Assembly (NCBI RefSeq): GCF_000219215.1
Contig: NC_015727.1
Span: forward strand, 558,001 to 622,000
DNA: 64,000 nucleotides
Direction: 5' to 3'
Source: Cupriavidus necator N-1
Lineage (GTDB): Bacteria; Pseudomonadota; Gammaproteobacteria; Burkholderiales; Burkholderiaceae
Shown here: piece after piece, positions 1-64,000 of the stretch
Position numbering within the stretch: position 1 is the first letter of the stretch
Layout: the number at the start of each line of letters is the position of its first letter
Made by a program: the position numbers and the translations under genes
The notes under the pieces: generated by a model
What the model saw: only the letters and a program-made list of their open reading frames with translations
What the model was told of the DNA's origin: nothing
The model's database searches: none

Positions 1-356
1 TGACGAACGACATGCGTATCGCCCAGGAAGAAGTCTTTGGGCCGGTGCTTGCCGTCATCCCGTTCGACACGGAAGACGACGCCCTTCGCATCGCCAACGA
101 CACCATGTTTGGTCTCGCAGCCGGGGTATGGACTTCCGACCTGCATCGCGCGTTCTACATGTCCGACCGCCTGAAGGCAGGGACTGTGTGGGTGAACAAT
201 TACCGCGCGACCAGCTTCACCACACCGTTCGGCGGCTACAAGCGCAGCGGGATCGGCCGCGAGGGCGGCGTGGACGCCATCAAGGAATATCTCCAGACCA
301 AGAGTGTCTGGATCACAACCAAGCCGGCCAAGGCAAACGCCTTCGTTCTGGGCTAG
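1..356 (+). CDS. Aldehyde dehydrogenase, C-terminal part (cut by window edge)
   Basis: This is the last ~118 codons of an NAD(P)+-dependent aldehyde dehydrogenase; the reading frame is open from base 3, so the gene starts before the window. The visible part has the family's C-terminal landmarks: EEVFGPV (the Glu that contacts the nicotinamide ribose), the GTVWVNN strand and the PFGGYKRSGIGREGG loop near the C-terminus. The catalytic Cys lies upstream and cannot be seen. The gene ends 35 bases before a flavoprotein gene on the same strand, so the two are probably co-transcribed. The substrate cannot be inferred from this fragment. Confidence 0.93.
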   Translation, partial: TNDMRIAQEEVFGPVLAVIPFDTEDDALRIANDTMFGLAAGVWTSDLHRAFYMSDRLKAGTVWVNNYRATSFTTPFGGYKRSGIGREGGVDAIKEYLQTKSVWITTKPAKANAFVLG

Positions 357-391
357 TGGCGCACCAACCAATACAATCAGGAGGAGCTACT

Positions 392-1855
392 GTGAACGAT
401 AAATTTGACGCGGACGTCGTCATCGTGGGATGTGGTGTTGCCGGGCTTTCCGCAGCCGTTACCGCGCTGGAAGCGGGCCTCAAGGTCATCAACCTGGAGC
501 GCTCGGATGAGAGCCACTTTGGCGGAAATTCGCGGTGGACCGAAGCGTACATGCGCATGAAGAACGACTCGGAAATCTCCGCCGATTTCGAGGAGCACTT
601 TGCGAACAATGCCGGATGGAACATCGACCCCAATGTGCTCGATGCTCTCACCGACTCCTACGCCGACTGGCCGTCCTTCGTGAAGTCGCACAGCCTGCCG
701 GATCCCGAAGTCATCTCCGCTTTCGCCAACTCGGTTCCACCCACGATCTCCTGGCTCAAGGGACTGGGCCTGAAGTTCGAACCTCAACCGATCTACCTGC
801 TGACACAGAACACTACTCGCATCGCAGCCAAGGGCGGCGGCCTCGCCATCATCGAGGCATTGCGTGCCAAGGCGTTGGCACTTGGCGGTGAAATTCGATA
901 CCGCACCACTGCGACCGACCTCGTTCGCAACGACAACGGCGCGGCCTGCGGCGTCGTCATCACGAACCCCGACGGCGTCCGGTCGCAGTTGCTTGCAAAA
1001 CACGTGGTCCTAGCGAGCGGCGGGTTCCAGGGTAATCCGGAGATGATGACGAAGTACGTCGGTCCGCGCGCAAAGCACATTCGGCCAGTTGCCATCGGCG
1101 GCTATTACAACCGTGGCGAGGGCATCCAGATGGCGCTCAACGCCGGCGCCGCTCCTGCCGGGGAATTCGGTTCCTATCACGCGGAGCCCGTTGATCCCCG
1201 CTCGCGGCAGGCAGAGGCCGTCGTGTTTATCTACCCATACGGCATGCTGGTCAACAAGCTCGCCAAGCGCTTTGTCAACGAGGCGCCGGGAACCGTCGAC
1301 GCGCACTACGACAACATCGCGCGCACCATCGCGGATCAGCCGGACGGCATCTCGTACGTCATCTTCGACTCCAAGGTCGAAGACATTCCGCGCTGGAAGA
1401 CCAGCATCCGCAGCGATCAGCCCCCCGTCTCCGCGCAGACGCTCGATGCTCTCGCCGCGAAACTTGGCCTTCCCGAAGATGCACTCGCGCAAACCGTCGC
1501 CACCTTCAACGCAGCATGCCCGCAGCGCTCGGATGCCTTCGAGCCATTCACCGTGGACCACCGCGGCACCGAAGGCCTCGAGATCAACAAGAGTCACTGG
1601 TGCCGTCCGATCGACCAAGCGCCTTATTACGCCTATCCGATCATCTCCACGAACTGCTTCACGTTTGGCGGCCTGAAGGTCAATGTGAGCGCGCAGGTTC
1701 TGGATCAGGACGGCCGCGTCATGGCAGGCCTTTACGCGGCTGGGGAAACCATGGGCATCTATCACCAAGTCTATACGGGCTCGACGTCCGTGCTCCGGGG
1801 CCTCGTCTTCGGTCGCCGAGCTGCCCAGCACATTGCGCTCAGCAATGACCGCTGA
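392..1855 (+). CDS. FAD-dependent dehydrogenase of the fumarate reductase / TcuA-like family
   Basis: A soluble flavoprotein of 487 residues. The N-terminus carries the dinucleotide-binding motif VGCGVAGLSAA and an FGGNSRW segment typical of succinate/fumarate/tricarballylate/ketosteroid dehydrogenase flavoproteins. The C-terminus has LYAAGETMG, the second FAD contact. I chose the GTG start at 392 because a strong AGGAGG sits 7 bases upstream; the frame stays open further 5' but that part overlaps the aldehyde dehydrogenase. The family removes hydrogen next to a carboxylate or keto group. Its place beside an ABC transporter, an aconitase and a citryl-CoA lyase suggests a carboxylic acid substrate such as tricarballylate, but a 3-ketosteroid-like substrate cannot be excluded. 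Confidence 0.85.
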   Translation: MNDKFDADVVIVGCGVAGLSAAVTALEAGLKVINLERSDESHFGGNSRWTEAYMRMKNDSEISADFEEHFANNAGWNIDPNVLDALTDSYADWPSFVKSHSLPDPEVISAFANSVPPTISWLKGLGLKFEPQPIYLLTQNTTRIAAKGGGLAIIEALRAKALALGGEIRYRTTATDLVRNDNGAACGVVITNPDGVRSQLLAKHVVLASGGFQGNPEMMTKYVGPRAKHIRPVAIGGYYNRGEGIQMALNAGAAPAGEFGSYHAEPVDPRSRQAEAVVFIYPYGMLVNKLAKRFVNEAPGTVDAHYDNIARTIADQPDGISYVIFDSKVEDIPRWKTSIRSDQPPVSAQTLDALAAKLGLPEDALAQTVATFNAACPQRSDAFEPFTVDHRGTEGLEINKSHWCRPIDQAPYYAYPIISTNCFTFGGLKVNVSAQVLDQDGRVMAGLYAAGETMGIYHQVYTGSTSVLRGLVFGRRAAQHIALSNDR

Positions 1856-1903
1856 AGCAACCGATCAAGCATACCGACATATAAGAACTCCAGGAGACTC
1901 ACC

Positions 1904-3100
1904 ATGGACAGACGCACGTTTCTGTCGCTAGCAGGCGCTACCGCGGGATCGATTGCACTCCCGCGCCTTGCCGTCGCCCAGCCGAAGCCGCTGGTGTACT
2001 ACAGCATCAATGCCTTTTCTGGCAACTTCGCAGCAAGCGGCAAGTACAGCGACCTTGGCGTACGCGCAGCCATCGCCGCCTACGGGAGCCGGCTTGGCCG
2101 CGCTATTGAATACAAGCGCATCGATACCGAAGGGAACCCAGCCATTGCCGTGCGCAAGGTCCAGCAGGCCATCAGCCAGGACGGCGCGCGCCATTTCGGC
2201 GGGGCCGCCCTTTCGTCGGAGGCGCTGGCCGTCATGAAGGAGGTGAATAAAGCGAACGGCGTCTACATCACCTACGTAGGAGCGGATGAGGTCACGGGCA
2301 AGGACTGCAACCGTTCCACGTTTCGGTGGTCTACACCAACCTTTGGCGCGGTCAACACGGTCCTGCGGCCCTTGTTCCAACAGAATCCGAAATGGAAGAA
2401 GGCGTACACGATCACCGGCCAGTATGTGTTCGGAGAGGCGCTGCTGCGCAACTCGAAGGCAGTGATGCAGGACGCGAAAGTAGAACTTGTCGGAAACAGC
2501 TACCACTCGCTTGCCGAAAAGGAATTCTCGGGCTATCTCGGCAACGCGATGGGCTCCGGAGCCGATGTTCTCGTAATCCTGAACTTCGGCGCAAACACGC
2601 TCGACCTGCTCCGGCAGGCCGCCAGCTTCGGAATCAAGAAGCGCATGGCCGTGGCAGTTGTCTGGTTCTCCGGCCTGGACACTTTCCAGGCGCTCGGCGC
2701 CGATGTCACCGAGGACATATATTTCGGCCTGCAGTACTGGCACGGACTCGATACGCCAGGTAATAAGACGTTCCTCGACGTGTATCGGCGCGAGTTCAAG
2801 GAGAACCCTCGGTTCTATTCGGCTGCCGACTACCAGATCGCCACGCTGATGTTCGATGCCATCAGGAAAGGGGGCAGCGAAGACCCCGCGGCCATCATCA
2901 AGGCGCTGGAGGGCTACACCTATGCCGGCCTGACCGGCGAGGAGCAGGTGCGTCCTTTCGACCACCAAGTCATCAAGAACTACTTCCTTGCCCGAGGGAA
3001 GAAGAAGTCCGCCATGAAGGATGCGGACGACTTCGTGGATATTCTGTCGTCGTCGAAGACTGCCAGCCCCAAATCCGCGTCGGATTGCAAGATGGCCTGA
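1904..3100 (+). CDS. ABC transporter substrate-binding protein (branched-chain amino acid type)
   Basis: A periplasmic binding protein of 398 residues (Peripla_BP_6 / LivJ-like fold). The N-terminus MDRRTFLSLAGATAG has a twin-arginine-like RR motif followed by a hydrophobic stretch and ends around LAVAQ, so it is exported. It is the first of five consecutive transporter genes and follows the flavoprotein by 48 bases, with a GGAG ribosome site upstream. In this family such proteins bind amino acids, amides, urea or aromatic and carboxylic acids. The ligand here is unknown; the neighbouring enzymes suggest a carboxylate. Confidence 0.9.
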   Translation: MDRRTFLSLAGATAGSIALPRLAVAQPKPLVYYSINAFSGNFAASGKYSDLGVRAAIAAYGSRLGRAIEYKRIDTEGNPAIAVRKVQQAISQDGARHFGGAALSSEALAVMKEVNKANGVYITYVGADEVTGKDCNRSTFRWSTPTFGAVNTVLRPLFQQNPKWKKAYTITGQYVFGEALLRNSKAVMQDAKVELVGNSYHSLAEKEFSGYLGNAMGSGADVLVILNFGANTLDLLRQAASFGIKKRMAVAVVWFSGLDTFQALGADVTEDIYFGLQYWHGLDTPGNKTFLDVYRREFKENPRFYSAADYQIATLMFDAIRKGGSEDPAAIIKALEGYTYAGLTGEEQVRPFDHQVIKNYFLARGKKKSAMKDADDFVDILSSSKTASPKSASDCKMA

Positions 3101-3122
3101 GGCCACAGCCGGAGTCGTCGAC

Positions 3123-3980
3123 ATGAACATCTATGTCTTCCAAGCCCTGAACGGGCTCGGCCTGGGAATGATCTATTTCCTGCTCTCGGTCGGGCTGAGC
3201 ATCATTTTCGGTCTCCTTGGCTTCGTCAACTTTGCACACGGCGCCTTGTTTCTGGTTGGCGCCTACGCCGCCTTCTTTACTAGCCAGGCAACCGGGAGTT
3301 TTGCACTGGGCCTCATCGCCTCGTTCGTTTGCGTCGCGAGTGTCGGCTTGGTCGCCGAGCGCTGGTTGCTCAGGCGAACGTACAAAATGTCCCACGAGGC
3401 GCAGATCCTCGTGACCGTCGGCCTCACGTTCGTGCTCACCGAAACCGTAGTCTATTTCTTTGGGCCTGAGTCCCAGCGCGTGGCTCCACCAGAGGCACTG
3501 AGCAGCGTCCTGATGATCGGACCGTACCCCATCCCCAGCTATCGGGTCTTCATCGTCATCGTTTGCGCGGTAATCGGAGCGGCGCTCTGGTGGCTGTTCG
3601 AGCGAACGCTGTTCGGGGCCAGGGTCCGCGCAGGGAACGAACGTCCGCAGATGCTCAAGCTGCTGGGCACGAAAGTGTCGCGGGTGTATGCGATCGCTTT
3701 CGGACTGGGAACCGGTTTGGCTGGCCTAGCTGGTGGGCTGGCCGTGCCCCTCCGCGGCGCTGATCCGTCCATGGGCGTCGAAGCCATCGTCATTGCCTTC
3801 GTGGTGGTCGTCATTGGCGGCATGGGCAGCTTCAGTGGACCGCTGGTCGGCGGGCTGATCATTGGTGTAACACAAAGCATGATGAGCGCGATCTGGCCGG
3901 AGGGAGCACGCCTTGCCATCTTCCTTCTCATGGTTGTCGTTCTTCTTCTGATGCCAAAAGGACTCTTCGGCCGTGCTTAA
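3123..3980 (+). CDS. Branched-chain amino acid-type ABC transporter permease (LivH family)
   Basis: An inner-membrane permease of 285 residues with about eight hydrophobic segments. It begins MNIYVFQALNGLGLGMIYFL and contains the LivH-family FGLLGFVNFAHGALFLVGAY segment and, near the C-terminus, VVVIGGMGSFSGPLVGG. The ATG at 3123 was chosen because it follows the binding-protein stop by 22 bases and starts directly at the first membrane segment. The frame is open upstream, but that part would overlap the previous gene. The gene overlaps the next permease by 8 bases, so the two subunits are translationally linked. Confidence 0.92.
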   Translation: MNIYVFQALNGLGLGMIYFLLSVGLSIIFGLLGFVNFAHGALFLVGAYAAFFTSQATGSFALGLIASFVCVASVGLVAERWLLRRTYKMSHEAQILVTVGLTFVLTETVVYFFGPESQRVAPPEALSSVLMIGPYPIPSYRVFIVIVCAVIGAALWWLFERTLFGARVRAGNERPQMLKLLGTKVSRVYAIAFGLGTGLAGLAGGLAVPLRGADPSMGVEAIVIAFVVVVIGGMGSFSGPLVGGLIIGVTQSMMSAIWPEGARLAIFLLMVVVLLLMPKGLFGRA

Positions 3981-4959
3981 TACCATTTCAAAGTCAGCCG
4001 GGACGTTCTACCTGACGCTGCTGGCCTTGCCCCTCGCATTGCCATTGATGTCGGGGTCCGCCACCACCGCGGTCGTCGTGATGATCTTCGGGATCGCTGC
4101 TGCGGCCTGCAACCTAATGCTCGGCTATGCCGGCCTGCTCAGCTTCGCACAGGGAACGTTTTTTGGCGTCGGCTCTTATGCGGCTGGCCTACTGCTCAGG
4201 AGCCATCCCGGCTTGGGCCTGGGCGTGCTTGTGCTCTGCGCTGTCGCTGGTGCGGTGGCCGCCCTGATCATCGGCATGCTGAGCATCCGGCGCAAAGGCA
4301 TCTACTTCGTCATGATCACACTGGCGATGGCGCAGATGGCGTTCTTCGCGGCGCTATCGTTTCCGGATGTGACGGGCGGCGAAAATGGTCTTCTTGACAT
4401 TCCTCGCTTGAGTGTAGATCTGGATGGCGTCCTCTCGGAATCGCAAAGCCAGTATCTTGTCGTGTCCGTGATGTTCTTCCTCGCGTTGGCGTTCTTGCGC
4501 CGGGTCGTGCGATCGCCGTTTGGCCGGGTACTTGACGCAGTGCGCGAGAACGAAACGCGCGCCCAGATGGCAGGCTACGACGTTCGGCGGCTCAAGCTCC
4601 TCGCCTTCGTCATATCCGGTTCCGTGACCGCGCTGGCGGGCGCGCTGTATGCAATCCAGTTGCGCTCAGCGCCCCTATCGAACATCGACCTGATGATGTC
4701 GGAAACGATTCTGATCATGGCCATCCTCGGCGGCAAACGATCGCTTCTGGGTGCCGTCTTTGGGGCCTTGCTGATGACCTTGATGGCGGAGCAGCTTTCC
4801 CAATTGTGGCCGCGGTGGCAAATGATTGTCGGCTTCGTGCTCATCGTGACCGTCCTCTTCGCACCGAGCGGCATCGGTGGAGTCTTTTCCCAATGGCGAA
4901 CGTCACGTGAGAAACGGAAGGCCAGCGGAACGCACCTGAGTAGTAAGGAGACTGCGTGA
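3973..4959 (+). CDS. Branched-chain amino acid-type ABC transporter permease (LivM family)
   Basis: The second inner-membrane subunit, 328 residues, highly hydrophobic. It contains the LivM-family CNLMLGYAGLLSFAQGTFFGVGSY segment and a conserved GENGLLDIP loop, and it ends in a charged cytoplasmic tail. It starts with GTG inside the end of the LivH-type gene and ends in a 4-base GTGA overlap with the first ATPase gene. With its partner it forms the membrane channel of the transporter. Confidence 0.92.
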   Translation: MLNTISKSAGTFYLTLLALPLALPLMSGSATTAVVVMIFGIAAAACNLMLGYAGLLSFAQGTFFGVGSYAAGLLLRSHPGLGLGVLVLCAVAGAVAALIIGMLSIRRKGIYFVMITLAMAQMAFFAALSFPDVTGGENGLLDIPRLSVDLDGVLSESQSQYLVVSVMFFLALAFLRRVVRSPFGRVLDAVRENETRAQMAGYDVRRLKLLAFVISGSVTALAGALYAIQLRSAPLSNIDLMMSETILIMAILGGKRSLLGAVFGALLMTLMAEQLSQLWPRWQMIVGFVLIVTVLFAPSGIGGVFSQWRTSREKRKASGTHLSSKETA

Positions 4960-5711
4960 TGACAGCCGCCATCCTGACCACGCGAGGCCTGGGCCTCGAC
5001 TACGGCAGCTTCACCGCCGTGGGCAAGGTCGACCTTGACCTGAAAGCAAATACGCTCCACTCATTGATCGGCCCAAACGGCGCGGGAAAGACATCTTTCT
5101 TCAACATCGTGAGCGGACGATTGCCTGCCACGCGCGGGACAATCGAGTTCGAGGGCAAGAACATTACGCACTCTCCCGCCCATGGGCGGGTGAAGCTTGG
5201 CATGGCGCGTAGCTTCCAAGTGACGAGCCTGTTCCCCGAAAGCACGGTTTTGGACAATCTGCGCCTTGCCGCAATGGGATACGAGGCTGGCCGGTCTCTC
5301 CATTTCTGGAGCACATGGAACAAGGAAGCCAGCAAACACGAGATTGCCGACAAGGTGCTCGTCGAGCTGAATCTCGCTCGCTACGCCACCATGCCGGTGG
5401 GCGCCCTCTCACACGGCACACAGCGGCTGGTGGAGATTGGAATGTGCCTCGTGGCCAAGCCTAAGCTCCTACTTCTTGATGAGCCGATGGCAGGGCTCGG
5501 GCTTGCGGATGTCCCCCGTGTCTCCGAGCTGCTGCTGCAGTTGAAGGCTAGCTACACCATTCTCCTGGTCGAGCACAACATGCACGTCGTCATGGGCATC
5601 AGCGACCGCATTACGGTCATGTTCCAGGGAAACGTCATCGCGGAAGGCTCCCCTGATGAAATCCGACAGGACGCCAACGTGAAGCGTGTTTATCTCGGGA
5701 GTTCGGTATGA
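4956..5711 (+). CDS. ABC transporter ATP-binding protein (LivG family)
   Basis: An ATPase subunit of 251 residues. Walker A GPNGAGKT lies at about residues 39-46 and Walker B LLLLDEPMAGL at about residue 170. The signature region reads LSHGTQRLVEIG rather than a canonical LSGGQ, as is common in LivG-type proteins (LSYGEQR), and the switch His is in LLVEHNM. It starts with GTG overlapping the permease stop; an ATG one codon later is equally possible. It ends in an ATGA overlap with the second ATPase gene. Confidence 0.92.
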   Translation: MMTAAILTTRGLGLDYGSFTAVGKVDLDLKANTLHSLIGPNGAGKTSFFNIVSGRLPATRGTIEFEGKNITHSPAHGRVKLGMARSFQVTSLFPESTVLDNLRLAAMGYEAGRSLHFWSTWNKEASKHEIADKVLVELNLARYATMPVGALSHGTQRLVEIGMCLVAKPKLLLLDEPMAGLGLADVPRVSELLLQLKASYTILLVEHNMHVVMGISDRITVMFQGNVIAEGSPDEIRQDANVKRVYLGSSV

Positions 5712-6427
5712 CTCAGCCACTACTCGCACTCCGCGGCGTTCAAGCCTCATATGGCAAAAGCATCGCGTTGGAGGATGTCTCACTGCATGTCGGTCGCGGA
5801 GAGGTTGTCAGCCTTATGGGCCGAAACGGCATGGGAAAGACCTCCACGCTGAATACCATCGTCGGCGTGCTGCAGAAGACCGCGGGCTCGGTCCATCTCG
5901 ACGGTGTCGACATCAGCGATCTTGAGTCGGATGAAATCTCGCGCCTTGGTGTCTCGCTCGTGCCGGCGGACAGAGGCATCTTCACGTTGCTGTCGGTTGA
6001 GGAGAATCTGAAGATCGCCAGGCGCAAGCACTCCCCATGGACTTTGGAGAGCGCATATGCGAGCTTCCCTCGGCTCAAGGAGCGGCGGAAGAACCTCGGC
6101 GGCGCGCTGTCCGGCGGCGAGCAGCAGATGCTGTCGATCGCGCGAGCGCTGATGCAGGGCCCGAAGGTCTTGCTTCTGGACGAGCCGACCGAGGGGCTGG
6201 CGCCGGTCATCGTGGACGAGCTGGTCGAGTTGATTGCAAGTGTTGGTCGCTCCGGCGTATCAATCGTGCTGGTGGAACAAACCTTCGCCGTTTGCCGGGC
6301 GCTGGCGTCGCGACACTACATCTTGGAGGAGGGCCACGTGGTGTTCGAAGGGCCAACGGCGGCGTTGGACGACGATCCCACCATACTGGAGCGCTTCCTC
6401 GGGCTGGACGTCGGAGTTCACGCGTAA
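5708..6427 (+). CDS. ABC transporter ATP-binding protein (LivF family)
   Basis: The second ATPase, 239 residues, with Walker A GRNGMGKT at about 38-45, a perfect LSGGEQQMLSIARAL signature and Walker B VLLLDEPTEGL. The extended GLAP after Walker B is typical of LivF. It overlaps the preceding gene by four bases (ATGA). It completes a five-gene transporter spanning 1904-6427; no regulator is linked to it in the window. Confidence 0.92.
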   Translation: MTQPLLALRGVQASYGKSIALEDVSLHVGRGEVVSLMGRNGMGKTSTLNTIVGVLQKTAGSVHLDGVDISDLESDEISRLGVSLVPADRGIFTLLSVEENLKIARRKHSPWTLESAYASFPRLKERRKNLGGALSGGEQQMLSIARALMQGPKVLLLDEPTEGLAPVIVDELVELIASVGRSGVSIVLVEQTFAVCRALASRHYILEEGHVVFEGPTAALDDDPTILERFLGLDVGVHA

Positions 6428-6564
6428 CTTTTTCTACCCAGACGTAGGCATACCGGGACGCCAGCGTTTTCATTGGTGTCGGGCCCGCGCTTGCCCGCGA
6501 AATACGCAATCAGCGGGTGCCGGGCCTGCACACGGCCAGACGTACCAACAGAACGAGACAATTC

Positions 6565-9204
6565 ATGCGCTTATCTCGCAACAGCTTCAGATGTCGGACA
6601 GCGCTTCCGGGCATGCCGGGCTACTTCTGCATGTCCATCGTGGAGGCGGAGAAGAACGGCGCGGGCGCGCTTACAAGGCTGCCTTACAGCTTGCGGGTGC
6701 TGGCCGAACATCTGCTTCGCCAGGAAGACGGCTATGTTGTGCGCAAGGAAGATATCGAGGCGCTCGGGGAGTGGACCCTCTCCGGGTCGAGCACCAAGAG
6801 CGTGGGCTTCATGCCCGGCCGTGTCCTGATGCAGGACGCGGCCGGTCTTCCAGTTCTCGCCGACCTGGCTGCGCTCGATGAGGAACTGCGAGCGCAGCGC
6901 GGCACCGGCATCACATTGAAGCTTCCAGCCGATCTGATCGTCGACCACGCCGTGGAGGTGGATGCATCCGGCACGCATTCCGCCCTTTCCACGAACCTTC
7001 AGCTTGAGTTCGAGCGGCACGGCAAACGATATGAATTTCTCAAATGGGCCGCCCAGCGGTTCACCAACCTTCGCATCGCGCCTCCTGGCATCGGCATCTG
7101 TCATCAGCTCAACCTCGAAGTGCTTGCCGACCTCGTCAGCATGAACACGACAGATGACGCCGAACTCTTAGGATTCGATTCGGTACTCGGCACGGACAGC
7201 CACACCACCATGGTCAACGGCCTTTCGATCTTCGGCTGGGGCGTTGGCGGTATCGATGCGACAGCAGCCTTGCTCGGTGAGCCCACCGTCATGCGCATTC
7301 CAGATGTCATTGGGGTGCGTCTGTACGGCAGCCTTAGGCCAGGTGTCCAAGCAAGTGATTTGGCCCTCACGCTAACCTCCACACTGCGGGAACACGATCT
7401 TGTGCAACGGGTGGTGGAATTCTGTGGGCCTGCGCTCGGCACACTGTCTGTGCCCGATCGAGCTACCGTCGCCAACATGGCGCCCGAGTATGGCGCGACC
7501 ATGGCCTACTTCCCGCCTGACGCGCAAACCCTAGCCTACCTTCGCTGGACCGGCAGGCCTCAGGAACACTTGGCGCGAGTGGAAAGCTTCCTTCGAGCTC
7601 AGGGCACGTACCGAGTGGCCTCAGATCCCGAGCCATGCTTCACCGCGGTCATCGACTTCGATCTCAGCTCGGTTGAACCAACGGTCGCTGGCCCTTCTCT
7701 GCCTCAACAGCGCCGCACCCTGACCGAGGTGCCGGCCACGATCGAGCACGCGGGGATGGGGGAAGGGCTCACGCATGGCGCCATTGTGCTTGCGGCCATT
7801 ACCTCGTGCACGAATACGTCCAATCCCGAGGCCCTCGTCACGGCGGGACTCTTGGCAAGGAACGCGGTCGCGCGGGGCATGCATGTGCCCAGATGGGTCA
7901 AGACCTCCTTTGCCCCGGGCTCCCGCGTCGCGTCCGAACTCCTCTGCGCTGCCGGACTGCAGCAACCTCTCGACACGCTGGGTTTTCACGTTGTCGGTCA
8001 CGGCTGTGCCACCTGCATGGGAAACTCTGGGCCTCTGCTTCCCGGCGTGGAAGCCTACGTGAAGAACGAGAAGCTGTCGGTTGCCGCCGTTCTTTCCGGC
8101 AATCGCAACTTCGAGGGAAGAATCCATCCGGCTGTCCGGTCCGCCTATCTGGCATCGCCGGCGCTCGTGGTCGCCTATGCGTTGGCCGGCAATCTCGCCG
8201 TCGATCTGTCATCTGTCCCGCTGGGCTCATCGCCCAATGGCCAGCCCATCCGACTGGCCGATATCTGGCCTGACCCTCAGGAAGTGCGAGCAGCATTGGA
8301 GGGGGTCCGGCTCGAATCGCACTTCGCTGCGAATCGGCGAGCTTGGCAATTGGGAACGGCGGAATGGGACGCGCTCCCCAGCCCGGTTGGGGACAAATAC
8401 CCGTGGGAAGCTCGCGCGGGGTACATCCGCCACCCGCCGTTCCTCGAAACAACTGTCAGACGGCCATTGCTCACATCAGACATCGTGGGAGCCCGGCCGC
8501 TACTCATTCTTGGCGATGCGGTGACCACGGATCATATTTCCCCGGTTTCACGGATCTCAGCCGATTCAGCTGCCGGTAGATGGCTCCAGCAACATGACGT
8601 TCCAGCGACCAAACACGGAACATTCAGCGCCAGGCGGCTAAACCATGAAGTCATGTTGCGAGGGGGCTTTGCCAACCCACGCATCCGTAACCGCCTGCTT
8701 TCCGAGATCGAAGGGGGCTTCACACGAATTCTCCCCTATGGGGACGTCTTGCCGATTCATGAGGCTGCGGCGGTCTACGCCGATCGCGAGGTTCCGACGA
8801 TCGTGATAGCGGGCGAGCGCTACGGAGGCGGATCCGCTCGCGACTGGGCCGCGAAGGTGACGCGCCTGCTTGGCGTTCGTGCGGTGATTGCAAGGAGCTT
8901 CGAGCGCATCCACCGCGCCAACCTTGTAGCGTTCGGAGTACTGCCCCTAGAGACGCAAGAGGACCTAGCTAGCTTGCTTACAGGAGGCGAGACACTGGAT
9001 ATGGTCGGCCTGCCCGAGGCGCTACGCCTGGGAGGAGAACTCGAGCTCACGATTCGTGCCCTAGATGGCACTGATGTGAAGCGCCTCAAGCTTGTTTGCC
9101 GGATCGATACTTCCGTGGAAGCGGAATGGTTGAGATCGGGTGGACTGCTTGGAGGCGTTCTCAACAAACTTCTCATTGAAACTGATACTCGTCGGCCGTC
9201 ATGA
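6565..9204 (+). CDS. acnA: Aconitate hydratase, AcnA family
   Basis: A protein of 879 residues from the ATG at 6565 (a GTG 48 bases upstream is also in frame). It is a monomeric 4Fe-4S aconitase: the three cluster cysteines are in SCTNTSNP (about 415) and GCATCMGNSG (about 481 and 484). The spacing of 66 and 3 residues is the same as in E. coli AcnA. DSHTTMVNGL and the C-terminal GERYGGGSARDWAAK swivelling-domain motif are also present. The enzyme interconverts citrate, cis-aconitate and isocitrate. The usual AcnA N-terminus (FYSLP...) is replaced by YFCMSIVEAEKNG, suggesting a divergent, pathway-specific copy. It lies between a carboxylate-type transporter with a TcuA-like flavoprotein and a CoA-transferase with a citryl-CoA lyase. 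Confidence 0.9.
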   Translation: MRLSRNSFRCRTALPGMPGYFCMSIVEAEKNGAGALTRLPYSLRVLAEHLLRQEDGYVVRKEDIEALGEWTLSGSSTKSVGFMPGRVLMQDAAGLPVLADLAALDEELRAQRGTGITLKLPADLIVDHAVEVDASGTHSALSTNLQLEFERHGKRYEFLKWAAQRFTNLRIAPPGIGICHQLNLEVLADLVSMNTTDDAELLGFDSVLGTDSHTTMVNGLSIFGWGVGGIDATAALLGEPTVMRIPDVIGVRLYGSLRPGVQASDLALTLTSTLREHDLVQRVVEFCGPALGTLSVPDRATVANMAPEYGATMAYFPPDAQTLAYLRWTGRPQEHLARVESFLRAQGTYRVASDPEPCFTAVIDFDLSSVEPTVAGPSLPQQRRTLTEVPATIEHAGMGEGLTHGAIVLAAITSCTNTSNPEALVTAGLLARNAVARGMHVPRWVKTSFAPGSRVASELLCAAGLQQPLDTLGFHVVGHGCATCMGNSGPLLPGVEAYVKNEKLSVAAVLSGNRNFEGRIHPAVRSAYLASPALVVAYALAGNLAVDLSSVPLGSSPNGQPIRLADIWPDPQEVRAALEGVRLESHFAANRRAWQLGTAEWDALPSPVGDKYPWEARAGYIRHPPFLETTVRRPLLTSDIVGARPLLILGDAVTTDHISPVSRISADSAAGRWLQQHDVPATKHGTFSARRLNHEVMLRGGFANPRIRNRLLSEIEGGFTRILPYGDVLPIHEAAAVYADREVPTIVIAGERYGGGSARDWAAKVTRLLGVRAVIARSFERIHRANLVAFGVLPLETQEDLASLLTGGETLDMVGLPEALRLGGELELTIRALDGTDVKRLKLVCRIDTSVEAEWLRSGGLLGGVLNKLLIETDTRRPS

Positions 9205-9596
9205 CATTGAGCAGTGGCAAAACGATGCGGGTCGTTAAGCGGTCTGACACGCCGCTGTCTCGATTGAGCGATCTGATGTGGGAAGTGCGTGCACTTGCTC
9301 GCGAAGCGGACAAGCGCACGCTTGCGCAGTGTGCTGGCCATAGACACGAATATGCTGAACGCCTTGAATTCATGCTCGATGCGTGGATGACCTCATTCAC
9401 TGGGCGTGAGTTGTTGATATGTTTTGGCGCGGCCATTGAGTTAGGCTTGGTCCCAGAGCGGCATATCTCAAGATGCATGATGGCCGCAAGCGGCAACCAA
9501 GCGCGTGACATACGCGCTCTCTTTTGGGCAGGGATGCGAAGAATTCCAACATCTCGGCTCACCTCTATCCGTCGCGGTGAATGCGAGCATGGTTAG
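9201..9596 (+). CDS. Hypothetical protein overlapping the aconitase stop
   Basis: A 131-residue reading frame whose ATG overlaps the aconitase TGA by four bases (ATGA), an arrangement typical of translationally coupled real genes. The product is soluble, rich in Arg, Ala and Leu, with several Cys and no motif I recognise. The segment GRELLICFGAAIELGLVP suggests a helical bundle. It ends about 75 bases before the CoA-transferase gene. I cannot assign a function. The coupling is the main support, and a chance frame in G+C-rich DNA remains possible. Confidence 0.5.
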   Translation: MTLSSGKTMRVVKRSDTPLSRLSDLMWEVRALAREADKRTLAQCAGHRHEYAERLEFMLDAWMTSFTGRELLICFGAAIELGLVPERHISRCMMAASGNQARDIRALFWAGMRRIPTSRLTSIRRGECEHG

Positions 9597-9670
9597 TCGC
9601 CGAGACCGGCCCGCCAAATTTCGCACAAAAGGTACGACTACCCCTAGCTCCACTACATTGGAGACAAGTT

Positions 9671-10870
9671 ATGCAAAAACCCTTGCGCGATCTCCGCGTG
9701 CTCGACCTCACCAATGTGCTGGCCGGACCCTTCTGCTGCCACCAGCTTGCCCATATGGGCGCCGAGGTGATCAAGGTGGAGGCCCCCGGCACCGGCGACC
9801 TGGCGCGCCAGCTCGGTGCCGATGCCGAGCTGAACCAGCGCCTGATGGGGGTGTCGTTCCTGGCGCAGAACTCCGGCAAGCAGTCGATCACCATCAACCT
9901 CAAGCATGTCCGCGGCAAGGAAGTGTTCCGCAAGCTGGTGCGCAGCGCCGACGTGCTGGTCGAGAACTTCCGGCCTGGGGTGATGGACCGGCTCGGCCTG
10001 GGCTACGAAACACTGAAGCAGGACAACCAGCGCCTGATCTACTGCGCGATCTCCGGCTTCGGCCAGGACGGACCGCTCGCGGAGCTGCCGGCCTATGACC
10101 AGATCATCCAGGGCATGTCGGGCGTGATGAGCATCACCGGCGATCCGCAGACCGCGCCGTACCGAGTCGGCTATCCGGTGTCGGACACCATCGGCGGGCT
10201 GACCGCGGCCTTTGCAGTGGCGGCGTCGCTGGCGGACCACCAGCGCACCGAGGGCTATTTCATCGATGTGTCGATGCTGGAGGCCACGCTCGCCACCATG
10301 GGCTGGGTCGTGTCCAACCACCTGATCGCGGGCAAGGACCCGGTACCGATGGGTAACGAGAACATGACCGCGAGCCCGTCGGGCACCTTCCGCACCGGCG
10401 ACGGGCTGCTCAATATCGCCGCCAACAAGCAGGAGCAGTTCGAGGCCGTGTGCCGCGTGGTGGGCAAGCCCGAGCTGGCCACCGATGAACGCTTTGCCCA
10501 GCGCCAGGCGCGGCTCGCCAACCGCGCCGCACTGACCGCGGCGCTGGAAGCCGAACTGACCAGCAAGCCGGCGACGGACTGGTGGCCGCTGCTGAACGAC
10601 GCCGGCGTGCCGGCGGGCCCGGTCCTGAGCGTGCCGGACACGCTGGCGCATCCGCAAGTGCGCGACCGCGGCATGATCGGTGACTTCGCCAATGCGCCCG
10701 GCGTCGGCCGCGATATCCGCGTGGTGCGCACCGGCTTCAAGCTCAACCGCCAGGCCCCGGCCGTCGACACGCCGCCGCCCGAACTGGGCCAGCATACGCG
10801 CGAGATCCTGGGCGACCTGGGCTACAGCGACGCAGATATCAACCAACTCAGCGAGGAGCGCGCGATATGA
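9671..10870 (+). CDS. Class III (CaiB/BaiF family) CoA-transferase
   Basis: A 399-residue cytoplasmic enzyme. It opens with LRVLDLTNVLAGPF and GAEVIKVEAPGTGD, and carries NLKHVRGKEVFRKLV, SDVLVENFRPGVMDRLGLGY-like and AYDQIIQGMSG segments of the formyl-CoA transferase fold. A candidate catalytic Asp lies in PVSDTIGG at about residue 172, near the position of Asp169 in formyl-CoA transferase. The ATG at 9671 starts directly at the conserved N-terminus. It overlaps the intended start of the citryl-CoA lyase gene, so the likely role is to move CoA from an acyl-CoA donor to citrate or a related acid. G+C and codon bias rise here compared with 1-9600. Confidence 0.9.
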   Translation: MQKPLRDLRVLDLTNVLAGPFCCHQLAHMGAEVIKVEAPGTGDLARQLGADAELNQRLMGVSFLAQNSGKQSITINLKHVRGKEVFRKLVRSADVLVENFRPGVMDRLGLGYETLKQDNQRLIYCAISGFGQDGPLAELPAYDQIIQGMSGVMSITGDPQTAPYRVGYPVSDTIGGLTAAFAVAASLADHQRTEGYFIDVSMLEATLATMGWVVSNHLIAGKDPVPMGNENMTASPSGTFRTGDGLLNIAANKQEQFEAVCRVVGKPELATDERFAQRQARLANRAALTAALEAELTSKPATDWWPLLNDAGVPAGPVLSVPDTLAHPQVRDRGMIGDFANAPGVGRDIRVVRTGFKLNRQAPAVDTPPPELGQHTREILGDLGYSDADINQLSEERAI

Positions 10871-11711
10871 GCAACGATACGAGCGGCCCGATCAGCGCCT
10901 GTCGCAGGACTGGTGGCGCACCGAAATCATCGACATGCGCCCGGGCGAGATCCGCTACCGCGGCTATCCCATCGAGCAACTGATCGGCCGCGTCTCATTT
11001 GCGCAGATGATCTGGCTGATGCTGCGCGGCGAGTTGCCCGGCCCAGGCCAGGGCGAACTGCTCGACGCGGCGCTGATGGCCGCGGTCGACCACGGTCCAC
11101 AGGCGCCCAGCATCGCCATTGCACGCATGGCGGCGACCTGTGGCGTGGGGCTGAACAATGCGATAGCCTCCGCCGTCAACGTGCTGGGCGATGTGCATGG
11201 CGGCGCCGGCGAGCAGGCGGTGGCGCTGTATGAAGACGTCGCGGCCCGCGTTGATGCCGGCGACACCACGGAAGATGCGGTCGCCGCGGCGTTGCAGCAC
11301 TATCGCGACCATCATGGCAAGTTCGTGTCGGGCTTCGGCCACCGCTTCCACCCGGTCGACCCCCGCGCGCCGCGCCTGTTGGCGCTGGTAGACCAGGCCG
11401 TGGCCAACGGCGTGGTCGAGGGACGCTACGCGGCCATCGCGCGGGCCATCGAACAAGCGCTGGCCGCAGGCCGCAGCAAGCCAATCCCGATGAATATCGA
11501 CGGCGCCACAGCCGTCATCTACGCCGAACTCGGGTTCCCCGCACCGCTGGCGCGCGGGCTGTTCTGCCTGTCGCGCTCGGTCGGCATCCTCGCGCATGCG
11601 TGGGAGCAGACGAACCAGGGGGGGCGCAACAAGGGGCCCATCCCGCGCCAGTTCCTGTGGACTTATGAAGGCACGCCGCAGCGTGACGAGCCAGCAGTAC
11701 CACAGCGCTGA
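10867..11711 (+). pseudogene. Citryl-CoA lyase / short citrate synthase-like gene with a frameshifted 5' end
   Basis: The frame ending at 11711 encodes a short citrate synthase-like protein with RYRGYPIEQLIGR, the HGGAGEQAV His motif, GFGHRFHPVDPRAPRLLAL and the C-terminal GPIPRQFLW. This pattern is typical of annotated citryl-CoA lyases (citryl-CoA to acetyl-CoA plus oxaloacetate). The natural ATG at 10867, which overlaps the CoA-transferase stop, is in another frame and stops at about 10981. The homologous sequence DQRLSQDWWRTEIIDM begins in the correct frame only after about 10890. One missing base near 10886-10892 explains this. If real, translation could start only at the in-frame ATG at 10935, giving 258 residues without the N-terminal ~23. 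It may be a sequencing error, in which case the gene is intact. Confidence 0.75.
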
Positions 11712-11799
11712 AGTCGGCCTACTGCTCTACCTGGTGCCGGTGGCGATGAACCTGATCGATTCGCTATCGAGATTTGTGCGAATAGGTGTGGCGGGGGCG

Positions 11800-12094
11800 G
11801 GGTGGCCATGCTCGATTTCGTCCGCTCGATGAGTTCGAAGACGGCCACGCCAGCCACCATCGCCGCCACAAGGCCAATGGCCTTCGGATAGCCAGCGCCC
11901 AGAGCAACCAGCGCGGGACCAGGGCAGAAGCCGGCCAGACCCCAGCCGACGCCGAAGGCGGCGCTGCCCAGTACCAGCCGAAGCGTTACGGTCGTACTGG
12001 CCGGCAGTTACACAGGCAGCCCCAGGAAGGAGTGCTTGCGGTGTTTGGCGATGAGAAAGGCGAGCGGCGGCTTGCATCGCCACGATAGACAACA
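11800..12094 (-). pseudogene. Remnant of a DUF6691 / YeeE-YedE-like membrane protein
   Basis: On the minus strand, codons starting at 11998 and going down read a run containing RLVLGSAAFGVGWG, then LAGFCPGPALVALGAG and VAAMVAGVAVFELIER. This is the highly conserved C-terminal half of DUF6691/YeeE-type sulphur-compound transport proteins. Immediately upstream in the same frame the sequence reads LAFLIAKHRKHSFLGLPV and then a TAA at 12008-12010, where homologues continue. Nothing recognisable precedes position ~12094, so the gene is truncated at its 5' side and also carries a nonsense codon. It is a dead fragment. Confidence 0.65.
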
Positions 12095-12135
12095 TCTAGC
12101 GAATCGGTGTCTTCAATGCTCCACTCCATACAGGC

Positions 12136-12440
12136 ATGAACCAACTGCGCGGCGCAGCCCGCCCCACACCGATTTCTCACTCGGAGCCTGACACGGCAAG
12201 TTCTGCTGGCCATAAGACCAAACAGAGCCAGTCACTCGGGAACCGATTAACGGCGAAGCTGAATCCGCCGACGTCATTGCCCTCTCAGATTCGGCGCGCC
12301 GTAATCTGCGATTTGGTTTGTAACACGCAAGCCGCGAAGCTAGTCGTAGTTCGCGCGCCAGCCGGATTTGGTAAGAGCACAGCTCTGATGCAATGCCGGA
12401 GTAGGTTTGAGGAAATTGACTTCGACACGAGCCGCTCCCC
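12136..12440 (+). pseudogene. Fragment of a MalT/LuxR-type ATP-dependent transcriptional activator
   Basis: The frame starting at 12136 includes a segment that reads KLNPPTSLPSQIRR and then KLVVVRAPAGFGKSTAL. This is the N-terminal start of the NB-ARC/STAND ATPase domain of MalT-like LuxR regulators, with Walker A APAGFGKST. After about RSRFEE the similarity stops and the frame runs into DNA that resembles a transposase in other frames. Only about 100 residues of a protein family normally near 900 residues remain, so this is a truncated, non-functional piece. Confidence 0.6.
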
Positions 12441-12715
12441 ACGCACGATGCCGTGCCCGTCGGCCCGGCGCCTGTTCGGATGGCTTGTCGGATGGAGGAG
12501 GCTCGCCGTCGAGGAGCGGACCACGAGCGCTTCGTGCAGGCGCTGTGCAAGATCGACTCCGTTGTGGGCTACCGGCTGTGCGGGCGGCCTTCATGCTGCC
12601 ATGGAGTAAGGGCCAGACCGAGAGTCACGTCAACCCGCTCAAGTTCCTCAAGCGCCAGATGTATGGCCGCGCGAACATCGAGCTTCTGCGGCTGCGGGTA
12701 TTGAAGCCAAACTAA
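12440..12715 (+). mobile_element. ISL3-family transposase C-terminal remnant
   Basis: The end of the frame at 12596-12715 reads LPWSKGQTESHVNPLK and then KRQMYGRANIELLRLRVL, the very conserved C-terminus of ISL3-family transposases (PWSNGQTEG..NRLK..KRQMYGRA..LLR). Just upstream, in a different frame, ERFVQALCKID fits the preceding conserved segment of the same family. The copy is therefore frameshifted and internally deleted. No terminal inverted repeats could be identified. The junction with the MalT-like fragment suggests insertion followed by decay. Confidence 0.65.
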
Positions 12716-12934
12716 ACGACCGGCTGCCTCGTCCTGCCGGCCACGCTGGCCAGATCGCCACCAAGTTGGCAGCAAGAGTAGGGTTGAAGCATCGATAAGC
12801 ACAATAGGTTCCCCGCTATCAATCCGTGGGGACGCGCTGCGAAATCGGCACGTCGACGCCCGTGCTGGATGTACTTGATCGGCCTTGGCTCTGAATCCCG
12901 GCAAGCTCGTTATCTCGTGCTACGATCCGCGCAA

Positions 12935-13129
12935 ATGAAAAAGCCCATCTACTACACCTGCCAGAACCAATCCTGCGGAACCCGCTGGGAGTCCACCGAA
13001 GTGGTCGTCGCCAACGAGGGCCAGGGCCCACTGTTCCGCTGCCCGATCTGCGGCGCGCGCAATGCGCTGGCCGCGCGCGAAGAGGACGGCGTGACCGTCT
13101 ATCGTCAACGACGGACGACCAGCTCCTGA
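12935..13129 (+). CDS. Small zinc-ribbon protein, hypothetical
   Basis: A 64-residue protein starting MKKPIYYTCQNQSCGTRWES. It has two Cys pairs (CQNQSC and CPIC), about 25 residues apart, that would hold one zinc ion. It is basic at the C-terminus and has no signal peptide or membrane segment. The frame is open a little further upstream but the ATG at 12935 is the only start that leads directly into the ribbon. It stands alone among pseudogene debris. The function is unknown; it could be a nucleic-acid-binding or chaperone-like small protein. Confidence 0.65.
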   Translation: MKKPIYYTCQNQSCGTRWESTEVVVANEGQGPLFRCPICGARNALAAREEDGVTVYRQRRTTSS

Positions 13130-13630
13130 CGCAACTCCTGAAACTCGACCTGAGCCCGCTGTTGAGGAAAGGCGTTAGGTAGCAACTTTACCGAACGACC
13201 GGCCTGTCTTGTCCTGCGGGACCCGCTAGTCCGATCGCCATCGCAGGCGGGTGAGCTCGTGCGGCCGGCACGAGGCTGGCGGGCTCGCCCACGTTCGTCA
13301 ACAAGAAGAAGAGTTGGTGGTGGGCGGTGAAGACGACGGCCGTTCCACGCTACAACATCCTCCACGCCGGTGCGCCCTCGTCACACAAAGTGCGGAAGAC
13401 CCATCATTACTTCACGGGCAGCAAGATAATTGACTCAGCAAATGCATCGGGCCAGCATGGCCCAGCCGGCACCGGCCAACGAACCATATCCTTGCCTTAA
13501 GTCAGGGCGTCTAACCTAATCGGCCTCCCAACTGTGCACACTTTCGCGCGCCGGGCGCATCTTGGTGCAACGGGGTAGGCGGCAACGCGGCCGGGCCGAA
13601 TGCCAGCGATGAATTTCAATCAAGAAATTG

Positions 13631-13657
13631 ATTAGCACGCCTTATAGACGCATTAAG
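13631..13657. promoter_or_regulatory. Putative LysR-type operator, orphan copy
   Basis: The sequence fits ATTAG-N5-CTTATA-N6-TTAAG, the same arrangement as at 23179-23205 and 29101-29127. The core CTTA-N9-TAAG is an inverted repeat of the kind bound by LysR proteins. No obvious target gene starts within 370 bases, so it may be left from a deleted gene. Confidence 0.5.
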
Positions 13658-13931
13658 CCTTAGTCAATCCTGGCCGGTCCTGGCATCGCGAGAGAGTCGC
13701 CGGCAGAAATATAAGTCCGGCTGTCGCCGGAGGCATGCTTACATTGAGAGTCCTCTAGCGCTCGCCTTGTCGGACGGGGCTTGGCTGGTCGTCAACATAG
13801 TGCTTTGCGCATGCGCGAGCGTCAGCCAATGCTGAAAAAAAAGCGTCGTTCACGCAATTCGGCGGCCATCGCTTTGCCTCGCGGCGGTTCCTCTAACGCC
13901 AGTTCCGGCCACCGGATCCAATTCCATTGCA

Positions 13932-13960
13932 TTGACGCCTGCAAATACGCGGACTACAGT
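13932..13960 (+). promoter_or_regulatory. Putative sigma70 promoter of the sugar operon
   Basis: TTGACG and TACAGT are separated by exactly 17 bases, close to the sigma70 consensus, and lie 78 bases upstream of the first gene of the sugar transport operon. No operator could be recognised beside it. Confidence 0.5.
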
Positions 13961-14037
13961 TCTCGCTAACGCGTGCTGCCGGAAATCTTCGAAGGAATCC
14001 GGGCTCATCGCTTAAATATAAAAACCACGGAGACACG

Positions 14038-15594
14038 ATGCAAATGGCGGAAGAGGTTCCGTTGATGCGGCTCGAGCGCGTCACGAAGACATTTCCCAAT
14101 GGGCTTATCGCGCTGCGCGGCATCGACCTCGAGATTGCCCGGGGTAAGGTCTATGGACTGCTCGGTGCGAATGGCGCAGGAAAATCGACGTTAATCAAAA
14201 TCCTGTCAGGCGCGCTTCCGGCTTCCGGTGGCAGGATGGTATGGCGCGGCTCGTCCGTCCAGTGGTCGAGCCCGAAGGAAGCAAATACGATGGGTGTTGC
14301 AACCATCCATCAACATATTCCGCTAATCCCGACGCTGTCCGTACTCGAGAATGTGTTTCTGGGCGATGGCGGATGCTGGCGGCGCGACGCGTCGTTGCGT
14401 ACGCGGTTCATGGACATTTGCGAACGCACCGGGTATTGGCTCGACCCGGGTTGCGTCGTCAGCGACCTGTCCATCGGGCAGCGGCAGATGGTGGCAATTT
14501 TCCAGGCGCTTGGCACGGGCGCCGAGCTGATCGTGATGGACGAGCCTACCGCGTCGCTTGCGACAGAAGAGCGCGAAGTCGTGTATCGGATCGTGCGGCG
14601 CCTGTCGCGCGCCGAGAACAAGGCAATTTTGTTCGTCTCGCATTTTCTCGATGAAGTCATGGCGTTGACGGACTGCGTCACCATCCTGCGTGACGGTGAG
14701 GTGGTAAGCCGTGCCGACACCAGCCACCTTGATGAAGCGCGCATTGCGGAGGCCATCGCCGGGCGACAACTCGTTGCACTGGAGCGCACCCCGCAGAAGC
14801 ACCAGGGGGTCGATGCACCTGTTTTGCTCGATGTCTGCAATCTCGCATCGCCCGGCAAGCTCGAGCCTGTCTCCCTGAAGGTAACGGCCGGCGACGTGGT
14901 CGGCATTGCAGGCCTGCTCGGATCAGGCCGCAGCGAACTGCTGCATGCCATCTTCGGGGCTGACGCAGATGCAATCGGCGACGTCAGGGTGAACGGCAAA
15001 GCGATCGGACGGTCCGCGATGGCAGCGGTCAACGCGGGAATGGCACTTGTCCCGGAAGACCGCATGGCACAGGGCTTGGTGCCAGGGTTCGAGATCTGGC
15101 GGAATACCACATTACCGGCGCTCGAGGGCGTCTCATGGAGACGCTGGGTTCCGCTGCGCGAGCGCGAGCGCGAGCGTGGCGAAGAGGCTATCCGGCGCCT
15201 CAAGATAAAGGCGCCTTCGCCGAACTCCAGCGTGACTGAACTAAGCGGCGGAAATGCTCAGAAGGTGACGATCGCCAAATGGCTATTCAGTGACGTGAAG
15301 GTCTTTCTGCTGGATGAACCAACGGCCGGCATCGACATCGGCGCGAGGACCGACATCCTCCTGCTCGTGCGTGAACTGGCGGCAGCGGGTAGTGCCGTGA
15401 TTATCGTTTCATCCGAGTTCGAGGAGTTGCTGGCAGTCAGCCAGCGAATCCTGGTCATGCGCGACGGCCGCTGTATTGCCGAGCGCGCAGCAGAAGCAAC
15501 TTCCGAACATGAATTGATATTGCTTGCCAGTGGCAAGAGTGTGACATCCACCCTGGTGCAGCCGCTTGGGGCACAACCAACAAAGAGCGAGTAA
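14038..15594 (+). CDS. Sugar ABC transporter ATP-binding protein (RbsA/XylG/MglA type, double ATPase)
   Basis: A 518-residue protein with two fused ABC domains. The first has Walker A GANGAGKSTLI (about 43-53), signature DLSIGQRQMV and Walker B LIVMDEPTASL. The second has the degenerate Walker A GLLGSGRSELL usual for this family, with intact LSGGNAQKVTIAKWL and VFLLDEPTAGID. Such proteins drive uptake of pentoses, galactose or similar sugars. It is the first gene of a module with permease, porin, binding protein, SDR and lactonase. The permease starts two bases after its stop. No sugar kinase is linked, which fits an oxidative rather than phosphorylative route. Confidence 0.93.
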   Translation: MQMAEEVPLMRLERVTKTFPNGLIALRGIDLEIARGKVYGLLGANGAGKSTLIKILSGALPASGGRMVWRGSSVQWSSPKEANTMGVATIHQHIPLIPTLSVLENVFLGDGGCWRRDASLRTRFMDICERTGYWLDPGCVVSDLSIGQRQMVAIFQALGTGAELIVMDEPTASLATEEREVVYRIVRRLSRAENKAILFVSHFLDEVMALTDCVTILRDGEVVSRADTSHLDEARIAEAIAGRQLVALERTPQKHQGVDAPVLLDVCNLASPGKLEPVSLKVTAGDVVGIAGLLGSGRSELLHAIFGADADAIGDVRVNGKAIGRSAMAAVNAGMALVPEDRMAQGLVPGFEIWRNTTLPALEGVSWRRWVPLRERERERGEEAIRRLKIKAPSPNSSVTELSGGNAQKVTIAKWLFSDVKVFLLDEPTAGIDIGARTDILLLVRELAAAGSAVIIVSSEFEELLAVSQRILVMRDGRCIAERAAEATSEHELILLASGKSVTSTLVQPLGAQPTKSE

Positions 15595-15596
15595 TC

Positions 15597-16835
15597 ATGA
15601 ATTCTTCGGCTTCCAAAAATCATTCGGCTCAGTCATATGGTGGTGCGAACGGTCGACCGTCAGACGCCGAGATGCCGGGTGGACACCGATCGCAGACGAA
15701 CTGGCATCGGTACCTGAGCCTGCGCGAGATGGGCGTCTATTACGCGTTGATTCTGCTCGTGCTGATCCTATCCGCAGTCACGGCCTACACGGGACGCGCG
15801 AACTATCTCACGCTCGGCAATATTACAAACGTCCTTTACCAGTCTTCCTTGGTAGCAATGATGGCGGTGGCCATGACCGTCATCCTGATCACCGGAAACT
15901 TCGATCTGTCGGTTGCTTCGGTGGCGGCACTGTCGGCTGCCGTGACGATCTGCATGGCTGACTCGGTGGGATTCTGGCCCGCAGCGATACTGGGCGTCAG
16001 CGTCGCAATGCTTGTCGGTCTGCTCAATGGGGCGATCGTGCAGTGGCTCGGTATCAATGCGTTCATTGTTACGCTGGGCACGTTGACTGCGATACGCGGC
16101 GTCGTGCAGATCGTGACCGATGGGCGATCGCTGTCCGTGTCGGATCCTGAGGCGCTCGCGGCCATGCATGCGCTCGAATCGGGGCGTGTGCATATTGGAT
16201 TGCCGCTCTTGATCATGGGCGCGGCGCTGGTCGTAGGCGGAGCGCTTCTTGCCTTCCGTGCGCGGCGGGCGCAACGAAGTGGAGCATTGCTGGTCGGCGC
16301 GATGCTGGGCGGCCTGAGTCTTGTCGCAGTTTCCTGGGTCGGCGGCGCACAACTCTCGGTTCAGAAACCAGTGATTTATATGGTGTTCTTTACGGCGCTG
16401 GTCTGGTTTGTGCTGACGTTCACGATTACCGGCAGACGAGTCTACGCCGTCGGTGGCAACCCAGAGGCATCGCGTTTGTCGGGCATTAACGTTGGGCGCT
16501 ACAAGATGGTCGCATTTGTCCTCTGCAGCGGGATCGCGGGCGTTGGAGGCGTGCTGTTCGGCAGCCGGCTTGGTGCAATCAATCCGACGGCGCTGCAGGG
16601 GCAAGAACTCGCCGTCATCGCCTCCGCGATCCTGGGCGGCACGTCGCTTTTCGGCGGTGCGGGCAGTGTGGTCAAGACGCTGGCCGGTGCGTTGCTGCTT
16701 GTCACGTTGGCTAATGGCTTCAATATCCTGAACCTCGGCGCGAATTACCAAGGTGTGATTGAAGGAACGGTGATTGTCGCGGCCGCGGCGATTTACACGC
16801 TCGGTGGATCCGGGCGTGGCCGCAACGCACATTAA
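15597..16835 (+). CDS. Sugar ABC transporter permease (RbsC/XylH family)
   Basis: A 412-residue inner-membrane protein with about ten hydrophobic segments. It carries the BPD_transp_2 family hallmarks ILITGNFDLSVASVAALSA and ARRVYAVGGN-like NPEASRLSGINV, then AILGGTSLFGGAGSV. The first ~45 residues are hydrophilic, longer than in RbsC. It pairs with the double ATPase encoded just upstream. A charged loop of about 40 residues in the middle (ARRAQRSG region) is also seen in XylH-like members. Confidence 0.93.
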   Translation: MNSSASKNHSAQSYGGANGRPSDAEMPGGHRSQTNWHRYLSLREMGVYYALILLVLILSAVTAYTGRANYLTLGNITNVLYQSSLVAMMAVAMTVILITGNFDLSVASVAALSAAVTICMADSVGFWPAAILGVSVAMLVGLLNGAIVQWLGINAFIVTLGTLTAIRGVVQIVTDGRSLSVSDPEALAAMHALESGRVHIGLPLLIMGAALVVGGALLAFRARRAQRSGALLVGAMLGGLSLVAVSWVGGAQLSVQKPVIYMVFFTALVWFVLTFTITGRRVYAVGGNPEASRLSGINVGRYKMVAFVLCSGIAGVGGVLFGSRLGAINPTALQGQELAVIASAILGGTSLFGGAGSVVKTLAGALLLVTLANGFNILNLGANYQGVIEGTVIVAAAAIYTLGGSGRGRNAH

Positions 16836-16906
16836 TGCCACCCCCGCATCGAAAGCCACTGCGTACGACGATGAACTGTCAGGACATATCGGTTAAAGGA
16901 AATCAT

Positions 16907-18088
16907 ATGAAGAAGGGGTTCGCCTGCCTTTCGTTTTTCGTACTGACGGCAGGGGCACACGGGCAAAGCAGCGTCACGCTGTACGGCCGAATTGACAATG
17001 GGATGACGTACTGGAGCGGCAGAGGAGACGGGAGACTGATCGGACTGCAAAGCGGCGGCTTTGGGGAATCATGGTGGGGCGTCAAAGGCACTGAAGATCT
17101 TGGCGGCGGAACCAAGGCCATCTTCAGGCTGGAGAGTGGTCTCAACACGCTGAATGGCAACTTTCAGAATGGCAGTTTCTTCGGGCGCCACGCGTGGATC
17201 GGTCTGGCCCATGACAATTTCGGCACGTTCAAGATGGGAAACATCGGTGCCGGCGAAATCATGCAAGACAGTTATGCCATCGACCCCCAGCTCTTTCAGC
17301 AATTCGCAATCTCGACGCTTGTACGAGGCCGAAACTGGTCGCAAGCGGGCAATGCACTCGAGTACAGGTCACCGAATCTCGGCGCACTGACGCTGAAGGG
17401 ACAGTACAGCCTGACCGGAAATCCGAACGGCTGGAACTCGGCCCCGTCAAGCTCCGGCATATCGGGTACTGGTCCGAATCAGCTTGGAGGCGCACAGGGA
17501 CGCACGGGTGGCGTCAGGGCGATGTACCAGGCGGGAAATCTGGAACTGCTCGCCATCTATGACGAAACGCGCGATCCGAATGGCAAATTCGGTAACGTGT
17601 ACGTGAGTTCGCGTTCCGTGATGGCGGGCGGCACCTATGTGTGGGGCCCGCTCAAGGCATACGTCGGCTATCAGCACTTGAGCGCGCCGGACGCTTCCTT
17701 TGAGAGTTATGGCGTTACGCCTCGCGCATTGCCTGTCGGCGTGAGCGGAGTGCCGACCGCCGTCGATCATGAGTGGTTCGGGGTTGCGTACATGGTGCAT
17801 CCTTTACTGAATATGACGGCCGCCCTGTACCACGCCAATGCGAACAAGGGAAACGGCAATGCGACGATGTACACGCTTGGCGGCACTTACAGCCTGTCCA
17901 AGCGGACGCTCCTGTACACCGAGCTCGCTTATCTGCGCAACAGCGCGACTTCCAACGTTGGCCTGGGAAACGGCTTTCTGGATCCGTACGGTCCGAACCG
18001 GACACAAGGCGGCGCAACCGGAAATGTCGGACCGAACTACGGTCACAGTCAGTTCGGTCTCATCTCCGGGATCATGTCGATGTTCTGA
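16907..18088 (+). CDS. Outer-membrane porin (Burkholderiales general porin family)
   Basis: A 393-residue porin. The signal peptide MKKGFACLSFFVLTAGAHG is followed by [14 protein letters not shown], the standard first beta strand of Burkholderiales OmpC-like porins, and the chain ends in F as outer-membrane barrels do. I chose the ATG at 16907 because it starts the signal peptide; the open frame upstream overlaps the permease end. It lies within the sugar module, between permease and binding protein, and probably gives the sugar a route through the outer membrane. Confidence 0.9.
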   Translation: MKKGFACLSFFVLTAGAHGQSSVTLYGRIDNGMTYWSGRGDGRLIGLQSGGFGESWWGVKGTEDLGGGTKAIFRLESGLNTLNGNFQNGSFFGRHAWIGLAHDNFGTFKMGNIGAGEIMQDSYAIDPQLFQQFAISTLVRGRNWSQAGNALEYRSPNLGALTLKGQYSLTGNPNGWNSAPSSSGISGTGPNQLGGAQGRTGGVRAMYQAGNLELLAIYDETRDPNGKFGNVYVSSRSVMAGGTYVWGPLKAYVGYQHLSAPDASFESYGVTPRALPVGVSGVPTAVDHEWFGVAYMVHPLLNMTAALYHANANKGNGNATMYTLGGTYSLSKRTLLYTELAYLRNSATSNVGLGNGFLDPYGPNRTQGGATGNVGPNYGHSQFGLISGIMSMF

Positions 18089-18174
18089 TCGGGATCGCTC
18101 AGTCCCGAACGTAGACGATCGCCCGCAGCAATATCCATCGTTAAGCAAAACAAATGATCATTCAGGAGACAGGC

Positions 18175-19146
18175 ATGGAATCGCTTATCAAGAAACTCCG
18201 GTTAGCCGGACTTGCAGCAGCATCAGTACTCGCAATGAATACGGCCAGCGCGAAGGACATAACACTAGCCTACGTTGCCAACAGCATGCAATTTCCCTAT
18301 GACGTCGCGCTCGGCAAGGGTTTTCAGGACGCCTGCAAGGAGTTGGGCTGCAAGGCACTCGTTCTCGATGCACGCGCCAGTGTCGAACGGCAGGGTAATG
18401 TCATTGACGATCTGATCGCACAGAAAGTCGACGGCATCGCAATGATCGCGGTGGATTCGGTGGTGGCCAGAACGTGGGTGGATCGCGCCGCGGACAGCAA
18501 TATTCCTTTCGTTGCCGCCGCCGTGCAAATTGGCGATCCCAATAAAGTCCCGATCCGGCAGGTCTATGGAAAGCTGACCGCGCTCGTGACCACTGACGAT
18601 GTCGTCGCAGGGGAGCGTGCGGGTGAACTCGCTGCCAGGATACTGCCGAAGGACCACGTGGCAAAGATCGGGATCGTCGAGGGCGCACCGGGATTTGCAG
18701 TGGTCAGGCAACGGACGGAGGGCTTCAAGAACGCGCTGGAAAAAGCGGGCGTCAAGTATCAGATCGTTGCGTCGCAACCCACAGACTGGACGCCTGCGAA
18801 GGGCGAGTCCGTTTGTCAGAACATGCTGACGGCAAATTCCGATCTGGACCTGGTTTTCAGCCAGGCCGACGATATGGCGCTCGGCTGCGCGCGGGCATTG
18901 CGATCGAGCGGCTCCAAGGCGAAGCTCATCGCGACGGCCGGCGGCTCACGGCTTGGCAATGAAGCGATCAGGAACGGGGGCATCGATGGCTCGGTCTGCA
19001 CCAGGCCGCAAATGGTGGGCCGGCTGGCTGCCCAGGCGCTGTATGACGCTGTGACCGGAAAGAACACAAGGAGGGCGCAGTTCGTCACGTACGACACCCC
19101 GGTGATCACCAAGGCAAATCTTACGGTCTGCCCGGCCGAGTGGTGA
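18175..19146 (+). CDS. Sugar ABC transporter substrate-binding protein (RbsB-like)
   Basis: A 323-residue periplasmic binding protein of the Peripla_BP_4 family. The signal peptide is MESLIKKLRLAGLAAASVLA..ASA, followed by KDITLAYVANSMQFPYDVALGKG, as in ribose/galactose-binding proteins. The ATG at 18175 has a CAGGAGAC site just upstream; an in-frame ATG at 18154 precedes that site and is less likely. The ligand is unknown. It supplies the binding component of the transporter whose ATPase and permease lie 1.5-4 kb upstream. Confidence 0.9.
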   Translation: MESLIKKLRLAGLAAASVLAMNTASAKDITLAYVANSMQFPYDVALGKGFQDACKELGCKALVLDARASVERQGNVIDDLIAQKVDGIAMIAVDSVVARTWVDRAADSNIPFVAAAVQIGDPNKVPIRQVYGKLTALVTTDDVVAGERAGELAARILPKDHVAKIGIVEGAPGFAVVRQRTEGFKNALEKAGVKYQIVASQPTDWTPAKGESVCQNMLTANSDLDLVFSQADDMALGCARALRSSGSKAKLIATAGGSRLGNEAIRNGGIDGSVCTRPQMVGRLAAQALYDAVTGKNTRRAQFVTYDTPVITKANLTVCPAEW

Positions 19147-19279
19147 TCCCAGGGTGCTGGCAAGGGGTGAGGCCGGCTTTGTCTCACCCGGATGGAAGAC
19201 GGGATGAATGAAGCATCCCGGGTGTATTGGATCTCGACAGGGTCGGGACACAACCATGAAGATTGGAGAAAGGCAAACA

Positions 19280-20023
19280 ATGACTCAATTGTCAGGAAAA
19301 AAGGTACTCGTCACCGGAGCACTGGGAACGATCGGGCGCGCGATGGTGTCCCGTTTTGCCGAAGAAGGAGCGACCGTTATCGCGTTGGACCGTCCCGGCA
19401 TCGCGGACGCTCAGCAGACGCTGGGCCAGCTCGGCAAAGATGTGCGGTACTTCGGCTGCGACCTGAACCAACTGTCCGCAACCGAAGCATCGGTCTCCAG
19501 GCTAGCGGATGACTTGGGCGGAATGGATGTCCTCGTCAACAATGCGGCCCTCGTGATCATGAAACCTTTTGAAGAGTTCTCGATCGAGGAATACGAGGAT
19601 CAGGTTCGCATCAATTCGTCAGCGGCTTTCGTGTTGGCGCGGGCTTGCAGCCGGGCAATGAAGGCTCGCCAGTACGGGAAGATCGTCAATGTGACTTCGC
19701 TGACCCTCACTGGCCGATGGGATGGCTACGTGCCGTACATCGCGTCGAAGGGTGCCTTGTTTGGTCTGATCAAGGGCCTGGCGCGCGAACTTGGTGCTCA
19801 CGGGATTAACGTAAATGGCATTTCGCCGGGGGCCGTGATCTCAGACGCTGAATTCCGCGACCGTGCGGATACCCGAGAGCAGTATCACAACTGGATTCTC
19901 GAGAACCAAAGCCTCAAGCGACGGATCGAGGCGGTCGACATCGCGAACCTCGCTGTCTTCCTGTCTTCACCGCAATCCGATCTGATTACGGGGCAGAACA
20001 TCCAAATCGACGGCGGCTGGTAG
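19280..20023 (+). CDS. SDR-family oxidoreductase, probable sugar 1-dehydrogenase
   Basis: A 247-residue short-chain dehydrogenase. It has the TGALGTIG cofactor motif at about 13-20, NNAA, the active-site Y-x-x-x-K in YIASK, and the C-terminal IQIDGGW. The ATG at 19280 is preceded by GGAGAAAGG. It lies between a sugar-binding protein and an SMP-30 lactonase gene. This supports oxidation of an aldose to its aldonolactone as the first step of a non-phosphorylating sugar pathway; that role is inferred from neighbours. Confidence 0.85.
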   Translation: MTQLSGKKVLVTGALGTIGRAMVSRFAEEGATVIALDRPGIADAQQTLGQLGKDVRYFGCDLNQLSATEASVSRLADDLGGMDVLVNNAALVIMKPFEEFSIEEYEDQVRINSSAAFVLARACSRAMKARQYGKIVNVTSLTLTGRWDGYVPYIASKGALFGLIKGLARELGAHGINVNGISPGAVISDAEFRDRADTREQYHNWILENQSLKRRIEAVDIANLAVFLSSPQSDLITGQNIQIDGGW

Positions 20024-20112
20024 GCCGGTGTTCCGGCTGCTCGGGAGGGTGGCCGGATCACTCGCCGGACTCCTCGTCATAACGATGGCGTGAAAGCCAC
20101 ATGGAGGCGCAC

Positions 20113-20994
20113 ATGAAGAAGTACCAACCCTCGCTGCTTGCGGAAGATTTCATTTTTCTGGAAGCGCCGCGCTGGCACGATAACCGGCTCTGGATATCAG
20201 ACGTGTTCGATCACGCCGTTTATGCGTTGGATTTGAACGGAACGCGGCAGAAGGTCTGCGTCGTCCCCCATCGTCCCTCCGGGCTTGGTTTCCTGCCTGA
20301 CGGGACACCTATCGTCGTGTCCTCGAAGGACCGCAGACTGATGAAGATCGATGGTCAATCTATTGTCGAATACGCTGATCTTTCCGCCATGGCTGCCGGT
20401 GACCTCAATGACTTTGCGGTGGATGCGCAGGGCCGCATCTACGTGGGCAACTTCGGCTACGACTACGATGCTGGCGAACCGAGGGCGCTGACGTCTCTTC
20501 ACCGCGTGGATCGCGATGGCACGATTAAGATTGCGGCGAGGGGGCTCGAATTTCCAAATGGATCGGTGATCGTCAACGACGGCAAGACCCTGATCGTGGC
20601 CGAGACCTGGCTCGGAAGGTTGACCGCGTTTGATATCGACGGCCAAGGTGAACTCGGAAACCGTCGTCTCTATGCCGATCTGGGAGCACGGGAGCCGGAC
20701 GGGATCTGTGCCGATGCCGCAGGCGCAATCTGGGTCGCTTGCTTTAATACGGGCGAGTTCCTTCGCGTATTGGATGGTGGCTCGATCACGGACATCATTG
20801 CATTTGATGGCCGCGCCATATCCTGCACATTGGGAGGGGCGGATGGCCGGCAACTGTTTTGCAGCGTCTATCGCGGTAATGACAACGAATTGTCGGAACG
20901 CATCCGAAAAGGCGCCATACTGACTGTTGAGGTAGACGTGCCTGCACCGTGCTCCTCCGCTGTCCGAGTGCATTCGGTGCCGAGCGCAGCATGA
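20113..20994 (+). CDS. SMP-30/gluconolactonase family protein, probable sugar lactonase
   Basis: A 293-residue six-bladed beta-propeller of the SMP-30/gluconolaconase/LRE family. It has EAPRWHDNRLWISD at the start (metal-ligand Glu), NDFAVDAQGRIYVGNFGYD, an FPNGSVI blade and EPDGICADAAGAIW, all typical of metal-dependent lactonases. The ATG at 20113 has GGAGG upstream. It would hydrolyse the lactone made by the SDR enzyme encoded 90 bases upstream. The remaining steps of a sugar-acid pathway (dehydratase, aldolase) are not in the window. Confidence 0.87.
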   Translation: MKKYQPSLLAEDFIFLEAPRWHDNRLWISDVFDHAVYALDLNGTRQKVCVVPHRPSGLGFLPDGTPIVVSSKDRRLMKIDGQSIVEYADLSAMAAGDLNDFAVDAQGRIYVGNFGYDYDAGEPRALTSLHRVDRDGTIKIAARGLEFPNGSVIVNDGKTLIVAETWLGRLTAFDIDGQGELGNRRLYADLGAREPDGICADAAGAIWVACFNTGEFLRVLDGGSITDIIAFDGRAISCTLGGADGRQLFCSVYRGNDNELSERIRKGAILTVEVDVPAPCSSAVRVHSVPSAA

Positions 20995-21016
20995 GTGCTT
21001 TGGAGCGCAACTCAGG

Positions 21017-22213
21017 CTACTCCACGACCGCGGGCGCTCGACATGGCTGGGATCGCAGCCACATGGCTATCGGTACGGCACAAAGCGCGAGGAGTGCCGT
21101 AATGAGGAATATCCTGTCCAGTCCGATGACATTGGCAAGGAGGCCAAGAAGCGGGGCCAATATGCCAAGCGCAAGATCAATGAAGGCCGTATAGATCCCC
21201 ATAGCGAGCCCTCGGGCGTCCGCTGGCGTCCGTGCCACCGCTTCCATGCCGAATCCCGGGTACACAAGCGCGTAGCCAAAGCCGGCCATTGCTGATCCGA
21301 CAAACGCAAGCCATGCAAGGGAAGAAAGCCAGATCAGCGCTAAGCCAGCGCTATGGATGATGATGAACATCATAGCGGTTTGTGCCCCGCCAAGCCGGTC
21401 TGGTAACGGGCCGAAGAACACACGCGCCACAATCAAGGCGGCGGCAAACGCGGTGAACGACAGCCAGGCGGGCTGCCAGCCCTGTTGTACAAACAGCAGT
21501 ACGGAAAAAGCCGTCATGATTCCGTAGCCAAGGCTGGAGAAGGCCATTGCCAGCCCCGGGATCCACACAGCTCTCAAAACCAGTTTGGCGGCCTTCCGAC
21601 TTTGAGGCGTGGGCCTGATGGCTGGCATGGAGCCAACCAGTGGGAGTAGCGCTGCTGCACCGACGCAGGTCGTCAGGCCGATCGACGCAAAACCAAAGTT
21701 GGCGAATAGAAAACTGCCCAAGGGCGCGCCCACGGCCAAGGCTACGAACATCGCAGTGCCAATCCAGGCGATCATTTTGCCAACCTTGCCCGGTCCAGCG
21801 AGTGACAGGCACCAACTCTGCGCGCCGATCATGATGAAGCTCTCGGCGCCGCCCAGCAGCACACGCCCCAACAACAAGATCCCTATGGACAGTCTAGCGT
21901 CGCTTGCGACCTTTAGAGACAAGAGATACAGCAGCCCCGCGAGCGCAGCTGTCCAGAGTCCGACCGTTAAGGCAAACTTCGGTCCGCGTCGGTCTGAGAT
22001 CATGCCAGACCACAGCCGACAGATCAGCGCGGAAGCGAACTGGGCCCCGGAGACCAGCCCAACGGTGAATGTACCAAGACCCAGTCCATCATGGATGTGC
22101 AACGGCAAGGCAGGCAATGCAGCGCCTGTGACCAGAAACACGGCGAACACACAGGACATTAACGACAGCAAGGTGCGGTCGCTCGGAGAAGGCGAAGGCT
22201 GAGACATTGTCAT
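21017..22213 (-). CDS. Major facilitator superfamily transporter
   Basis: A 398-residue inner-membrane protein with twelve predicted hydrophobic segments. It begins with a short polar N-terminus (MTMSQPSPSPSDRT) and has the MFS loop motif SGMISDRRGPKFAL between segments 2 and 3, and FGPLPDRLGG after segment 8. The start at 22213 (or 22207) was chosen because the open frame upstream overlaps the LysR gene and adds polar residues. It is tail-to-tail with the lactonase gene (22 bases apart) and lies downstream of the LysR gene on the same strand. The substrate is unknown. Confidence 0.87.
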   Translation of the reverse strand: MTMSQPSPSPSDRTLLSLMSCVFAVFLVTGAALPALPLHIHDGLGLGTFTVGLVSGAQFASALICRLWSGMISDRRGPKFALTVGLWTAALAGLLYLLSLKVASDARLSIGILLLGRVLLGGAESFIMIGAQSWCLSLAGPGKVGKMIAWIGTAMFVALAVGAPLGSFLFANFGFASIGLTTCVGAAALLPLVGSMPAIRPTPQSRKAAKLVLRAVWIPGLAMAFSSLGYGIMTAFSVLLFVQQGWQPAWLSFTAFAAALIVARVFFGPLPDRLGGAQTAMMFIIIHSAGLALIWLSSLAWLAFVGSAMAGFGYALVYPGFGMEAVARTPADARGLAMGIYTAFIDLALGILAPLLGLLANVIGLDRIFLITALLALCAVPIAMWLRSQPCRAPAVVE

Positions 22214-22239
22214 TGACGTTGCTTTCCGCAGGCCGGCGG

Positions 22240-23154
22240 CTATCGCCGTTTTGGCCGTGGCAAACTCGTGACCCGTAACGCGTTGACAACCAGCGAGAAC
22301 GCCGGTGATGGCTGCCGGCGGCTCGGGTAATACAGGTAGTACCCGGGGAACGGCGCACACCATTCCTCCAGCACGCGGATCAGGCGGTTTTGCTCAATGT
22401 GCGGGGCGAACTCTTCTTCGGGAAGAAACGCGATGCCCAGCCCCGCCAACGCCGCATCGACCATGCTGAGCGACGTGTTGAAGATCAGTTGTCCGGCAAC
22501 ACGCACGTTCAGCTTTTCGCCGCGCCGCTCGAAGTCCCAGACGTAAAGCCCGCCCGAGCTCTGCATGCGCTGGTTGATGCAGTTATGGTTGACCAGGTCA
22601 CGCGGGCTCTTGGGCCCCGGGTGGCCCGCGAAGTACGTCGGCGAGGCCGCGGCCGCCATGCGCAACGGTGGCCCGATGGGGACTGCAATCATGTCCTTGT
22701 CGATGGTGTCGCCCAGACGCACGCCCGCGTCGAAGCGGTCGGCCACGATATCCCTGAACCCGTAGTTGATGTCGAATTCGACCTTGATATCGGGATAGTC
22801 CTGCAACAGCGGGGCGAGCTTGGGGAGCAGCGTTGTCCGAAGAACATGTTCGCCACAGGTGATGCGTACCGTGCCGGCTGGCTTGTCGCGCATCTCCGTC
22901 AGCATATCCAGCTCCGCTTCAATCTCGTCGAAGCGGGAACCGATGGCTGTCAACAAGCGTTCACCTGCTGAGGTGGGCGACACGCTGCGCGTGGTGCGGG
23001 TGAGCAGCCTTATCCCAAGGCGGGTCTCCAGGCCACTGATGGCCTGGCTGAGCGCCGACTGCGTCACGCCAAGCAGTGCGGCGGCCCGCGTGAAGCTGCC
23101 TTCACGTGCGACCGTCACAAACGCCACGAGATCGTTGAGATTACGTCTGACCAT
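22240..23154 (-). CDS. LysR-family transcriptional regulator
   Basis: A 304-residue regulator. The N-terminal winged helix reads LNDLVAFVTVAREGSFTRAA and GVTQSALSQAISGLE, followed by RLLTRTTRSVSPTSAG and a LysR substrate domain. The ATG at 23154 is preferred; one at 23169 adds five residues. It diverges from the NepI-like exporter gene. Between them, 25 bases upstream of this start, lies the motif ATTAG-N5-CTTATA-N6-TTAAG, also found in front of the aldehyde oxidoreductase genes at 29101. That makes this protein the likely regulator of the exporter, alcohol dehydrogenase and oxidoreductase genes nearby. Confidence 0.92.
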   Translation of the reverse strand: MVRRNLNDLVAFVTVAREGSFTRAAALLGVTQSALSQAISGLETRLGIRLLTRTTRSVSPTSAGERLLTAIGSRFDEIEAELDMLTEMRDKPAGTVRITCGEHVLRTTLLPKLAPLLQDYPDIKVEFDINYGFRDIVADRFDAGVRLGDTIDKDMIAVPIGPPLRMAAAASPTYFAGHPGPKSPRDLVNHNCINQRMQSSGGLYVWDFERRGEKLNVRVAGQLIFNTSLSMVDAALAGLGIAFLPEEEFAPHIEQNRLIRVLEEWCAPFPGYYLYYPSRRQPSPAFSLVVNALRVTSLPRPKRR

Positions 23155-23178
23155 AACGTAGTGTCCCACGGTTGATTG

Positions 23179-23205
23179 ATTAGTGGACCTTATATCCCTT
23201 TTAAG
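23179..23205. promoter_or_regulatory. Putative LysR operator between divergent regulator and exporter genes
   Basis: The sequence is ATTAG-TGGAC-CTTATA-TCCCTT-TTAAG; the core CTTA-N9-TAAG is an inverted repeat. It is followed by TATTGATTAG, a partial repeat of the upstream GATTGATTAG. Position between a LysR gene and its divergent target is the classical arrangement. Confidence 0.65.
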
Positions 23206-23358
23206 TATTGATTAGCTAGTAGCGCGGGCGAACTTACGCCAACATCTCTCGTGCTGTGTCAGCCAGTACCCACACCTCCGGTTTACCCAGATTCCCCGTC
23301 TTCATGGTGTAGGTCGTGTTCGCTCCTTAAGCTCGCACGGCGCTTTCCGAAGAAATTC

Positions 23359-24582
23359 ATGACAACCCAGACCGCTGAAGTCCCCGAGGGGACTGTTTTA
23401 CCCCATAGCGAGGCGAAGGCGCCAACCGCCAATTGGAGCGGCGTTCTTGCCATGTCACTGTGCGTTTTCGCGCTGGTGGCCTCCGAATTCATGCCCGTTA
23501 GCCTGCTGACGCCGATGGCAGCCGATCTCCATGTGTCCGAAGGGATGGCTGGGCAAGGCATCGCGATCTCCGGCGCGTTCGCTGTATTGATCAGCCTGTC
23601 GATCTCCACGCTTGCCGGCACCATGAACCGCAAGACGCTGTTGCTGGTGCTAACCGGGGTAATGGCCTTGTCTGGCGTCGTGGTCGCGCTGGCATCGAAC
23701 TACCAGACCTACATGGCTGGCCGTGCGCTCATCGGCGTGGTGATCGGTGGGTTCTGGTCCATGTCCGCGGCGACCGCCATGCGGCTGGTTCCCGCCGCCC
23801 AGGTGCCGCGCGCCCTCGCGATCTTCAACGGCGGCAACGCGCTCGCCACGGTGGTGGCGGCGCCGCTGGGCAGCTATTTGGGCTCGGTCATGGGCTGGCG
23901 CGGCGCCTTTTTCTGCTTAGTGCCCGTGGCAGCGCTCGCCCTGGTATGGCAATGGGTCAGCCTGCCCGCCATGAAGGCGCATGATCGTTCGCCGGGCTCC
24001 GGCAATGTGTTCAGGCTGTTCAAGAGCCGCACCGTCGCGCTCGGCATGGCCGCATGCGGCGCCTTCTTCATGGGGCAGTTCATGCTCTTCACGTACGTGA
24101 GGCCATTCCTCGAAACGGTGACGCACGTCGGCGTGTCGACGCTCTCGCTGATCCTGCTTGTCATTGGCGTGGGGGGATTCATCGGCACCACGCTGATCGG
24201 CACGTTACTGCGGCGAGGCCTGTATGGAACCCTGTTCGCCATTCCGGTTCTGATGGCCGTGATCGCGGCCATGCTGATTCCCTTTGGGACCTGGATCGCC
24301 GGTGCTGCTGCACTGTTGGGGCTGTGGGGGCTGATGGCCACGGCGGCCCCTGTAGGCTGGTGGACCTGGATCGCCCAGGCCATGCCCAGGAACGCCGAGG
24401 CGGGCGGCGGTTTGATGGTCGCGGTTATACAGCTGGCCATTGCGCTGGGCTCCACCGGTGGCGGCGTGCTGTTCGACCACAGCGGCTACCAAAGCACCTT
24501 CGTGGCGAGCGCGGCAGTGCTCCTGGTGGCGGCGGTCCTGACCTTTCTGACATCGCGCTCGCAAGCGCCACAGGCCGCCTGA
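23359..24582 (+). CDS. MFS exporter, NepI-like (purine ribonucleoside efflux family)
   Basis: A 407-residue inner-membrane transporter with twelve hydrophobic segments. It closely follows the NepI pattern: NWSGVLAMSLCVF, EFMPVSLLTPMAADL, GRALIGVVIGGFWSMSAATAMRLVP, APLGSYLGSVMGWRGAFF and VPVGW-like APVGWWTW. The ATG at 23359 was chosen over the open frame from 23251, whose extra 36 residues are not transporter-like. Related proteins export ribonucleosides; here the substrate may instead be an aldehyde or alcohol related to the neighbouring enzymes. It is followed by a lipoprotein gene 24 bases downstream. Confidence 0.87.
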   Translation: MTTQTAEVPEGTVLPHSEAKAPTANWSGVLAMSLCVFALVASEFMPVSLLTPMAADLHVSEGMAGQGIAISGAFAVLISLSISTLAGTMNRKTLLLVLTGVMALSGVVVALASNYQTYMAGRALIGVVIGGFWSMSAATAMRLVPAAQVPRALAIFNGGNALATVVAAPLGSYLGSVMGWRGAFFCLVPVAALALVWQWVSLPAMKAHDRSPGSGNVFRLFKSRTVALGMAACGAFFMGQFMLFTYVRPFLETVTHVGVSTLSLILLVIGVGGFIGTTLIGTLLRRGLYGTLFAIPVLMAVIAAMLIPFGTWIAGAAALLGLWGLMATAAPVGWWTWIAQAMPRNAEAGGGLMVAVIQLAIALGSTGGGVLFDHSGYQSTFVASAAVLLVAAVLTFLTSRSQAPQAA

Positions 24583-24606
24583 GCCCCCGCAGCCAAGGAG
24601 AGCGCC

Positions 24607-25104
24607 ATGCCCATCGGCCGACTTGGCCCCCGTGTTGGGGCCCTTCTGCTAGGCTTGCTCGTGCTCGGCGGATGCGAAGCTGGTCAGCCCGCGGCGCCCG
24701 GCAAGGCTGCGGCAGCGGCTCCCGATGCCGGTGCGGCATCAAGCAAACCGGAGGAATCACGCATGTGGATGACCGTCAACGAACGCCGCTTTGCCATCAC
24801 CCTGGCTGACAGCGCCGCCGCGCGCGCATTCGCAGCGTTGCTGCCGCTGACGCTGGACATGAGCGAGCTCAACGGCAACGAAAAGTATGTCAGCCTGCCG
24901 CAAGCGCTGCCGACAAATGCGAGCCGGCCGGGAACGATCCGCAATGGCGACCTCATGCTGTACGGCTCGGACACCCTGGTCGTGTTCTATCTGACTTTCG
25001 ACTCGTCGTACTCGTACACGCGACTCGGCCGCGTGGACAATGCCGCGGGCCTGGCCCAGGCGCTCGGCCGGGACGGAGTACGGGTCGTGTTTACCCAGGA
25101 CTAG
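24607..25104 (+). CDS. Lipoprotein with a cyclophilin-like domain
   Basis: A 165-residue secreted lipoprotein. The signal peptide ends in the lipobox LGGC (Cys at about residue 22), followed by an Ala/Pro-rich linker. The rest, from MWMTVNERRFAITLADS to the end, is a cyclophilin-like fold domain of about 110 residues with KYVSLPQALP, GDLMLYGSDTLVVFY and YSYTRLGRVD. Such domains often accompany LysR/alcohol dehydrogenase clusters in proteobacteria, but their biochemical role is not known to me. An AAGGAGAGCGCC site lies before the ATG. Confidence 0.82.
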   Translation: MPIGRLGPRVGALLLGLLVLGGCEAGQPAAPGKAAAAAPDAGAASSKPEESRMWMTVNERRFAITLADSAAARAFAALLPLTLDMSELNGNEKYVSLPQALPTNASRPGTIRNGDLMLYGSDTLVVFYLTFDSSYSYTRLGRVDNAAGLAQALGRDGVRVVFTQD

Positions 25105-25131
25105 TTTCCGATTACCCCCGGAGTACAAATC

Positions 25132-26181
25132 ATGACCATCAAAGCCTATGGCGCACACGCAAGCGACCAGCTTCTCGAATCCATTGACATCGCCCGCCGT
25201 GCACCCGGCGCGCACGATGTGCAGATAGACATTGCATACTGTGGCGTATGCCATTCGGACATCCACCAGGTGCGCTCCGAGTGGGCGGGCACGCTGTATC
25301 CCTGCGTGCCGGGACACGAGATCGTGGGCCGCGTGTCCGCGCTCGGCGCGGATGTATCGGGGTTCCAGGTCGGCGACCTGGTCGGCATCGGCTGCCTCGT
25401 CGATAGCTGCAAGCATTGCGAAGACTGCGACGCCGGGCTCGAGAACTACTGCGATCACATGGTCGGCACCTACAATGGCCCGACGCCGGACGCGCCCGGC
25501 CATACGCTGGGCGGCTACTCCCAGCAGATCGTCGTGGACGAGCGCTATGTGCTCCGTATCCGCCACCCCGACGCGCAGCTGGCCGCCGTGGCGCCGCTGC
25601 TGTGTGCGGGCATCACGACCTGGTCGCCACTGCGCCATTGGAATGTGGGGACGGGACAGAAGGTCGGCGTGGTTGGCATCGGTGGCCTGGGACACATGGG
25701 CATCAAGCTGGCGCACGCCATGGGCGCGCACGTGGTGGCGTTCACCACGTCCGAGTCCAAGCGTGAGGCTGCCAGGGCGCTGGGTGCGGATGAAGTCGTG
25801 GTGTCGCGCAATGCGGACGAGATGGCGTCTCATGCCAAGAGCCTTGACTTCATCCTTAACACAGTGGCCGCGCCGCACGACCTGGACGCCTTCTTCGCGC
25901 TGCTCAAGCGCGATGGCACGATGGCCCTGGTGGGTGCTCCCGCCACGCCGCATCCGTCGCCGCAGGTCTTCAGCCTCATCATGAAGCGCCGCAGCCTGGC
26001 CGGCTCGATGATCGGCGGCATTCCCGAGACGCAGGAGATGCTGGATTTCTGCGCCGAGCACGGCATCGTTGCGGACATCGAGATGATTCGCGCCGAGGCA
26101 ATCAACGACGCCTACGAACGCATGCTCAAGGGCGATGTGAAGTACCGGTTCGTAATCGACTGCGCTTCGTTGGCAGCTTGA
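25132..26181 (+). CDS. Zinc-dependent NAD(P) alcohol dehydrogenase (YahK / cinnamyl-alcohol type)
   Basis: A 349-residue medium-chain dehydrogenase. Catalytic zinc ligands are in CGVCHSD and GHEIVG, the structural-zinc cysteines in CKHCEDCDAGLENYC, and the nucleotide-binding motif is GIGGLGHMG. The overall pattern (KAYGAHASDQLLE at the start, TWSPLRHWNVG before the Rossmann fold) matches YahK-type broad-range aldehyde reductases. It ends 67 bases before the convergent oxidoreductase gene with a strong hairpin between. With the exporter, lipoprotein and aldehyde oxidoreductase it probably forms an aldehyde detoxification set. Confidence 0.92.
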   Translation: MTIKAYGAHASDQLLESIDIARRAPGAHDVQIDIAYCGVCHSDIHQVRSEWAGTLYPCVPGHEIVGRVSALGADVSGFQVGDLVGIGCLVDSCKHCEDCDAGLENYCDHMVGTYNGPTPDAPGHTLGGYSQQIVVDERYVLRIRHPDAQLAAVAPLLCAGITTWSPLRHWNVGTGQKVGVVGIGGLGHMGIKLAHAMGAHVVAFTTSESKREAARALGADEVVVSRNADEMASHAKSLDFILNTVAAPHDLDAFFALLKRDGTMALVGAPATPHPSPQVFSLIMKRRSLAGSMIGGIPETQEMLDFCAEHGIVADIEMIRAEAINDAYERMLKGDVKYRFVIDCASLAA

Positions 26182-26198
26182 AACGGGTAGAGCAAGTT

Positions 26199-26234
26199 CC
26201 CTCCCGGCGCGCCGCCATTGGCGCGCCGGGAGGG
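26199..26234. terminator. Long perfect hairpin between convergent genes
   Basis: A 15-bp perfect stem (CCCTCCCGGCGCGCC pairing with its complement) closes a 6-base loop GCCATT, between the stops of the alcohol dehydrogenase and the molybdenum oxidoreductase genes. No T-run follows on either strand, so it may act as a bidirectional barrier rather than a classical terminator. Confidence 0.65.
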
Positions 26235-26247
26235 TGGCAACTAGGCC

Positions 26248-28539
26248 TTACACTACCTTGCGCACCGGCAGGCTGCGCACGCGCTTGCCCGTGGCGGCAA
26301 AGATCGCGTTGCATAGCGCCGGTGCCACTGGCGGCACCGGAGGCTCGCCGACGCCGCCCGGCGGCAGGTCATGATTGTCGTTCACGAGATGGGTACGGAT
26401 CACGCGCGGCGAGGCGTGGTGGCGCAGCACCTCGTAGTCGTGGAAGTTGCTCTGCTGCACGCGACCCTTGTCGAACGTGATCTCACTGCTCAATGCCAGA
26501 CTCAAGCCCATGATGGCGCCGCCCTCCATCTGCGCGCGAATGCGCTCGGGGTTGATTTGCGGGCCACAGTCCATTGCCATATCAACGGCCACTACGCGCA
26601 CCTCGCCCTTGGCGTCCACTGCCACCTCGACCACGGTGGCGGTGTAGCTCATGAAGCTGTAGCAGAATGCCAGGCCCAGTCCGTGGCCCTTGGGCAGCTT
26701 GCGGCCCCAGCCAGCGCCGCGTGCGGCGGCTTCGATGACGCCACGAAGGCGGCCCGTGTCGAAGGGATAGCGCTCCGGTGATTCCGTGTAGTTCCAGTTG
26801 TCGGCTAGCGTGCCAGGATCGATCTTGCGCGCCGTGCCAATCAGGTCGAGCGCAAACTGCTTGGGGTCCTTGCGCGCGCGATGCGCCAGTTCGGCGATGA
26901 AGCATTGCGCCGCGAAGGCATGCGGAATATTGGCGACCGAGCGGAACCAGCCGATGCGAGCATGGGCGGGCACCTCCGCCGTTTCAACCCGCACGTTGGG
27001 AATGCGGTAGGGCATGTTGATGGCCGACATGGCGGACTCGAACAACTGCTGCCCCTTGGCTCCTTCCGTGAACAGCGATGCGATCGTGGGCGCGGCACTG
27101 CGGTGCAGCCAGGACTGCACCTGTCCGTCCTTGCCGACCACGGCTTCCAGGCGCTCTGCCGAGACAGTGTGGAGGTAGTCGTGATGGATGTCGTCATCCC
27201 GTGTCCACACCAGTTTGACTGGCGTGCCCGCTGGCATGGCCTGGGCCACGATCGCGGCCTCGTCGACGAAGTCGGGCTTGGACTTGCGGCCAAAGCCACC
27301 GCCAAGCAACAGGACATTCACCTTGACGTTCTCGGGCCTGAGCTTCAGCCGCGTGGCCACGGCGCGCTGGGCCGCGAGCGGGTTCTGGACGGACGTCCAG
27401 ACTTCGGCATGATCGCCGCGGATCTGCACGGTGGCCACCGGCGGCTCCATCGATGCGTGGGCCAGGTGCGGCACGTAGTATTCAGCGGCAAAGCGCTCCG
27501 CCCTGGGCGCCTGGCTCCAGGCCTGCAGCGCATCGCCGGCATTGCGCACTACCTTGCCGGGTGTACGGGCGGCGGCTTCCAGCGTTTGCCGGTAGGCTGC
27601 CGATTCGTAGCCGCCGTTGGGCCCGTCGTCCCATTCGATCTCCAGGGCGGCGCGGCCTTGCATCGCCGACCAGGTGTTGCGCGCGACCACGGCGACACCA
27701 CCCAGCGGCTGGAAACCTGGCGCGCCCTTGAAGGCCGGTACTTCAACCACCTTCAGCACACCAGGTACTGCCAGCGCCTTGGCTGAATCGACGCGGCGCA
27801 GCTTCCCGCCCACCACCGGCGGACGCGCGACCACAGCATAAACCATCCCGGGCAGGCGCATATCCATGCCGTAGGTGGCCAGGCCTTTACCGATTGCCTC
27901 CAGGTCGACCAGCCGCACCCGCTCCTTGCCGATATAGCGGAAATCGGCTTTGTCCTTGAGCTTGAGCGCATTGACCTGCGGGACCGGCACCTTGGCTGCG
28001 TCCGCGGCCAACTCGCCATAGCCAAACCGGCGGCCCGTGGGCTGGTGGACAACTTCGTGCTGCACCGCGCGAACTTCCGCGATGGGTGCGGACCAGCGTG
28101 CCGCCGCGGCAGCTTCGAGCATATGGCGAGCCGCTGCGCCCACGCGGCGCATCGGCACAAAAAAATGCCGCACGCTGCGCGAACCGTCGACGTTCTGATT
28201 GCCGTAGCGGGCTTCATTGGCTTCCGCCTGGACGACCTTTACACGTTCCCAACGCGCTTCCATCTCGTCGGCCACGACCATCGGCAAGCTGGTGCGCACA
28301 CCGGTGCCCATCTCGGCGCGGTGTGCCACGATGGTGACCGTGCCGTCCGCCGCGATCGAGACAAAGGCCAACGGGTCGTCGACTGTGCCGCCAGGCATGG
28401 TGTCGGCACCATACTTTTTCGGTCCGGTCTCGGAGGCCCATACCGTGCTGACCGCGCCGCGTGCGGTGACGGCAAGTGTCAGCGCGCCCAGGCTGCCTTT
28501 CAGGAACCCACGCCGGGAGAGTTGAGCGGTTGTCATCAT
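26248..28539 (-). CDS. Molybdopterin-binding large subunit of an aldehyde oxidoreductase (xanthine dehydrogenase family)
   Basis: A 763-residue periplasmic enzyme subunit. The N-terminus QLSRRGFLKGSLGALTL is a twin-arginine signal. Further on are GFGRKSKPDFVDEAAIVA (molybdopterin contact), RSVANIPHAFAAQCFIDE-like and the C-terminal GVGEPPVPPVAPALCNAIFAATG with the Glu that serves as catalytic base in the family. It matches the IorB / isoquinoline 1-oxidoreductase beta-like group, which work with a small 2Fe-2S subunit and need no FAD subunit. The 2Fe-2S gene ends in TAA directly abutting this ATG. It probably oxidises aldehydes or N-heterocycles with electrons passed to a cytochrome. Confidence 0.92.
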   Translation of the reverse strand: MMTTAQLSRRGFLKGSLGALTLAVTARGAVSTVWASETGPKKYGADTMPGGTVDDPLAFVSIAADGTVTIVAHRAEMGTGVRTSLPMVVADEMEARWERVKVVQAEANEARYGNQNVDGSRSVRHFFVPMRRVGAAARHMLEAAAAARWSAPIAEVRAVQHEVVHQPTGRRFGYGELAADAAKVPVPQVNALKLKDKADFRYIGKERVRLVDLEAIGKGLATYGMDMRLPGMVYAVVARPPVVGGKLRRVDSAKALAVPGVLKVVEVPAFKGAPGFQPLGGVAVVARNTWSAMQGRAALEIEWDDGPNGGYESAAYRQTLEAAARTPGKVVRNAGDALQAWSQAPRAERFAAEYYVPHLAHASMEPPVATVQIRGDHAEVWTSVQNPLAAQRAVATRLKLRPENVKVNVLLLGGGFGRKSKPDFVDEAAIVAQAMPAGTPVKLVWTRDDDIHHDYLHTVSAERLEAVVGKDGQVQSWLHRSAAPTIASLFTEGAKGQQLFESAMSAINMPYRIPNVRVETAEVPAHARIGWFRSVANIPHAFAAQCFIAELAHRARKDPKQFALDLIGTARKIDPGTLADNWNYTESPERYPFDTGRLRGVIEAAARGAGWGRKLPKGHGLGLAFCYSFMSYTATVVEVAVDAKGEVRVVAVDMAMDCGPQINPERIRAQMEGGAIMGLSLALSSEITFDKGRVQQSNFHDYEVLRHHASPRVIRTHLVNDNHDLPPGGVGEPPVPPVAPALCNAIFAATGKRVRSLPVRKVV

Positions 28540-29010
28540 TTACCGAGCCCCCCGCGACAGCTGGCTGGCCGCCTGCTTGATGGCCGCGCGAATGCGCGGA
28601 TACGTGCCGCAGCGGCAGATATTGCCGCTCATGGCCTCGTCGATCTGCTCTTCGGTGGGCGCGGGCGTGGCCTTGAGCAGGGTCACAGCGGCCATGATCT
28701 GTCCCGCCTGGCAATAGCCACACTGGGCGACGTTGTGCTCCACCCATGCCCGCTGCACCAGCCGGCCCACGCGGTCGGCCTCCATGGCTTCAATGGTGGA
28801 GATCGCATGCCCGTAAGCGGCGGAAACAGGGGTGACGCAAGCGCGGACCGGCGTGTTATCCAAGTGCACCGTACAGGCGCCGCAAAGCGCCATGCCGCAA
28901 CCGAACTTGGTGCCGGTCATGCCGAGCTCATCGCGCAGCACCCATAGCAACGGCATGTCGTCTGGCGCGTTGATATCTTTGGCCTGGCCGTTGACTTGAA
29001 GTTGGGGCAT
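28540..29010 (-). CDS. 2Fe-2S small subunit of the aldehyde oxidoreductase
   Basis: A 156-residue protein with two 2Fe-2S clusters. The plant-type cluster ligands are in [16 protein letters not shown] with one more Cys in VRACVTP, and the second cluster ligands are in [10 protein letters not shown] and [12 protein letters not shown]. It passes electrons from the molybdenum site and is co-exported with the large subunit. It is first in the two-gene operon; a LysR-type operator motif lies about 90 bases upstream at 29101-29127. Confidence 0.93.
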
Positions 29011-29100
29011 GGCAAATCTCTGGTTATGCGAATGAAAGTACGGAACGCTAATCGCGCGGGCGAGGGTAACGCCAGCGACGGATTATTGTCCGAAACACTC

Positions 29101-29127
29101 ATTAGTACCTCTTATAGGCCTATTAAG
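29101..29127. promoter_or_regulatory. Putative LysR operator upstream of the aldehyde oxidoreductase operon
   Basis: ATTAG-TACCT-CTTATA-GGCCTA-TTAAG, followed by CATTAATTAAG. It has exactly the spacing of the site next to the LysR gene at 23179. It lies in the 184-base gap between the oxidoreductase operon and the end of the MFS gene, so its only plausible target is the oxidoreductase. Confidence 0.65.
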
Positions 29128-29194
29128 CATTAATTAAGCAAGAGGTTTCGGAGAGGCTGAATCTCTTGTTTTCGCTTCCGGAGAATGGCTGGCG

Positions 29195-30778
29195 TCAGAA
29201 GTGGTACCGCTGGTCCCCGACATAGCGCTTGCGCACTGGCGGCTGTTCGCCAATGTGAAAGGCAAGGCGTCGTTCGCGCAGCTCGGCGTCTGCGGCGGTG
29301 AATCGCTCCAGCCTGCGCTGGTGCTCGAGCCAGTTCTCATGGAGAAAGTACTCGAGATAGCATCCCTGGATCGCAGTGTCCCGGAAAAGCCCCCAGGACA
29401 GCGCACCCCGGCGCAGCCGGGCCGCGCGTGTGAGGTGCATTACCTGAACGAACTCCGCAGCATGCGCAGGGTTGATGTGGTATTCGACCGTCACCATGAC
29501 GGGGCCTTCGTCCGGCTGAACCGCGGTCACCGGCTCCATCACCTCAGTAGCAGGCACCAGATCGAGGTTGACATCCTTGCCGCCCACGGACCAGCGCCGG
29601 ACGATCGGAAGCAGAAGCACACCTGCCACTGCCGCCGATACGATGGCCGCCTGTACGCCGAACCTGGCTGCAACACTGCCGAACAGCATCGCGCCAAGGG
29701 CGGTGCCGCCCATCAGTGCCATCTGATAGACCGACATGCCACGTGCGCGCACCCAGTTGGGCAGAGCCAGCTGTGCCGCTGTCGACAGGGTATTCGCCGT
29801 CGAGATCCACGCCATGCCAACGATAAAGATGGCCGGCAGGGCAATCCAGGTTGCCGGCGCAAGTGCTACGACCCCACTTGCCGCCGCGTGCATCAGAGAG
29901 CCCCACAAAACGATCTGATCCCGGCCGAGTCGTGCTCGCCATCGCGGCATCAGCAGCGCAGCGGCGATGGCGCCTGTCCCCATGGTCGCCAACAGCAGCG
30001 TGAACATACCCGGGCCAGCACCGCTCAAGCGGCGTGCTACCAGGGGCATCAGCGCAACGAGTGCGCTCATCTGCAGGGAGAAGAGGAAGACTCTCAATGT
30101 GACCGCGCGCATCCGCGGTGACTCGCGCACATGCTGCAGGCCGATGCGGACGGCGCCGAAGAATCGTTCCCCGGGTAGCGTTGTCTGCCGCTTGACCGAG
30201 CGCCAGCGCAGGATCACGACGAGCGCCCCCGCGGCAACGACGGCGTTGAGAACGAACACCCAGGCGGTGCCGGGTCCGGCCAGCAATGCTCCTGCGACGG
30301 TCGGACCCACGACGCGGGAAAGATTCATGGAGATGCCGTTTAAGGCAAGTGCCGCTGGCAGCTGTCCCTTGGTGACCACCTCGGGGACGATGGCGGCAAA
30401 GACAGGCCAGCGCATGGCCAGCCCGATACCGTTAAGGAAGGTCAGGCCAAGGAGCAACTCCGCGGATAGCGCATTGGCAAACGCGAGCGCGGCAGTGAGC
30501 AGGGACACGGCCGCGACCCAAAGCTGGGTCGAGGCGAGATATAGGCGCCGGTCAGAAATGTCTGCCAGCGCCCCGCTGGGCAGCCCGAGCAGGAATACCG
30601 GCAGAGTGCTCGCGCTCTGGACCAGCGCGACCATCACGGCACTGTCGGTCAGCGTTGTCATCAACCACGCAGATGCAACGTCGTTCATCCACATTGTCAT
30701 GTTCGCCGCCAGCCAGGCGAACCAGAGGCTCCGGAATACAGGGCCTTCAAGCGGCATCAATGCGGTAGGTAGTTTCAT
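29195..30778 (-). CDS. MFS exporter of the EntS-like MFS_3 family with a soluble C-terminal domain
   Basis: A 527-residue protein. The first ~410 residues form a twelve-segment transporter (FRSLWFAWLAANMTMWMNDV at the start, LPSGALADISDRR loop, FLNGIGLAMRWPVFAAIVPE), typical of MFS_3/EntS-like exporters. The last ~110 residues (from about VTVEYHINPAHAAEFVQ) form a soluble ferredoxin-like domain resembling antibiotic-biosynthesis monooxygenase folds; this fusion is usual in the family. It diverges from a LysR gene, with two tandem 17-bp palindromes between them. Confidence 0.88.
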   Translation of the reverse strand: MKLPTALMPLEGPVFRSLWFAWLAANMTMWMNDVASAWLMTTLTDSAVMVALVQSASTLPVFLLGLPSGALADISDRRLYLASTQLWVAAVSLLTAALAFANALSAELLLGLTFLNGIGLAMRWPVFAAIVPEVVTKGQLPAALALNGISMNLSRVVGPTVAGALLAGPGTAWVFVLNAVVAAGALVVILRWRSVKRQTTLPGERFFGAVRIGLQHVRESPRMRAVTLRVFLFSLQMSALVALMPLVARRLSGAGPGMFTLLLATMGTGAIAAALLMPRWRARLGRDQIVLWGSLMHAAASGVVALAPATWIALPAIFIVGMAWISTANTLSTAAQLALPNWVRARGMSVYQMALMGGTALGAMLFGSVAARFGVQAAIVSAAVAGVLLLPIVRRWSVGGKDVNLDLVPATEVMEPVTAVQPDEGPVMVTVEYHINPAHAAEFVQVMHLTRAARLRRGALSWGLFRDTAIQGCYLEYFLHENWLEHQRRLERFTAADAELRERRLAFHIGEQPPVRKRYVGDQRYHF

Positions 30779-30848
30779 CTATGTTGCCTTGGCGAATCAG
30801 CCTGGGAAGGATAGGGGGAAATGCCCTATCACCGCGCGGCGCGACCGA

Positions 30849-30857
30849 TGGTATCAT
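30849..30857 (+). promoter_or_regulatory. Extended -10 box next to operator pair A
   Basis: TGGTATCAT matches the extended -10 pattern TG-N-TATNNT. It reads towards the LysR gene at 30984 and is followed one base later by the first 17-bp palindrome. The same nine bases occur on the minus strand at 53132-53140 in front of the thiolase operon. Confidence 0.45.
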
Positions 30858-30858
30858 G

Positions 30859-30894
30859 GTTCCGAATATCAGACCACGTTCCGGCTATCGGAAC
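30859..30894. promoter_or_regulatory. Operator pair A: two 17-bp palindromes, 19-bp pitch
   Basis: Site A1 is GTTCCGAATATCAGACC (30859-30875) and A2 is GTTCCGGCTATCGGAAC (30878-30894); A2 is palindromic in its outer six bases on each side. The pattern resembles IclR-family operators such as those of PcaU/PobR. It lies between the divergent MFS_3 and LysR genes. Confidence 0.6.
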
Positions 30895-30983
30895 CAGAGG
30901 TCGTGAAACAGGGGACCCGCCGCAGGGCGGCAGCGCGTGAAGGACTTCTACGCCGGAGAGGTCGCCAATGTGACCTGTACATC

Positions 30984-31895
30984 ATGGAGAATGTGCGCGG
31001 TATCAATACCTTTATCCGGATTGTGCAGACCGGCAACTTCAGCCGTGCTGCCCGAGAACTGGGCATCACGCCACAAGCGGCCAGCATTCACGTCAAGCTG
31101 ATCGAGGACTGGGTCGGTGTCCGGCTTCTCAATCGCAGTACTCGGAAGATCAGCCTTACCGAAGAAGGCGCCAGCTTCTACCGTACCTGCGTTGGGGCGT
31201 TTCGCTCGATCGACGATGAGATCGAGCGGATGCGTGACGCCTCGGAGGAAGCCTTCGGCACCGTCAAGCTTGCCGCGCCGGTCGGCATGGCTTCGCGCTT
31301 CATCGCTCCGGCACTGGGACGCTTCCTCGAGAACTACCCGCGCGTTTCCGTCGACCTCATTGTTCAGAACAGGATTCCCGACGTCGTCGCCGAAGGCATC
31401 GACGTCGGCGTCCTTCCCCACCCCCTGCCGGACACGACGTTGATCGCGCGACGCGTGGTGACATCGCCATTCGTCCTTTGTGCTTCCCCCGCCTACCTGC
31501 AACGCCACGGCAGGCCGATGACCATCGAGGAGTTGGCGCGCCATCGCCGGCTCGATATCCGGAGCTGGGTGACGAACGCGGTGCGGCCATGGCGGCTGCG
31601 ATCCGGACACGAGGTCGTAACCGGCCAGGGACGAGCGTGCCTGGTGACCAATGACGGCGACAGTCTCATCGAGGCGATGCTCAGTGGCGCCGGAATCGGG
31701 CTCCTCACGCGCTACCGCGTGAGCCCTTACCTCCGCTCCGGACGCCTTGAGACAGTGTTGGATGGGCAGGTCGACGGCGAACTGAGCTACTCGATCTACA
31801 TGCAGCAACGTAACCAGATACCAAGAAAGATCCGCGTCATGGCGGACTTTCTGTATCACGTCCTCAGCTTGCATCCCGATTTTCGCCAGGAGTGA
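30984..31895 (+). CDS. LysR-family transcriptional regulator
   Basis: A 303-residue regulator starting MENVRGINTFIRIVQTGNFSRAARELGITPQ; the helix-turn-helix continues to LLNRSTRKISLTEEG and a substrate-binding domain follows. The frame stays open for a further kilobase upstream, but that part is antisense to the MFS gene and not protein-like. No clear ribosome site is visible before the ATG. It diverges from the MFS exporter and lies upstream of an FAD-dependent dehydrogenase on its own strand, either of which could be its target. Confidence 0.9.
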   Translation: MENVRGINTFIRIVQTGNFSRAARELGITPQAASIHVKLIEDWVGVRLLNRSTRKISLTEEGASFYRTCVGAFRSIDDEIERMRDASEEAFGTVKLAAPVGMASRFIAPALGRFLENYPRVSVDLIVQNRIPDVVAEGIDVGVLPHPLPDTTLIARRVVTSPFVLCASPAYLQRHGRPMTIEELARHRRLDIRSWVTNAVRPWRLRSGHEVVTGQGRACLVTNDGDSLIEAMLSGAGIGLLTRYRVSPYLRSGRLETVLDGQVDGELSYSIYMQQRNQIPRKIRVMADFLYHVLSLHPDFRQE

Positions 31896-32176
31896 GGTGA
31901 CTGGCAATGCGGCCCGATTCGCACGCGCCGCGTCGGCGTGGCAGCGCTTTGCCGATTTCCCGGGCGTCACCGCAAGCCGGAGGCGTGCGGGCTGCCGCTC
32001 CTGAAGCCCGCCCTGCGAAGATCCTGCCTTCATTATCAATTGGCAGTTGAAGGTGCTTAAAACCGGCTCGTGGTTTCGCCGCGAGCACGACCCTAGAATG
32101 GCTTCGTCATTCGCTGCTCCATAACGAAAGGTCAGCCAGCGCAGGCTTCTTAACGGCAAGAAAAGCGGGGGGTTCC

Positions 32177-33598
32177 ATGAAATCGATCGATACCGATGTC
32201 GTCATCGTCGGCGCAGGGATCGCGGGTCTGACAACGGCCGTGCGTTTGTCGGAACAAGGCATCAAAACGCTGGTGCTGGAGAGCGGGGAGTCGGGGAAAT
32301 ACCTGTGCAACACGCGCTTGGCTGGCGGCGCGTTCCACGTCGCGCACCAGGACGTGGCAGACGATTCACAGGTGATCCTGCGTGCCATCACCAGGCGCAC
32401 CGGTGACTCCGCAAGCACCGAACTGGTGGAGGCGCTGGCAAACGACATTGGCGAAGCGACCCGATGGCTGAAGCGGCAGGGCGTTCGGTTTATCAGGGTG
32501 GGGTATGAGTCGTACCGCAAGCATACCCTGGCACCGCCGATCGCGACGCGGGGCCGCGAGTATTGGGTAGGCCGCGGTGGTGATGTGCTGTTGCGCACCC
32601 TGGCCAGCGGCCTGCAGAAACACGGCGGCAAAATCCTGCACGGCGCTCGCGCCACCGGCCTGACCATGCGTGACAGCGCCTGTGTCGGCTTGCACGCGGA
32701 GTTCACGTCGGGACCGGTCGATATCGAGGCAAGGGCTGTCGTGATCTGCGACGGCGGATTCCATTCGAACATGGATCTGCTGCGCGAGTTCATCAGCCCC
32801 GCGCCGGAGAAGCTCAAACAGCGGAACGCGCAGACTGGCCATGGCGATGGGCTACGGATGGCTCGCGAAGCGGGCGCGCAACTGGTGGGGCTCAACCGGT
32901 TCTACGGCCATGTGCTGGCGCAGGACGCCATGCACAACGATGACCTGTCGCCATTCCCGATGATGGATTTCGTGTGCGCAGCGGGAATTGTCGTCGACTT
33001 GTCCGGCCGGCGGTTCGTGAACGAGGGCCTGGGCGGCGTGACCATGGCCAACACGATCGCGGCGCAGGCGGATCCGCTGGGCGCAACGGTAATTTTCGAT
33101 GCGGATATCTGGAACGGGCCCGGGCGCGAGTATCTGATTTCCGCCAACCCGACATTGGTGTCGAGCGGAGGCACCCTTTTCTCCGCCACCGACCTCGGCA
33201 GTCTGGCAAGCCAGGTCGGCGTGCCCGCTGAAGTCCTGCAGCAGACGGTGGCGCAGTACAACGCGGCCGTAGACAGCGGCTTGGCCGGCAACCTGGCACC
33301 AACGCGCACCACCGATGGCTATCAGGCCTGGCCAATCCGCAAGGCGCCGTTCTACGCGGTGAAGCTCTGCGCCGGCATCACCTACACCATGGGCGGGATC
33401 GCCATTGACGTTGACGGGCGAGTGCTAGACACAGCCAACCGGCCGATTGCGAACCTGTACGCGGCTGGCTGCGCGACGGGTGGCATCGAAGGCGGTGGTG
33501 ATCGAGAGCAAGTCGCGTACATCGGCGGGCTCAGCCGGTCCACGGTCTTTGGCTTGCGCGCAGCGAATGCGATTGCGTCGACGTTGATCCCGGCGTGA
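32177..33598 (+). CDS. FAD-dependent dehydrogenase of the fumarate reductase / TcuA-like family
   Basis: A 473-residue flavoprotein. The N-terminus DTDVVIVGAGIAGLTTAVRL binds FAD, GGAFHVAHQD follows, and the C-terminus has ITYTMGGIAIDVDGRVLD and NLYAAGCATGGIEGG, typical of the FAD_binding_2 family. It lacks a signal peptide. It is the second of three paralogous flavoproteins in the window (others at 392 and 53836). It is followed by a small membrane protein and a Bug-type binding protein, which suggests a carboxylic acid substrate; the exact reaction is unknown. Confidence 0.85.
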   Translation: MKSIDTDVVIVGAGIAGLTTAVRLSEQGIKTLVLESGESGKYLCNTRLAGGAFHVAHQDVADDSQVILRAITRRTGDSASTELVEALANDIGEATRWLKRQGVRFIRVGYESYRKHTLAPPIATRGREYWVGRGGDVLLRTLASGLQKHGGKILHGARATGLTMRDSACVGLHAEFTSGPVDIEARAVVICDGGFHSNMDLLREFISPAPEKLKQRNAQTGHGDGLRMAREAGAQLVGLNRFYGHVLAQDAMHNDDLSPFPMMDFVCAAGIVVDLSGRRFVNEGLGGVTMANTIAAQADPLGATVIFDADIWNGPGREYLISANPTLVSSGGTLFSATDLGSLASQVGVPAEVLQQTVAQYNAAVDSGLAGNLAPTRTTDGYQAWPIRKAPFYAVKLCAGITYTMGGIAIDVDGRVLDTANRPIANLYAAGCATGGIEGGGDREQVAYIGGLSRSTVFGLRAANAIASTLIPA

Positions 33599-33628
33599 AT
33601 CGTCGACCATCGTCTGATGTCACCGAAC

Positions 33629-33652
33629 GCTGTGACGTACTTGCGTCATAGC
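33629..33652. promoter_or_regulatory. Inverted repeat upstream of a small membrane protein gene
   Basis: TGACG-TACTTG-CGTCA is a perfect 5-bp inverted repeat, extendable to 9-bp arms with one mismatch (GCTGTGACG and CGTCATAGC). It lies in the gap between the flavoprotein stop and the start at 33686. It could be an operator or a small RNA hairpin. Confidence 0.35.
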
Positions 33653-33685
33653 GACACATTTCCTTTCGATAGCGGAGTACTACAT

Positions 33686-33931
33686 ATGCAAGTTCACACC
33701 GATCAAGCGGTCCCGACTTTTCCGGCGCTGCATTTCCTCGTCAACCACGGCAACGTACTGGCGCTACTGCTTGCCCTATGCCCACCGTTGGGTGGCTTGT
33801 TGCTCTGGACCGCGGGCGGCTCGCCTGCCTTCCTTGCTGCCGGCACGTTAGGCGCAGCTTTCCTGTACCTGATCATGCGCAGCTATGTCGACCTGGTCAG
33901 GATCATCGTTGACATGATGCTGCCAAAGTGA
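33686..33931 (+). CDS. Small membrane protein, hypothetical
   Basis: An 81-residue protein beginning MQVHTDQAVPTFPALHFLVN, followed by two strongly hydrophobic segments (about residues 20-40 and 45-65) and a short tail ending MMLPK. The ATG at 33686 has GGAG upstream. It lies between a flavoprotein gene and a Bug binding protein gene, all on one strand, so it may anchor or support one of them. I know no function for it. Confidence 0.65.
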   Translation: MQVHTDQAVPTFPALHFLVNHGNVLALLLALCPPLGGLLLWTAGGSPAFLAAGTLGAAFLYLIMRSYVDLVRIIVDMMLPK

Positions 33932-33996
33932 GTGGCGTAGCGCAACGCACGGCGCCAGTCAACTGACACGCAACACTTCTGATGGGGTGAGCACGA

Positions 33997-35010
33997 ATGA
34001 CGGGATTCTTCTTTGCGGCCAGCGCCAGCGGTGCGCGGCTTCGTGTAGTGGTTCTGCGACTGATGGCGGCCGCCTTCGCCTGCGCCGTCGCGATGACGGC
34101 AATGGCCGGCGCGGCACAGTCCTATCCGGACCGGCCCATCCGCTGGATCGTGCCGTGGCCGCCGGGTGGGGGCGCTGATCTGCTCGCGCGGATACTGCAT
34201 GCGCGGCTGGGGCAGGTTCTTGGCCAGCCCGTTGTGATCGACAACCGCGGGGGGGCAGCGGGCAACATTGGCGCTGCAGCAGGGGCCAGAGCGGCCCCGG
34301 ACGGGTACACACTGACCTTTGCATATTCGGCGACGCATTCGATCAATCCGCTTGTGTTCCCCAGAATGCCCTTCACCGAAGATGACTTTGCGCCCGTGAT
34401 CTTCTTGACGCTGGTCCCGCAGGTGCTCGTGGTCAACGCCAACCTGCCGGTTCACAACGTGCAGGAACTCATTGCGCTGTCGAAGAAGCGACAGGTTACC
34501 TATGCGTCGTCAGCGCCGGGGTCCATAGGCCACCTTGGCGGTGAACTGTTGGCGTCGATGACCGGCGCCAACATGCTGCACGTGCCCTATCGAGGCGGCG
34601 GTCCAGCCCTGACAGCAGTGCTGTCCGGCGAAATCGACGCCCTGATCGGCATACCCGTCGTCGTCGGGCCGCAAATCAAGGCCGGAAAGCTGCGTGCGAT
34701 CGGCATCACGACGTCGAAGCGGACTGTTGTACTGCCAGGTGTACCAACGATAGCGGAATCAGGCGTGCCGACCTTCGACGTGAGCTCATGGAATGGCGTA
34801 CTGGTCCCGGCCGGGACGCCGCCCGAGGTGATCGCCCGGCTCAATGCGGCATTTAACAAGACCCTGGCGGATCCGAAGGTGCGCGCGCAACTCGCCGAAG
34901 CCGGGTACGAGATCGTCGGGGGCGAGCCCGAGAGGATGTCCCGCTTTATCGTGAGCGAACTGGGCAAATGGAGGCCGGTAGTGAAAAAGGTAAATCTCCA
35001 CGTCGAATGA
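33997..35010 (+). CDS. Bug-family (TctC) periplasmic substrate-binding protein
   Basis: A 337-residue exported binding protein. After a signal region of about 45 residues ending AGAAQS it reads YPDRPIRWIVPWPPGGGADLLAR, the conserved start of tripartite tricarboxylate transporter receptors; GQVLGQPVVIDNRGG and PDGYTLTF follow. The family binds carboxylates, amino acids or aromatic acids. There is no TctA or TctB gene nearby, as is common for the many Bug proteins of Bordetella and Cupriavidus. It lies just before an Ldh-type dehydrogenase gene. Confidence 0.9.
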   Translation: MTGFFFAASASGARLRVVVLRLMAAAFACAVAMTAMAGAAQSYPDRPIRWIVPWPPGGGADLLARILHARLGQVLGQPVVIDNRGGAAGNIGAAAGARAAPDGYTLTFAYSATHSINPLVFPRMPFTEDDFAPVIFLTLVPQVLVVNANLPVHNVQELIALSKKRQVTYASSAPGSIGHLGGELLASMTGANMLHVPYRGGGPALTAVLSGEIDALIGIPVVVGPQIKAGKLRAIGITTSKRTVVLPGVPTIAESGVPTFDVSSWNGVLVPAGTPPEVIARLNAAFNKTLADPKVRAQLAEAGYEIVGGEPERMSRFIVSELGKWRPVVKKVNLHVE

Positions 35011-35077
35011 AGCAAAGTGCGCAGTCAACGCTTACGTCTCTCTGCACCACCTCAACCTCGATACTCGATTCGATACC

Positions 35078-36094
35078 ATGACCGAAAAGCTGCTGGATAC
35101 CGACAACGACAACACCATTCGCATGAGCGTGAACGAGGCGAAAGCGCTCGGCGAGGACGCACTGGGCAAGCTGGGGTACACGCCAGAAGAGGCCGCGACG
35201 ATCGCCGCACACCTGGTTGACGCGGCCACTTGGGGCTATGAATTCGCGGGTTTGCCACGGATTCTAGTGATTGCTGAACGGCAGGAACTGAAGAAGCCGC
35301 GTACGCCGGTATCGATCGTGCGCGAGACGCCGGTGTCAGCGTTGCTCGATGGCGGAAACAATGTGGGCTACATCTCGCTCAACCGTGCCGTCGAGGTCGT
35401 CATCGAAAAGGTACGCCAGTCCGGCATTGCCATCGTCGGCCTGCGCAATAGCTGGTTTGCCGGGCGCAATGCCTATTACCTGGAGAAGATTGCCCGGGAA
35501 GGGTTTGCCACGCTTTACTTTGGCAGCAGCAGTCCCACCGTGGTGCCGCCCGGGGCGGTTCGCAAGGCGCTCGGCACCAATCCGCTCGCCATTGCGCTAC
35601 CCGGCAAGATCGATCCGTTCATCTTCGATATGGGCACGGCCTCGGTCATGTCGGGTGAACTGCTGATGAAGGCGTTTCTGGGCGAGACGTTTCATGAGGA
35701 CGTCGGCATCGACAAGCACGGCCAACCGACGCGCGTCGCGAGCGAATTGCTGGAGGGCGGTGTGCTGCCCTTTGGCGGACACAAGGGCTATGGCCTGTCG
35801 GTCGCCATCCAGGCGCTCGGACTGGTGGCGGGCGCACGGATGCGCAACGGCGACGTCAGTGACTTTGGCTACCTCTTCGTGGCATTCAATCCGGAACTTC
35901 TGATGCCGACTGAACAGTTCACGTCGGAGATGGAGGAACTGCTGGTCAGCATCAGAGGACTTCCGCGGCAAGCCGGTGTCGCGGAAATCCGCATTCCTTC
36001 CGAGCGCGGTTTTCGCGAGCGGGAGCTCCGGCGCAAGCAAGGCGTCCTCGTCAACAAGCGCGTCGTAGAACGCTTGCAGCAGTTGACCCACTGA
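35078..36094 (+). CDS. Ldh2/malate dehydrogenase-family NAD(P) oxidoreductase
   Basis: A 338-residue enzyme of the Ldh_2 family (type 2 malate/L-lactate/ureidoglycolate dehydrogenases). It carries NVGYISLNRAVEVVIEK, RNSWFAGRNAYY in place of the usual N-S-x-H-F-G motif, FGSSSPTVVPPG, GTNPLAIALPG and FGGHKGYGLSVAIQAL. The change of the conserved His/Gly segment suggests an unusual substrate. It oxidises a 2-hydroxyacid or reduces a 2-ketoacid. It is flanked by two Bug binding proteins on the same strand. Confidence 0.88.
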   Translation: MTEKLLDTDNDNTIRMSVNEAKALGEDALGKLGYTPEEAATIAAHLVDAATWGYEFAGLPRILVIAERQELKKPRTPVSIVRETPVSALLDGGNNVGYISLNRAVEVVIEKVRQSGIAIVGLRNSWFAGRNAYYLEKIAREGFATLYFGSSSPTVVPPGAVRKALGTNPLAIALPGKIDPFIFDMGTASVMSGELLMKAFLGETFHEDVGIDKHGQPTRVASELLEGGVLPFGGHKGYGLSVAIQALGLVAGARMRNGDVSDFGYLFVAFNPELLMPTEQFTSEMEELLVSIRGLPRQAGVAEIRIPSERGFRERELRRKQGVLVNKRVVERLQQLTH

Positions 36095-36113
36095 TATCTG
36101 GCAGGAGACAGGC

Positions 36114-37100
36114 ATGAGCAAGCTATTTTCACGCAGAAGACTGTTGACCACGACACTGGCATTGGCGGTCGCGTCGACAGCTGGCGGCGCCTGGGCCCAG
36201 CGGCCTTATCCCAACCGGCCTGTCAAGATCCTCGTCGGATTCGCGCCGGGAGGCTTTACCGATGTCGCCGCACGCCTGGTCGCGCAGAAACTTTCCATGG
36301 CACTGGGCCAGCCCGTCGTGGTTGAAAACCGGCCCGGCGCGAACGGGTTGATCGCAAGCGATGCGACCGCGAATTCGCCACCGGACGGCTATACGTTGAT
36401 GCTGTCTTCGATCGGCCTCACCACGAATCCACTGCTTACCAAGCGGGTGCATTACGACCCAGTCAAGGGGTTCACCCCGATTTCACTGCTTGCCATTGTG
36501 CCCAATGTCCTGGTTACCTATCCCGGTGTGCCGGCAAAGAGCCTTGCCGAACTTCTGGCACTGGCGCGCACCCGTCAGTCACCGTTGACGCAGGCGTCCG
36601 CGGGGAACGGTTCCCCGGGGCACCTCTCTGGCGCGTTGTTGCAGGTGATGGCGGGGATACGGCTGGATCATGTTCCCTACAAAGGATCGGGCCCGGCAAT
36701 CAATGACCTGATCGGTGGTCACGTCGATATTTCCTTCCCCACGATTCCGACGGCCTTGCCGCTGGTGAAGGCTGGCAAGGTCCGGGCGCTTGCCGTCACA
36801 GGGGGCAAGCGCTCGCCGTTGATGCCCGATGTACCGACCGTCGCGGAGGCGGGCGTGCCGGGGTATGACACTGGAGGGTGGTATGGGCTGGTGGGGCCGG
36901 CCGGCATGCCCGGGGACATTGCCGTGCTGCTCAGCAACGAGGTCGCAAAGATCATGAAGATGCCCGATGTCAGGGAGCGCTTCATCGCCGAAGGCGCCGA
37001 ACCGGTCGGATCGAATAGCGCGGATATGAACGCATTCCTCGTCAAGGACGTGGAGCGTTGGACCGGAGTCGTGAAGGCTGCGCATATCGAAGCCAAGTAA
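36114..37100 (+). CDS. Bug-family (TctC) periplasmic substrate-binding protein
   Basis: A 328-residue exported binding protein. Its signal peptide ends near AGGAWAQ, followed by RPYPNRPVKILVGFAPGGFTDVAAR, GQPVVVENRPGANGLIASD and PDGYTLML. An AGGAGACAGGC site precedes the ATG. It starts 19 bases after the Ldh-family gene and is followed by an MmgE/PrpD gene, so transport and turnover of one acid are probably linked. Again no TctAB is present. Confidence 0.92.
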   Translation: MSKLFSRRRLLTTTLALAVASTAGGAWAQRPYPNRPVKILVGFAPGGFTDVAARLVAQKLSMALGQPVVVENRPGANGLIASDATANSPPDGYTLMLSSIGLTTNPLLTKRVHYDPVKGFTPISLLAIVPNVLVTYPGVPAKSLAELLALARTRQSPLTQASAGNGSPGHLSGALLQVMAGIRLDHVPYKGSGPAINDLIGGHVDISFPTIPTALPLVKAGKVRALAVTGGKRSPLMPDVPTVAEAGVPGYDTGGWYGLVGPAGMPGDIAVLLSNEVAKIMKMPDVRERFIAEGAEPVGSNSADMNAFLVKDVERWTGVVKAAHIEAK

Positions 37101-37155
37101 GGTAGGGCGCGTGCGCGCCGGCAAAATTTTGTCGACCATTCGGAATCCCCTCAAG

Positions 37156-38547
37156 ATGACACCTATCACAGAGACGTCACATCAGCCGCTGGCCAACGCA
37201 CGCCGGCTCATCGAGTTCCTGCACGGGCTTGGCAACGAATGCCCGACCGCGCCCATGGAGAAAGCCCGTTGGTGCCTGCTCGATGCGTTGGGCTGCGCAC
37301 TGCTTGGGGCACGTCAGCCCTGGAGCGAGATCATGACCGCGGAGGTGCTCGCGGACGGCACTCACGGTTCGTGCACCATTGTTGGCCGGGTCGGCAACGT
37401 CGCACCCAGCCATGCCGCGCTGTGCAACGGCACGGCGATGCACGGGTTCGAACTGGACGACTTGTTATCCGAGGCCCTGATTCATCCGGGGGCGGTCATC
37501 GTGCCGGCCGTGCTCGCCGCAGCCGAAGCCGCGGAGGCCACCGGTGTGCAGATGCTGCGGGCCATCGCGGCGGGGTACGAGGCGACCGCACGCATCAGCA
37601 TGGCGTTGGGCATGGATCCCTCGCAGCGCGGCTTTCACAAGACCAGCGTGGTGGGCCCCGTCGCCGGGGCGATTGCCGCGGGCGTGGCGATGCGCCTGCC
37701 GCTGGACCAGTTGCTCAACGCAGTCGGACTCGCGTGTTCCTGCGCATCCGGAGTCAAGAACTTCGCGGTTGGCTCCGCGGGCATGGTCAAACGCATGCAC
37801 GCTGGCCGCGCTGCCGAAGCGGCGGTTCGCATGGCGATGCTTGCGCGCCGCGGTTTCACCGCGCCACCCGGGGCGATCGATGGCAAGTTTGGATTGCTTG
37901 ATGCATTCAGCGGCGACACTGCAAAACCGGCGTTGCTCGATGCAAACCTTGGAAACCGTTGGGCCCTTGATGACGTCTGGGTAAAGGTGTATCCCATCTG
38001 TGGCTGGATCCAGGGGGTGGTGCAATTGCTTCTTGCGATGCGCGAGCAGAGCGGCGTCGAAGCGCACAAGGTCGCCAGAATCGTGGTCGCGACAAGCGCA
38101 TTCGCCGTTCGGTACAACGGCAATACGGAGGTGGCCGATACCATGGATGCGCAGTACAGCATCCCTTACTGTGCATCGGTCGCGCTTACCGGGGATCCGG
38201 GAGATCCGAAGGCGTTCAGCCTGGATGCGATTGGCGACCCGGTCCGGGCCGAGCTGGCGAAGCGGGTCGAGCTCCTGGTGGATCCTGTCGCGGATGAGGT
38301 GTATCCAAAGCAGTTTGCCTGCCGTGTTGAAGTCCATCTGAAAGGTGGCGGCGTCTTGCATGCGCAGACGCGCGACGCGCACGGAACGCCTGGGAATCCT
38401 TGCGACATCGGAGAGCAGATCGATAAGTTCAATCGCCTGGCAAGCCTGTCCGGCTTTGCTGTTCCCGCGCAAGCCGTGGTGGATGCGGTGCAGAGACTGG
38501 AGTCGCTGACGTCGGTGACGACCCTGACCAGGCTGCTTCGTCCATAG
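37156..38547 (+). CDS. MmgE/PrpD family protein
   Basis: A 463-residue protein of the MmgE/PrpD family (2-methylcitrate dehydratase, cis-aconitate decarboxylase and relatives). Landmarks are KARWCLLDALGCALLGARQPW near the N-terminus, HAALCNGTAMHGFELDDL, HPGAVIVPAVLAAAE, GFHKTSVVGPVAGA, and GIKNFAVGSAGMVKRMHAGRAAE-like sequence. The family dehydrates or decarboxylates tricarboxylates or related hydroxyacids. Next to two Bug proteins and an Ldh-type enzyme, a branched or tricarboxylic acid substrate is plausible. The ATG at 37156 was preferred to a GTG at 37111. A terminator follows. Confidence 0.9.
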   Translation: MTPITETSHQPLANARRLIEFLHGLGNECPTAPMEKARWCLLDALGCALLGARQPWSEIMTAEVLADGTHGSCTIVGRVGNVAPSHAALCNGTAMHGFELDDLLSEALIHPGAVIVPAVLAAAEAAEATGVQMLRAIAAGYEATARISMALGMDPSQRGFHKTSVVGPVAGAIAAGVAMRLPLDQLLNAVGLACSCASGVKNFAVGSAGMVKRMHAGRAAEAAVRMAMLARRGFTAPPGAIDGKFGLLDAFSGDTAKPALLDANLGNRWALDDVWVKVYPICGWIQGVVQLLLAMREQSGVEAHKVARIVVATSAFAVRYNGNTEVADTMDAQYSIPYCASVALTGDPGDPKAFSLDAIGDPVRAELAKRVELLVDPVADEVYPKQFACRVEVHLKGGGVLHAQTRDAHGTPGNPCDIGEQIDKFNRLASLSGFAVPAQAVVDAVQRLESLTSVTTLTRLLRP

Positions 38548-38572
38548 TAAAAAGCTTGCCATGGTGACACGC

Positions 38573-38600
38573 GACCCGCGTCAGAGCGGGTCGGTTTTCT
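38573..38600 (+). terminator. Intrinsic terminator after the MmgE/PrpD gene
   Basis: GACCCGC and GCGGGTC form a 7-bp stem with a 6-base loop, followed by GGTTTTCTT. It closes the transcription unit that includes two Bug, an Ldh-type and the MmgE/PrpD gene. Confidence 0.7.
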
Positions 38601-38627
38601 TGCGGAGACCCTTTCGGCTAGGGCCGG

Positions 38628-38930
38628 TCAGGCGGCCTCAGCCACCTGGGGATGGAAACGCCCCTTTTTCAGCCGGCGGATATTCACTGTTTCAAACACG
38701 CCGGCAGCGTGAAAGGTTTCGCCTTCGATGAAGCGCTGCGCCTCGGCCCGGCTCGGTACGTCGATAATAAAAAAGCTACCCACGAAGGCGGAGCCATCGT
38801 CGTTTTGTTGCGGACCAGAGAAAAAGATCTTGTCGTTCCAGCCATCCAGATAAGCGCGATGCGTGGTCAGGTATTTCTCGCGCAGTGCAGCGGAATTCGG
38901 CTTGTCGGTGCAGTTGATCATCCAAAGCAT
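38628..38930 (-). CDS. YciI-like family protein
   Basis: A 100-residue protein starting MLWMINCTDKPNSAALREKYL. It has the YciI/dimeric alpha-beta-barrel pattern: TTHRAYLDGW with the conserved His, FVGSFFIIDVPSRAEAQRFIEG and a final ETVNIRRL strand. The start at 38930 is fixed by an AGGAG nine bases upstream; the longer open frame before it is unsupported. It diverges from an SDR gene. YciI proteins are small enzymes or ligand-binding proteins; here it may act on an intermediate of the pathway. Confidence 0.83.
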   Translation of the reverse strand: MLWMINCTDKPNSAALREKYLTTHRAYLDGWNDKIFFSGPQQNDDGSAFVGSFFIIDVPSRAEAQRFIEGETFHAAGVFETVNIRRLKKGRFHPQVAEAA

Positions 38931-39130
38931 TTCTGTATCTCCTGGTGGTGATATTCCAGCATCGAGTTCCGGCATTGGCAGCCGGCCCGTGAGCAGCATC
39001 ATAGGGCGATGCGTGTCCCCTGCTTTGCAGCGTGACATTGAATGACTTGCAATGCTGCGTTGAAGATTCACGGCCCATTGCCGCAACTCCGCCACCTACA
39101 ATTTCTTCAGTTCAATCAAGGAGAATGAAG

Positions 39131-39916
39131 ATGCGACTGAGAGATAAGGTGGCGATTGTCACGGGAGGCGGCTCCGGCCTCGGCAAGGCCATCGCCTTGC
39201 GCTTTGCCAGCGAAGGCGCCATCGTGATCATCGTGGATGTGAATGAAGCAGCGATGGCGTCGACCACAGAAGAGATTCAAGGCCTGGGCGGGAAGGCGCG
39301 TGCTTACAAGGTGGACGTGACGCAGCAGCAGGACCTGCGCAACTTCATGGAAGACGTGGTCGCCGCCGAAGGGCGAGTCGACATCCTCATCAACAATGCT
39401 GGCATCACCCGCTACCGGGCATTCGGCAGTATGGGCGATGCGGACTGGAGTGCGGTGCTCGATCTCGACCTGAAAGGCGTCTTCTTTTGCGCGCAGGCGG
39501 CGGCGCCCTATATGGAACGACAGCAGTACGGCAAGATCGTCAATATCTCGTCAAGCCTGGGTACCGGGACCACGCCGCATATCGGCGGGCTGACCCCCGG
39601 GGCCAGCGCGCCTTATGCCTCTGCCAAAGCCGCGGTCATCCAACTGACGAAGACACTGGCGCGAGAACTTGGCCCCAGTGGTGTCAATGTCAACTGTGTG
39701 GCGCCGGGCTTTTTCCTGACACCGCTGACAGGCGCCACGCGGAGCCCGGATGAGGTGGCGGAGCATATCCGTGTTCGTACCAGTATGGCTGTTCTCAATC
39801 GGCCCGGGCGGCTGGAAGAGCTTGCCGCAACCGTGTTGTTCTTCGCCACTGACGATTCCAGCTTTGTTACCGGCCACACACTTTATGTGGACGGTGGGCG
39901 AACCGACCGGATGTAA
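39131..39916 (+). CDS. SDR-family oxidoreductase (FabG-like)
   Basis: A 261-residue short-chain dehydrogenase with TGGGSGLG (about 14-21) and an Asp after the second strand (IIVDVNEA), which favours NAD over NADP. It also has NNAGITRYRAFGSM, NISSSLGTG, YASAKAA as the active-site Y-x-x-x-K, and a C-terminal LYVDGGRTDRM. The ATG at 39131 has AAGGAG at a proper distance; the one at 39125 is too close to it. It precedes another Bug gene on the same strand. The substrate is unknown. Confidence 0.88.
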   Translation: MRLRDKVAIVTGGGSGLGKAIALRFASEGAIVIIVDVNEAAMASTTEEIQGLGGKARAYKVDVTQQQDLRNFMEDVVAAEGRVDILINNAGITRYRAFGSMGDADWSAVLDLDLKGVFFCAQAAAPYMERQQYGKIVNISSSLGTGTTPHIGGLTPGASAPYASAKAAVIQLTKTLARELGPSGVNVNCVAPGFFLTPLTGATRSPDEVAEHIRVRTSMAVLNRPGRLEELAATVLFFATDDSSFVTGHTLYVDGGRTDRM

Positions 39917-40031
39917 GCAGGCCCGAGCCAGATTGACGCCAAGCGCCGAAGTGATTCGGCACTTGGCTTGTGCCGGACAGATGCCGCACGAAGCGGCACG
40001 CGAAATCCTTCCCACCCTGGAGAACAGAATC

Positions 40032-41045
40032 ATGGAGACAATGGTTCCATTGCAGTCGAGGAGTATCCGTCGTTTGCTCATTTCACTGCCTTTGCTCGCG
40101 GCCAGCGCGGTATTGATGCAACCGGTTGCGGCCCACGCAGGCTACCCGGATAAACCGATCAAGCTGCTAATCGGTTTTCCGCCAGGCGGCTCGACCGACC
40201 TGATCGGGCGGCTGGTCGGGGAAAGGCTGTACAAGGCGTTGGGCCAGCCAGTTGTCATCGAGAACCACGGGGGCGCCAATGGCGTGGTCGCGGCCAATGC
40301 CGTCGCGGCTGCGGCCCCCGATGGCTACACGCTGTTGTTGACTTCCATGGGGATGACGACCAATCCCTACCTGTACACAAAATCGGCGCGTGACCCGGTC
40401 AAGGATTTCACCCCGATTTCGCTGCTGGCTAACGTTCCTAACGTGATCGTGGTTAATCCGAAGCTGCCGGCGCGCAACCTGGACGAACTGATGCATCTGG
40501 CCCGGTCCCACAAAACGCCTCTGACCTCGGCCACGACGGGCCAGGCGGCGCCGGGTCATCTGGCTACGGAACTGCTGCAGCGGGCTGCCAACGTTAGATT
40601 CTCGTTCGTGCCGTACAAAGGCTCGGGCCCGGCATTGAACGATGTCATGGCCGGCTACGTGGACATGTCACTGCCGACTATCGTCGCTGCATTGCCGGCG
40701 ATCCGGTCCGGCAAGGTACGAGCCATCGCAGTGACCGGAACCGGCCGGTCCAGCATGCTGCCGGATGTCCCGACTCTGTCAGAAGCGGGATTGAAGGATC
40801 TTGGTGGCACCTCGGGGTGGTACGGCCTGATCGGCCCGGCAAAAATGCCACGTGAGGTTGTCGAACGACTCAGCCAGGCTGTCGTCAAAATCATGAACAG
40901 CGCCGACGTACGGGAACGTTTTCAAGCCAACGGTGCCGATCCGGTCGGGTCCAATAGTGATGAAATGGCCGCCTTCGTCGCGCAGGACTACCGTCGATGG
41001 GGTGAACTGATCCGAGCCGCCAACATCAAGGCGGAAGGCCAATAA
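40032..41045 (+). CDS. Bug-family (TctC) periplasmic substrate-binding protein
   Basis: A 337-residue exported binding protein. The signal peptide runs to VAAHAG, followed by YPDKPIKLLIGFPPGGSTDLIGR, GQPVVIENHGGANGVVAANAVA and PDGYTLLLTSMGMTTNP. This third Bug protein resembles the one at 36114 closely (both have the TPISLLA.VPN and VPYKGSGPA.ND segments), pointing to duplication. Most of the open frame upstream overlaps the SDR gene and is not translated sense. It lies before a CapA-like gene with its own promoter. Confidence 0.91.
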   Translation: METMVPLQSRSIRRLLISLPLLAASAVLMQPVAAHAGYPDKPIKLLIGFPPGGSTDLIGRLVGERLYKALGQPVVIENHGGANGVVAANAVAAAAPDGYTLLLTSMGMTTNPYLYTKSARDPVKDFTPISLLANVPNVIVVNPKLPARNLDELMHLARSHKTPLTSATTGQAAPGHLATELLQRAANVRFSFVPYKGSGPALNDVMAGYVDMSLPTIVAALPAIRSGKVRAIAVTGTGRSSMLPDVPTLSEAGLKDLGGTSGWYGLIGPAKMPREVVERLSQAVVKIMNSADVRERFQANGADPVGSNSDEMAAFVAQDYRRWGELIRAANIKAEGQ

Positions 41046-41101
41046 CCGCGGTAAGGGTGCGCCACCGGGTCCACGGGCAAAGCCGAAGCGGCGGCCGCGC
41101 C

Positions 41102-41130
41102 TTGGCACGCATCCTGGCAGGTGCTAACAT
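41102..41130 (+). promoter_or_regulatory. Putative promoter of the CapA-like gene
   Basis: TTGGCA and TAACAT are 17 bases apart, and TG precedes the -10 box (TGCTAACAT). The expected start point at about 41137 falls within operator pair B, so binding there would block transcription. Confidence 0.6.
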
Positions 41131-41132
41131 CT

Positions 41133-41168
41133 GTTCTTACAAGTGGCACCGATTCCGATAATCGGAAC
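41133..41168. promoter_or_regulatory. Operator pair B: two 17-bp palindromes, 19-bp pitch
   Basis: Site B1 is GTTCTTACAAGTGGCAC (41133-41149). B2 is ATTCCGATAATCGGAAC (41152-41168), nearly a perfect inverted repeat and very like known IclR-family operators. The pair begins two bases after a -10 box. Confidence 0.65.
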
Positions 41169-41195
41169 TTAACGAAGCGTCGTGAGGAGATAGGT

Positions 41196-42311
41196 ATGTC
41201 TGGCAGTGTGACGGTGTTGATCGGCGGTGACTGTGGTCCTGCGCATGGGGCGCGGGATGGTTTTGCGATTGAGGGCTACACGGAGTTGGTGCGCCCCGTG
41301 CTCGAGCAGGCGGACATGCGGTTCGTGAACTGCATGCGGACTTATTCGAACCGAGGTATCAAGGCGGACCACGCACCACAGGTAGCGCAGCCGGTCGAGA
41401 TGGCGGAGATCTACACCAACGGCATGTTTGACGCCGTCACCATGTCGAACAACCACACCTATGACGCCGGGCCTGACGCCATGCTGGATACCCGCGATTT
41501 GCTGAATTCGCGGGGCATTCAGGTGACAGGTGCGGGTCGGAACCTCAAGGAAGCCCGCCGTGCCGCAATCGTGGAAAAGAACGGCGTGAAGGTGGCCTAC
41601 CTTGGCTATACGTCGGTCGCCGCGGCCGGCAGCGAAGCCAGGCCCGACAAGCCCGGCGTCACGTCGATCCGGATCAGGACGTCCTACGAAACCCGCGGTC
41701 CGCACCAACCAGTTGGCATCCGGACGGAGCCCGATCCCGAGGATCTGGCCATGCTTCTGGAAGACATCCGGGAGCTGCGCAAGGAAGCGGACATTGTCAT
41801 CCTGGCTTTTCACTCCGGCGTCATTCGCCTGCCACGCGTGATCGCGGACTACCAGGTAGCCGTTTCGCACGCCGCCATCGATGCAGGCGCCGACCTGGTC
41901 GTCGCGCATGCGCCGCACATTCCGAAGGCGGTGGAAGTCTACAAAGGCAAGACGATTTTCTACAGCCTGGGCGTTTTTGCCATGACGAAGGGCTTCCCGG
42001 CACCGTCCTGGTCAGAGCCGGCATGGGCACATGGTGCGGTCCGGAATCATACCGATCTCGATCCCGATTACCCGCTCATGCCATATGGCAAGGCGTGTAC
42101 CCTGAGCCTGTTAGCGAAAGCAGTGGTGTCAAAGGAAGGGGTGCTGCGCGTCGGATTCCTGCCCATGGCGATGGACCAGCGGTACCGGCCGGAAGTTTTG
42201 CGCCGCGGACATCCGAAGTTCGACGAGGTCGTCAATTACCTGGAATGGGCGTCCGTGGATATGCCGCATACCTTCCATGTTGAAGGGGACGAGGTAATCG
42301 TCACCGCCTGA
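41196..42311 (+). CDS. CapA-family (PGA_cap) metallophosphoesterase-like protein
   Basis: A 371-residue protein of the CapA/PGA synthesis family. It has VTVLIGGDCGPAHGARDGF at the N-terminus, MSNNHTYDAGPDAMLDTRDLL, GAGRNLKEARRAAIVEKNGVKVAYLGYTS, VILAFHSGV, and VVAHAPHIPKAVEVYKGKTIFYSLG near the end. Asp and His residues typical of the calcineurin-like fold are present. There is no signal peptide or membrane anchor, unlike capsule CapA, so a cytoplasmic hydrolase role in catabolism is more likely than capsule synthesis. The start is fixed by GTGAGGAGATAGGT. A strong terminator follows. Confidence 0.85.
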   Translation: MSGSVTVLIGGDCGPAHGARDGFAIEGYTELVRPVLEQADMRFVNCMRTYSNRGIKADHAPQVAQPVEMAEIYTNGMFDAVTMSNNHTYDAGPDAMLDTRDLLNSRGIQVTGAGRNLKEARRAAIVEKNGVKVAYLGYTSVAAAGSEARPDKPGVTSIRIRTSYETRGPHQPVGIRTEPDPEDLAMLLEDIRELRKEADIVILAFHSGVIRLPRVIADYQVAVSHAAIDAGADLVVAHAPHIPKAVEVYKGKTIFYSLGVFAMTKGFPAPSWSEPAWAHGAVRNHTDLDPDYPLMPYGKACTLSLLAKAVVSKEGVLRVGFLPMAMDQRYRPEVLRRGHPKFDEVVNYLEWASVDMPHTFHVEGDEVIVTA

Positions 42312-42348
42312 GGCAGGCCCACGAAACAAGGGGTAAAGGCGTTCCGTT

Positions 42349-42394
42349 AAGCCACCGTGGTCGCCGCGAAAGCGGAGATCACGGTGGCTTTTTC
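42349..42394 (+). terminator. Intrinsic terminator of the CapA-like gene
   Basis: AAGCCACCGTG pairs with CACGGTGGCTT (11 bp) around a 20-base loop that itself can pair (CCGC with GCGG), followed by TTT. It is a strong rho-independent terminator. Confidence 0.8.
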
Positions 42395-42408
42395 AACGCC
42401 AACGGACC

Positions 42409-42430
42409 AAAAAAAGCCCGCCAACGCGGG
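42409..42430 (-). terminator. Possible intrinsic terminator for the convergent cupin gene
   Basis: Read on the minus strand, CCCGC-GTTG-GCGGG is followed by C and seven T. It lies 118 bases past the cupin stop and faces the plus-strand terminator at 42349. Confidence 0.6.
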
Positions 42431-42547
42431 AAAAGCCCGGTTCAGTGATGGATCCCCGGGGGCGAGACATTCGGTAAAGCCTGGACCAGCTAATCGCACA
42501 CGCTGCTGCGGGCAGACGCCCTACCAGAGGGCGTGCCGCCACACTCG

Positions 42548-43312
42548 CTATTGCCAAGCCGCGCGGTCTTCGCGCGGATATTGAAGCACCATTGCCTCCA
42601 GGCCTTTCGCGCCAGCACGGATCTCGAACTTTTCCTCGTTCGGCTCCACGACCACCATGGACCACTGCGGCAGTTCTTCGTCGCCATGAACTAGGCTGCC
42701 GTTTCCGACGAAGATGTAGTAGCCGCCAGCGGCACGGGGATCAGGACCCTGTACGGTCATGCCTTCACCGAGCCGGACGACTTGTGCGGCCATGCCATCC
42801 GATTCGTCTGCGAACAGCGTCTCCCATGCCACTTCCGTGCGGGCTTTGAGAACCGGCTCGGTGGAAAAGCGCACCGGCTCTGAAGTCAGGTGCCTGCGTT
42901 TGCTTTGTTCCAGCTTCTCGCGGTACCCCGGCTTGTCGAGATAGATCGGCTCGGAATTCCCGGTGTACATGCGCATCGCCACGAACGACAGGCCTTGCGG
43001 GCCGGAAACGATCGGGCCGTACGCGGTGTGGTGATCCTTGAACTGGACCGTCAGCGGCTGCAACACCTGGCCACGGTTGCCGATGGTACCCGACCCGGCG
43101 ACGAAGAGTTGAAACATCGTCACACCGTGGAAGTGCGGGACGATGGTTTCGTTGGCGTCCAGTTCCGACATCGTGGCCTGCGGGCCCGGCTGCCGCTCGT
43201 TGGAAGAGCGCGGGCCAAAGTACACGGTTCCCCAATGCTTGTTGCCAGTCCCCGGGGAAACCACAACATTTCGCTTCGCAATGGCGTCGGCGCCACTTCG
43301 CGTGTAAATCAT
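42548..43312 (-). CDS. Cupin-fold protein
   Basis: A 254-residue protein with two cupin-like halves: TIVPHFHGVTMFQLFVAGSG with HFH-type metal ligands in the first, and GGYYIFVGNGSLVHGDEELPQWSMVVVEPNEE in the second. The ATG at 43312 was chosen because AAAGGAG lies seven bases upstream; another ATG two codons earlier is too close to it. It is divergent from the acyl-CoA synthetase gene with an array of palindromes between. Possible roles are a dioxygenase or isomerase acting on the pathway substrate. Confidence 0.82.
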   Translation of the reverse strand: MIYTRSGADAIAKRNVVVSPGTGNKHWGTVYFGPRSSNERQPGPQATMSELDANETIVPHFHGVTMFQLFVAGSGTIGNRGQVLQPLTVQFKDHHTAYGPIVSGPQGLSFVAMRMYTGNSEPIYLDKPGYREKLEQSKRRHLTSEPVRFSTEPVLKARTEVAWETLFADESDGMAAQVVRLGEGMTVQGPDPRAAGGYYIFVGNGSLVHGDEELPQWSMVVVEPNEEKFEIRAGAKGLEAMVLQYPREDRAAWQ

Positions 43313-43402
43313 CGTCATTCTCCTTTGCGTCTGCCGCAAATCGCGGAAGGGCTCCGCGCTCGTTTGCGGGTTGCTCAGCGCCTTCTGGCAACCCATGTCA
43401 CC

Positions 43403-43411
43403 ATCGTAGCA
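43403..43411 (-). promoter_or_regulatory. Extended -10 box for the cupin gene
   Basis: On the minus strand the bases read TGCTACGAT, fitting TG-N-TANNAT. The hexamer ends exactly six bases from the nearest palindrome (43415-43431), the same distance as at the FadJ-like gene promoter (59837-59842). Confidence 0.45.
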
Positions 43412-43414
43412 GAA

Positions 43415-43507
43415 GTTTTGATCAATAGCATCAGTTTCGAACAACGGAACCATTACGGAAGCGTTGTTGTGGTTTCGTTCATCAGAACCGATTCCAAAAA
43501 TGTTGAC
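43415..43507. promoter_or_regulatory. Operator array C: up to five 17-bp sites on a 19-bp pitch
   Basis: Sites: GTTTTGATCAATAGCAT (43415), GTTTCGAACAACGGAAC (43434), a degenerate one at 43453, GTTTCGTTCATCAGAAC (43472) and a half-matching ATTCCAAAAATGTTGAC (43491). All start points differ by multiples of 19. The array lies between the divergent cupin and acyl-CoA synthetase genes and touches promoters on both sides. Confidence 0.65.
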
Positions 43508-43531
43508 TGGCGCGGCAGCTCAGACTAAAGT
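43503..43531 (+). promoter_or_regulatory. Putative sigma70 promoter of the acyl-CoA synthetase operon
   Basis: TTGACT and TAAAGT are 17 bases apart. The -35 box overlaps the last site of operator array C. The start codon lies 120 bases downstream. Confidence 0.5.
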
Positions 43532-43650
43532 CAGGACTATCGGAGCCGGCCCAGCGCCTGGCCCGCAGGGGGCTGCTCGTCGCAGACGTTGTCGCGCACC
43601 AGGTGCGCAGTTTTGTCCCGATGTCGGTCGGGAATGGATCAACTCTAGGT

Positions 43651-45807
43651 ATGAACAAATTCAGTCATCTATTCGAGCCTCGATCAATCGCCGTGGTGGG
43701 TGTCTCTGACGACGTCGCGCGCCCGGGTTCGCAGGTCGTGCGGGCCCTGCTCAAGAACGGCTACAGCGGCAAGATCTTTCCGGTGAACCCGAAGTACGAG
43801 CAGTTCGACGGCCTGAAGTGCTACGGGTCCGTTGCCGATATTGACGAGGACGTGGATCTCGTCGTCATCGGTGTCCCGGCCAAGGGCGTGCTGCCGGTGC
43901 TGGAAACGGCCGCGGAGAAGCACGTGCCATTCGCGCTGATCCTCAGCGGTGGCTTCCGAGAAAGCGGCCCTGAAGGTGTGGAGCGCGAACGGCGGATGCT
44001 GGAGATCGCGCGTGGCTCCGGCATGCGTATCGTGGGGCCCAACTGCCTCGGCTTCGCAAACCTCCACGCCAATGTGTATGCCGCGTTCGGCAGCATTACG
44101 CGCGAGCCCAAGCTCAAGCCGGGTTCCGTCTCGCTGGTCACGCAAAGCGGCGGTTTCGGCTACAGCATTGCGCTGGCATGCGAGGCAGCGGGTATCGGCT
44201 TCCGGCATGTGATTGCCACCGGCAACGAAAGCGATATCGATGCCGTTCAGCTCATCGATGCCTTGCTCGATGACGACGAAACGAAAATCATCCTTGCGTA
44301 TATCGAAGGTACCCGGGACGGCCGGGCGCTGCTCGACGTTGGCCAACGGGCCATGGCCCGTGGCAAGCCACTGCTGTTGTGGAAGGCCGGGGTGACCGAG
44401 CAGGGCGCGCGCGCCGCGGCGTCCCATACCGCAAGCATGACCAGCAGCTATGACTACTACTCGGCGGCCTTCAAGCAGAGCGGTATCGTGGAGATTCGGG
44501 AAATTGACCAGGCCGTTGATTATCTGAAGGCGCTGGAAGGCGGCAAGTATCCGGCGGGCGGCGGGGTAGCGGTGATGGGCGTGTCCGGCGGCTCCGCCAT
44601 CGTCTTCGCCGATGCCGGCGAGCCGGCAGGCCTGTCGCTCTGCGAACTGACTGAAAAGACCCAAACAAGCCTGCAGGGGGTCATTCCCAACATCGGGGCA
44701 GTCCACAATCCCATCGACCTGACCGCCGGCTACTTCTCCACCAGCAATCGCGCCAATCTGGAGACGGCGGTACGTGCCACGCTGGATGATCCCAATGTGC
44801 ATGCGGTGTGCGTCAATATCGCGACGACCGGCAAGGCGGGGAGCCTGGTCGCTGCCGAGGTGCTGGGTGAGATTTCGCGATCGACCGAAAAGCCGATCGT
44901 CGTCTTTTCTTCGGCGCCAGCCAGCCAGGTTGGGGAAGCACTGACGGTATTCGCTAAGGCGAACATTCCTGTGCTGCCTTCGCCTTCACGCGCGGCCGGC
45001 GCACTGGCCATGCTGGCCAGCTACAGGCAGGCCCGCGCCCGTGTCGAACGCGCCGCAGCCTCGTTGGCACCGCAAAATGCGACCGCACCGCGCGACGTGT
45101 TTCCGCGTAACGCGGAAAATGCATCGCTGTCCGAAGCCGATGCGAAAGCCATCCTCTCGGCAGCTGGCATTCCGGTGTCCAACGACGTGATCGTCAGGGG
45201 TGTGGAGGACGCCGCCGTCTTCGACAACATGACCGCGCCGCTGGTGGTCAAAATCGTCTCGCCGGACATTGCGCACAAGACCGAAGTCGGCGGTGTCAAG
45301 GTCGGTATCCGCACGCGCGCCGAACTGGAGGCAGCGATCGCCGAGGTCCTGGAGAACGCACGCCAGAAGGCGCCGGCCGCCCGCATCTCGGGGGTCCTGG
45401 TCACGGAAATGATCCAGGGTGGCTTCGAACTGATCGCGGGCGTGGTCAACGACGAGGTCTTTGGTCCGGTAGTGGCCGTCGGTGCGGGCGGCATCTATGC
45501 CGAACTCCTCGGCGACACGACCTGCAGGCTGGCACCGTTCGACGAAGTGAGCGCGCGGGAAATGCTCGATGAACTGAAATGCCGGCGCATCCTGGACGGT
45601 GTCCGCGGCAAGCCGGCGCTGGATGTCGATGCCGCGGCGCGCGCGCTGGCTGCGCTGTCGCAGTTTGCCTGGGAATCGCGCGATCAGGTGGGCGAGGTCG
45701 ACATCAACCCGTTGTTTGTCCTGCCCAATGGCGTGGTGGCCGCCGATGCTGTCATCATTCCCTGTGCTCACTCGGCATCACAGCCGGTCTCCGGGGAACA
45801 GTCATGA
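43651..45807 (+). CDS. ADP-forming acyl-CoA synthetase (acetate--CoA ligase family)
   Basis: A 718-residue fused enzyme. Domains in order are a CoA-binding domain (FEPRSIAVVGVSDD and GYSGKIFPVNPKYEQFDG, about 1-135), a succinyl-CoA-ligase-like region with VTQSGGFGYSIALACEAAGIGF (about 150-460), and a C-terminal ATP-grasp domain (LVVKIVSPDIAHKTEVGGVKVG onward, about 490-718). It would activate an organic acid to its CoA ester with ATP to ADP. It heads an operon: the reductase gene overlaps it by ATGA, and two enoyl-CoA hydratases follow. Control is probably by array C. Confidence 0.9.
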   Translation: MNKFSHLFEPRSIAVVGVSDDVARPGSQVVRALLKNGYSGKIFPVNPKYEQFDGLKCYGSVADIDEDVDLVVIGVPAKGVLPVLETAAEKHVPFALILSGGFRESGPEGVERERRMLEIARGSGMRIVGPNCLGFANLHANVYAAFGSITREPKLKPGSVSLVTQSGGFGYSIALACEAAGIGFRHVIATGNESDIDAVQLIDALLDDDETKIILAYIEGTRDGRALLDVGQRAMARGKPLLLWKAGVTEQGARAAASHTASMTSSYDYYSAAFKQSGIVEIREIDQAVDYLKALEGGKYPAGGGVAVMGVSGGSAIVFADAGEPAGLSLCELTEKTQTSLQGVIPNIGAVHNPIDLTAGYFSTSNRANLETAVRATLDDPNVHAVCVNIATTGKAGSLVAAEVLGEISRSTEKPIVVFSSAPASQVGEALTVFAKANIPVLPSPSRAAGALAMLASYRQARARVERAAASLAPQNATAPRDVFPRNAENASLSEADAKAILSAAGIPVSNDVIVRGVEDAAVFDNMTAPLVVKIVSPDIAHKTEVGGVKVGIRTRAELEAAIAEVLENARQKAPAARISGVLVTEMIQGGFELIAGVVNDEVFGPVVAVGAGGIYAELLGDTTCRLAPFDEVSAREMLDELKCRRILDGVRGKPALDVDAAARALAALSQFAWESRDQVGEVDINPLFVLPNGVVAADAVIIPCAHSASQPVSGEQS

Positions 45808-46856
45808 CTGAGACCGTGATGGAACCGGTGACGCACCCGGTCACGTTCGAGCCTGTCGGCCACACGCTTGCGGTGCGCGAGGGCGATACGATCCTTTCCG
45901 CCGCACTGAGCCACAATTTTCCGCTACCGCATGGCTGCCGCACCGGCACGTGCGGCACCTGCAAAGCCAAGGTATTGGCGGGCGATGTGGATCACGGCGC
46001 CTCCGACGACTGCGTTTTGTCGGATGCTGAGCGGGAGCAAGGCTATGCGCTGCTTTGCCAGGCCAAGCCGCGATCTGCGCTGGCGATCGCAAGCAGCGTG
46101 GTGCGTGAAAACATGGACATCCCCATCGTGCGCCTGCCTTGCCGCGTACAACAACTGGAGCGGCTGGCGCACGACGTCATGCGCATCCGGCTGCGACTGC
46201 CCGCCAAGCAACGCCTGAGGTTCCTGCCGGGCCAGTACATCAATATCGTGATGCCGGGTGGTATTCGCCGCAGCCTGTCGATGGCCAATTCGCCGGAGGA
46301 CGAGGACGTGGTCGAGTTGCATCTGCGCAACTACGGCGGCCCATTCAGCACCCACGTCTTCAATGTGATGAAGGAGAACGACCTGCTGCGGATTGAAGGC
46401 CCCGTCGGTGCGTTCTTTGTGCGGGAGCAGAGCACCAAGCCGATTATCTTCGTGGCCAGTGGCACCGGCTTCGCACCGATCAAGGCCATGATCGAGCATG
46501 TGGCTAGCAAGGGAAGCGCCCGTCCGATGAGCCTGTACTGGGGCGGCCGACGTCCGTCCGATCTCTACCTCAATGCGCTCGCAACGACGTGGCAGGAGAA
46601 ATATGGGATCCGGTACGTGCCGGTGGTATCCGAGGCCAGCGATGAGGATGCCTGGGACGGTCGCACCGGCTTTGTCCACCGGGCCGTGATGGACGACTAC
46701 CCGGACCTGTCCGGCCACCAGGTCTACGCGTGTGGCGCGCCGATTGTCGTGCAGTCCGCCCGCGATGACTTTATCAAGGCTTGCCGCCTGCCCGAAAGCG
46801 AGTTCTTCGCTGACATCTTCGTGTCTGGCGGCGGTAAGGTGCGTGCGGCTGCATAG
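45804..46856 (+). CDS. 2Fe-2S ferredoxin/FAD/NAD(P)H reductase (CDP-6-deoxyglucoseen reductase type)
   Basis: A 350-residue electron-transfer enzyme. The N-terminal plant-type ferredoxin domain has cysteines in CRTGTCGTC and later LLC; the FAD domain has RRSLSMAN in place of RxYSxxS; the NAD domain has IFVASGTGFAPIKAM and the C-terminal YACGAP. Such reductases feed Rieske or diiron oxygenases, or rubredoxins. Two rubredoxin genes lie in this region but no oxygenase is visible. It overlaps the acyl-CoA synthetase stop (ATGA). Confidence 0.9.
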   Translation: MTETVMEPVTHPVTFEPVGHTLAVREGDTILSAALSHNFPLPHGCRTGTCGTCKAKVLAGDVDHGASDDCVLSDAEREQGYALLCQAKPRSALAIASSVVRENMDIPIVRLPCRVQQLERLAHDVMRIRLRLPAKQRLRFLPGQYINIVMPGGIRRSLSMANSPEDEDVVELHLRNYGGPFSTHVFNVMKENDLLRIEGPVGAFFVREQSTKPIIFVASGTGFAPIKAMIEHVASKGSARPMSLYWGGRRPSDLYLNALATTWQEKYGIRYVPVVSEASDEDAWDGRTGFVHRAVMDDYPDLSGHQVYACGAPIVVQSARDDFIKACRLPESEFFADIFVSGGGKVRAAA

Positions 46857-46885
46857 CAAAAGTAGAAAGACAGGGGAGACCTCTA

Positions 46886-47635
46886 ATGGATAGCAGGCAA
46901 GAGCATTTGATAGTCGAACGCGCTGACGACTTTCTGTGGATCACCATCAATCGTGCGGAGAAGGCGAACGCGATGACAGTCGCCATTATGGAAGGCATCA
47001 CCGCTGCGATCAGGGCCGGCGCGAGTGATCCCACCGTCAAGGCCGTGCTGCTGACCGCAGCGGGCGCCCGCGTGTTCAGTGGCGGCGCGGACGTGCGCGA
47101 GCAGCCCGAGGACGGCGACATGGCGCGCCAGCGTGAGCGCCGGTCGCAGGCGCTGGCAGCATTGCAAGATGCTGTGATGGACAACCCGGTCCCGGTCGTC
47201 ACCGCACTGAACGGCATCGCCAGCGGCGGCGGCGCGATGCTGGCATTGCTGTCGGACGCCTGTGTCGCGGCGGACGCGGCCTCGCTGTCTCTGCCGGAAA
47301 TCGACCTGGGCATTCCCACATTTTCCGGGGCCAACATTCTTGAGGTCATTGGCGGACGCGCGCTCGCGCTGGACCTGATCCAGACCGGCAGGCGCATGTC
47401 CGCACGCGAGGCCTTGACGCGGGGGTTGGTTGCGGCCGTGGTACCCGCCGACGAACTAAAACATGCAGCGACGGTGCTGGCAACCACGCTGGGCGCCAAG
47501 GAGCGGCGCGTGTTTGCGGACAACAAGCACTGGATCAACCGGCAGCTGAAAGCAGCGCTGTCTGAAGCGCGTGCTGAGCATGCCCGGCACCGCAAGGCCA
47601 TCGCCAAGGGCGAAGCACAATCCTTGCCTCGTTAA
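46886..47635 (+). CDS. Enoyl-CoA hydratase/isomerase family protein
   Basis: A 249-residue crotonase-fold enzyme. Oxyanion-hole segments are ARVFSGGADVRE (about 66-77) and NGIASGGGAMLALLSDACVA (about 107-126). The usual second catalytic Glu region reads SLPEIDLGIPTFSGANILEV, so one Glu (in PEIDLG) is kept and the following Glu position is altered. AGGGGAGACC precedes the ATG. It lies 18 bases before a second crotonase gene; the two may act on consecutive steps or on different ring or chain intermediates. Confidence 0.9.
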   Translation: MDSRQEHLIVERADDFLWITINRAEKANAMTVAIMEGITAAIRAGASDPTVKAVLLTAAGARVFSGGADVREQPEDGDMARQRERRSQALAALQDAVMDNPVPVVTALNGIASGGGAMLALLSDACVAADAASLSLPEIDLGIPTFSGANILEVIGGRALALDLIQTGRRMSAREALTRGLVAAVVPADELKHAATVLATTLGAKERRVFADNKHWINRQLKAALSEARAEHARHRKAIAKGEAQSLPR

Positions 47636-47652
47636 AAATCAGGAGGAGAAAA

Positions 47653-48438
47653 ATGGCAGATCTGGAAACTGAAACGATTGGACGGGTGGTGGTCGCGCGC
47701 CTGAATCGTCCCGAAAAGAAGAACGCGCTGAGTGAGGAAATGCTCGAGCTGCTAGGCACGGCGCTGAAGAAGGCGAATGACGATCCGGCCATCGGCAGCT
47801 TTGTCATCACCGGGAGCGGGGACGCATTCTGTTCGGGCGGCGATCTCGGGCGACGTGGCTCGGAAGCCGAACCGACACCACTGGAACGCAAGCAGCGGCT
47901 CCAGAACGTCACACATCGGGTCGCGCTCGCGGTGGAAGAATTCGAAAAACCGCTGATCGCCGCCGTAAACGGTGCGGCCGTTGGGGCAGGAATGGACCTT
48001 TCGCTGATGTGCGACCTGCGCTTTGCAGCGAGCACCGCGAGATTTGCAGAGGCATACATCCGTGTCGGCCTTCTGCCAGGCAACGGCGGTTGCTATTTCC
48101 TGCCGCGTCTCGTGGGACCAGCCAAGGCCTTGGAGCTACTTTGGACTGGCGACTTCGTCCCGGCAGACGAAGCGCTGCGGATCGGGCTGGTCAATCGGGT
48201 TTGCAGCGCGGATGACTTGATGCAAGAGACGATTGCTTTCGCTGCTCGCCTGGCCGATGGCCCGCCGATCCAGACACGCGATATCAAGAAGCTGATGTAT
48301 CAATCGCTTCGCACTGACCTGCGCACGAGTCTTGAAACGGTTGCATCGCATATGGCTGTGGTGCAGTCGACCCGTGACTACAAGGAAGCAATCCTGGCTT
48401 ACAAGGAGAAGCGCAAGCCCGTATTCGAGGGTCGCTAA
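47653..48438 (+). CDS. Enoyl-CoA hydratase/isomerase family protein
   Basis: A 261-residue crotonase-fold enzyme. It has GDAFCSGGDLGRRG and NGAAVGAGMDLSLMCDLRFA oxyanion-hole segments, and FAEAYIRVGLLPGNGGCYFLPRLVG, where the catalytic region has PGNGG instead of a Glu pair. It may therefore be an isomerase, ring hydrolase or thioesterase-like crotonase rather than a plain hydratase. AGGAGGAG precedes the ATG. It is the last gene of the operon begun by the acyl-CoA synthetase. Confidence 0.9.
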   Translation: MADLETETIGRVVVARLNRPEKKNALSEEMLELLGTALKKANDDPAIGSFVITGSGDAFCSGGDLGRRGSEAEPTPLERKQRLQNVTHRVALAVEEFEKPLIAAVNGAAVGAGMDLSLMCDLRFAASTARFAEAYIRVGLLPGNGGCYFLPRLVGPAKALELLWTGDFVPADEALRIGLVNRVCSADDLMQETIAFAARLADGPPIQTRDIKKLMYQSLRTDLRTSLETVASHMAVVQSTRDYKEAILAYKEKRKPVFEGR

Positions 48439-48458
48439 AACACGCTTCTTCTCTGCGT

Positions 48459-48486
48459 AAAAAGTGCCTAATGAAGCGCTTTTTAA
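48459..48486 (+). terminator. Weak terminator-like hairpin
   Basis: AAAAAGTGC and GCGCTTTTT pair with one mismatch around a short loop, ending in a T5 run. It lies between the second crotonase and the IclR gene. Confidence 0.35.
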
Positions 48487-48609
48487 GGGCTGCTGTAGGA
48501 GCCCGTCCGGTGGGGCTGCCTACGGCGGTGGGGGGACGGTAGGAGGCGTCGGGGGGCGTGGCACCAACCCTACTGCCCGTGATGTACCATACAGGGTTTG
48601 AAAATATGG

Positions 48610-49362
48610 ATGGAACACCTCCAAATGATGCGCTCGGTGCAACGTATTCTTGCTGTATTCGAAAGCTTCACCGCCGAACGGAGCAGCCTGACGCTACAAG
48701 AGATTGCTGACCGCATCGAGCTGCCGAAGTCTACGACGTTCCGCATTGTCCAGAGCCTGGACCAGGCCGGCTATCTGGTTCGCCTGGAAGACCAGCAATA
48801 CTGCCTCTCGTTCCGCTTCACGCGACTGGCCGGCCTGGTCAAGAGTACGCTCGGCATCCGCGAGATCGCCCGCCCGATCCTGGTCGAGCTGGCGGAGAAA
48901 ACCAAGGAGACAATCTCGCTCCATACGGTCAGTGGCCAGAATCGCATCTGCATCGACGCGGTGTCGACAGACGCATCGCCGCTGCGTGCCGTGGTCCAGG
49001 CGGGCGAGCAGATTCCGCTGCTCATGGGCTCGGGTTCCAAGGTGCTGATGGCGTATATGCCCAAGGACGAGGCGGCGCCTCTCGTCACCGCGGTCGCCAA
49101 GGCGACCAAGCGAACCAAGGCCGATGTGCTCGCGGAGTTCGAGAAAGTGCGCGAGCAGGGCTATTCGGTCTCGCACGGGGAGCGCCTGCTAGGCATCTCG
49201 GCGATATCGGCTCCCATCAAGGACGTGCACGAGGAAGTGCACTATTGCATTTCACTTGGTGCGCCGACGGTGCGTTTGCAGACGCGGGAAAAGGAACTCG
49301 TCAAGCAAGTGGTCAGCGCCGCCGCCAATATTTCGCTGCAGTTCGGCGGCAAGCTGGACTAG
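48610..49362 (+). CDS. IclR-family transcriptional regulator
   Basis: A 250-residue regulator. The N-terminal winged helix includes SVQRILAVFESFTAERSSLTLQEIADRIELPKSTTFRIVQSL-type sequence (about 6-50), and the C-terminal IclR ligand domain has IRRIARP-like REIARPILVELAEKT, LMGSGSKVLMAYMP and LGISAISAPIKD. The start is uncertain between a TTG at 48598 and ATGs at 48610 and 48625. It sits between the synthetase/crotonase operon and the convergent thiolase operon. Both regions, and three others nearby, carry IclR-like 17-bp palindromes, so this protein is the most likely regulator of the whole 30-62 kb part. Confidence 0.92.
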   Translation: MEHLQMMRSVQRILAVFESFTAERSSLTLQEIADRIELPKSTTFRIVQSLDQAGYLVRLEDQQYCLSFRFTRLAGLVKSTLGIREIARPILVELAEKTKETISLHTVSGQNRICIDAVSTDASPLRAVVQAGEQIPLLMGSGSKVLMAYMPKDEAAPLVTAVAKATKRTKADVLAEFEKVREQGYSVSHGERLLGISAISAPIKDVHEEVHYCISLGAPTVRLQTREKELVKQVVSAAANISLQFGGKLD

Positions 49363-49433
49363 CCGGTCCAATGGGGTAGGCACGCTGCACGCGGCCTACC
49401 ACCCTTCACCCCCGCTTGCCGGACGCTTGGGCG

Positions 49434-50210
49434 TCAGAGCAGTGACCCCACCATCCCGCCTTCCACCGGAATCGTCGCGCCGTTGACAAATCCTGCCTGC
49501 ATCGAAGCCAGGAACGTTACCACGCCGGTTGTCTCCTGCTGGGTACCGAGTCGACCCAGCGGCGTCAGTTTCTTGCGGGCGGCCGTTTGTTCCGCAGAAT
49601 AGGCGGCACCGCCGCTGCGGTGTGAAGTGTCGATCAACGCGGGCGCAACACAGTTCACCGTGATGCCACTTGCACCGACCTCATTCGCCAGGTGCTTCAT
49701 ATAAGCCGTAACGCCGGCCCGAAACACCGTTGACAGGCTGTGATGCGGCATCGGCTGCTTGACTGATGCCGAGGTGATGGCAATGACCCGGCCCCAGTTG
49801 CGGTCGAGCATCAGCGGAATGACGTGGGTAACCACCTGGATGGTGCCCCACAACTGGTTCTGGTACGCCTCTTTCCAGCGCTCCTCGTCGGTTTCTTCGA
49901 GTGTGGCGCGGATCGGGTTGGGGGGGCGTGACGTATTCAGGACGACAATGTCGGGTCCACCGTCGTTCTGCCGGAGCGAGGAAGCCAGGCGTTCCACGTC
50001 GGCGCGAACCAGCATATTGCCTGGGACCGCAACGGCCTTCACGCCGTGCTGCTGTTCGATCTCATCCGCAACGGCTTGCAGCTTGTCAGCGGAGCGGGCG
50101 AACAGCACCACATTGACGCCCTCTGCAGCCAAGGCGTGCGCAATGTTCCTGCCCATGCCGCCGCTGGAGGCGGTGATCAGCGCAGTCTTTCCTTTGATTC
50201 CGAGATCCAT
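49434..50210 (-). CDS. SDR-family oxidoreductase
   Basis: A 258-residue short-chain dehydrogenase with KTALITASSGGMGRNIAHALA (TGxxxGxG variant ASSGGMG), FARSADKL after the second strand, and HSLSTVFRAGV at the active-site region. There the usual Tyr of Y-x-x-x-K is not obvious (HHSLS..FRAGVTAYMKHLA), so catalysis may be altered. The C-terminus is ATIPVEGGMVGSLL. It is the last gene of the minus-strand unit with the lactonase, DUF35 and thiolase genes. Proteins of this subtype often act on ring ketones. Confidence 0.86.
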   Translation of the reverse strand: MDLGIKGKTALITASSGGMGRNIAHALAAEGVNVVLFARSADKLQAVADEIEQQHGVKAVAVPGNMLVRADVERLASSLRQNDGGPDIVVLNTSRPPNPIRATLEETDEERWKEAYQNQLWGTIQVVTHVIPLMLDRNWGRVIAITSASVKQPMPHHSLSTVFRAGVTAYMKHLANEVGASGITVNCVAPALIDTSHRSGGAAYSAEQTAARKKLTPLGRLGTQQETTGVVTFLASMQAGFVNGATIPVEGGMVGSLL

Positions 50211-50265
50211 GTTTTTTGCTCACTAAGGTGGGGCGGATAAACATTCGTCGGCAATTTGCCGGCCA

Positions 50266-51435
50266 CTAGTCAAGGCCAACCATACCCATCCAGTACTGGA
50301 GTTGGCTGCCTGAGGTCTCTACATCGTACTTTCGGCAGAACTCCAGACAGCCATCGGCCTGGATGCGAAAGACCGAGAGCGCCGCCGGCACGTGCCGGAT
50401 ACGGTCGCCATCGCGCTCGTGCAGGGCCTTGATGCTTGCCGTAACCAGCAGGCGGCCATCCGGATCGCAGGCAAAGGTGCGGATGTGGAAGGTTTGTGTG
50501 TTGACGTGCTGGAGAAGTTTCGGTTCGCCCGTTTCCGGGTCGATCCCATAAACCGCGATATTGTTTTCGCCGCCTGCGAATACCTTGTGCTCGCCGTCGG
50601 CGACGGTGTGGTCGGCCCGATTGGCAACGTAGACACAATGACCGGCCGGATGGACATGAATCGGTCCGCCGATTTGTCGCGGGCGCACCAGTTCCGGCTG
50701 GCGCAGCGTTGGACAGGCGAAGGCAGGCGCCGCTTCAATGCCGCGTTCGCTGTAGCGGAACATATAAAGCCGGTTGGTGCGTTCGTCCGATGCGTAGAGC
50801 CAGGGTTTTGACGGATGGAACGCGATGTGGCGCGGGCCGAATCCATATCCCCCCTGCGGGGCCACCACGCCGCCCGCCGAGAGTTGACCATCCTCGAAGC
50901 CGAAGGTCCGCAACGCCCCCGGCTCTTCCGGCTTGTCGCCCTGCGCCTTGTTGCCGCGATCGACGATCACTGCGGTGCGGCCCGACGGCGTGACCATGAC
51001 CTGATGCGGATAAATACCGTAGTCCAGGGCGGTGGCCTGCACGACGCGATCGCCGATTTCGCCATTGGCCTCTACGCGATGCACTGTGACCCCGCTCGAC
51101 GGATAGTTGTGGCCATTCAGGACATAGCGCCCCGAGGGATCCACGCACATATGTACGGCGCGACGCGGCAATGGCTTGCTTTCCCCATGGGGAAGCAATG
51201 CGCCATCCGCACCGATGGCGAAGGCGCTGACGTGGTTGTAGTCCGATTCGACCCGCGGGCCGCCGTTGCTGGTGGAAACATACAAGCACGGTTTGGCAGG
51301 ATGCCGCCAGGCATATTGCACCTTGGCGGGAACCCGGACGGTTTCCTTCCTGACAAGCGTAGCGGAATCGACGTCCACCGCGTAATGGGTGAGCATGTCG
51401 TCAACGGCGCTATATAAAGCGATGGATCTTGCCAT
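50266..51435 (-). CDS. Lactonase family protein (seven-bladed beta-propeller)
   Basis: A 389-residue cytoplasmic protein of the 6-phosphogluconolactonase (YbhE/Pgl) or muconate-cycloisomerase-like propeller family. Repeated blades are visible, such as HMCVDPSGRYVLNGHN, HQVMVTPSGRTAVIVDRG, RHIAFHPSKPWLYASDE and IHVHPAGHCVYVANR. It has no signal peptide. In a pathway with thiolase and SDR genes it may open a lactone intermediate. It lies 24 bases after the DUF35 gene. Confidence 0.85.
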   Translation of the reverse strand: MARSIALYSAVDDMLTHYAVDVDSATLVRKETVRVPAKVQYAWRHPAKPCLYVSTSNGGPRVESDYNHVSAFAIGADGALLPHGESKPLPRRAVHMCVDPSGRYVLNGHNYPSSGVTVHRVEANGEIGDRVVQATALDYGIYPHQVMVTPSGRTAVIVDRGNKAQGDKPEEPGALRTFGFEDGQLSAGGVVAPQGGYGFGPRHIAFHPSKPWLYASDERTNRLYMFRYSERGIEAAPAFACPTLRQPELVRPRQIGGPIHVHPAGHCVYVANRADHTVADGEHKVFAGGENNIAVYGIDPETGEPKLLQHVNTQTFHIRTFACDPDGRLLVTASIKALHERDGDRIRHVPAALSVFRIQADGCLEFCRKYDVETSGSQLQYWMGMVGLD

Positions 51436-51459
51436 CGGATTCTCCGGTGGGTATTCGGA

Positions 51460-51876
51460 TCAGGGCGTATTGTCGGCAACTGGCGTGAACATCGGAATCG
51501 ATGTGCCACCTTCCGACGTCTTGAAGACCACCCTGACGCGCTGGCCGATCCGGACCGTGTCCAAATCCGTGTCCACGATATTCGTCAGGATGGTGGGGCC
51601 CTCATCCAAAGTCACGTATGCGATGCAGTATGGCGTGCCGGCGCCGCGGCGCGTGACACTGTAGGTGTAGATCACGGCGGTCCCTTGGCTGTCGGCCCAT
51701 CGCACATCGCTGCTCCAGCAAAAAGGACACAAGGCACGCGGATAGTGATGCGATTGCTCGCAGTCGCGGCAAACCTTGAGCAGCAGCTTTCCTTGGGCAG
51801 CGGCGGCGAAATAGGGCTCGTCACCCGGATTCAGGGCGGGGTCGCTGATCTTGCGGGCTTCGGAAAACGTCGGCAT
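51460..51876 (-). CDS. DUF35 zinc-ribbon/OB-fold protein (thiolase partner)
   Basis: A 138-residue protein starting MPTFSEARKISDPALNPGDEPYF. Its rubredoxin-like zinc ribbon has CRDC and CPFC pairs, and a C-terminal OB fold includes YTYSVTRRGAGTPYCIAYVTLDEGP. DUF35 proteins form complexes with SCP-x-like thiolases or related synthases and may help in substrate delivery; steroid side-chain thiolases are known examples. The thiolase gene ends five bases upstream of this start. The start at 51876 is chosen because the longer frame overlaps the thiolase. Confidence 0.9.
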   Translation of the reverse strand: MPTFSEARKISDPALNPGDEPYFAAAAQGKLLLKVCRDCEQSHHYPRALCPFCWSSDVRWADSQGTAVIYTYSVTRRGAGTPYCIAYVTLDEGPTILTNIVDTDLDTVRIGQRVRVVFKTSEGGTSIPMFTPVADNTP

Positions 51877-51881
51877 GTCAT

Positions 51882-53051
51882 TTACTCCCTTTCCATGATG
51901 AGCGTGGCGGCGCCGTGGCGGTGGCCAATGGCTCCGCCGATGCCGGTGGCCAGGGCAAGTGTGCAATCTGGCACTTGCACGCTCGGGTGGGCTTCGCCGC
52001 GCAGCTGGCGCACCGCTTCGATGATCTTTGTGATGCCGCCGCGATTTGCCGGATGGTTATTGCACAGGCCGCCACCGTCGGTATTGAACGGAAGCTTGCC
52101 CACGCCGGAGATCAGGTTGCCATCAGCAACGAATCGGCCGCCTTCGCCTTTCTTGCAGAAGCCGAGGTCTTCCAGCTGCAGGATCACGGTGATGGTGAAG
52201 CTGTCGTAGATCGACGCATACTGAATATCGGCAGGGGTAACGCCCGCTTCTTCGAATGCCCGCGGGCCTGTCCATGCCGCGCCGGTGTAAGTGAGGTCGA
52301 CCTTGCCGGCCATCTGATGCTTAGTCGATTCGCCTGCGCCCAGCAGCTTGATGCGCGGGCGTGCCAGGGCCCTGGCAATCTCCGGGCGCGCCACGATCAC
52401 TGCGCCACCACCGTCGCTTACGACGCATGAATCCAGACGATGCAGCGGATCCGCGATCATCGGCGAGGCCAATACGTCGTCCACCGAGACGACGTTGCGC
52501 AGCATTGCGTTTTCGTTGTATTGCGCATGGTGCGAAGCGGCAACTTTTACCCAGGCCAGCTGGTCGCTGGTCGTGCCGAACTCATGCATATGCCGCATGG
52601 CGCACATGGCGTACAGGTTCAGCGTGACCGGGCTGTAGGGCATTTCATAGGGCGCCTCAGGCATATTGACGCCGCGGACGCGGACCTGGGTGCCGGAGAT
52701 GCCCTCCGAATTTGGCCGTCCGGCCAGAGTGATGAGTGCCACGTTGCACTTTCCCGCCGCAATTGCCTCGGCCGCGTGGGCCACGTGCGCCAAGTACGAG
52801 CATCCGCCCATATCCGTGGAATCGACATGCCGGAGCCGGTTCAGGTTGAGGTAGTTCGCCATCGACCAGACATTGGCTCCCGGTGCGTCGCCGGCGCAAA
52901 AGAAGCCGTCGATGTCGTCCCGCGACAGACCCGCGTCTTCGATCGCACCTTTGGCGACTTCCGCATGGAGCTGCGCCACGGAGTGCTCCGGCGCTTTGCG
53001 CAGGGGGTGTTCATACGCCCCGATGATGTAGGCCTTGCCTTTGATTGTCAT
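51882..53051 (-). CDS. Thiolase-like protein (SCP-x / lipid-transfer type)
   Basis: A 389-residue thiolase-fold protein of the non-decarboxylating lipid-transfer group. The presumed nucleophile Cys is in MGGCSYLAHVAHAAEAIAAG (about residue 84), and the C-terminal active-site segment reads GGGLCNNHPANRGGI, replacing the classical GHP-x-G of degradative thiolases. With its DUF35 partner it likely cleaves a branched or ring-derived 3-ketoacyl-CoA. It heads the minus-strand operon down to 49434. Operator pair D and an extended -10 box lie just upstream. Confidence 0.9.
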   Translation of the reverse strand: MTIKGKAYIIGAYEHPLRKAPEHSVAQLHAEVAKGAIEDAGLSRDDIDGFFCAGDAPGANVWSMANYLNLNRLRHVDSTDMGGCSYLAHVAHAAEAIAAGKCNVALITLAGRPNSEGISGTQVRVRGVNMPEAPYEMPYSPVTLNLYAMCAMRHMHEFGTTSDQLAWVKVAASHHAQYNENAMLRNVVSVDDVLASPMIADPLHRLDSCVVSDGGGAVIVARPEIARALARPRIKLLGAGESTKHQMAGKVDLTYTGAAWTGPRAFEEAGVTPADIQYASIYDSFTITVILQLEDLGFCKKGEGGRFVADGNLISGVGKLPFNTDGGGLCNNHPANRGGITKIIEAVRQLRGEAHPSVQVPDCTLALATGIGGAIGHRHGAATLIMERE

Positions 53052-53093
53052 GCCGAGTCTCCTTGCAGTCGGTTACTGGACAACTGCCGTTCG

Positions 53094-53129
53094 GTTTCAT
53101 ACACTGGAATCGATGCTAATGATCAGAAC
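53094..53129. promoter_or_regulatory. Operator pair D: two 17-bp sites, 19-bp pitch
   Basis: D1 is GTTTCATACACTGGAAT (53094-53110) and D2 is ATGCTAATGATCAGAAC (53113-53129). The reverse complement of D2, GTTCTGATCATTAGCAT, nearly equals site C1 at 43415. D2 ends two bases from the -10 box of the thiolase operon, on its downstream side. Confidence 0.6.
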
Positions 53130-53131
53130 CC

Positions 53132-53140
53132 ATGATACCA
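53132..53140 (-). promoter_or_regulatory. Extended -10 box of the thiolase operon
   Basis: On the minus strand this reads TGGTATCAT, identical to the box at 30849-30857. The predicted start point lies inside operator pair D, which fits repression. Confidence 0.5.
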
Positions 53141-53287
53141 TCGTGTCCAAGGTTGTGGGGAACCTGAAAAACATCGGGACAGGGCCGGCATGGCTCGTTT
53201 TAGTGATTCAAGAGGGGGGGGCTGTCCGCAGGCAGGTCCCCCAGCGCCGAGCCCGCAAGGGGCAGGTATGACGAAAGGAGTAGGACC

Positions 53288-53512
53288 ATGGAGAACCAGC
53301 TATGCGCGAGCGGTGACCACTCGGGTGCGAGTGCCGTCCTTGCCGAATTCAAGGTTTGGCAGTGCGTACTGTGCGGCTTCGTGTACGACGAAGCGATGGG
53401 AATGCCGGAGGAGGGCATTGCGCCGGGTACGCGCTGGGCTGACATTCCGGACGACTGGATGTGTCCGGAGTGCTCGGTGGGCAAGAGCGACTTCGAGATG
53501 GTCGAGGTGTAG
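53288..53512 (+). CDS. Rubredoxin with N-terminal extension
   Basis: A 74-residue electron carrier. After about 20 extra residues it has [12 protein letters not shown] and later [12 protein letters not shown], the two C-x-x-C knuckles that hold one iron. AAAGGAG precedes the ATG. The length and sequence closely match the rubredoxin at 62061, so the two are recent paralogues. It may accept electrons from the reductase encoded at 45804, or from the FAD/Fe-S dehydrogenases nearby. A small conserved-looking gene follows. Confidence 0.93.
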
Positions 53513-53561
53513 GACAGGTAAAGCCGGCGCGGTGCGAGGCCGGATCGCCACGGAGGGTGAA

Positions 53562-53789
53562 ATGGGAATCGGTGGAATGTCCCTGCGCGGGCTGATGCAG
53601 AAGTGGCTCGGGCCAGATGCGGCGGAGATGGCAAGGATCACCCGCATGCGCGACGACGCGAGCCCTCGCGGCTATGTGCAGGTCGAGGTTGAGCGGCCTT
53701 CGGGCGCGCTGTGCTTGATGTTCTTCCGCCACGCCGACGGTTCCTGGTGCGTGTTCCCGCCTTGCGACCGAGCCGCCAGGCAGGCGTGA
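53562..53789 (+). CDS. Small hypothetical protein
   Basis: A 75-residue soluble protein starting MGIGGMSLRGLMQKWLGPDAAEMARITRM and ending PPCDRAARQA. The centre reads GYVQVEVERPSGALCLMFFRHADGSWCVFPP, probably a small beta-sheet with three Cys. A CGGAGGGTGAA site lies before the ATG. It sits between the rubredoxin and tcuA genes on the same strand. No family is recognised; it may help assemble or connect the electron-transfer proteins. Confidence 0.6.
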   Translation: MGIGGMSLRGLMQKWLGPDAAEMARITRMRDDASPRGYVQVEVERPSGALCLMFFRHADGSWCVFPPCDRAARQA

Positions 53790-53835
53790 CAGTCAGATCC
53801 TGGCGGCCGCGCGCGGCGCCATGATGGAGAATTGG

Positions 53836-55245
53836 ATGATCGATGTACTAGTGATAGGAGGCGGCAATGCCGCGCTCTGCGCCGCGCTGATGGCGCGCGA
53901 AGCCGGGGTTTCGGTACTGCTGCTGGAGTCGGCGCCACGCGCGTGGCGCGGTGGCAACTCGCAACACACCCGCAACCTGCGATGCATGCATGATGCGCCG
54001 CAGGACGTGTTGGTCGACGCCTATCCGGAAGAAGAGTACTGGCAGGACCTGCTCAAGGTGACGGGCGGCATCACGGACGAACACCTGGCGCGGCTGGCGA
54101 TCCGCGCGTCATCGACGTGCCGGCCGTGGATGCGCAGGCACGGCGTGCGTTTCCAGCCGCCACTTTCGGGCGCGCTGCACGTGGCCCGCACCAACGCCTT
54201 CTTCATGGGCGGCGGCAAGGCGCTGGTCAACGCGTATTACCGCAGCGCCGAAGCGATGGGCGTGCAGATCCGTTATGACACCCCGGTCGACAGCATTGAG
54301 CTGGATGGGGACCGCTTCGTCGCCGCACGCAGCGGCGACATGCGCTTTACCGCGCGCACCTGCGTGCTGGCCGCGGGCGGCTTTGAGTCCAACCGCGAAT
54401 GGCTGCGCGAAGCCTGGGGCCAGAACGAACGCGGCGAATGGCCCGCCGACAACTTCCTGATCCGCGGTACGCGCTTCAACCAGGGCGTGCTGCTGCAGCA
54501 CATGATCGAATCCGGCGCTGACGCCATCGGCGACCCATCGCAATCGCACTGCGTCGCCATCGACGCGCGCGCGCCGCTGTACGACGGCGGCATCTGCACG
54601 CGCATCGATTGCGTGTCGCTGGGCGTGGTGGTCAACCGCGACGCCGAACGTTTCTACGACGAAGGCGAGGACTTCTGGCCCAAGCGCTATGCGATCTGGG
54701 GCCGGCTGGTGGCGCAGCAGCCCGGGCAGATCGGCTATTCGATCATCGACAGCCAAGCCATCGGCCGCTTCATGCCGCCGGTGTTTCCTGGCGAGAAGGC
54801 GGACACGCTACCTGAGCTCGCGCGCAAGCTTGGGCTGCCAGAGGCGCAGTTCGTGCGCACGGTGCAGGACTACAACGCGGCGTGCCGCGTCGGCACCTTC
54901 GACCATACCGCGCTGGACGACTGCCACACCGAAGGCCTGGCACCGGCCAAGACGCATTGGGCCAGGCCGCTCGACCGGGCGCCGTTCTACGGCTACGCGC
55001 TGCGGCCGGGCATCACCTTCACTTACCTGGGGCTCAAGGTCAACGATCGTGCCCAGGTGCACTTCGGCGGAAAGCCGAGTGGGAATCTGTTCGTGGCGGG
55101 AGAAATGATGGCGGGCAACGTGCTCGGAAAGGGATATACGGCCGGGGTCGGCATGTCGATCGGCACGGCTTTTGGGCGCATCGCCGGCACGCAGGCTGCA
55201 TTGGCGGCAGGCATCAACACGGGAGCCGTCCATGCAGAAGCTTGA
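53836..55245 (+). CDS. tcuA: FAD-dependent tricarballylate dehydrogenase TcuA
   Basis: A 469-residue flavoprotein. [24 protein letters not shown] at the start is the TcuA-type FAD site; [21 protein letters not shown] and the C-terminal [24 protein letters not shown] follow. TcuA oxidises tricarballylate to cis-aconitate and passes electrons to TcuB. The ATG at 53836 has GGAG six bases upstream; one at 53821 adds five residues. The tcuB gene overlaps the 3' end by 14 bases. No tcuC transporter or tcuR regulator lies next to it, unlike in Salmonella. Confidence 0.92.
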
Positions 55246-56437
55246 AGCCCTGGCGCGGGAAGCCGCGCAACTGGCCGGGAACGAAGAAGGCGCGATCGCC
55301 ACGCCCGGCACTGGACGCGTGATCCGCGTGCTGCCGCTGACCGACAATGAAGCCGAAGTCGCGCGGCAGATGCAGATCTGCAATGCGTGCCGTTACTGCG
55401 AAGGCTTCTGCGCGGTGTTCCCGGCGATGACGCGCCGGCTTGAGTTCGGCAAGGCCGATGTCAATTACCTGGCGAACTTGTGCCATAACTGCGGGGCGTG
55501 CTATCACGCATGCCAGTATGCGCCGCCGCATGACTTCGGCGTCAACGTGCCGCAGGCGATGGCGAAGGTGCGGCTGGAGACGTATAGCGAATATGCGTGG
55601 CCGGCGCCGCTGGGCAAGCTGTACAAGCGCAACGGCCTGACGGTGTCGGTCGCGCTGGCGATCGGGTTGGCGTTGTTCCTGGTGCTGGCCGTGACGGTGG
55701 GCGGCGCACTGTGGCGCACGCATGCGGGCGGGAATTTCTATGGGGTCTTCCCCCACAATACGCTGGCAGGCATGTTCGGCGCGGTGTTCGGCTTTGCGGT
55801 GATCGCGCTGGGCATCGGAGTGCGCCGCTTCTGGCGGGACGTGTCGGCCGGCACGGCCTCCGCGCCTGCCGTGGCCGAGGCGGCGAAGAACGTGCTGGCG
55901 TTGACCTACCTGGATGGCGGGCATGGCGATGGCTGCAATGAGGCGAGCGATCGCTTTACGCTGGCGCGGCGGCGCTTCCACCATTTCACGTTCTATGGCT
56001 TCATGCTGTGCTTTGCTTCGACGACGGTGGCGACGGCTTACCACTATCTATTGGGATGGCATGCGCCGTATCCGGTATTCAGCCTGCCGGTGCTGTTGGG
56101 AACCGCGGGTGGGATTGGGCTGTTGATCGGCCCGGCCGGATTGCTGTGGCTGAACCTGCGGCGTCATCCGATGCATGGCGATGTGAAACAGCGGCCGATG
56201 GATCGGGGCTTCATTGCGTTGCTGTTGTTGACCAGCGGGACCGGACTGGCCTTGCTGGCGGGACGTGAGACGGCGGCGATGCCTTTGCTTCTGGCAGTAC
56301 ACCTCGGTGTCGTGATGGCCTTGTTTGCGACCCTGCCGTATGGCAAGTTTGCGCACGGCATCTTGCGCACCGCAGCGCTGTTGAAGTCCAACATTGAGAA
56401 ACGTAGGCCCAGCGAACTGCGCCTCGGCGACGACTGA
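55232..56437 (+). CDS. tcuB: Tricarballylate utilisation 4Fe-4S membrane protein TcuB
   Basis: A 401-residue protein. The N-terminal part carries [19 protein letters not shown] and [22 protein letters not shown], two 4Fe-4S cluster motifs. From about residue 140 there are six hydrophobic segments, with histidines (for example [13 protein letters not shown]) that could hold haem. TcuB re-oxidises the FADH2 of TcuA and feeds electrons to the quinone pool. The start lies within the end of tcuA, showing translational coupling. Confidence 0.92.
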
Positions 56438-56624
56438 TCGGGGGCCTTCTTCGCCTGCCAACAGCGGGCGTAGAGGGTCGAGCTGGATCAGCGAGATTCA
56501 ATCTGCTGGCGCAGCCCCAGGCGTAAAGCTTCGGTGCGCCAGCTTTTTTTGCTGCCCGGCAACGTCTCCACGGCCCATCGGTTCCGGTGGCGGCTCGCTG
56601 GCTTCGGAAGGGGAGACTGACTGC

Positions 56625-58247
56625 GTGAATTGCTACGACTACATCATCGTTGGCGCCGGCTCGGCAGGATGCGTGCTGGCCCGTCGACTGAGCGAGGATC
56701 CCGGCACGCGTGTGCTGCTGGTGGAGGCGGGCCCGCCCGCTGACGATTTCTGGATCCGCACGCCCGCCGGCATGGGCAAGCTGTTCAAGTCCGAGCGCTA
56801 CAACTGGTGTTTTCAGACGGAGCCGGTGCCGAGCTTGCGCAATCGCCGGATCTATTGGCCGCGCGGCAAGACGCTTGGTGGCAGCAGTGCCATCAACGGC
56901 ATGGTGTATGTGCGCGGCAACCGGCGCGACTTCGATCATTGGCGGGATCTTGGCAACCCAGGTTGGGGCTGGGACGACGTGTTGCCGTACTTCAGGCGCT
57001 CGGTGTGCGATGCCGCTGACACCGAACCCGCCAGCGGGCCGCACGGACTGCTGACCGTGAGCGATCCGTCGGTCCTGCACCCTGCGGCGCTGGCGTTCCT
57101 GGCGTCGGCGCAACAGACTGGCCTGGCACGCCTGGATGACTTCAACGAAGGCGATCAGGAGGGCGTAGGGCTGCTGCGCGCCACGATTCGCAACGGCGTG
57201 CGGCAGTCCACCTATGACGCATTCCTGGCCCCCGTTGCCGGGCGCCGGCCGAATCTCGAGATCCGTACTGGTGCGCATGTACGCCGCGTGCTCTTCAGTG
57301 GCCTGGCTGCTACGGGAATCGAGGTCTTGCTGGAGGGACGGACCCAGCGGTTCGAAGCCGCGCGCGAGGTCATACTGTGCGCGGGTGCACTGAGTTCGCC
57401 GCATCTGCTGATGCTGTCCGGCATCGGCGACGGCCAGCAGCTGCGGCAATACGGCATCGCGACCGTTGCGCACGTGCCGGGCGTCGGCAAAAACCTGCAG
57501 GACCATTTCGCGGTGCGCGTGCAGGCGCAGACCACGCCTGGCGGCTCCTACAACCAGCATCTCGGCGGATGGCGAAAGTACGCTGAGGGCGCGCGCTATC
57601 TGATCACCAAGGGTGGCTACCTTGCACTCGGCTCATCGATTGCAGCCGCCTTCGTGCGCAGCGGGCCAGATGTCGAGTATGCGGACATGGAACTCAGTTT
57701 CCGGCCCATGACATTCTCCTACGATGGGTCCAGTAAAGCGGTAGTCGACAGTTTCCCCGCCATCAGCGCGTCCGTTTATCGCGTGCGCCCGGCCTCGCGC
57801 GGTGAGGTGGCACTGCGTAGCAGCGATCCCATGCAGTCGCCTGCCTTTGTGCCGAACTACCTGCAGGATCCTGAAGATGTCCGCGCGATGCTGGCGGGGT
57901 TGCGGCGCTTGCGCGAAATACTTGCCATGGAGCCGCTCTCTGCGCTGATCGTCCGCGAACTTGTGCCGGGCGACCCGGTACGCACCGACGCGCAATGGAT
58001 CGACTATATGGAGCGCGAAGGCCAGTGCGCGTTCCATCCCGCGGGCACATGCAAGATGGGCAAGGACAGCATGGCAGTGGTTGACGCACGCCTGCGTGTG
58101 CGTGGCGTCGAGCGCTTGCGCGTTGTCGATGCGTCGATCATGCCTGTCGTGACCTCCGGCAACACCAATGCGCCGACCATCATGATCGGAGAGAAGGGGG
58201 CCGACATGATCCTCGCCGATCGAACCGCGTCAAGCCGGACGGCGTAG
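56625..58247 (+). CDS. GMC-family FAD oxidoreductase (choline/alcohol dehydrogenase-like)
   Basis: A 540-residue flavoenzyme. It has [17 protein letters not shown] (FAD binding), [20 protein letters not shown] (GMC signature 1), [16 protein letters not shown] (signature 2), and the C-terminal active-site His segment [10 protein letters not shown] with [25 protein letters not shown]. It oxidises an alcohol to an aldehyde or ketone, with electrons to the respiratory chain. The GTG at 56625 was chosen because AGGGGAGACT lies upstream. The gap to tcuB (187 bases) holds no gene. Confidence 0.92.
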
Positions 58248-58275
58248 CGGCTGCGAAGCCGATCTCCGCAATAAC

Positions 58276-58304
58276 AAAGGCCGCGCTTGCTCAGCGCGGC
58301 CTTT
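58276..58304. terminator. Bidirectional intrinsic terminator
   Basis: AAAGGCCGCGC and GCGCGGCCTTT form an 11-bp perfect stem around TTGCTCA, between the convergent GMC and porin genes, with T and A runs at the two ends. Confidence 0.8.
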
Positions 58305-58328
58305 CGATATCCACTTTGCGCGGGATCG

Positions 58329-59420
58329 TCAGAACCTGTGACGCAAGCCGATGGCGGTACCGAACTGGTTGGCGCCCGCCTGCACCGTCCCAAAGCCGTA
58401 GCCGCCGCCGCCAAGGCCGAGGTTGGACCCGTTCCGGTTCTTCGTGTAGCCGACCGAGATATAGGCGTCGGTGCGCTTGGAGAAGGAGTAGTCGGCGTTC
58501 ACGGCAAACATCCAGGGATCCGCCTTCGTATCCGCAAAGTCCTGGTAGTAGACCGCGGCAGAGATCTGCAGCGGCTGCGTGACCTCCCAGCGCACGCCGG
58601 TCCACCAGAGATTGGAGCGTTGGTTGCCGGCCACCGGAGCCCCAGGCAGCAGCGCACCATCGTAAGCCTTGGCCCAGCGATAGCCCACGTACACCTTTGC
58701 CTTCTGGAAAGCATAGGTGCTGGCCACTGTCGCGCGACGTGCCGTGGCGTCCGGATTGACAGTGGTCGTGCCCGTGTTCAGCTCGTCATATGCGGCGGCA
58801 ATGGAAAAGGGGCCCGTGGTGTACGTGAAGTTGCCGCCAAACTCGCGACCGAGCTTGCTGTTGCCGGGGACCTCGCTGCCGTTTGCCGTCCCGCTTTCCG
58901 CGCCAAAGCTGTACATGGCACTCGCCTGCAAGCCCCCAAAATTGCCCACATACTTGACGGTGTTGTCCGCGCGTCCGACGAAAGCGCCGTCGTTGGCCAG
59001 CAACGAGTATCGGCCCATGATCCCCATGGGGTCGATATCGCCGGCGATGCCATAAAGCGCGTTGGTCTGGCGACCCAGCAGCAGCGAGCCCCACTGCCCC
59101 TGCAAGCCCACATAGGCGGAACGTCCGAACAGGCGCCCGCCTTGCGATGATCTGCCGGTATCGGACTCAAAGCCGCTTTCGAGGACGAACACGCCTTTCA
59201 GGTTGCTACCGAGATCTTCCACGCCGCGAATCCCCCAGCGCGATCCGGCCATGTTGCCTGGCGTCATGCGGAGGACGGAATGATCGCCCGGCGTCAGATG
59301 GTTGATGTACTCGAAGCCGGTATCGACCAACCCGTACAGCGTCACGCTGGATTGCGCCACGGCGGCCGTGGAACAGGCGCCAGCGATTGCTGCAAGCAGG
59401 ACGTTAGCTCTCAACTTCAT
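58329..59420 (-). CDS. Outer-membrane porin (Burkholderiales general porin family)
   Basis: A 363-residue porin. The signal peptide [22 protein letters not shown] is followed by [19 protein letters not shown], and the chain ends [10 protein letters not shown] with the C-terminal Phe required for barrel insertion. [23 protein letters not shown] and [20 protein letters not shown] are characteristic of the family. It probably admits the substrate of the surrounding catabolic region. The start is followed upstream by a 492-base gap that also holds palindromic sites. Confidence 0.92.
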
Positions 59421-59691
59421 GGGGTCTCCTCAATTTGGTTGTAGTGGTGAAGCAAGCAAGACTGCAGGGGACGATGAACGCAGCGCTCATCGCAATCCGG
59501 AACACCGATTGGTAGTGGGTTTGCCGGCCTGATGCGTCACCGGTGACTCGCAGCCGGGACTTGGCATCAAATGCGAAGGAGCCTTTTCGTAACAACGGAA
59601 GGCATCCTCGGCGCAGAACTGAGACTTTCAGATGGCAGGAACGCTGGCAACTCTAGCCGACAGGAATTCCCCAGTCAATAAAACGAAATCG

Positions 59692-59708
59692 GTTTTAGTG
59701 ATTGAAAC
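59692..59708. promoter_or_regulatory. Single 17-bp palindrome E
   Basis: GTTTTAGTGATTGAAAC has matching outer bases GTTT/AAAC and the 17-bp length of the other sites. The bases 19 positions upstream (59673) match only on one side. It could serve the porin gene. Confidence 0.45.
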
Positions 59709-59800
59709 CACTAGGGTTTTCGATACTAAGGGTGCGCGCGAAATCGCTCACGAGGCATGTATGAGTGCGCCCGATCACCTTCTTCCCCGACCTGCACCAA

Positions 59801-59836
59801 GTTCCATTGAGAGAAACCTATACCTTTGAATGAAAC
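59801..59836. promoter_or_regulatory. Operator pair F: two 17-bp sites, 19-bp pitch
   Basis: F1 is GTTCCATTGAGAGAAAC (59801-59817) and F2 is ATACCTTTGAATGAAAC (59820-59836). F2 ends exactly six bases before the -10 hexamer at 59843, covering the expected -35 region. Confidence 0.55.
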
Positions 59837-59839
59837 TCG

Positions 59840-59848
59840 TGCTACTAT
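59840..59848 (+). promoter_or_regulatory. Extended -10 box of the FadJ-like gene
   Basis: TGCTACTAT fits TG-N-TANNAT. There is no good -35 box; its place is taken by operator F2, so the promoter may depend on the bound regulator or on the extended -10 alone. Confidence 0.45.
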
Positions 59849-59912
59849 GAATTCGAACATGAAACCACGTCGGACATGCCCGCTTCACGTGTAGCGGCTG
59901 GAAGGAAACCTG

Positions 59913-62021
59913 ATGAATCAAGCCCAGACTGTCACTTATGCCGTTGAGGACGGCGTCGCATTGATTGCCGTGAACAATCCTCCGGTCAATGCACTGGCCG
60001 CCGGTGTGCGAGAAGGCATCATGGAGGGCATCGCGCGTGCCAATGCGGACGCCGGTATCGAAGCCATCGTATTGCTGGGAGAAGGCAAGAACTTCATCGC
60101 TGGCGCGGACATCCGCCGGTTCGGCAGCGCCCGGCCGGTTTCCACCCGCACCAGCGCCGCGGCGATCGAAGCGAGCGAGAAGCCGGTGGTGGCGGCCATG
60201 CACGGTTATGCGCTAGGCGGTGGACTCGAGCATGCGCTGGCGTGCCACTATCGGATTGCGAGCCCGGACGCAAGGCTCGGCTTGCCGGAGGTCAATCTTG
60301 GCATCATCCCCGCGGGCGGTGGTACGCAGCGGCTGACTCGTATCGCCGGCCCGACTGCGGCCCTGGACGTCATCCTCAGCGGCCGTCATGTCAGCGCCGG
60401 GGAGGCGCAGCGACTCGGCATCGTTGATGCCATCGTCGAAGGTATCGATCTGAAGGCGGCAGCCATTCGCTTCGCCAAGGACGTCGCTTCACAGCGGCCG
60501 TTGCCTCGTGCGCGCGATATGGTGCAGCGCGTCGCGACGGATGCGGCCATGGCTTCACTCGACGCCGCGCGCAAGTCCATTGCCAAGAAGTCGCGGCATG
60601 TCAAGGCGCCGGCTTATGCGCTCGAATGCGTGCAGGCCGCGCTCACGATGCCGTTTGACGAGGGTGTAGCGCTGGAGGCGGAACGCTTTGTTGAGCTGGA
60701 AAGTTCCGATGAGGCAAAAGCACTTCGCTACGCCTTCTTCGCCGAGCGCGAAGCCGCCAAGGTTCCCGGCGCTGCGCCCGCTGCCAAGACGCAGCGCATC
60801 GGATCCGCTGCCGTGATTGGTGCGGGCACGATGGGCAGTGGCATTGCCATGTCCTACGCGGATGCGGGCATTCCCGTCAAAGTGTTGGAGGTTTCTCGCG
60901 AGGCGCTCGATCGCGGCATGCAACGCATCCAGGACACCTATGCGGTCCGTGTCAAGCGAGGCAGCTTGTCGCAAGGCGACATGGATGCACGGATGGCGCT
61001 GATCGAGGGGGTGCAGAGCTACGAAGCCATCGCAGACTGCGATGCCGTCGTTGAGGCGGTGTTTGAGCGTATTGACATCAAGCAGGAGATCTTCGGCCGA
61101 CTCGATACCGTGATGAAACCGGGTGCATTGCTGCTGACAAACTCGTCGGCCATTGATATCGACATCATGGCGGACGCCACCGCGCGTCCGCAGGACGTGG
61201 CCGGTGCGCACTTCTTTGCGCCGGCAAACGTCATGAAGCTCTGTGAGGTGGTGCGCGGCAGCAAGACCTCGCCCGAGACGGTGGCGAATGCCATGAAGAT
61301 GGCGCGCGACATGGGCAAGGTATGTGCGGTCGCCGGCTCATGCGACGGCTTTGCCACGAACAGAAGTCGCGCCCCGATGATGACCGAGACAATGCTGATG
61401 CTCGAGGAAGGCGCAACGCCGGAGCAGATCGACAAGGTCATGGTCGACTTCGGCTACCCGATGGGGCCGTTTGCCGTCAACGACATTTCCGGTCTGGATG
61501 TCAGCTATGAAGGGCGCAAGCGCCGCGCAGAGGCCAACCCTGAGTACCGCAAGCTGCATGTGCCGGACCGCCTTGTGGAAATGGGCCGCAAAGGACAGAA
61601 AACCGGCGCCGGCTGGTACGCCTACCGCGAGGGCGACCGTACCCCCTATCCCGACGATGTGGTGAAACAGGTCATCGCGGAGGTGGCGGAGGAGTTCGGC
61701 ATTCCGCAGCGCACCTTCACCGACCAAGAAATCCTGCACCGCTTGCTGTTCGCCTCGGTCAATGAAGCCTGCAAGATCCTGGAGGAAGGCAAAGCCTACC
61801 GCGCGAGCGACATCGACGTCATGTGGCTGTACGGCTTTGGCTTCCCCCGTCATCGCGGCGGCTTAATGTTCTGGGCGGATACCGTCGGGGCGCAGGCAGT
61901 CTTGCAGCAGGTTTCCGAATGGCATGAGCGATATGGCAAGCGCTGGGCGCCCAGCAAGCTGCTCGCTGAAATTGCCGTGGCCGATGGGGCGCTGCGGGAG
62001 GCGAAGGGTGCATCACTCTGA
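59913..62021 (+). CDS. Bifunctional enoyl-CoA hydratase / 3-hydroxyacyl-CoA dehydrogenase (FadJ-like)
   Basis: A 702-residue fusion. The crotonase domain (about 1-200) has NFIAGADIRRFGS and MHGYALGGGLEHALACHYRIA, with both catalytic Glu regions in GLPEVNLGIIPAGGGTQRL. The dehydrogenase part has the Rossmann motif GAGTMGSGIAMSYADAGIPV (about 305-325), then AHFFAPANVMKLCEVV with the catalytic His, and a C-terminal 3HCDH domain including GFGFPRHRGGLMFWAD. It performs the second and third steps of beta-oxidation. GGAAGGAAACC precedes the ATG. It is followed by a rubredoxin. Confidence 0.93.
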   Translation: MNQAQTVTYAVEDGVALIAVNNPPVNALAAGVREGIMEGIARANADAGIEAIVLLGEGKNFIAGADIRRFGSARPVSTRTSAAAIEASEKPVVAAMHGYALGGGLEHALACHYRIASPDARLGLPEVNLGIIPAGGGTQRLTRIAGPTAALDVILSGRHVSAGEAQRLGIVDAIVEGIDLKAAAIRFAKDVASQRPLPRARDMVQRVATDAAMASLDAARKSIAKKSRHVKAPAYALECVQAALTMPFDEGVALEAERFVELESSDEAKALRYAFFAEREAAKVPGAAPAAKTQRIGSAAVIGAGTMGSGIAMSYADAGIPVKVLEVSREALDRGMQRIQDTYAVRVKRGSLSQGDMDARMALIEGVQSYEAIADCDAVVEAVFERIDIKQEIFGRLDTVMKPGALLLTNSSAIDIDIMADATARPQDVAGAHFFAPANVMKLCEVVRGSKTSPETVANAMKMARDMGKVCAVAGSCDGFATNRSRAPMMTETMLMLEEGATPEQIDKVMVDFGYPMGPFAVNDISGLDVSYEGRKRRAEANPEYRKLHVPDRLVEMGRKGQKTGAGWYAYREGDRTPYPDDVVKQVIAEVAEEFGIPQRTFTDQEILHRLLFASVNEACKILEEGKAYRASDIDVMWLYGFGFPRHRGGLMFWADTVGAQAVLQQVSEWHERYGKRWAPSKLLAEIAVADGALREAKGASL

Positions 62022-62060
62022 TGGGGCGCCAGTGAAAGCCTGCTGGAAAAGTTGTCCGAT

Positions 62061-62285
62061 ATGACAGATCGTGAAGCAACGAGCAAGGCAGCCAGCCAGC
62101 TATCCGGTTCGGAAGTGCCATTCAAGATCTGGCAGTGCATCTTGTGCGGATACATCTACGACGAAGGTGCTGGCTGCCCGGAAGACGGTATTGCCCCAGG
62201 CACGCGTTGGCATGACGTGCCGGACGACTGGATGTGTCCTGAGTGCTCGGCCGCCAAGGGGGATTTCGAGATGATGGAGATCTGA
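62061..62285 (+). CDS. Rubredoxin with N-terminal extension
   Basis: A 74-residue rubredoxin with [24 protein letters not shown] and [14 protein letters not shown]; the four Cys of the two knuckles hold iron, and one extra Cys occurs in AGCPEDG. The first 20 residues are a polar extension also seen in the paralogue at 53288. A TTG at 62052 is a possible earlier start. It follows the FadJ-like gene by 39 bases and precedes a dehydrogenase gene. Confidence 0.92.
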
Positions 62286-62367
62286 CGATTCGGCTCAGCC
62301 CGGAGATTCGCCAAGTTCCCTGGCCATGCGGTATCGCCGCCCAGCCGGGACCATAGAGGAGACTGAC

Positions 62368-63681
62368 TTGAAGATTGGATATATCGGCCTCGGCGCACTG
62401 GGCCGGGAGCTCGCCCGGCGTTTCCTGCCGGCGCATGACCTTTGCGTGTGGGATCTGAATCCGGCCGCATGCGAATACTTGTCGTCGCAGGGCGCCGCGG
62501 TGGCCTCGTCCGCGGCGGAACTGGGGCGGCAATGCGAAGTTGTCCTGGTGTGCCTGCCCCGCAGTGCCGATGTCCACCGGCTCGTCTTTGGGCCCGATGG
62601 TCTGGCAGCAGGGTTGTCGAAGGGCAAGCTTGTGATCGACCAGACCAGTGGCGTGCCCGGCGAGACGCAGCAGATAGCCGAAGCGTTGGCCTGCCAAGGC
62701 GTGGAGATGATGGATGCGGCGGTATCGGCCAGTCCGCATGTTGTCGCCGAGGGCGGCGCGACGCTGATGGCTTCCGGCCCGGATGCCGTGTATGAAAGAG
62801 CGCTACCAGTCCTGCGCGTGATCAGCGAGTCCATCGTTCGCTGCGGCCAGCGTGTCGGCGATGGCCAGGCGATGAAGACGGTCAACAACGCCATGAACGC
62901 ATGTGCCCGTCTCGGTACACTCGAGATGGCGGCGCTTGGCGCAAGGGTCGGCTTGTCGCTGGCGGCAATGAGTGACTATCTGAACCGTGGGAAGGCACGG
63001 AACCAGACCACCGACAAGATGCTTCCCGCGCTGGTGCAGGGCAAGTCTTCGACGAACTTCGCACTGGCGTTGATGGTGAAGGACGTGGCGCAGGCAGTCT
63101 CGCTGGGTGCCCAGACTGGCGTGCCGATGCCGATCACCAGCACGACACTGGGCCTGCTGCAAGCCGGCGCTAATACCTTAGGCCCGAACGCGAAGCTGGA
63201 AGACATGGTTGGGGTGATCGCGTCCCTGGCGGGGACGCAACTCGCGCCGGCGCCCACGGGCAACGCTGTCGGCAGCGCAAGCCCCGACGCGCAGCAGACC
63301 CTGCGCCTCCTAGAACATGGCGTGGCGGCCCTATGCCGCCTAGTCACTTATGAATGCACCGCCGTTGGCCTTCGTTTTGGCCTTGGTCTCGCCGACATGG
63401 CGACCGTCGTCAACCGAAGCTCCGGTTGGAGTGAGGCTTCGCGGACTATATTGCCCGCCCTGATGTCAGGCCAAGCGGCGGAAGACATCCGCCTGCGGTC
63501 CGTGGTCGATGGACTCCAGTCCACTTGCGCCCTGGCGGTCGCAGCAGGCGCCCCTATGATGCTCCTGCAGGTCGTCCGCAGCCTGGTCGAGCAGGGGAGC
63601 AACCAGTTGCCCGACACGGCCGATGTTTCGCAGATGCGCTGCGTTTATGAATCGATGGCAGGGGTCCGCTACGGCCACTGA
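62368..63681 (+). CDS. 3-hydroxyisobutyrate dehydrogenase-like protein with a duplicated C-terminal domain
   Basis: A 437-residue protein of the beta-hydroxyacid dehydrogenase family. The start is TTG at 62368, supported by GAGGAG eight bases upstream and by the N-terminal KIGYIGLGALGRELA (Rossmann motif). VIDQTSGVPGETQQIAEAL and MMDAAVSASPHVVAEGGATLMASG follow, with the catalytic Lys region in KTVNNAMNACARLG. From about residue 310 a second helical domain resembling the first one (VAALCRLVTYECTAVGLRFGL) appears. Normal members have near 290-300 residues, so the extra ~130 are unusual. The substrate is unknown. Confidence 0.87.
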   Translation: MKIGYIGLGALGRELARRFLPAHDLCVWDLNPAACEYLSSQGAAVASSAAELGRQCEVVLVCLPRSADVHRLVFGPDGLAAGLSKGKLVIDQTSGVPGETQQIAEALACQGVEMMDAAVSASPHVVAEGGATLMASGPDAVYERALPVLRVISESIVRCGQRVGDGQAMKTVNNAMNACARLGTLEMAALGARVGLSLAAMSDYLNRGKARNQTTDKMLPALVQGKSSTNFALALMVKDVAQAVSLGAQTGVPMPITSTTLGLLQAGANTLGPNAKLEDMVGVIASLAGTQLAPAPTGNAVGSASPDAQQTLRLLEHGVAALCRLVTYECTAVGLRFGLGLADMATVVNRSSGWSEASRTILPALMSGQAAEDIRLRSVVDGLQSTCALAVAAGAPMMLLQVVRSLVEQGSNQLPDTADVSQMRCVYESMAGVRYGH

Positions 63682-63698
63682 GCGCTCAACGGAGCGCT
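63681..63698. other. Small perfect hairpin
   Basis: AGCGCTC and GAGCGCT form a 7-bp stem around AACG directly after the dehydrogenase stop codon. No T-run follows; it may slow polymerase or protect the message end ahead of the Bug gene. Confidence 0.35.
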
Positions 63699-63743
63699 GA
63701 TCGCGATCCAACACCCAATTACAAATAGTATGGGAGACAAGAA

Positions 63744-64000
63744 ATGAAGCAGTCTGTCAGGAACCTGTTCGCCATCCTGCCGCTGGCGATGGCAAGCGCA
63801 GCCCCCGCGCTCGCAGCGGATGCATATCCGAGCCGTCCTGTTCGCATTGTGGTGAACACCGGCCCCGGCGGGCTGGTGGATTTCACCACGCGCCTGGTCG
63901 CACAGGAAATGAGCATGCGACTGAAGCAGCAAGTCATCGTCGAGAACCGCGCTGGCGGAGACGGCATGATCGGCATCAACGTCGTCAAGGCGGCCCAGGC
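63744..64000 (+). CDS. Bug-family (TctC) periplasmic substrate-binding protein, 5' part
   Basis: The first ~85 codons of a fourth Bug protein, cut by the window end. It begins MKQSVRNLFAILPLAMASAAPALAAD, a signal peptide, followed by AYPSRPVRIVVNTGPGGLVDFTTRLVAQEM and QQVIVENRAGGDGMIG. This is the standard start of the family; the change of PPGG to GPGGL in the loop is unusual. It lies 62 bases after the dehydrogenase gene. A GGGAGACAAGAA site precedes the ATG. Confidence 0.9.
   Translation, partial: MKQSVRNLFAILPLAMASAAPALAADAYPSRPVRIVVNTGPGGLVDFTTRLVAQEMSMRLKQQVIVENRAGGDGMIGINVVKAAQ

Follow-up and report, generated by a model that had tools for sequence, protein, structure and literature searches.

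Promoter-phased tandem palindromes as predicted operators of an IclR-family regulator in a catabolic gene cluster of Cupriavidus necator N-1

The window analysed here is a 64-kb stretch of Cupriavidus necator N-1 (bases 558001-622000 of contig C4, in a genome of 8.48 Mb), in which 17-bp palindromes repeated in tandem at a pitch of 19 bp stand in front of genes of a catabolic cluster. We read these tandem palindromes as predicted operators of the IclR-family protein encoded at position 48610, which would bind them as a tetramer, coupled to the promoters, and would probably be a ligand-dependent activator of the cluster; we put the probability of this reading at about 0.72. This gives a testable regulon, whose catabolic cluster occurs in scattered Burkholderiales and which has a named regulator and some seven predicted promoters.

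All palindromes listed by the first-pass annotation of the window were found where it had placed them, and the gene map puts them in intergenic DNA in front of genes (Table 1); the open reading frames that overlap them (41121-42311, 42548-43453, 52440-53135 and 59775-60203) read as over-long or spurious frames. The 19-bp pitch holds in all five tandem groups, but the annotation had also counted the palindrome at 43472 into the phase of 43415/43434. These three do not form one phased array: 43434 and 43472 lie 38 bp apart in the closest two of the relatives covered (Cyeon and G058) and 46, 67-68 or 89 bp apart in others and, because this distance varies, we treat 43472 as a separate module. Likewise, what had been taken for a lone copy at 59692 is instead a palindrome with a half-site and a -35 element, facing the porin gene. 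The groups are directional.

Table 1. Predicted operator-promoter modules and genes of the cluster, in window coordinates (R2 E, E-value with the array profile held out from the genus)
Feature	Position	Strand	R2 E	Elements and remarks
MFS_3 transporter	29195..30778	-		Predicted target
Type A module	30843..30894	-	0.00136	Sites 30878-30894 and 30859-30875; extended -10 ATGATACCAT at 30848-30857; points at the MFS_3 gene, also 86 nt ahead of the LysR gene
LysR-family regulator	30981..31895	+		Adjoins the first array
Type A-like array, CapA-like gene	41117..41168	-	7.0e-5	Strong site 41152-41168, weak site 41133-41149
CapA/PGA_cap-like protein	41196..42311	+		Predicted target
Cupin-like protein	42548..43318	-		Predicted target; named from sequence reading, start picked by inspection
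Type A module	43399..43450	-	4.7e-6	Sites 43434-43450 and 43415-43431; extended -10 CTGCTACGAT at 43403-43412; faces the cupin-like gene
Type B module	43472..43531	+		Palindrome 43472-43488; half-site ATTCC 43491-43495; TTGACT 43503-43508; TAAAGT 43526-43531; faces the ADP-forming CoA ligase operon
ADP-forming acyl-CoA ligase, ferredoxin-type reductase, two enoyl-CoA hydratases	43648..48438	+		Predicted target operon
IclR-family regulator	48610..49362	+		Proposed binder
SDR, lactonase-type beta-propeller, ChsH2-type OB protein, thiolase-like protein	49434..53051	-		Divergent from the 53094 array
Type A module	53094..53141	+	8.3e-12	Sites 53094-53110 and 53113-53129; extended -10 ATGATACCAT at 53132-53141; faces the rubredoxin-like gene and TcuA/TcuB, and on its other side immediately precedes the divergent thiolase operon
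Small rubredoxin-like protein	53288..53512	+		Follows the 53094 module; name based on two CxxC motifs rather than on a family search
TcuA, TcuB, GMC oxidoreductase	53821..58247	+		
Porin	58329..59420	-		Predicted target of a type B module
Type B module	59650..59708	-		Palindrome 59692-59708; half-site ATTTC; TTGACT 59673-59678; TAGAGT 59650-59655; faces the porin gene; read by eye
Type A module	59801..59848	+	0.0011	Sites 59801-59817 and 59820-59836; extended -10 GTGCTACTAT at 59839-59848; faces the FadB-like gene
FadB-like enoyl-CoA hydratase/3-hydroxyacyl-CoA dehydrogenase	59913..62021	+		Predicted target

Single palindromes occur at chance frequency: scanning the window with the consensus gave 129 matches with up to 3 mismatches against 124.5 expected, a count reached in 36 of 100 shuffles, and showed no enrichment of single sites. 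The 19-bp pairing withstood the shuffle control at the strict threshold: the 3523 bp of intergenic DNA contain three pairs, against an average of 0.0175 in shuffled versions, not one of 400 of which reached three. At the lax threshold the window alone discriminates poorly, because pitch 20 (three pairs) and many other pitches (one or two pairs) come near pitch 19 (five pairs). A two-site matrix trained outside the genus returned 10 strand-wise matches at spacing 19 in the 64-kb window, the top five being the five groups (scores 24.8-43.8); the remaining five either read one of these groups from its other strand or fall at 59673/59692. Scores above 24.8 are not confined to spacing 19, since the same matrix gives 36.1 and 27.2 at 38 bp (43434 to 43472) and 26.0 at 41 bp (59801).

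Relatives of the locus were fetched with the iclR gene at 48610, yielding 25 loci, of which 19 have at least 64% identity, and 8 further stretches; they were combined into 15 sequences including the window, which are not 15 organisms because two are separate contigs of Caballeronia catudaia. Pitch 19 accounts for 40 dyad pairs in these sequences, which are not independent events because the sequences are related; all other distances between 12 and 60, 48 in number, together have 206 pairs (mean 4.3), with a maximum of 12 pairs at 57, which is three times 19. A few of the 40 pairs sit inside genes. The conserved cluster comprises the cupin-like protein, the ADP-forming CoA ligase, the ferredoxin-type reductase, two enoyl-CoA hydratases, TcuA, TcuB and the SDR, together with the CapA-like protein, lactonase, OB protein, thiolase and FadB; the sequences vary, and some members are absent in some of them. 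The cupin-like protein of the window has no match in Pfam or NCBIfam, and no promoter was recognised for the operon at 49434..53051. Several relatives contain within the cluster a second IclR gene, with a product 65-67% identical, which may be the binder there or share the sites.

Two kinds of module link these operators to promoter elements. Type A consists of two palindromes followed, 2-3 nt on, by an extended -10 (TGnTAnnAT), with no recognisable -35; type B consists of a palindrome, a half-site RTTYC, TTGAC 13-16 nt beyond the palindrome and, after 17 nt, TAnAGT. The element TGnTAnnWT lies 2-3 nt past the array on one side in 28 of the 40 pairs, which had been picked by their dyads alone; it occurs nowhere else within 60 nt on either side of the 40 pairs, with a background of 1.5e-4 per position and strand. 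The best -35 match of the type A arrays has only 2-3 of 6 letters in 32 of 33 cases and 4 in the other, roughly what random sequence gives. TTGAC occurs 41 times in the 70 nt that follow 313 strand-wise dyads, 22 of them at 13-16 nt; the half-site RTTYC is present in 16 of these 22 places and absent from six, and TAnAGT follows a 17-nt spacer in 14 of the 16 places that bear it. With this extra half-site, type B may be a three-box IclR site. The link of the operators to the promoter is unusually rigid.

An iterated array matrix, used to score its own training sequences, gave 171 strand-wise matches at 88 places, namely 48 of type A, 10 of type B and 30 untyped, the last including places whose better-scoring strand is without the promoter element. 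In the window, the extended -10 of the 30843..30894 module stands one base nearer to site 2 than is usual among the arrays. For the CapA array, two readings are possible, one per strand: the type A reading places TGTTAGCAC on the minus strand, with no receiving gene seen nearby, and on the plus strand the same bases give the extended -10 TGCTAACAT (41122-41130) towards CapA, with the operator covering the likely start. The module in front of the porin gene is absent from the TTGAC tally because its palindrome has 3 mismatches, and it misses the 14-nt type B pattern (see below) because its TTGACT lies 13 nt from the palindrome.

Assuming a normally placed -10, the centres of the type A sites would fall near -46 and -27, and those of the type B sites near -59. 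We propose that IclR 48610 controls a cluster degrading an acid through CoA thioesters, and that a tetramer, as two dimers 19 bp apart, binds each tandem pair. At type A, the protein would cover roughly -54 to -19, where the -35 is missing, beside the extended -10; at type B, it would sit near -59, upstream of a good -35. It would probably be a ligand-dependent activator, and perhaps a repressor without its ligand, as is reported for PcaR.

A related possibility, which we consider rather unlikely, is that the same IclR protein is a pure repressor, the tandem pair blocking RNA polymerase at type A until a ligand releases it; it shares its binder with our main reading, so the odds of the two are not exclusive. 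Type A operators do overlap the -35 region and the spacer, the CapA array covers the probable start, and type B promoters have near-consensus -35 and -10 elements. However, the type A -35 is no better than random, a site near -59 is poorly placed for blocking, and across several genera the spacing to the promoter element varies by no more than 1-3 nt, a constraint that a blocker does not need. Because of this rigid spacing, we infer that activation is favoured over simple blocking, in particular at type A, where the spacing is fixed and the -35 missing. At type B, repression fits about as well, because the promoters are near-consensus and look strong alone, and at the CapA array repression is suggested because the operator covers the likely start. 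The 12 of 40 pairs without an extended -10 at the fixed place weigh against our main reading. More tentatively, and doubtful as it stands, one IclR protein might drive two rigid designs: a tandem operator in which a third 19-bp unit, fused to an extended -10, takes the place of the -35, and a three-box operator held at 13-16 nt from a full -35 that follows it. If so, a single binding mode would let IclR touch RNA polymerase in two different ways, and the promoter element itself would be a half-site.

Specificity was assessed with two array profiles: R1 includes the window's own arrays, and only R2, built from 22 arrays of Caballeronia, Paraburkholderia, Trinickia and one Alcaligenaceae genome, is held out from the genus. 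In a scan of the whole 8.48-Mb genome, in which 98 of 1162 first-look candidates were scored, R2 gives five matches at E 0.05, and these are the five groups; two of them, at 59801 and 30843, are modest (Table 1). For sets above 40 genomes, the profile searches used stricter filters and scored part of the first-look candidates. Among 60 genomes of the genus, R2 matches in all five carriers of an ortholog of the IclR protein and in one of 55 non-carriers (G022, weakly, at E 0.03). The ortholog is carried by 13 of 398 genomes of the family, and all 13 have a best R2 match at E 1.1e-9 or better; six of them supplied R2 training arrays (matched by contig coordinates) and seven did not. By comparison, 29 of the 385 family non-carriers have an R2 match at E 0.01, 27 of these being partial and 28 at 1.4e-4 or worse. 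The only one below 1e-5 is G220, whose strong match precedes a FadB homolog on a contig of 4.4 kb, which indicates that at least part of the cluster is present there. Operator and regulator are conserved together in relatives; since genomes with the gene also have the cluster, this co-occurrence is in part due to shared ancestry of the promoters. Allowing up to 2 mismatches, the 14-nt type B pattern matches once in the genome of the window, at the 43472 module, and in the genus in all five carriers and 2 of 55 non-carriers, its reversed control matching in 2 of 60 genomes; type B as a general module of many IclR proteins is thus unsupported in the genus.

Protein 48610 scores 55.1 bits with HTH_IclR (cut-off 22) and 108.1 bits with IclR_C (cut-off 24) in Pfam, which places it in the IclR family. 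Its best NCBIfam model is that of the PcaR/PcaU/PobR subfamily (TIGR02431), at 114.6 bits and hence below the cut-off of 284.75; it most likely works as a PcaU/PcaR-like regulator, without being classed as a member of the subfamily. Its gene starts 171 nt after the CoA ligase operon, and neither the consensus scan nor the array scan found a site in front of it. The first-pass annotation had proposed this protein as the regulator of most of the 30-62 kb part as one regulon. Array presence tracks its ortholog in the 60 and the 398 genomes, in support of the regulator; the region is not wholly covered, because the stretch from 31.9 to 41.0 kb has no array above the threshold, and approximately 9 kb (32.2-41.0 kb) may answer to the LysR gene at 30981.

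It is quite improbable that another regulator binds the arrays, be it this LysR protein or another IclR of the genome. The LysR gene adjoins one array, and the genome gives 45 IclR_C matches, some of which are two pieces of one gene. However, within the fetched stretches of 5-40 kb, a close homolog of the LysR protein (92-93%) turned up in just two Cupriavidus relatives, and none was seen beside the arrays of the remaining sequences, a distribution that disfavours LysR as the binder. Apart from itself, the best matches of protein 48610 in its genome are 29-36% identical, and no close paralog was found; the motif class, moreover, is that of IclR proteins. It is hardly credible that the pairs arose by chance or simply resemble promoters, with no regulator involved. 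Single dyads are indeed as frequent as expected, and pitch 19 barely stands out at the lax threshold in the window alone, but the strict-threshold shuffles, the pitch histogram, the profile search and the co-occurrence all speak against it.

Tandem IclR sites with centres 18-22 nt apart have been predicted in 94 of 181 ortholog groups, their pitch being attributed to tetramers; the same study assigns three-box sites to 32 groups (Suvorova and Gelfand 2021, PMC8222616). The arrays of the window resemble these tandem operators in palindrome class and in pitch, which is 19 in all five groups and in the 40 pairs of the 15 sequences. As the annotation had suggested, the palindrome is IclR-like, fitting the GTT-11-AAC subgroup of published motifs (GTTYCRYW3RYGRAAC; PMC8222616); site 1 fits this consensus and site 2 is more degenerate, with a left arm RTGCTG. 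The explanation of the 19-bp pitch by a dimer of dimers is supported in that it fits the tests made and in that roughly half of the IclR groups studied are predicted to have tandems of 18-22 nt. The annotation had described the regulon as not known, and we did not meet it in the literature on the cluster and on IclR, the ortholog-group listing of PMC8222616 aside; the tandem architecture itself is known, because that study predicts such a pitch in 94 of 181 groups. The case is thus a new regulon of a known kind. The sections of PMC8222616 covered here do not describe a fixed spacing to an extended -10 or -35 for IclR tandems. The tandem pitch is already in print, and it is the fixed operator-promoter spacing that would provide a natural set for how IclR-family activators touch RNA polymerase. 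For PcaU and PobR of Acinetobacter, the same source gives a palindrome plus an extra half-site (PMC8222616).

Protein 48610 can be compared with PcaU, PobR and PcaR in that their subfamily is its best NCBIfam match, below the cut-off, and in that PcaU and PobR combine a palindrome with a half-site; unlike in those systems, type A here has two whole palindromes, the arms are GTTYC, the site is longer and the pathway genes differ. PcaR of Pseudomonas reportedly both activates and represses, binding -35 and -10, in work of Guo and Houghton from 1999. Lu et al. reportedly described in 2010 the TtgV tetramer on its operator, a model for cooperative binding by a tetrameric IclR protein. TtgV is a repressor of efflux genes, and it is only a distant sequence match of protein 48610 (E 2.8e-12).

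The literature on the cluster and on the positioning of IclR activators held nothing decisive, and the passage on an IclR gene in an RB-TnSeq study concerns growth on glutarate in another strain (PMC12543098). Comparison of the thiolase with viral contigs gave one distant match, which was set aside.

Clusters of Paraburkholderia, Caballeronia and Trinickia (loci L019-L033) encode two IclR paralogs in the same cluster, the second of which is 65–67% identical to the IclR regulator of the window, and one IclR was found in the cluster in Cupriavidus. These paired paralogs offer a case for the study of regulator duplication and shared operators. In the related genome G058, the IclR ortholog (C6:473724-474469, loci L046/L047) appears as two overlapping pieces, and the matches to several neighbouring genes are shortened, which may reflect an assembly error or decay.

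No array precedes the genes of a stretch of about 9 kb (32177-41045), which comprises transport and enzyme genes, including three TctC receptors, Ldh_2, MmgE/PrpD and an SDR. These genes may be controlled by the product of the LysR gene at 30981. Using a GC3 filter, small proteins comparable to the rubredoxin-like one of the window were found after the array in four of nine relatives inspected (Cyeon, CUYM, G058 and Pphen), and none in the remaining five.

Additional features of the window and its flank
Feature	Position	Remarks
Small rubredoxin-like gene	53288-53512	Under the 100-aa ORF limit
Additional type B-like module	13902-13960	Palindrome, ATTCC, TTGACG, 17 nt, TACAGT
Weak sixth array	L078 ~1870-1916 = G000:C4:632370-632415	~10 kb beyond the window

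A sugar-type ABC transporter gene at 14038 is preceded by the type B-like module, possibly a site for a different IclR protein, such as the one encoded about 2 kb ahead of the window start (C4:556 kb). The sixth array matched profile R1, trained partly on the window's own arrays, only weakly (E 0.85); it consists of two palindromes at a pitch of 19 followed by ATGATAG, with a spacing a few nt longer. A LysR-type gene lies downstream of it.
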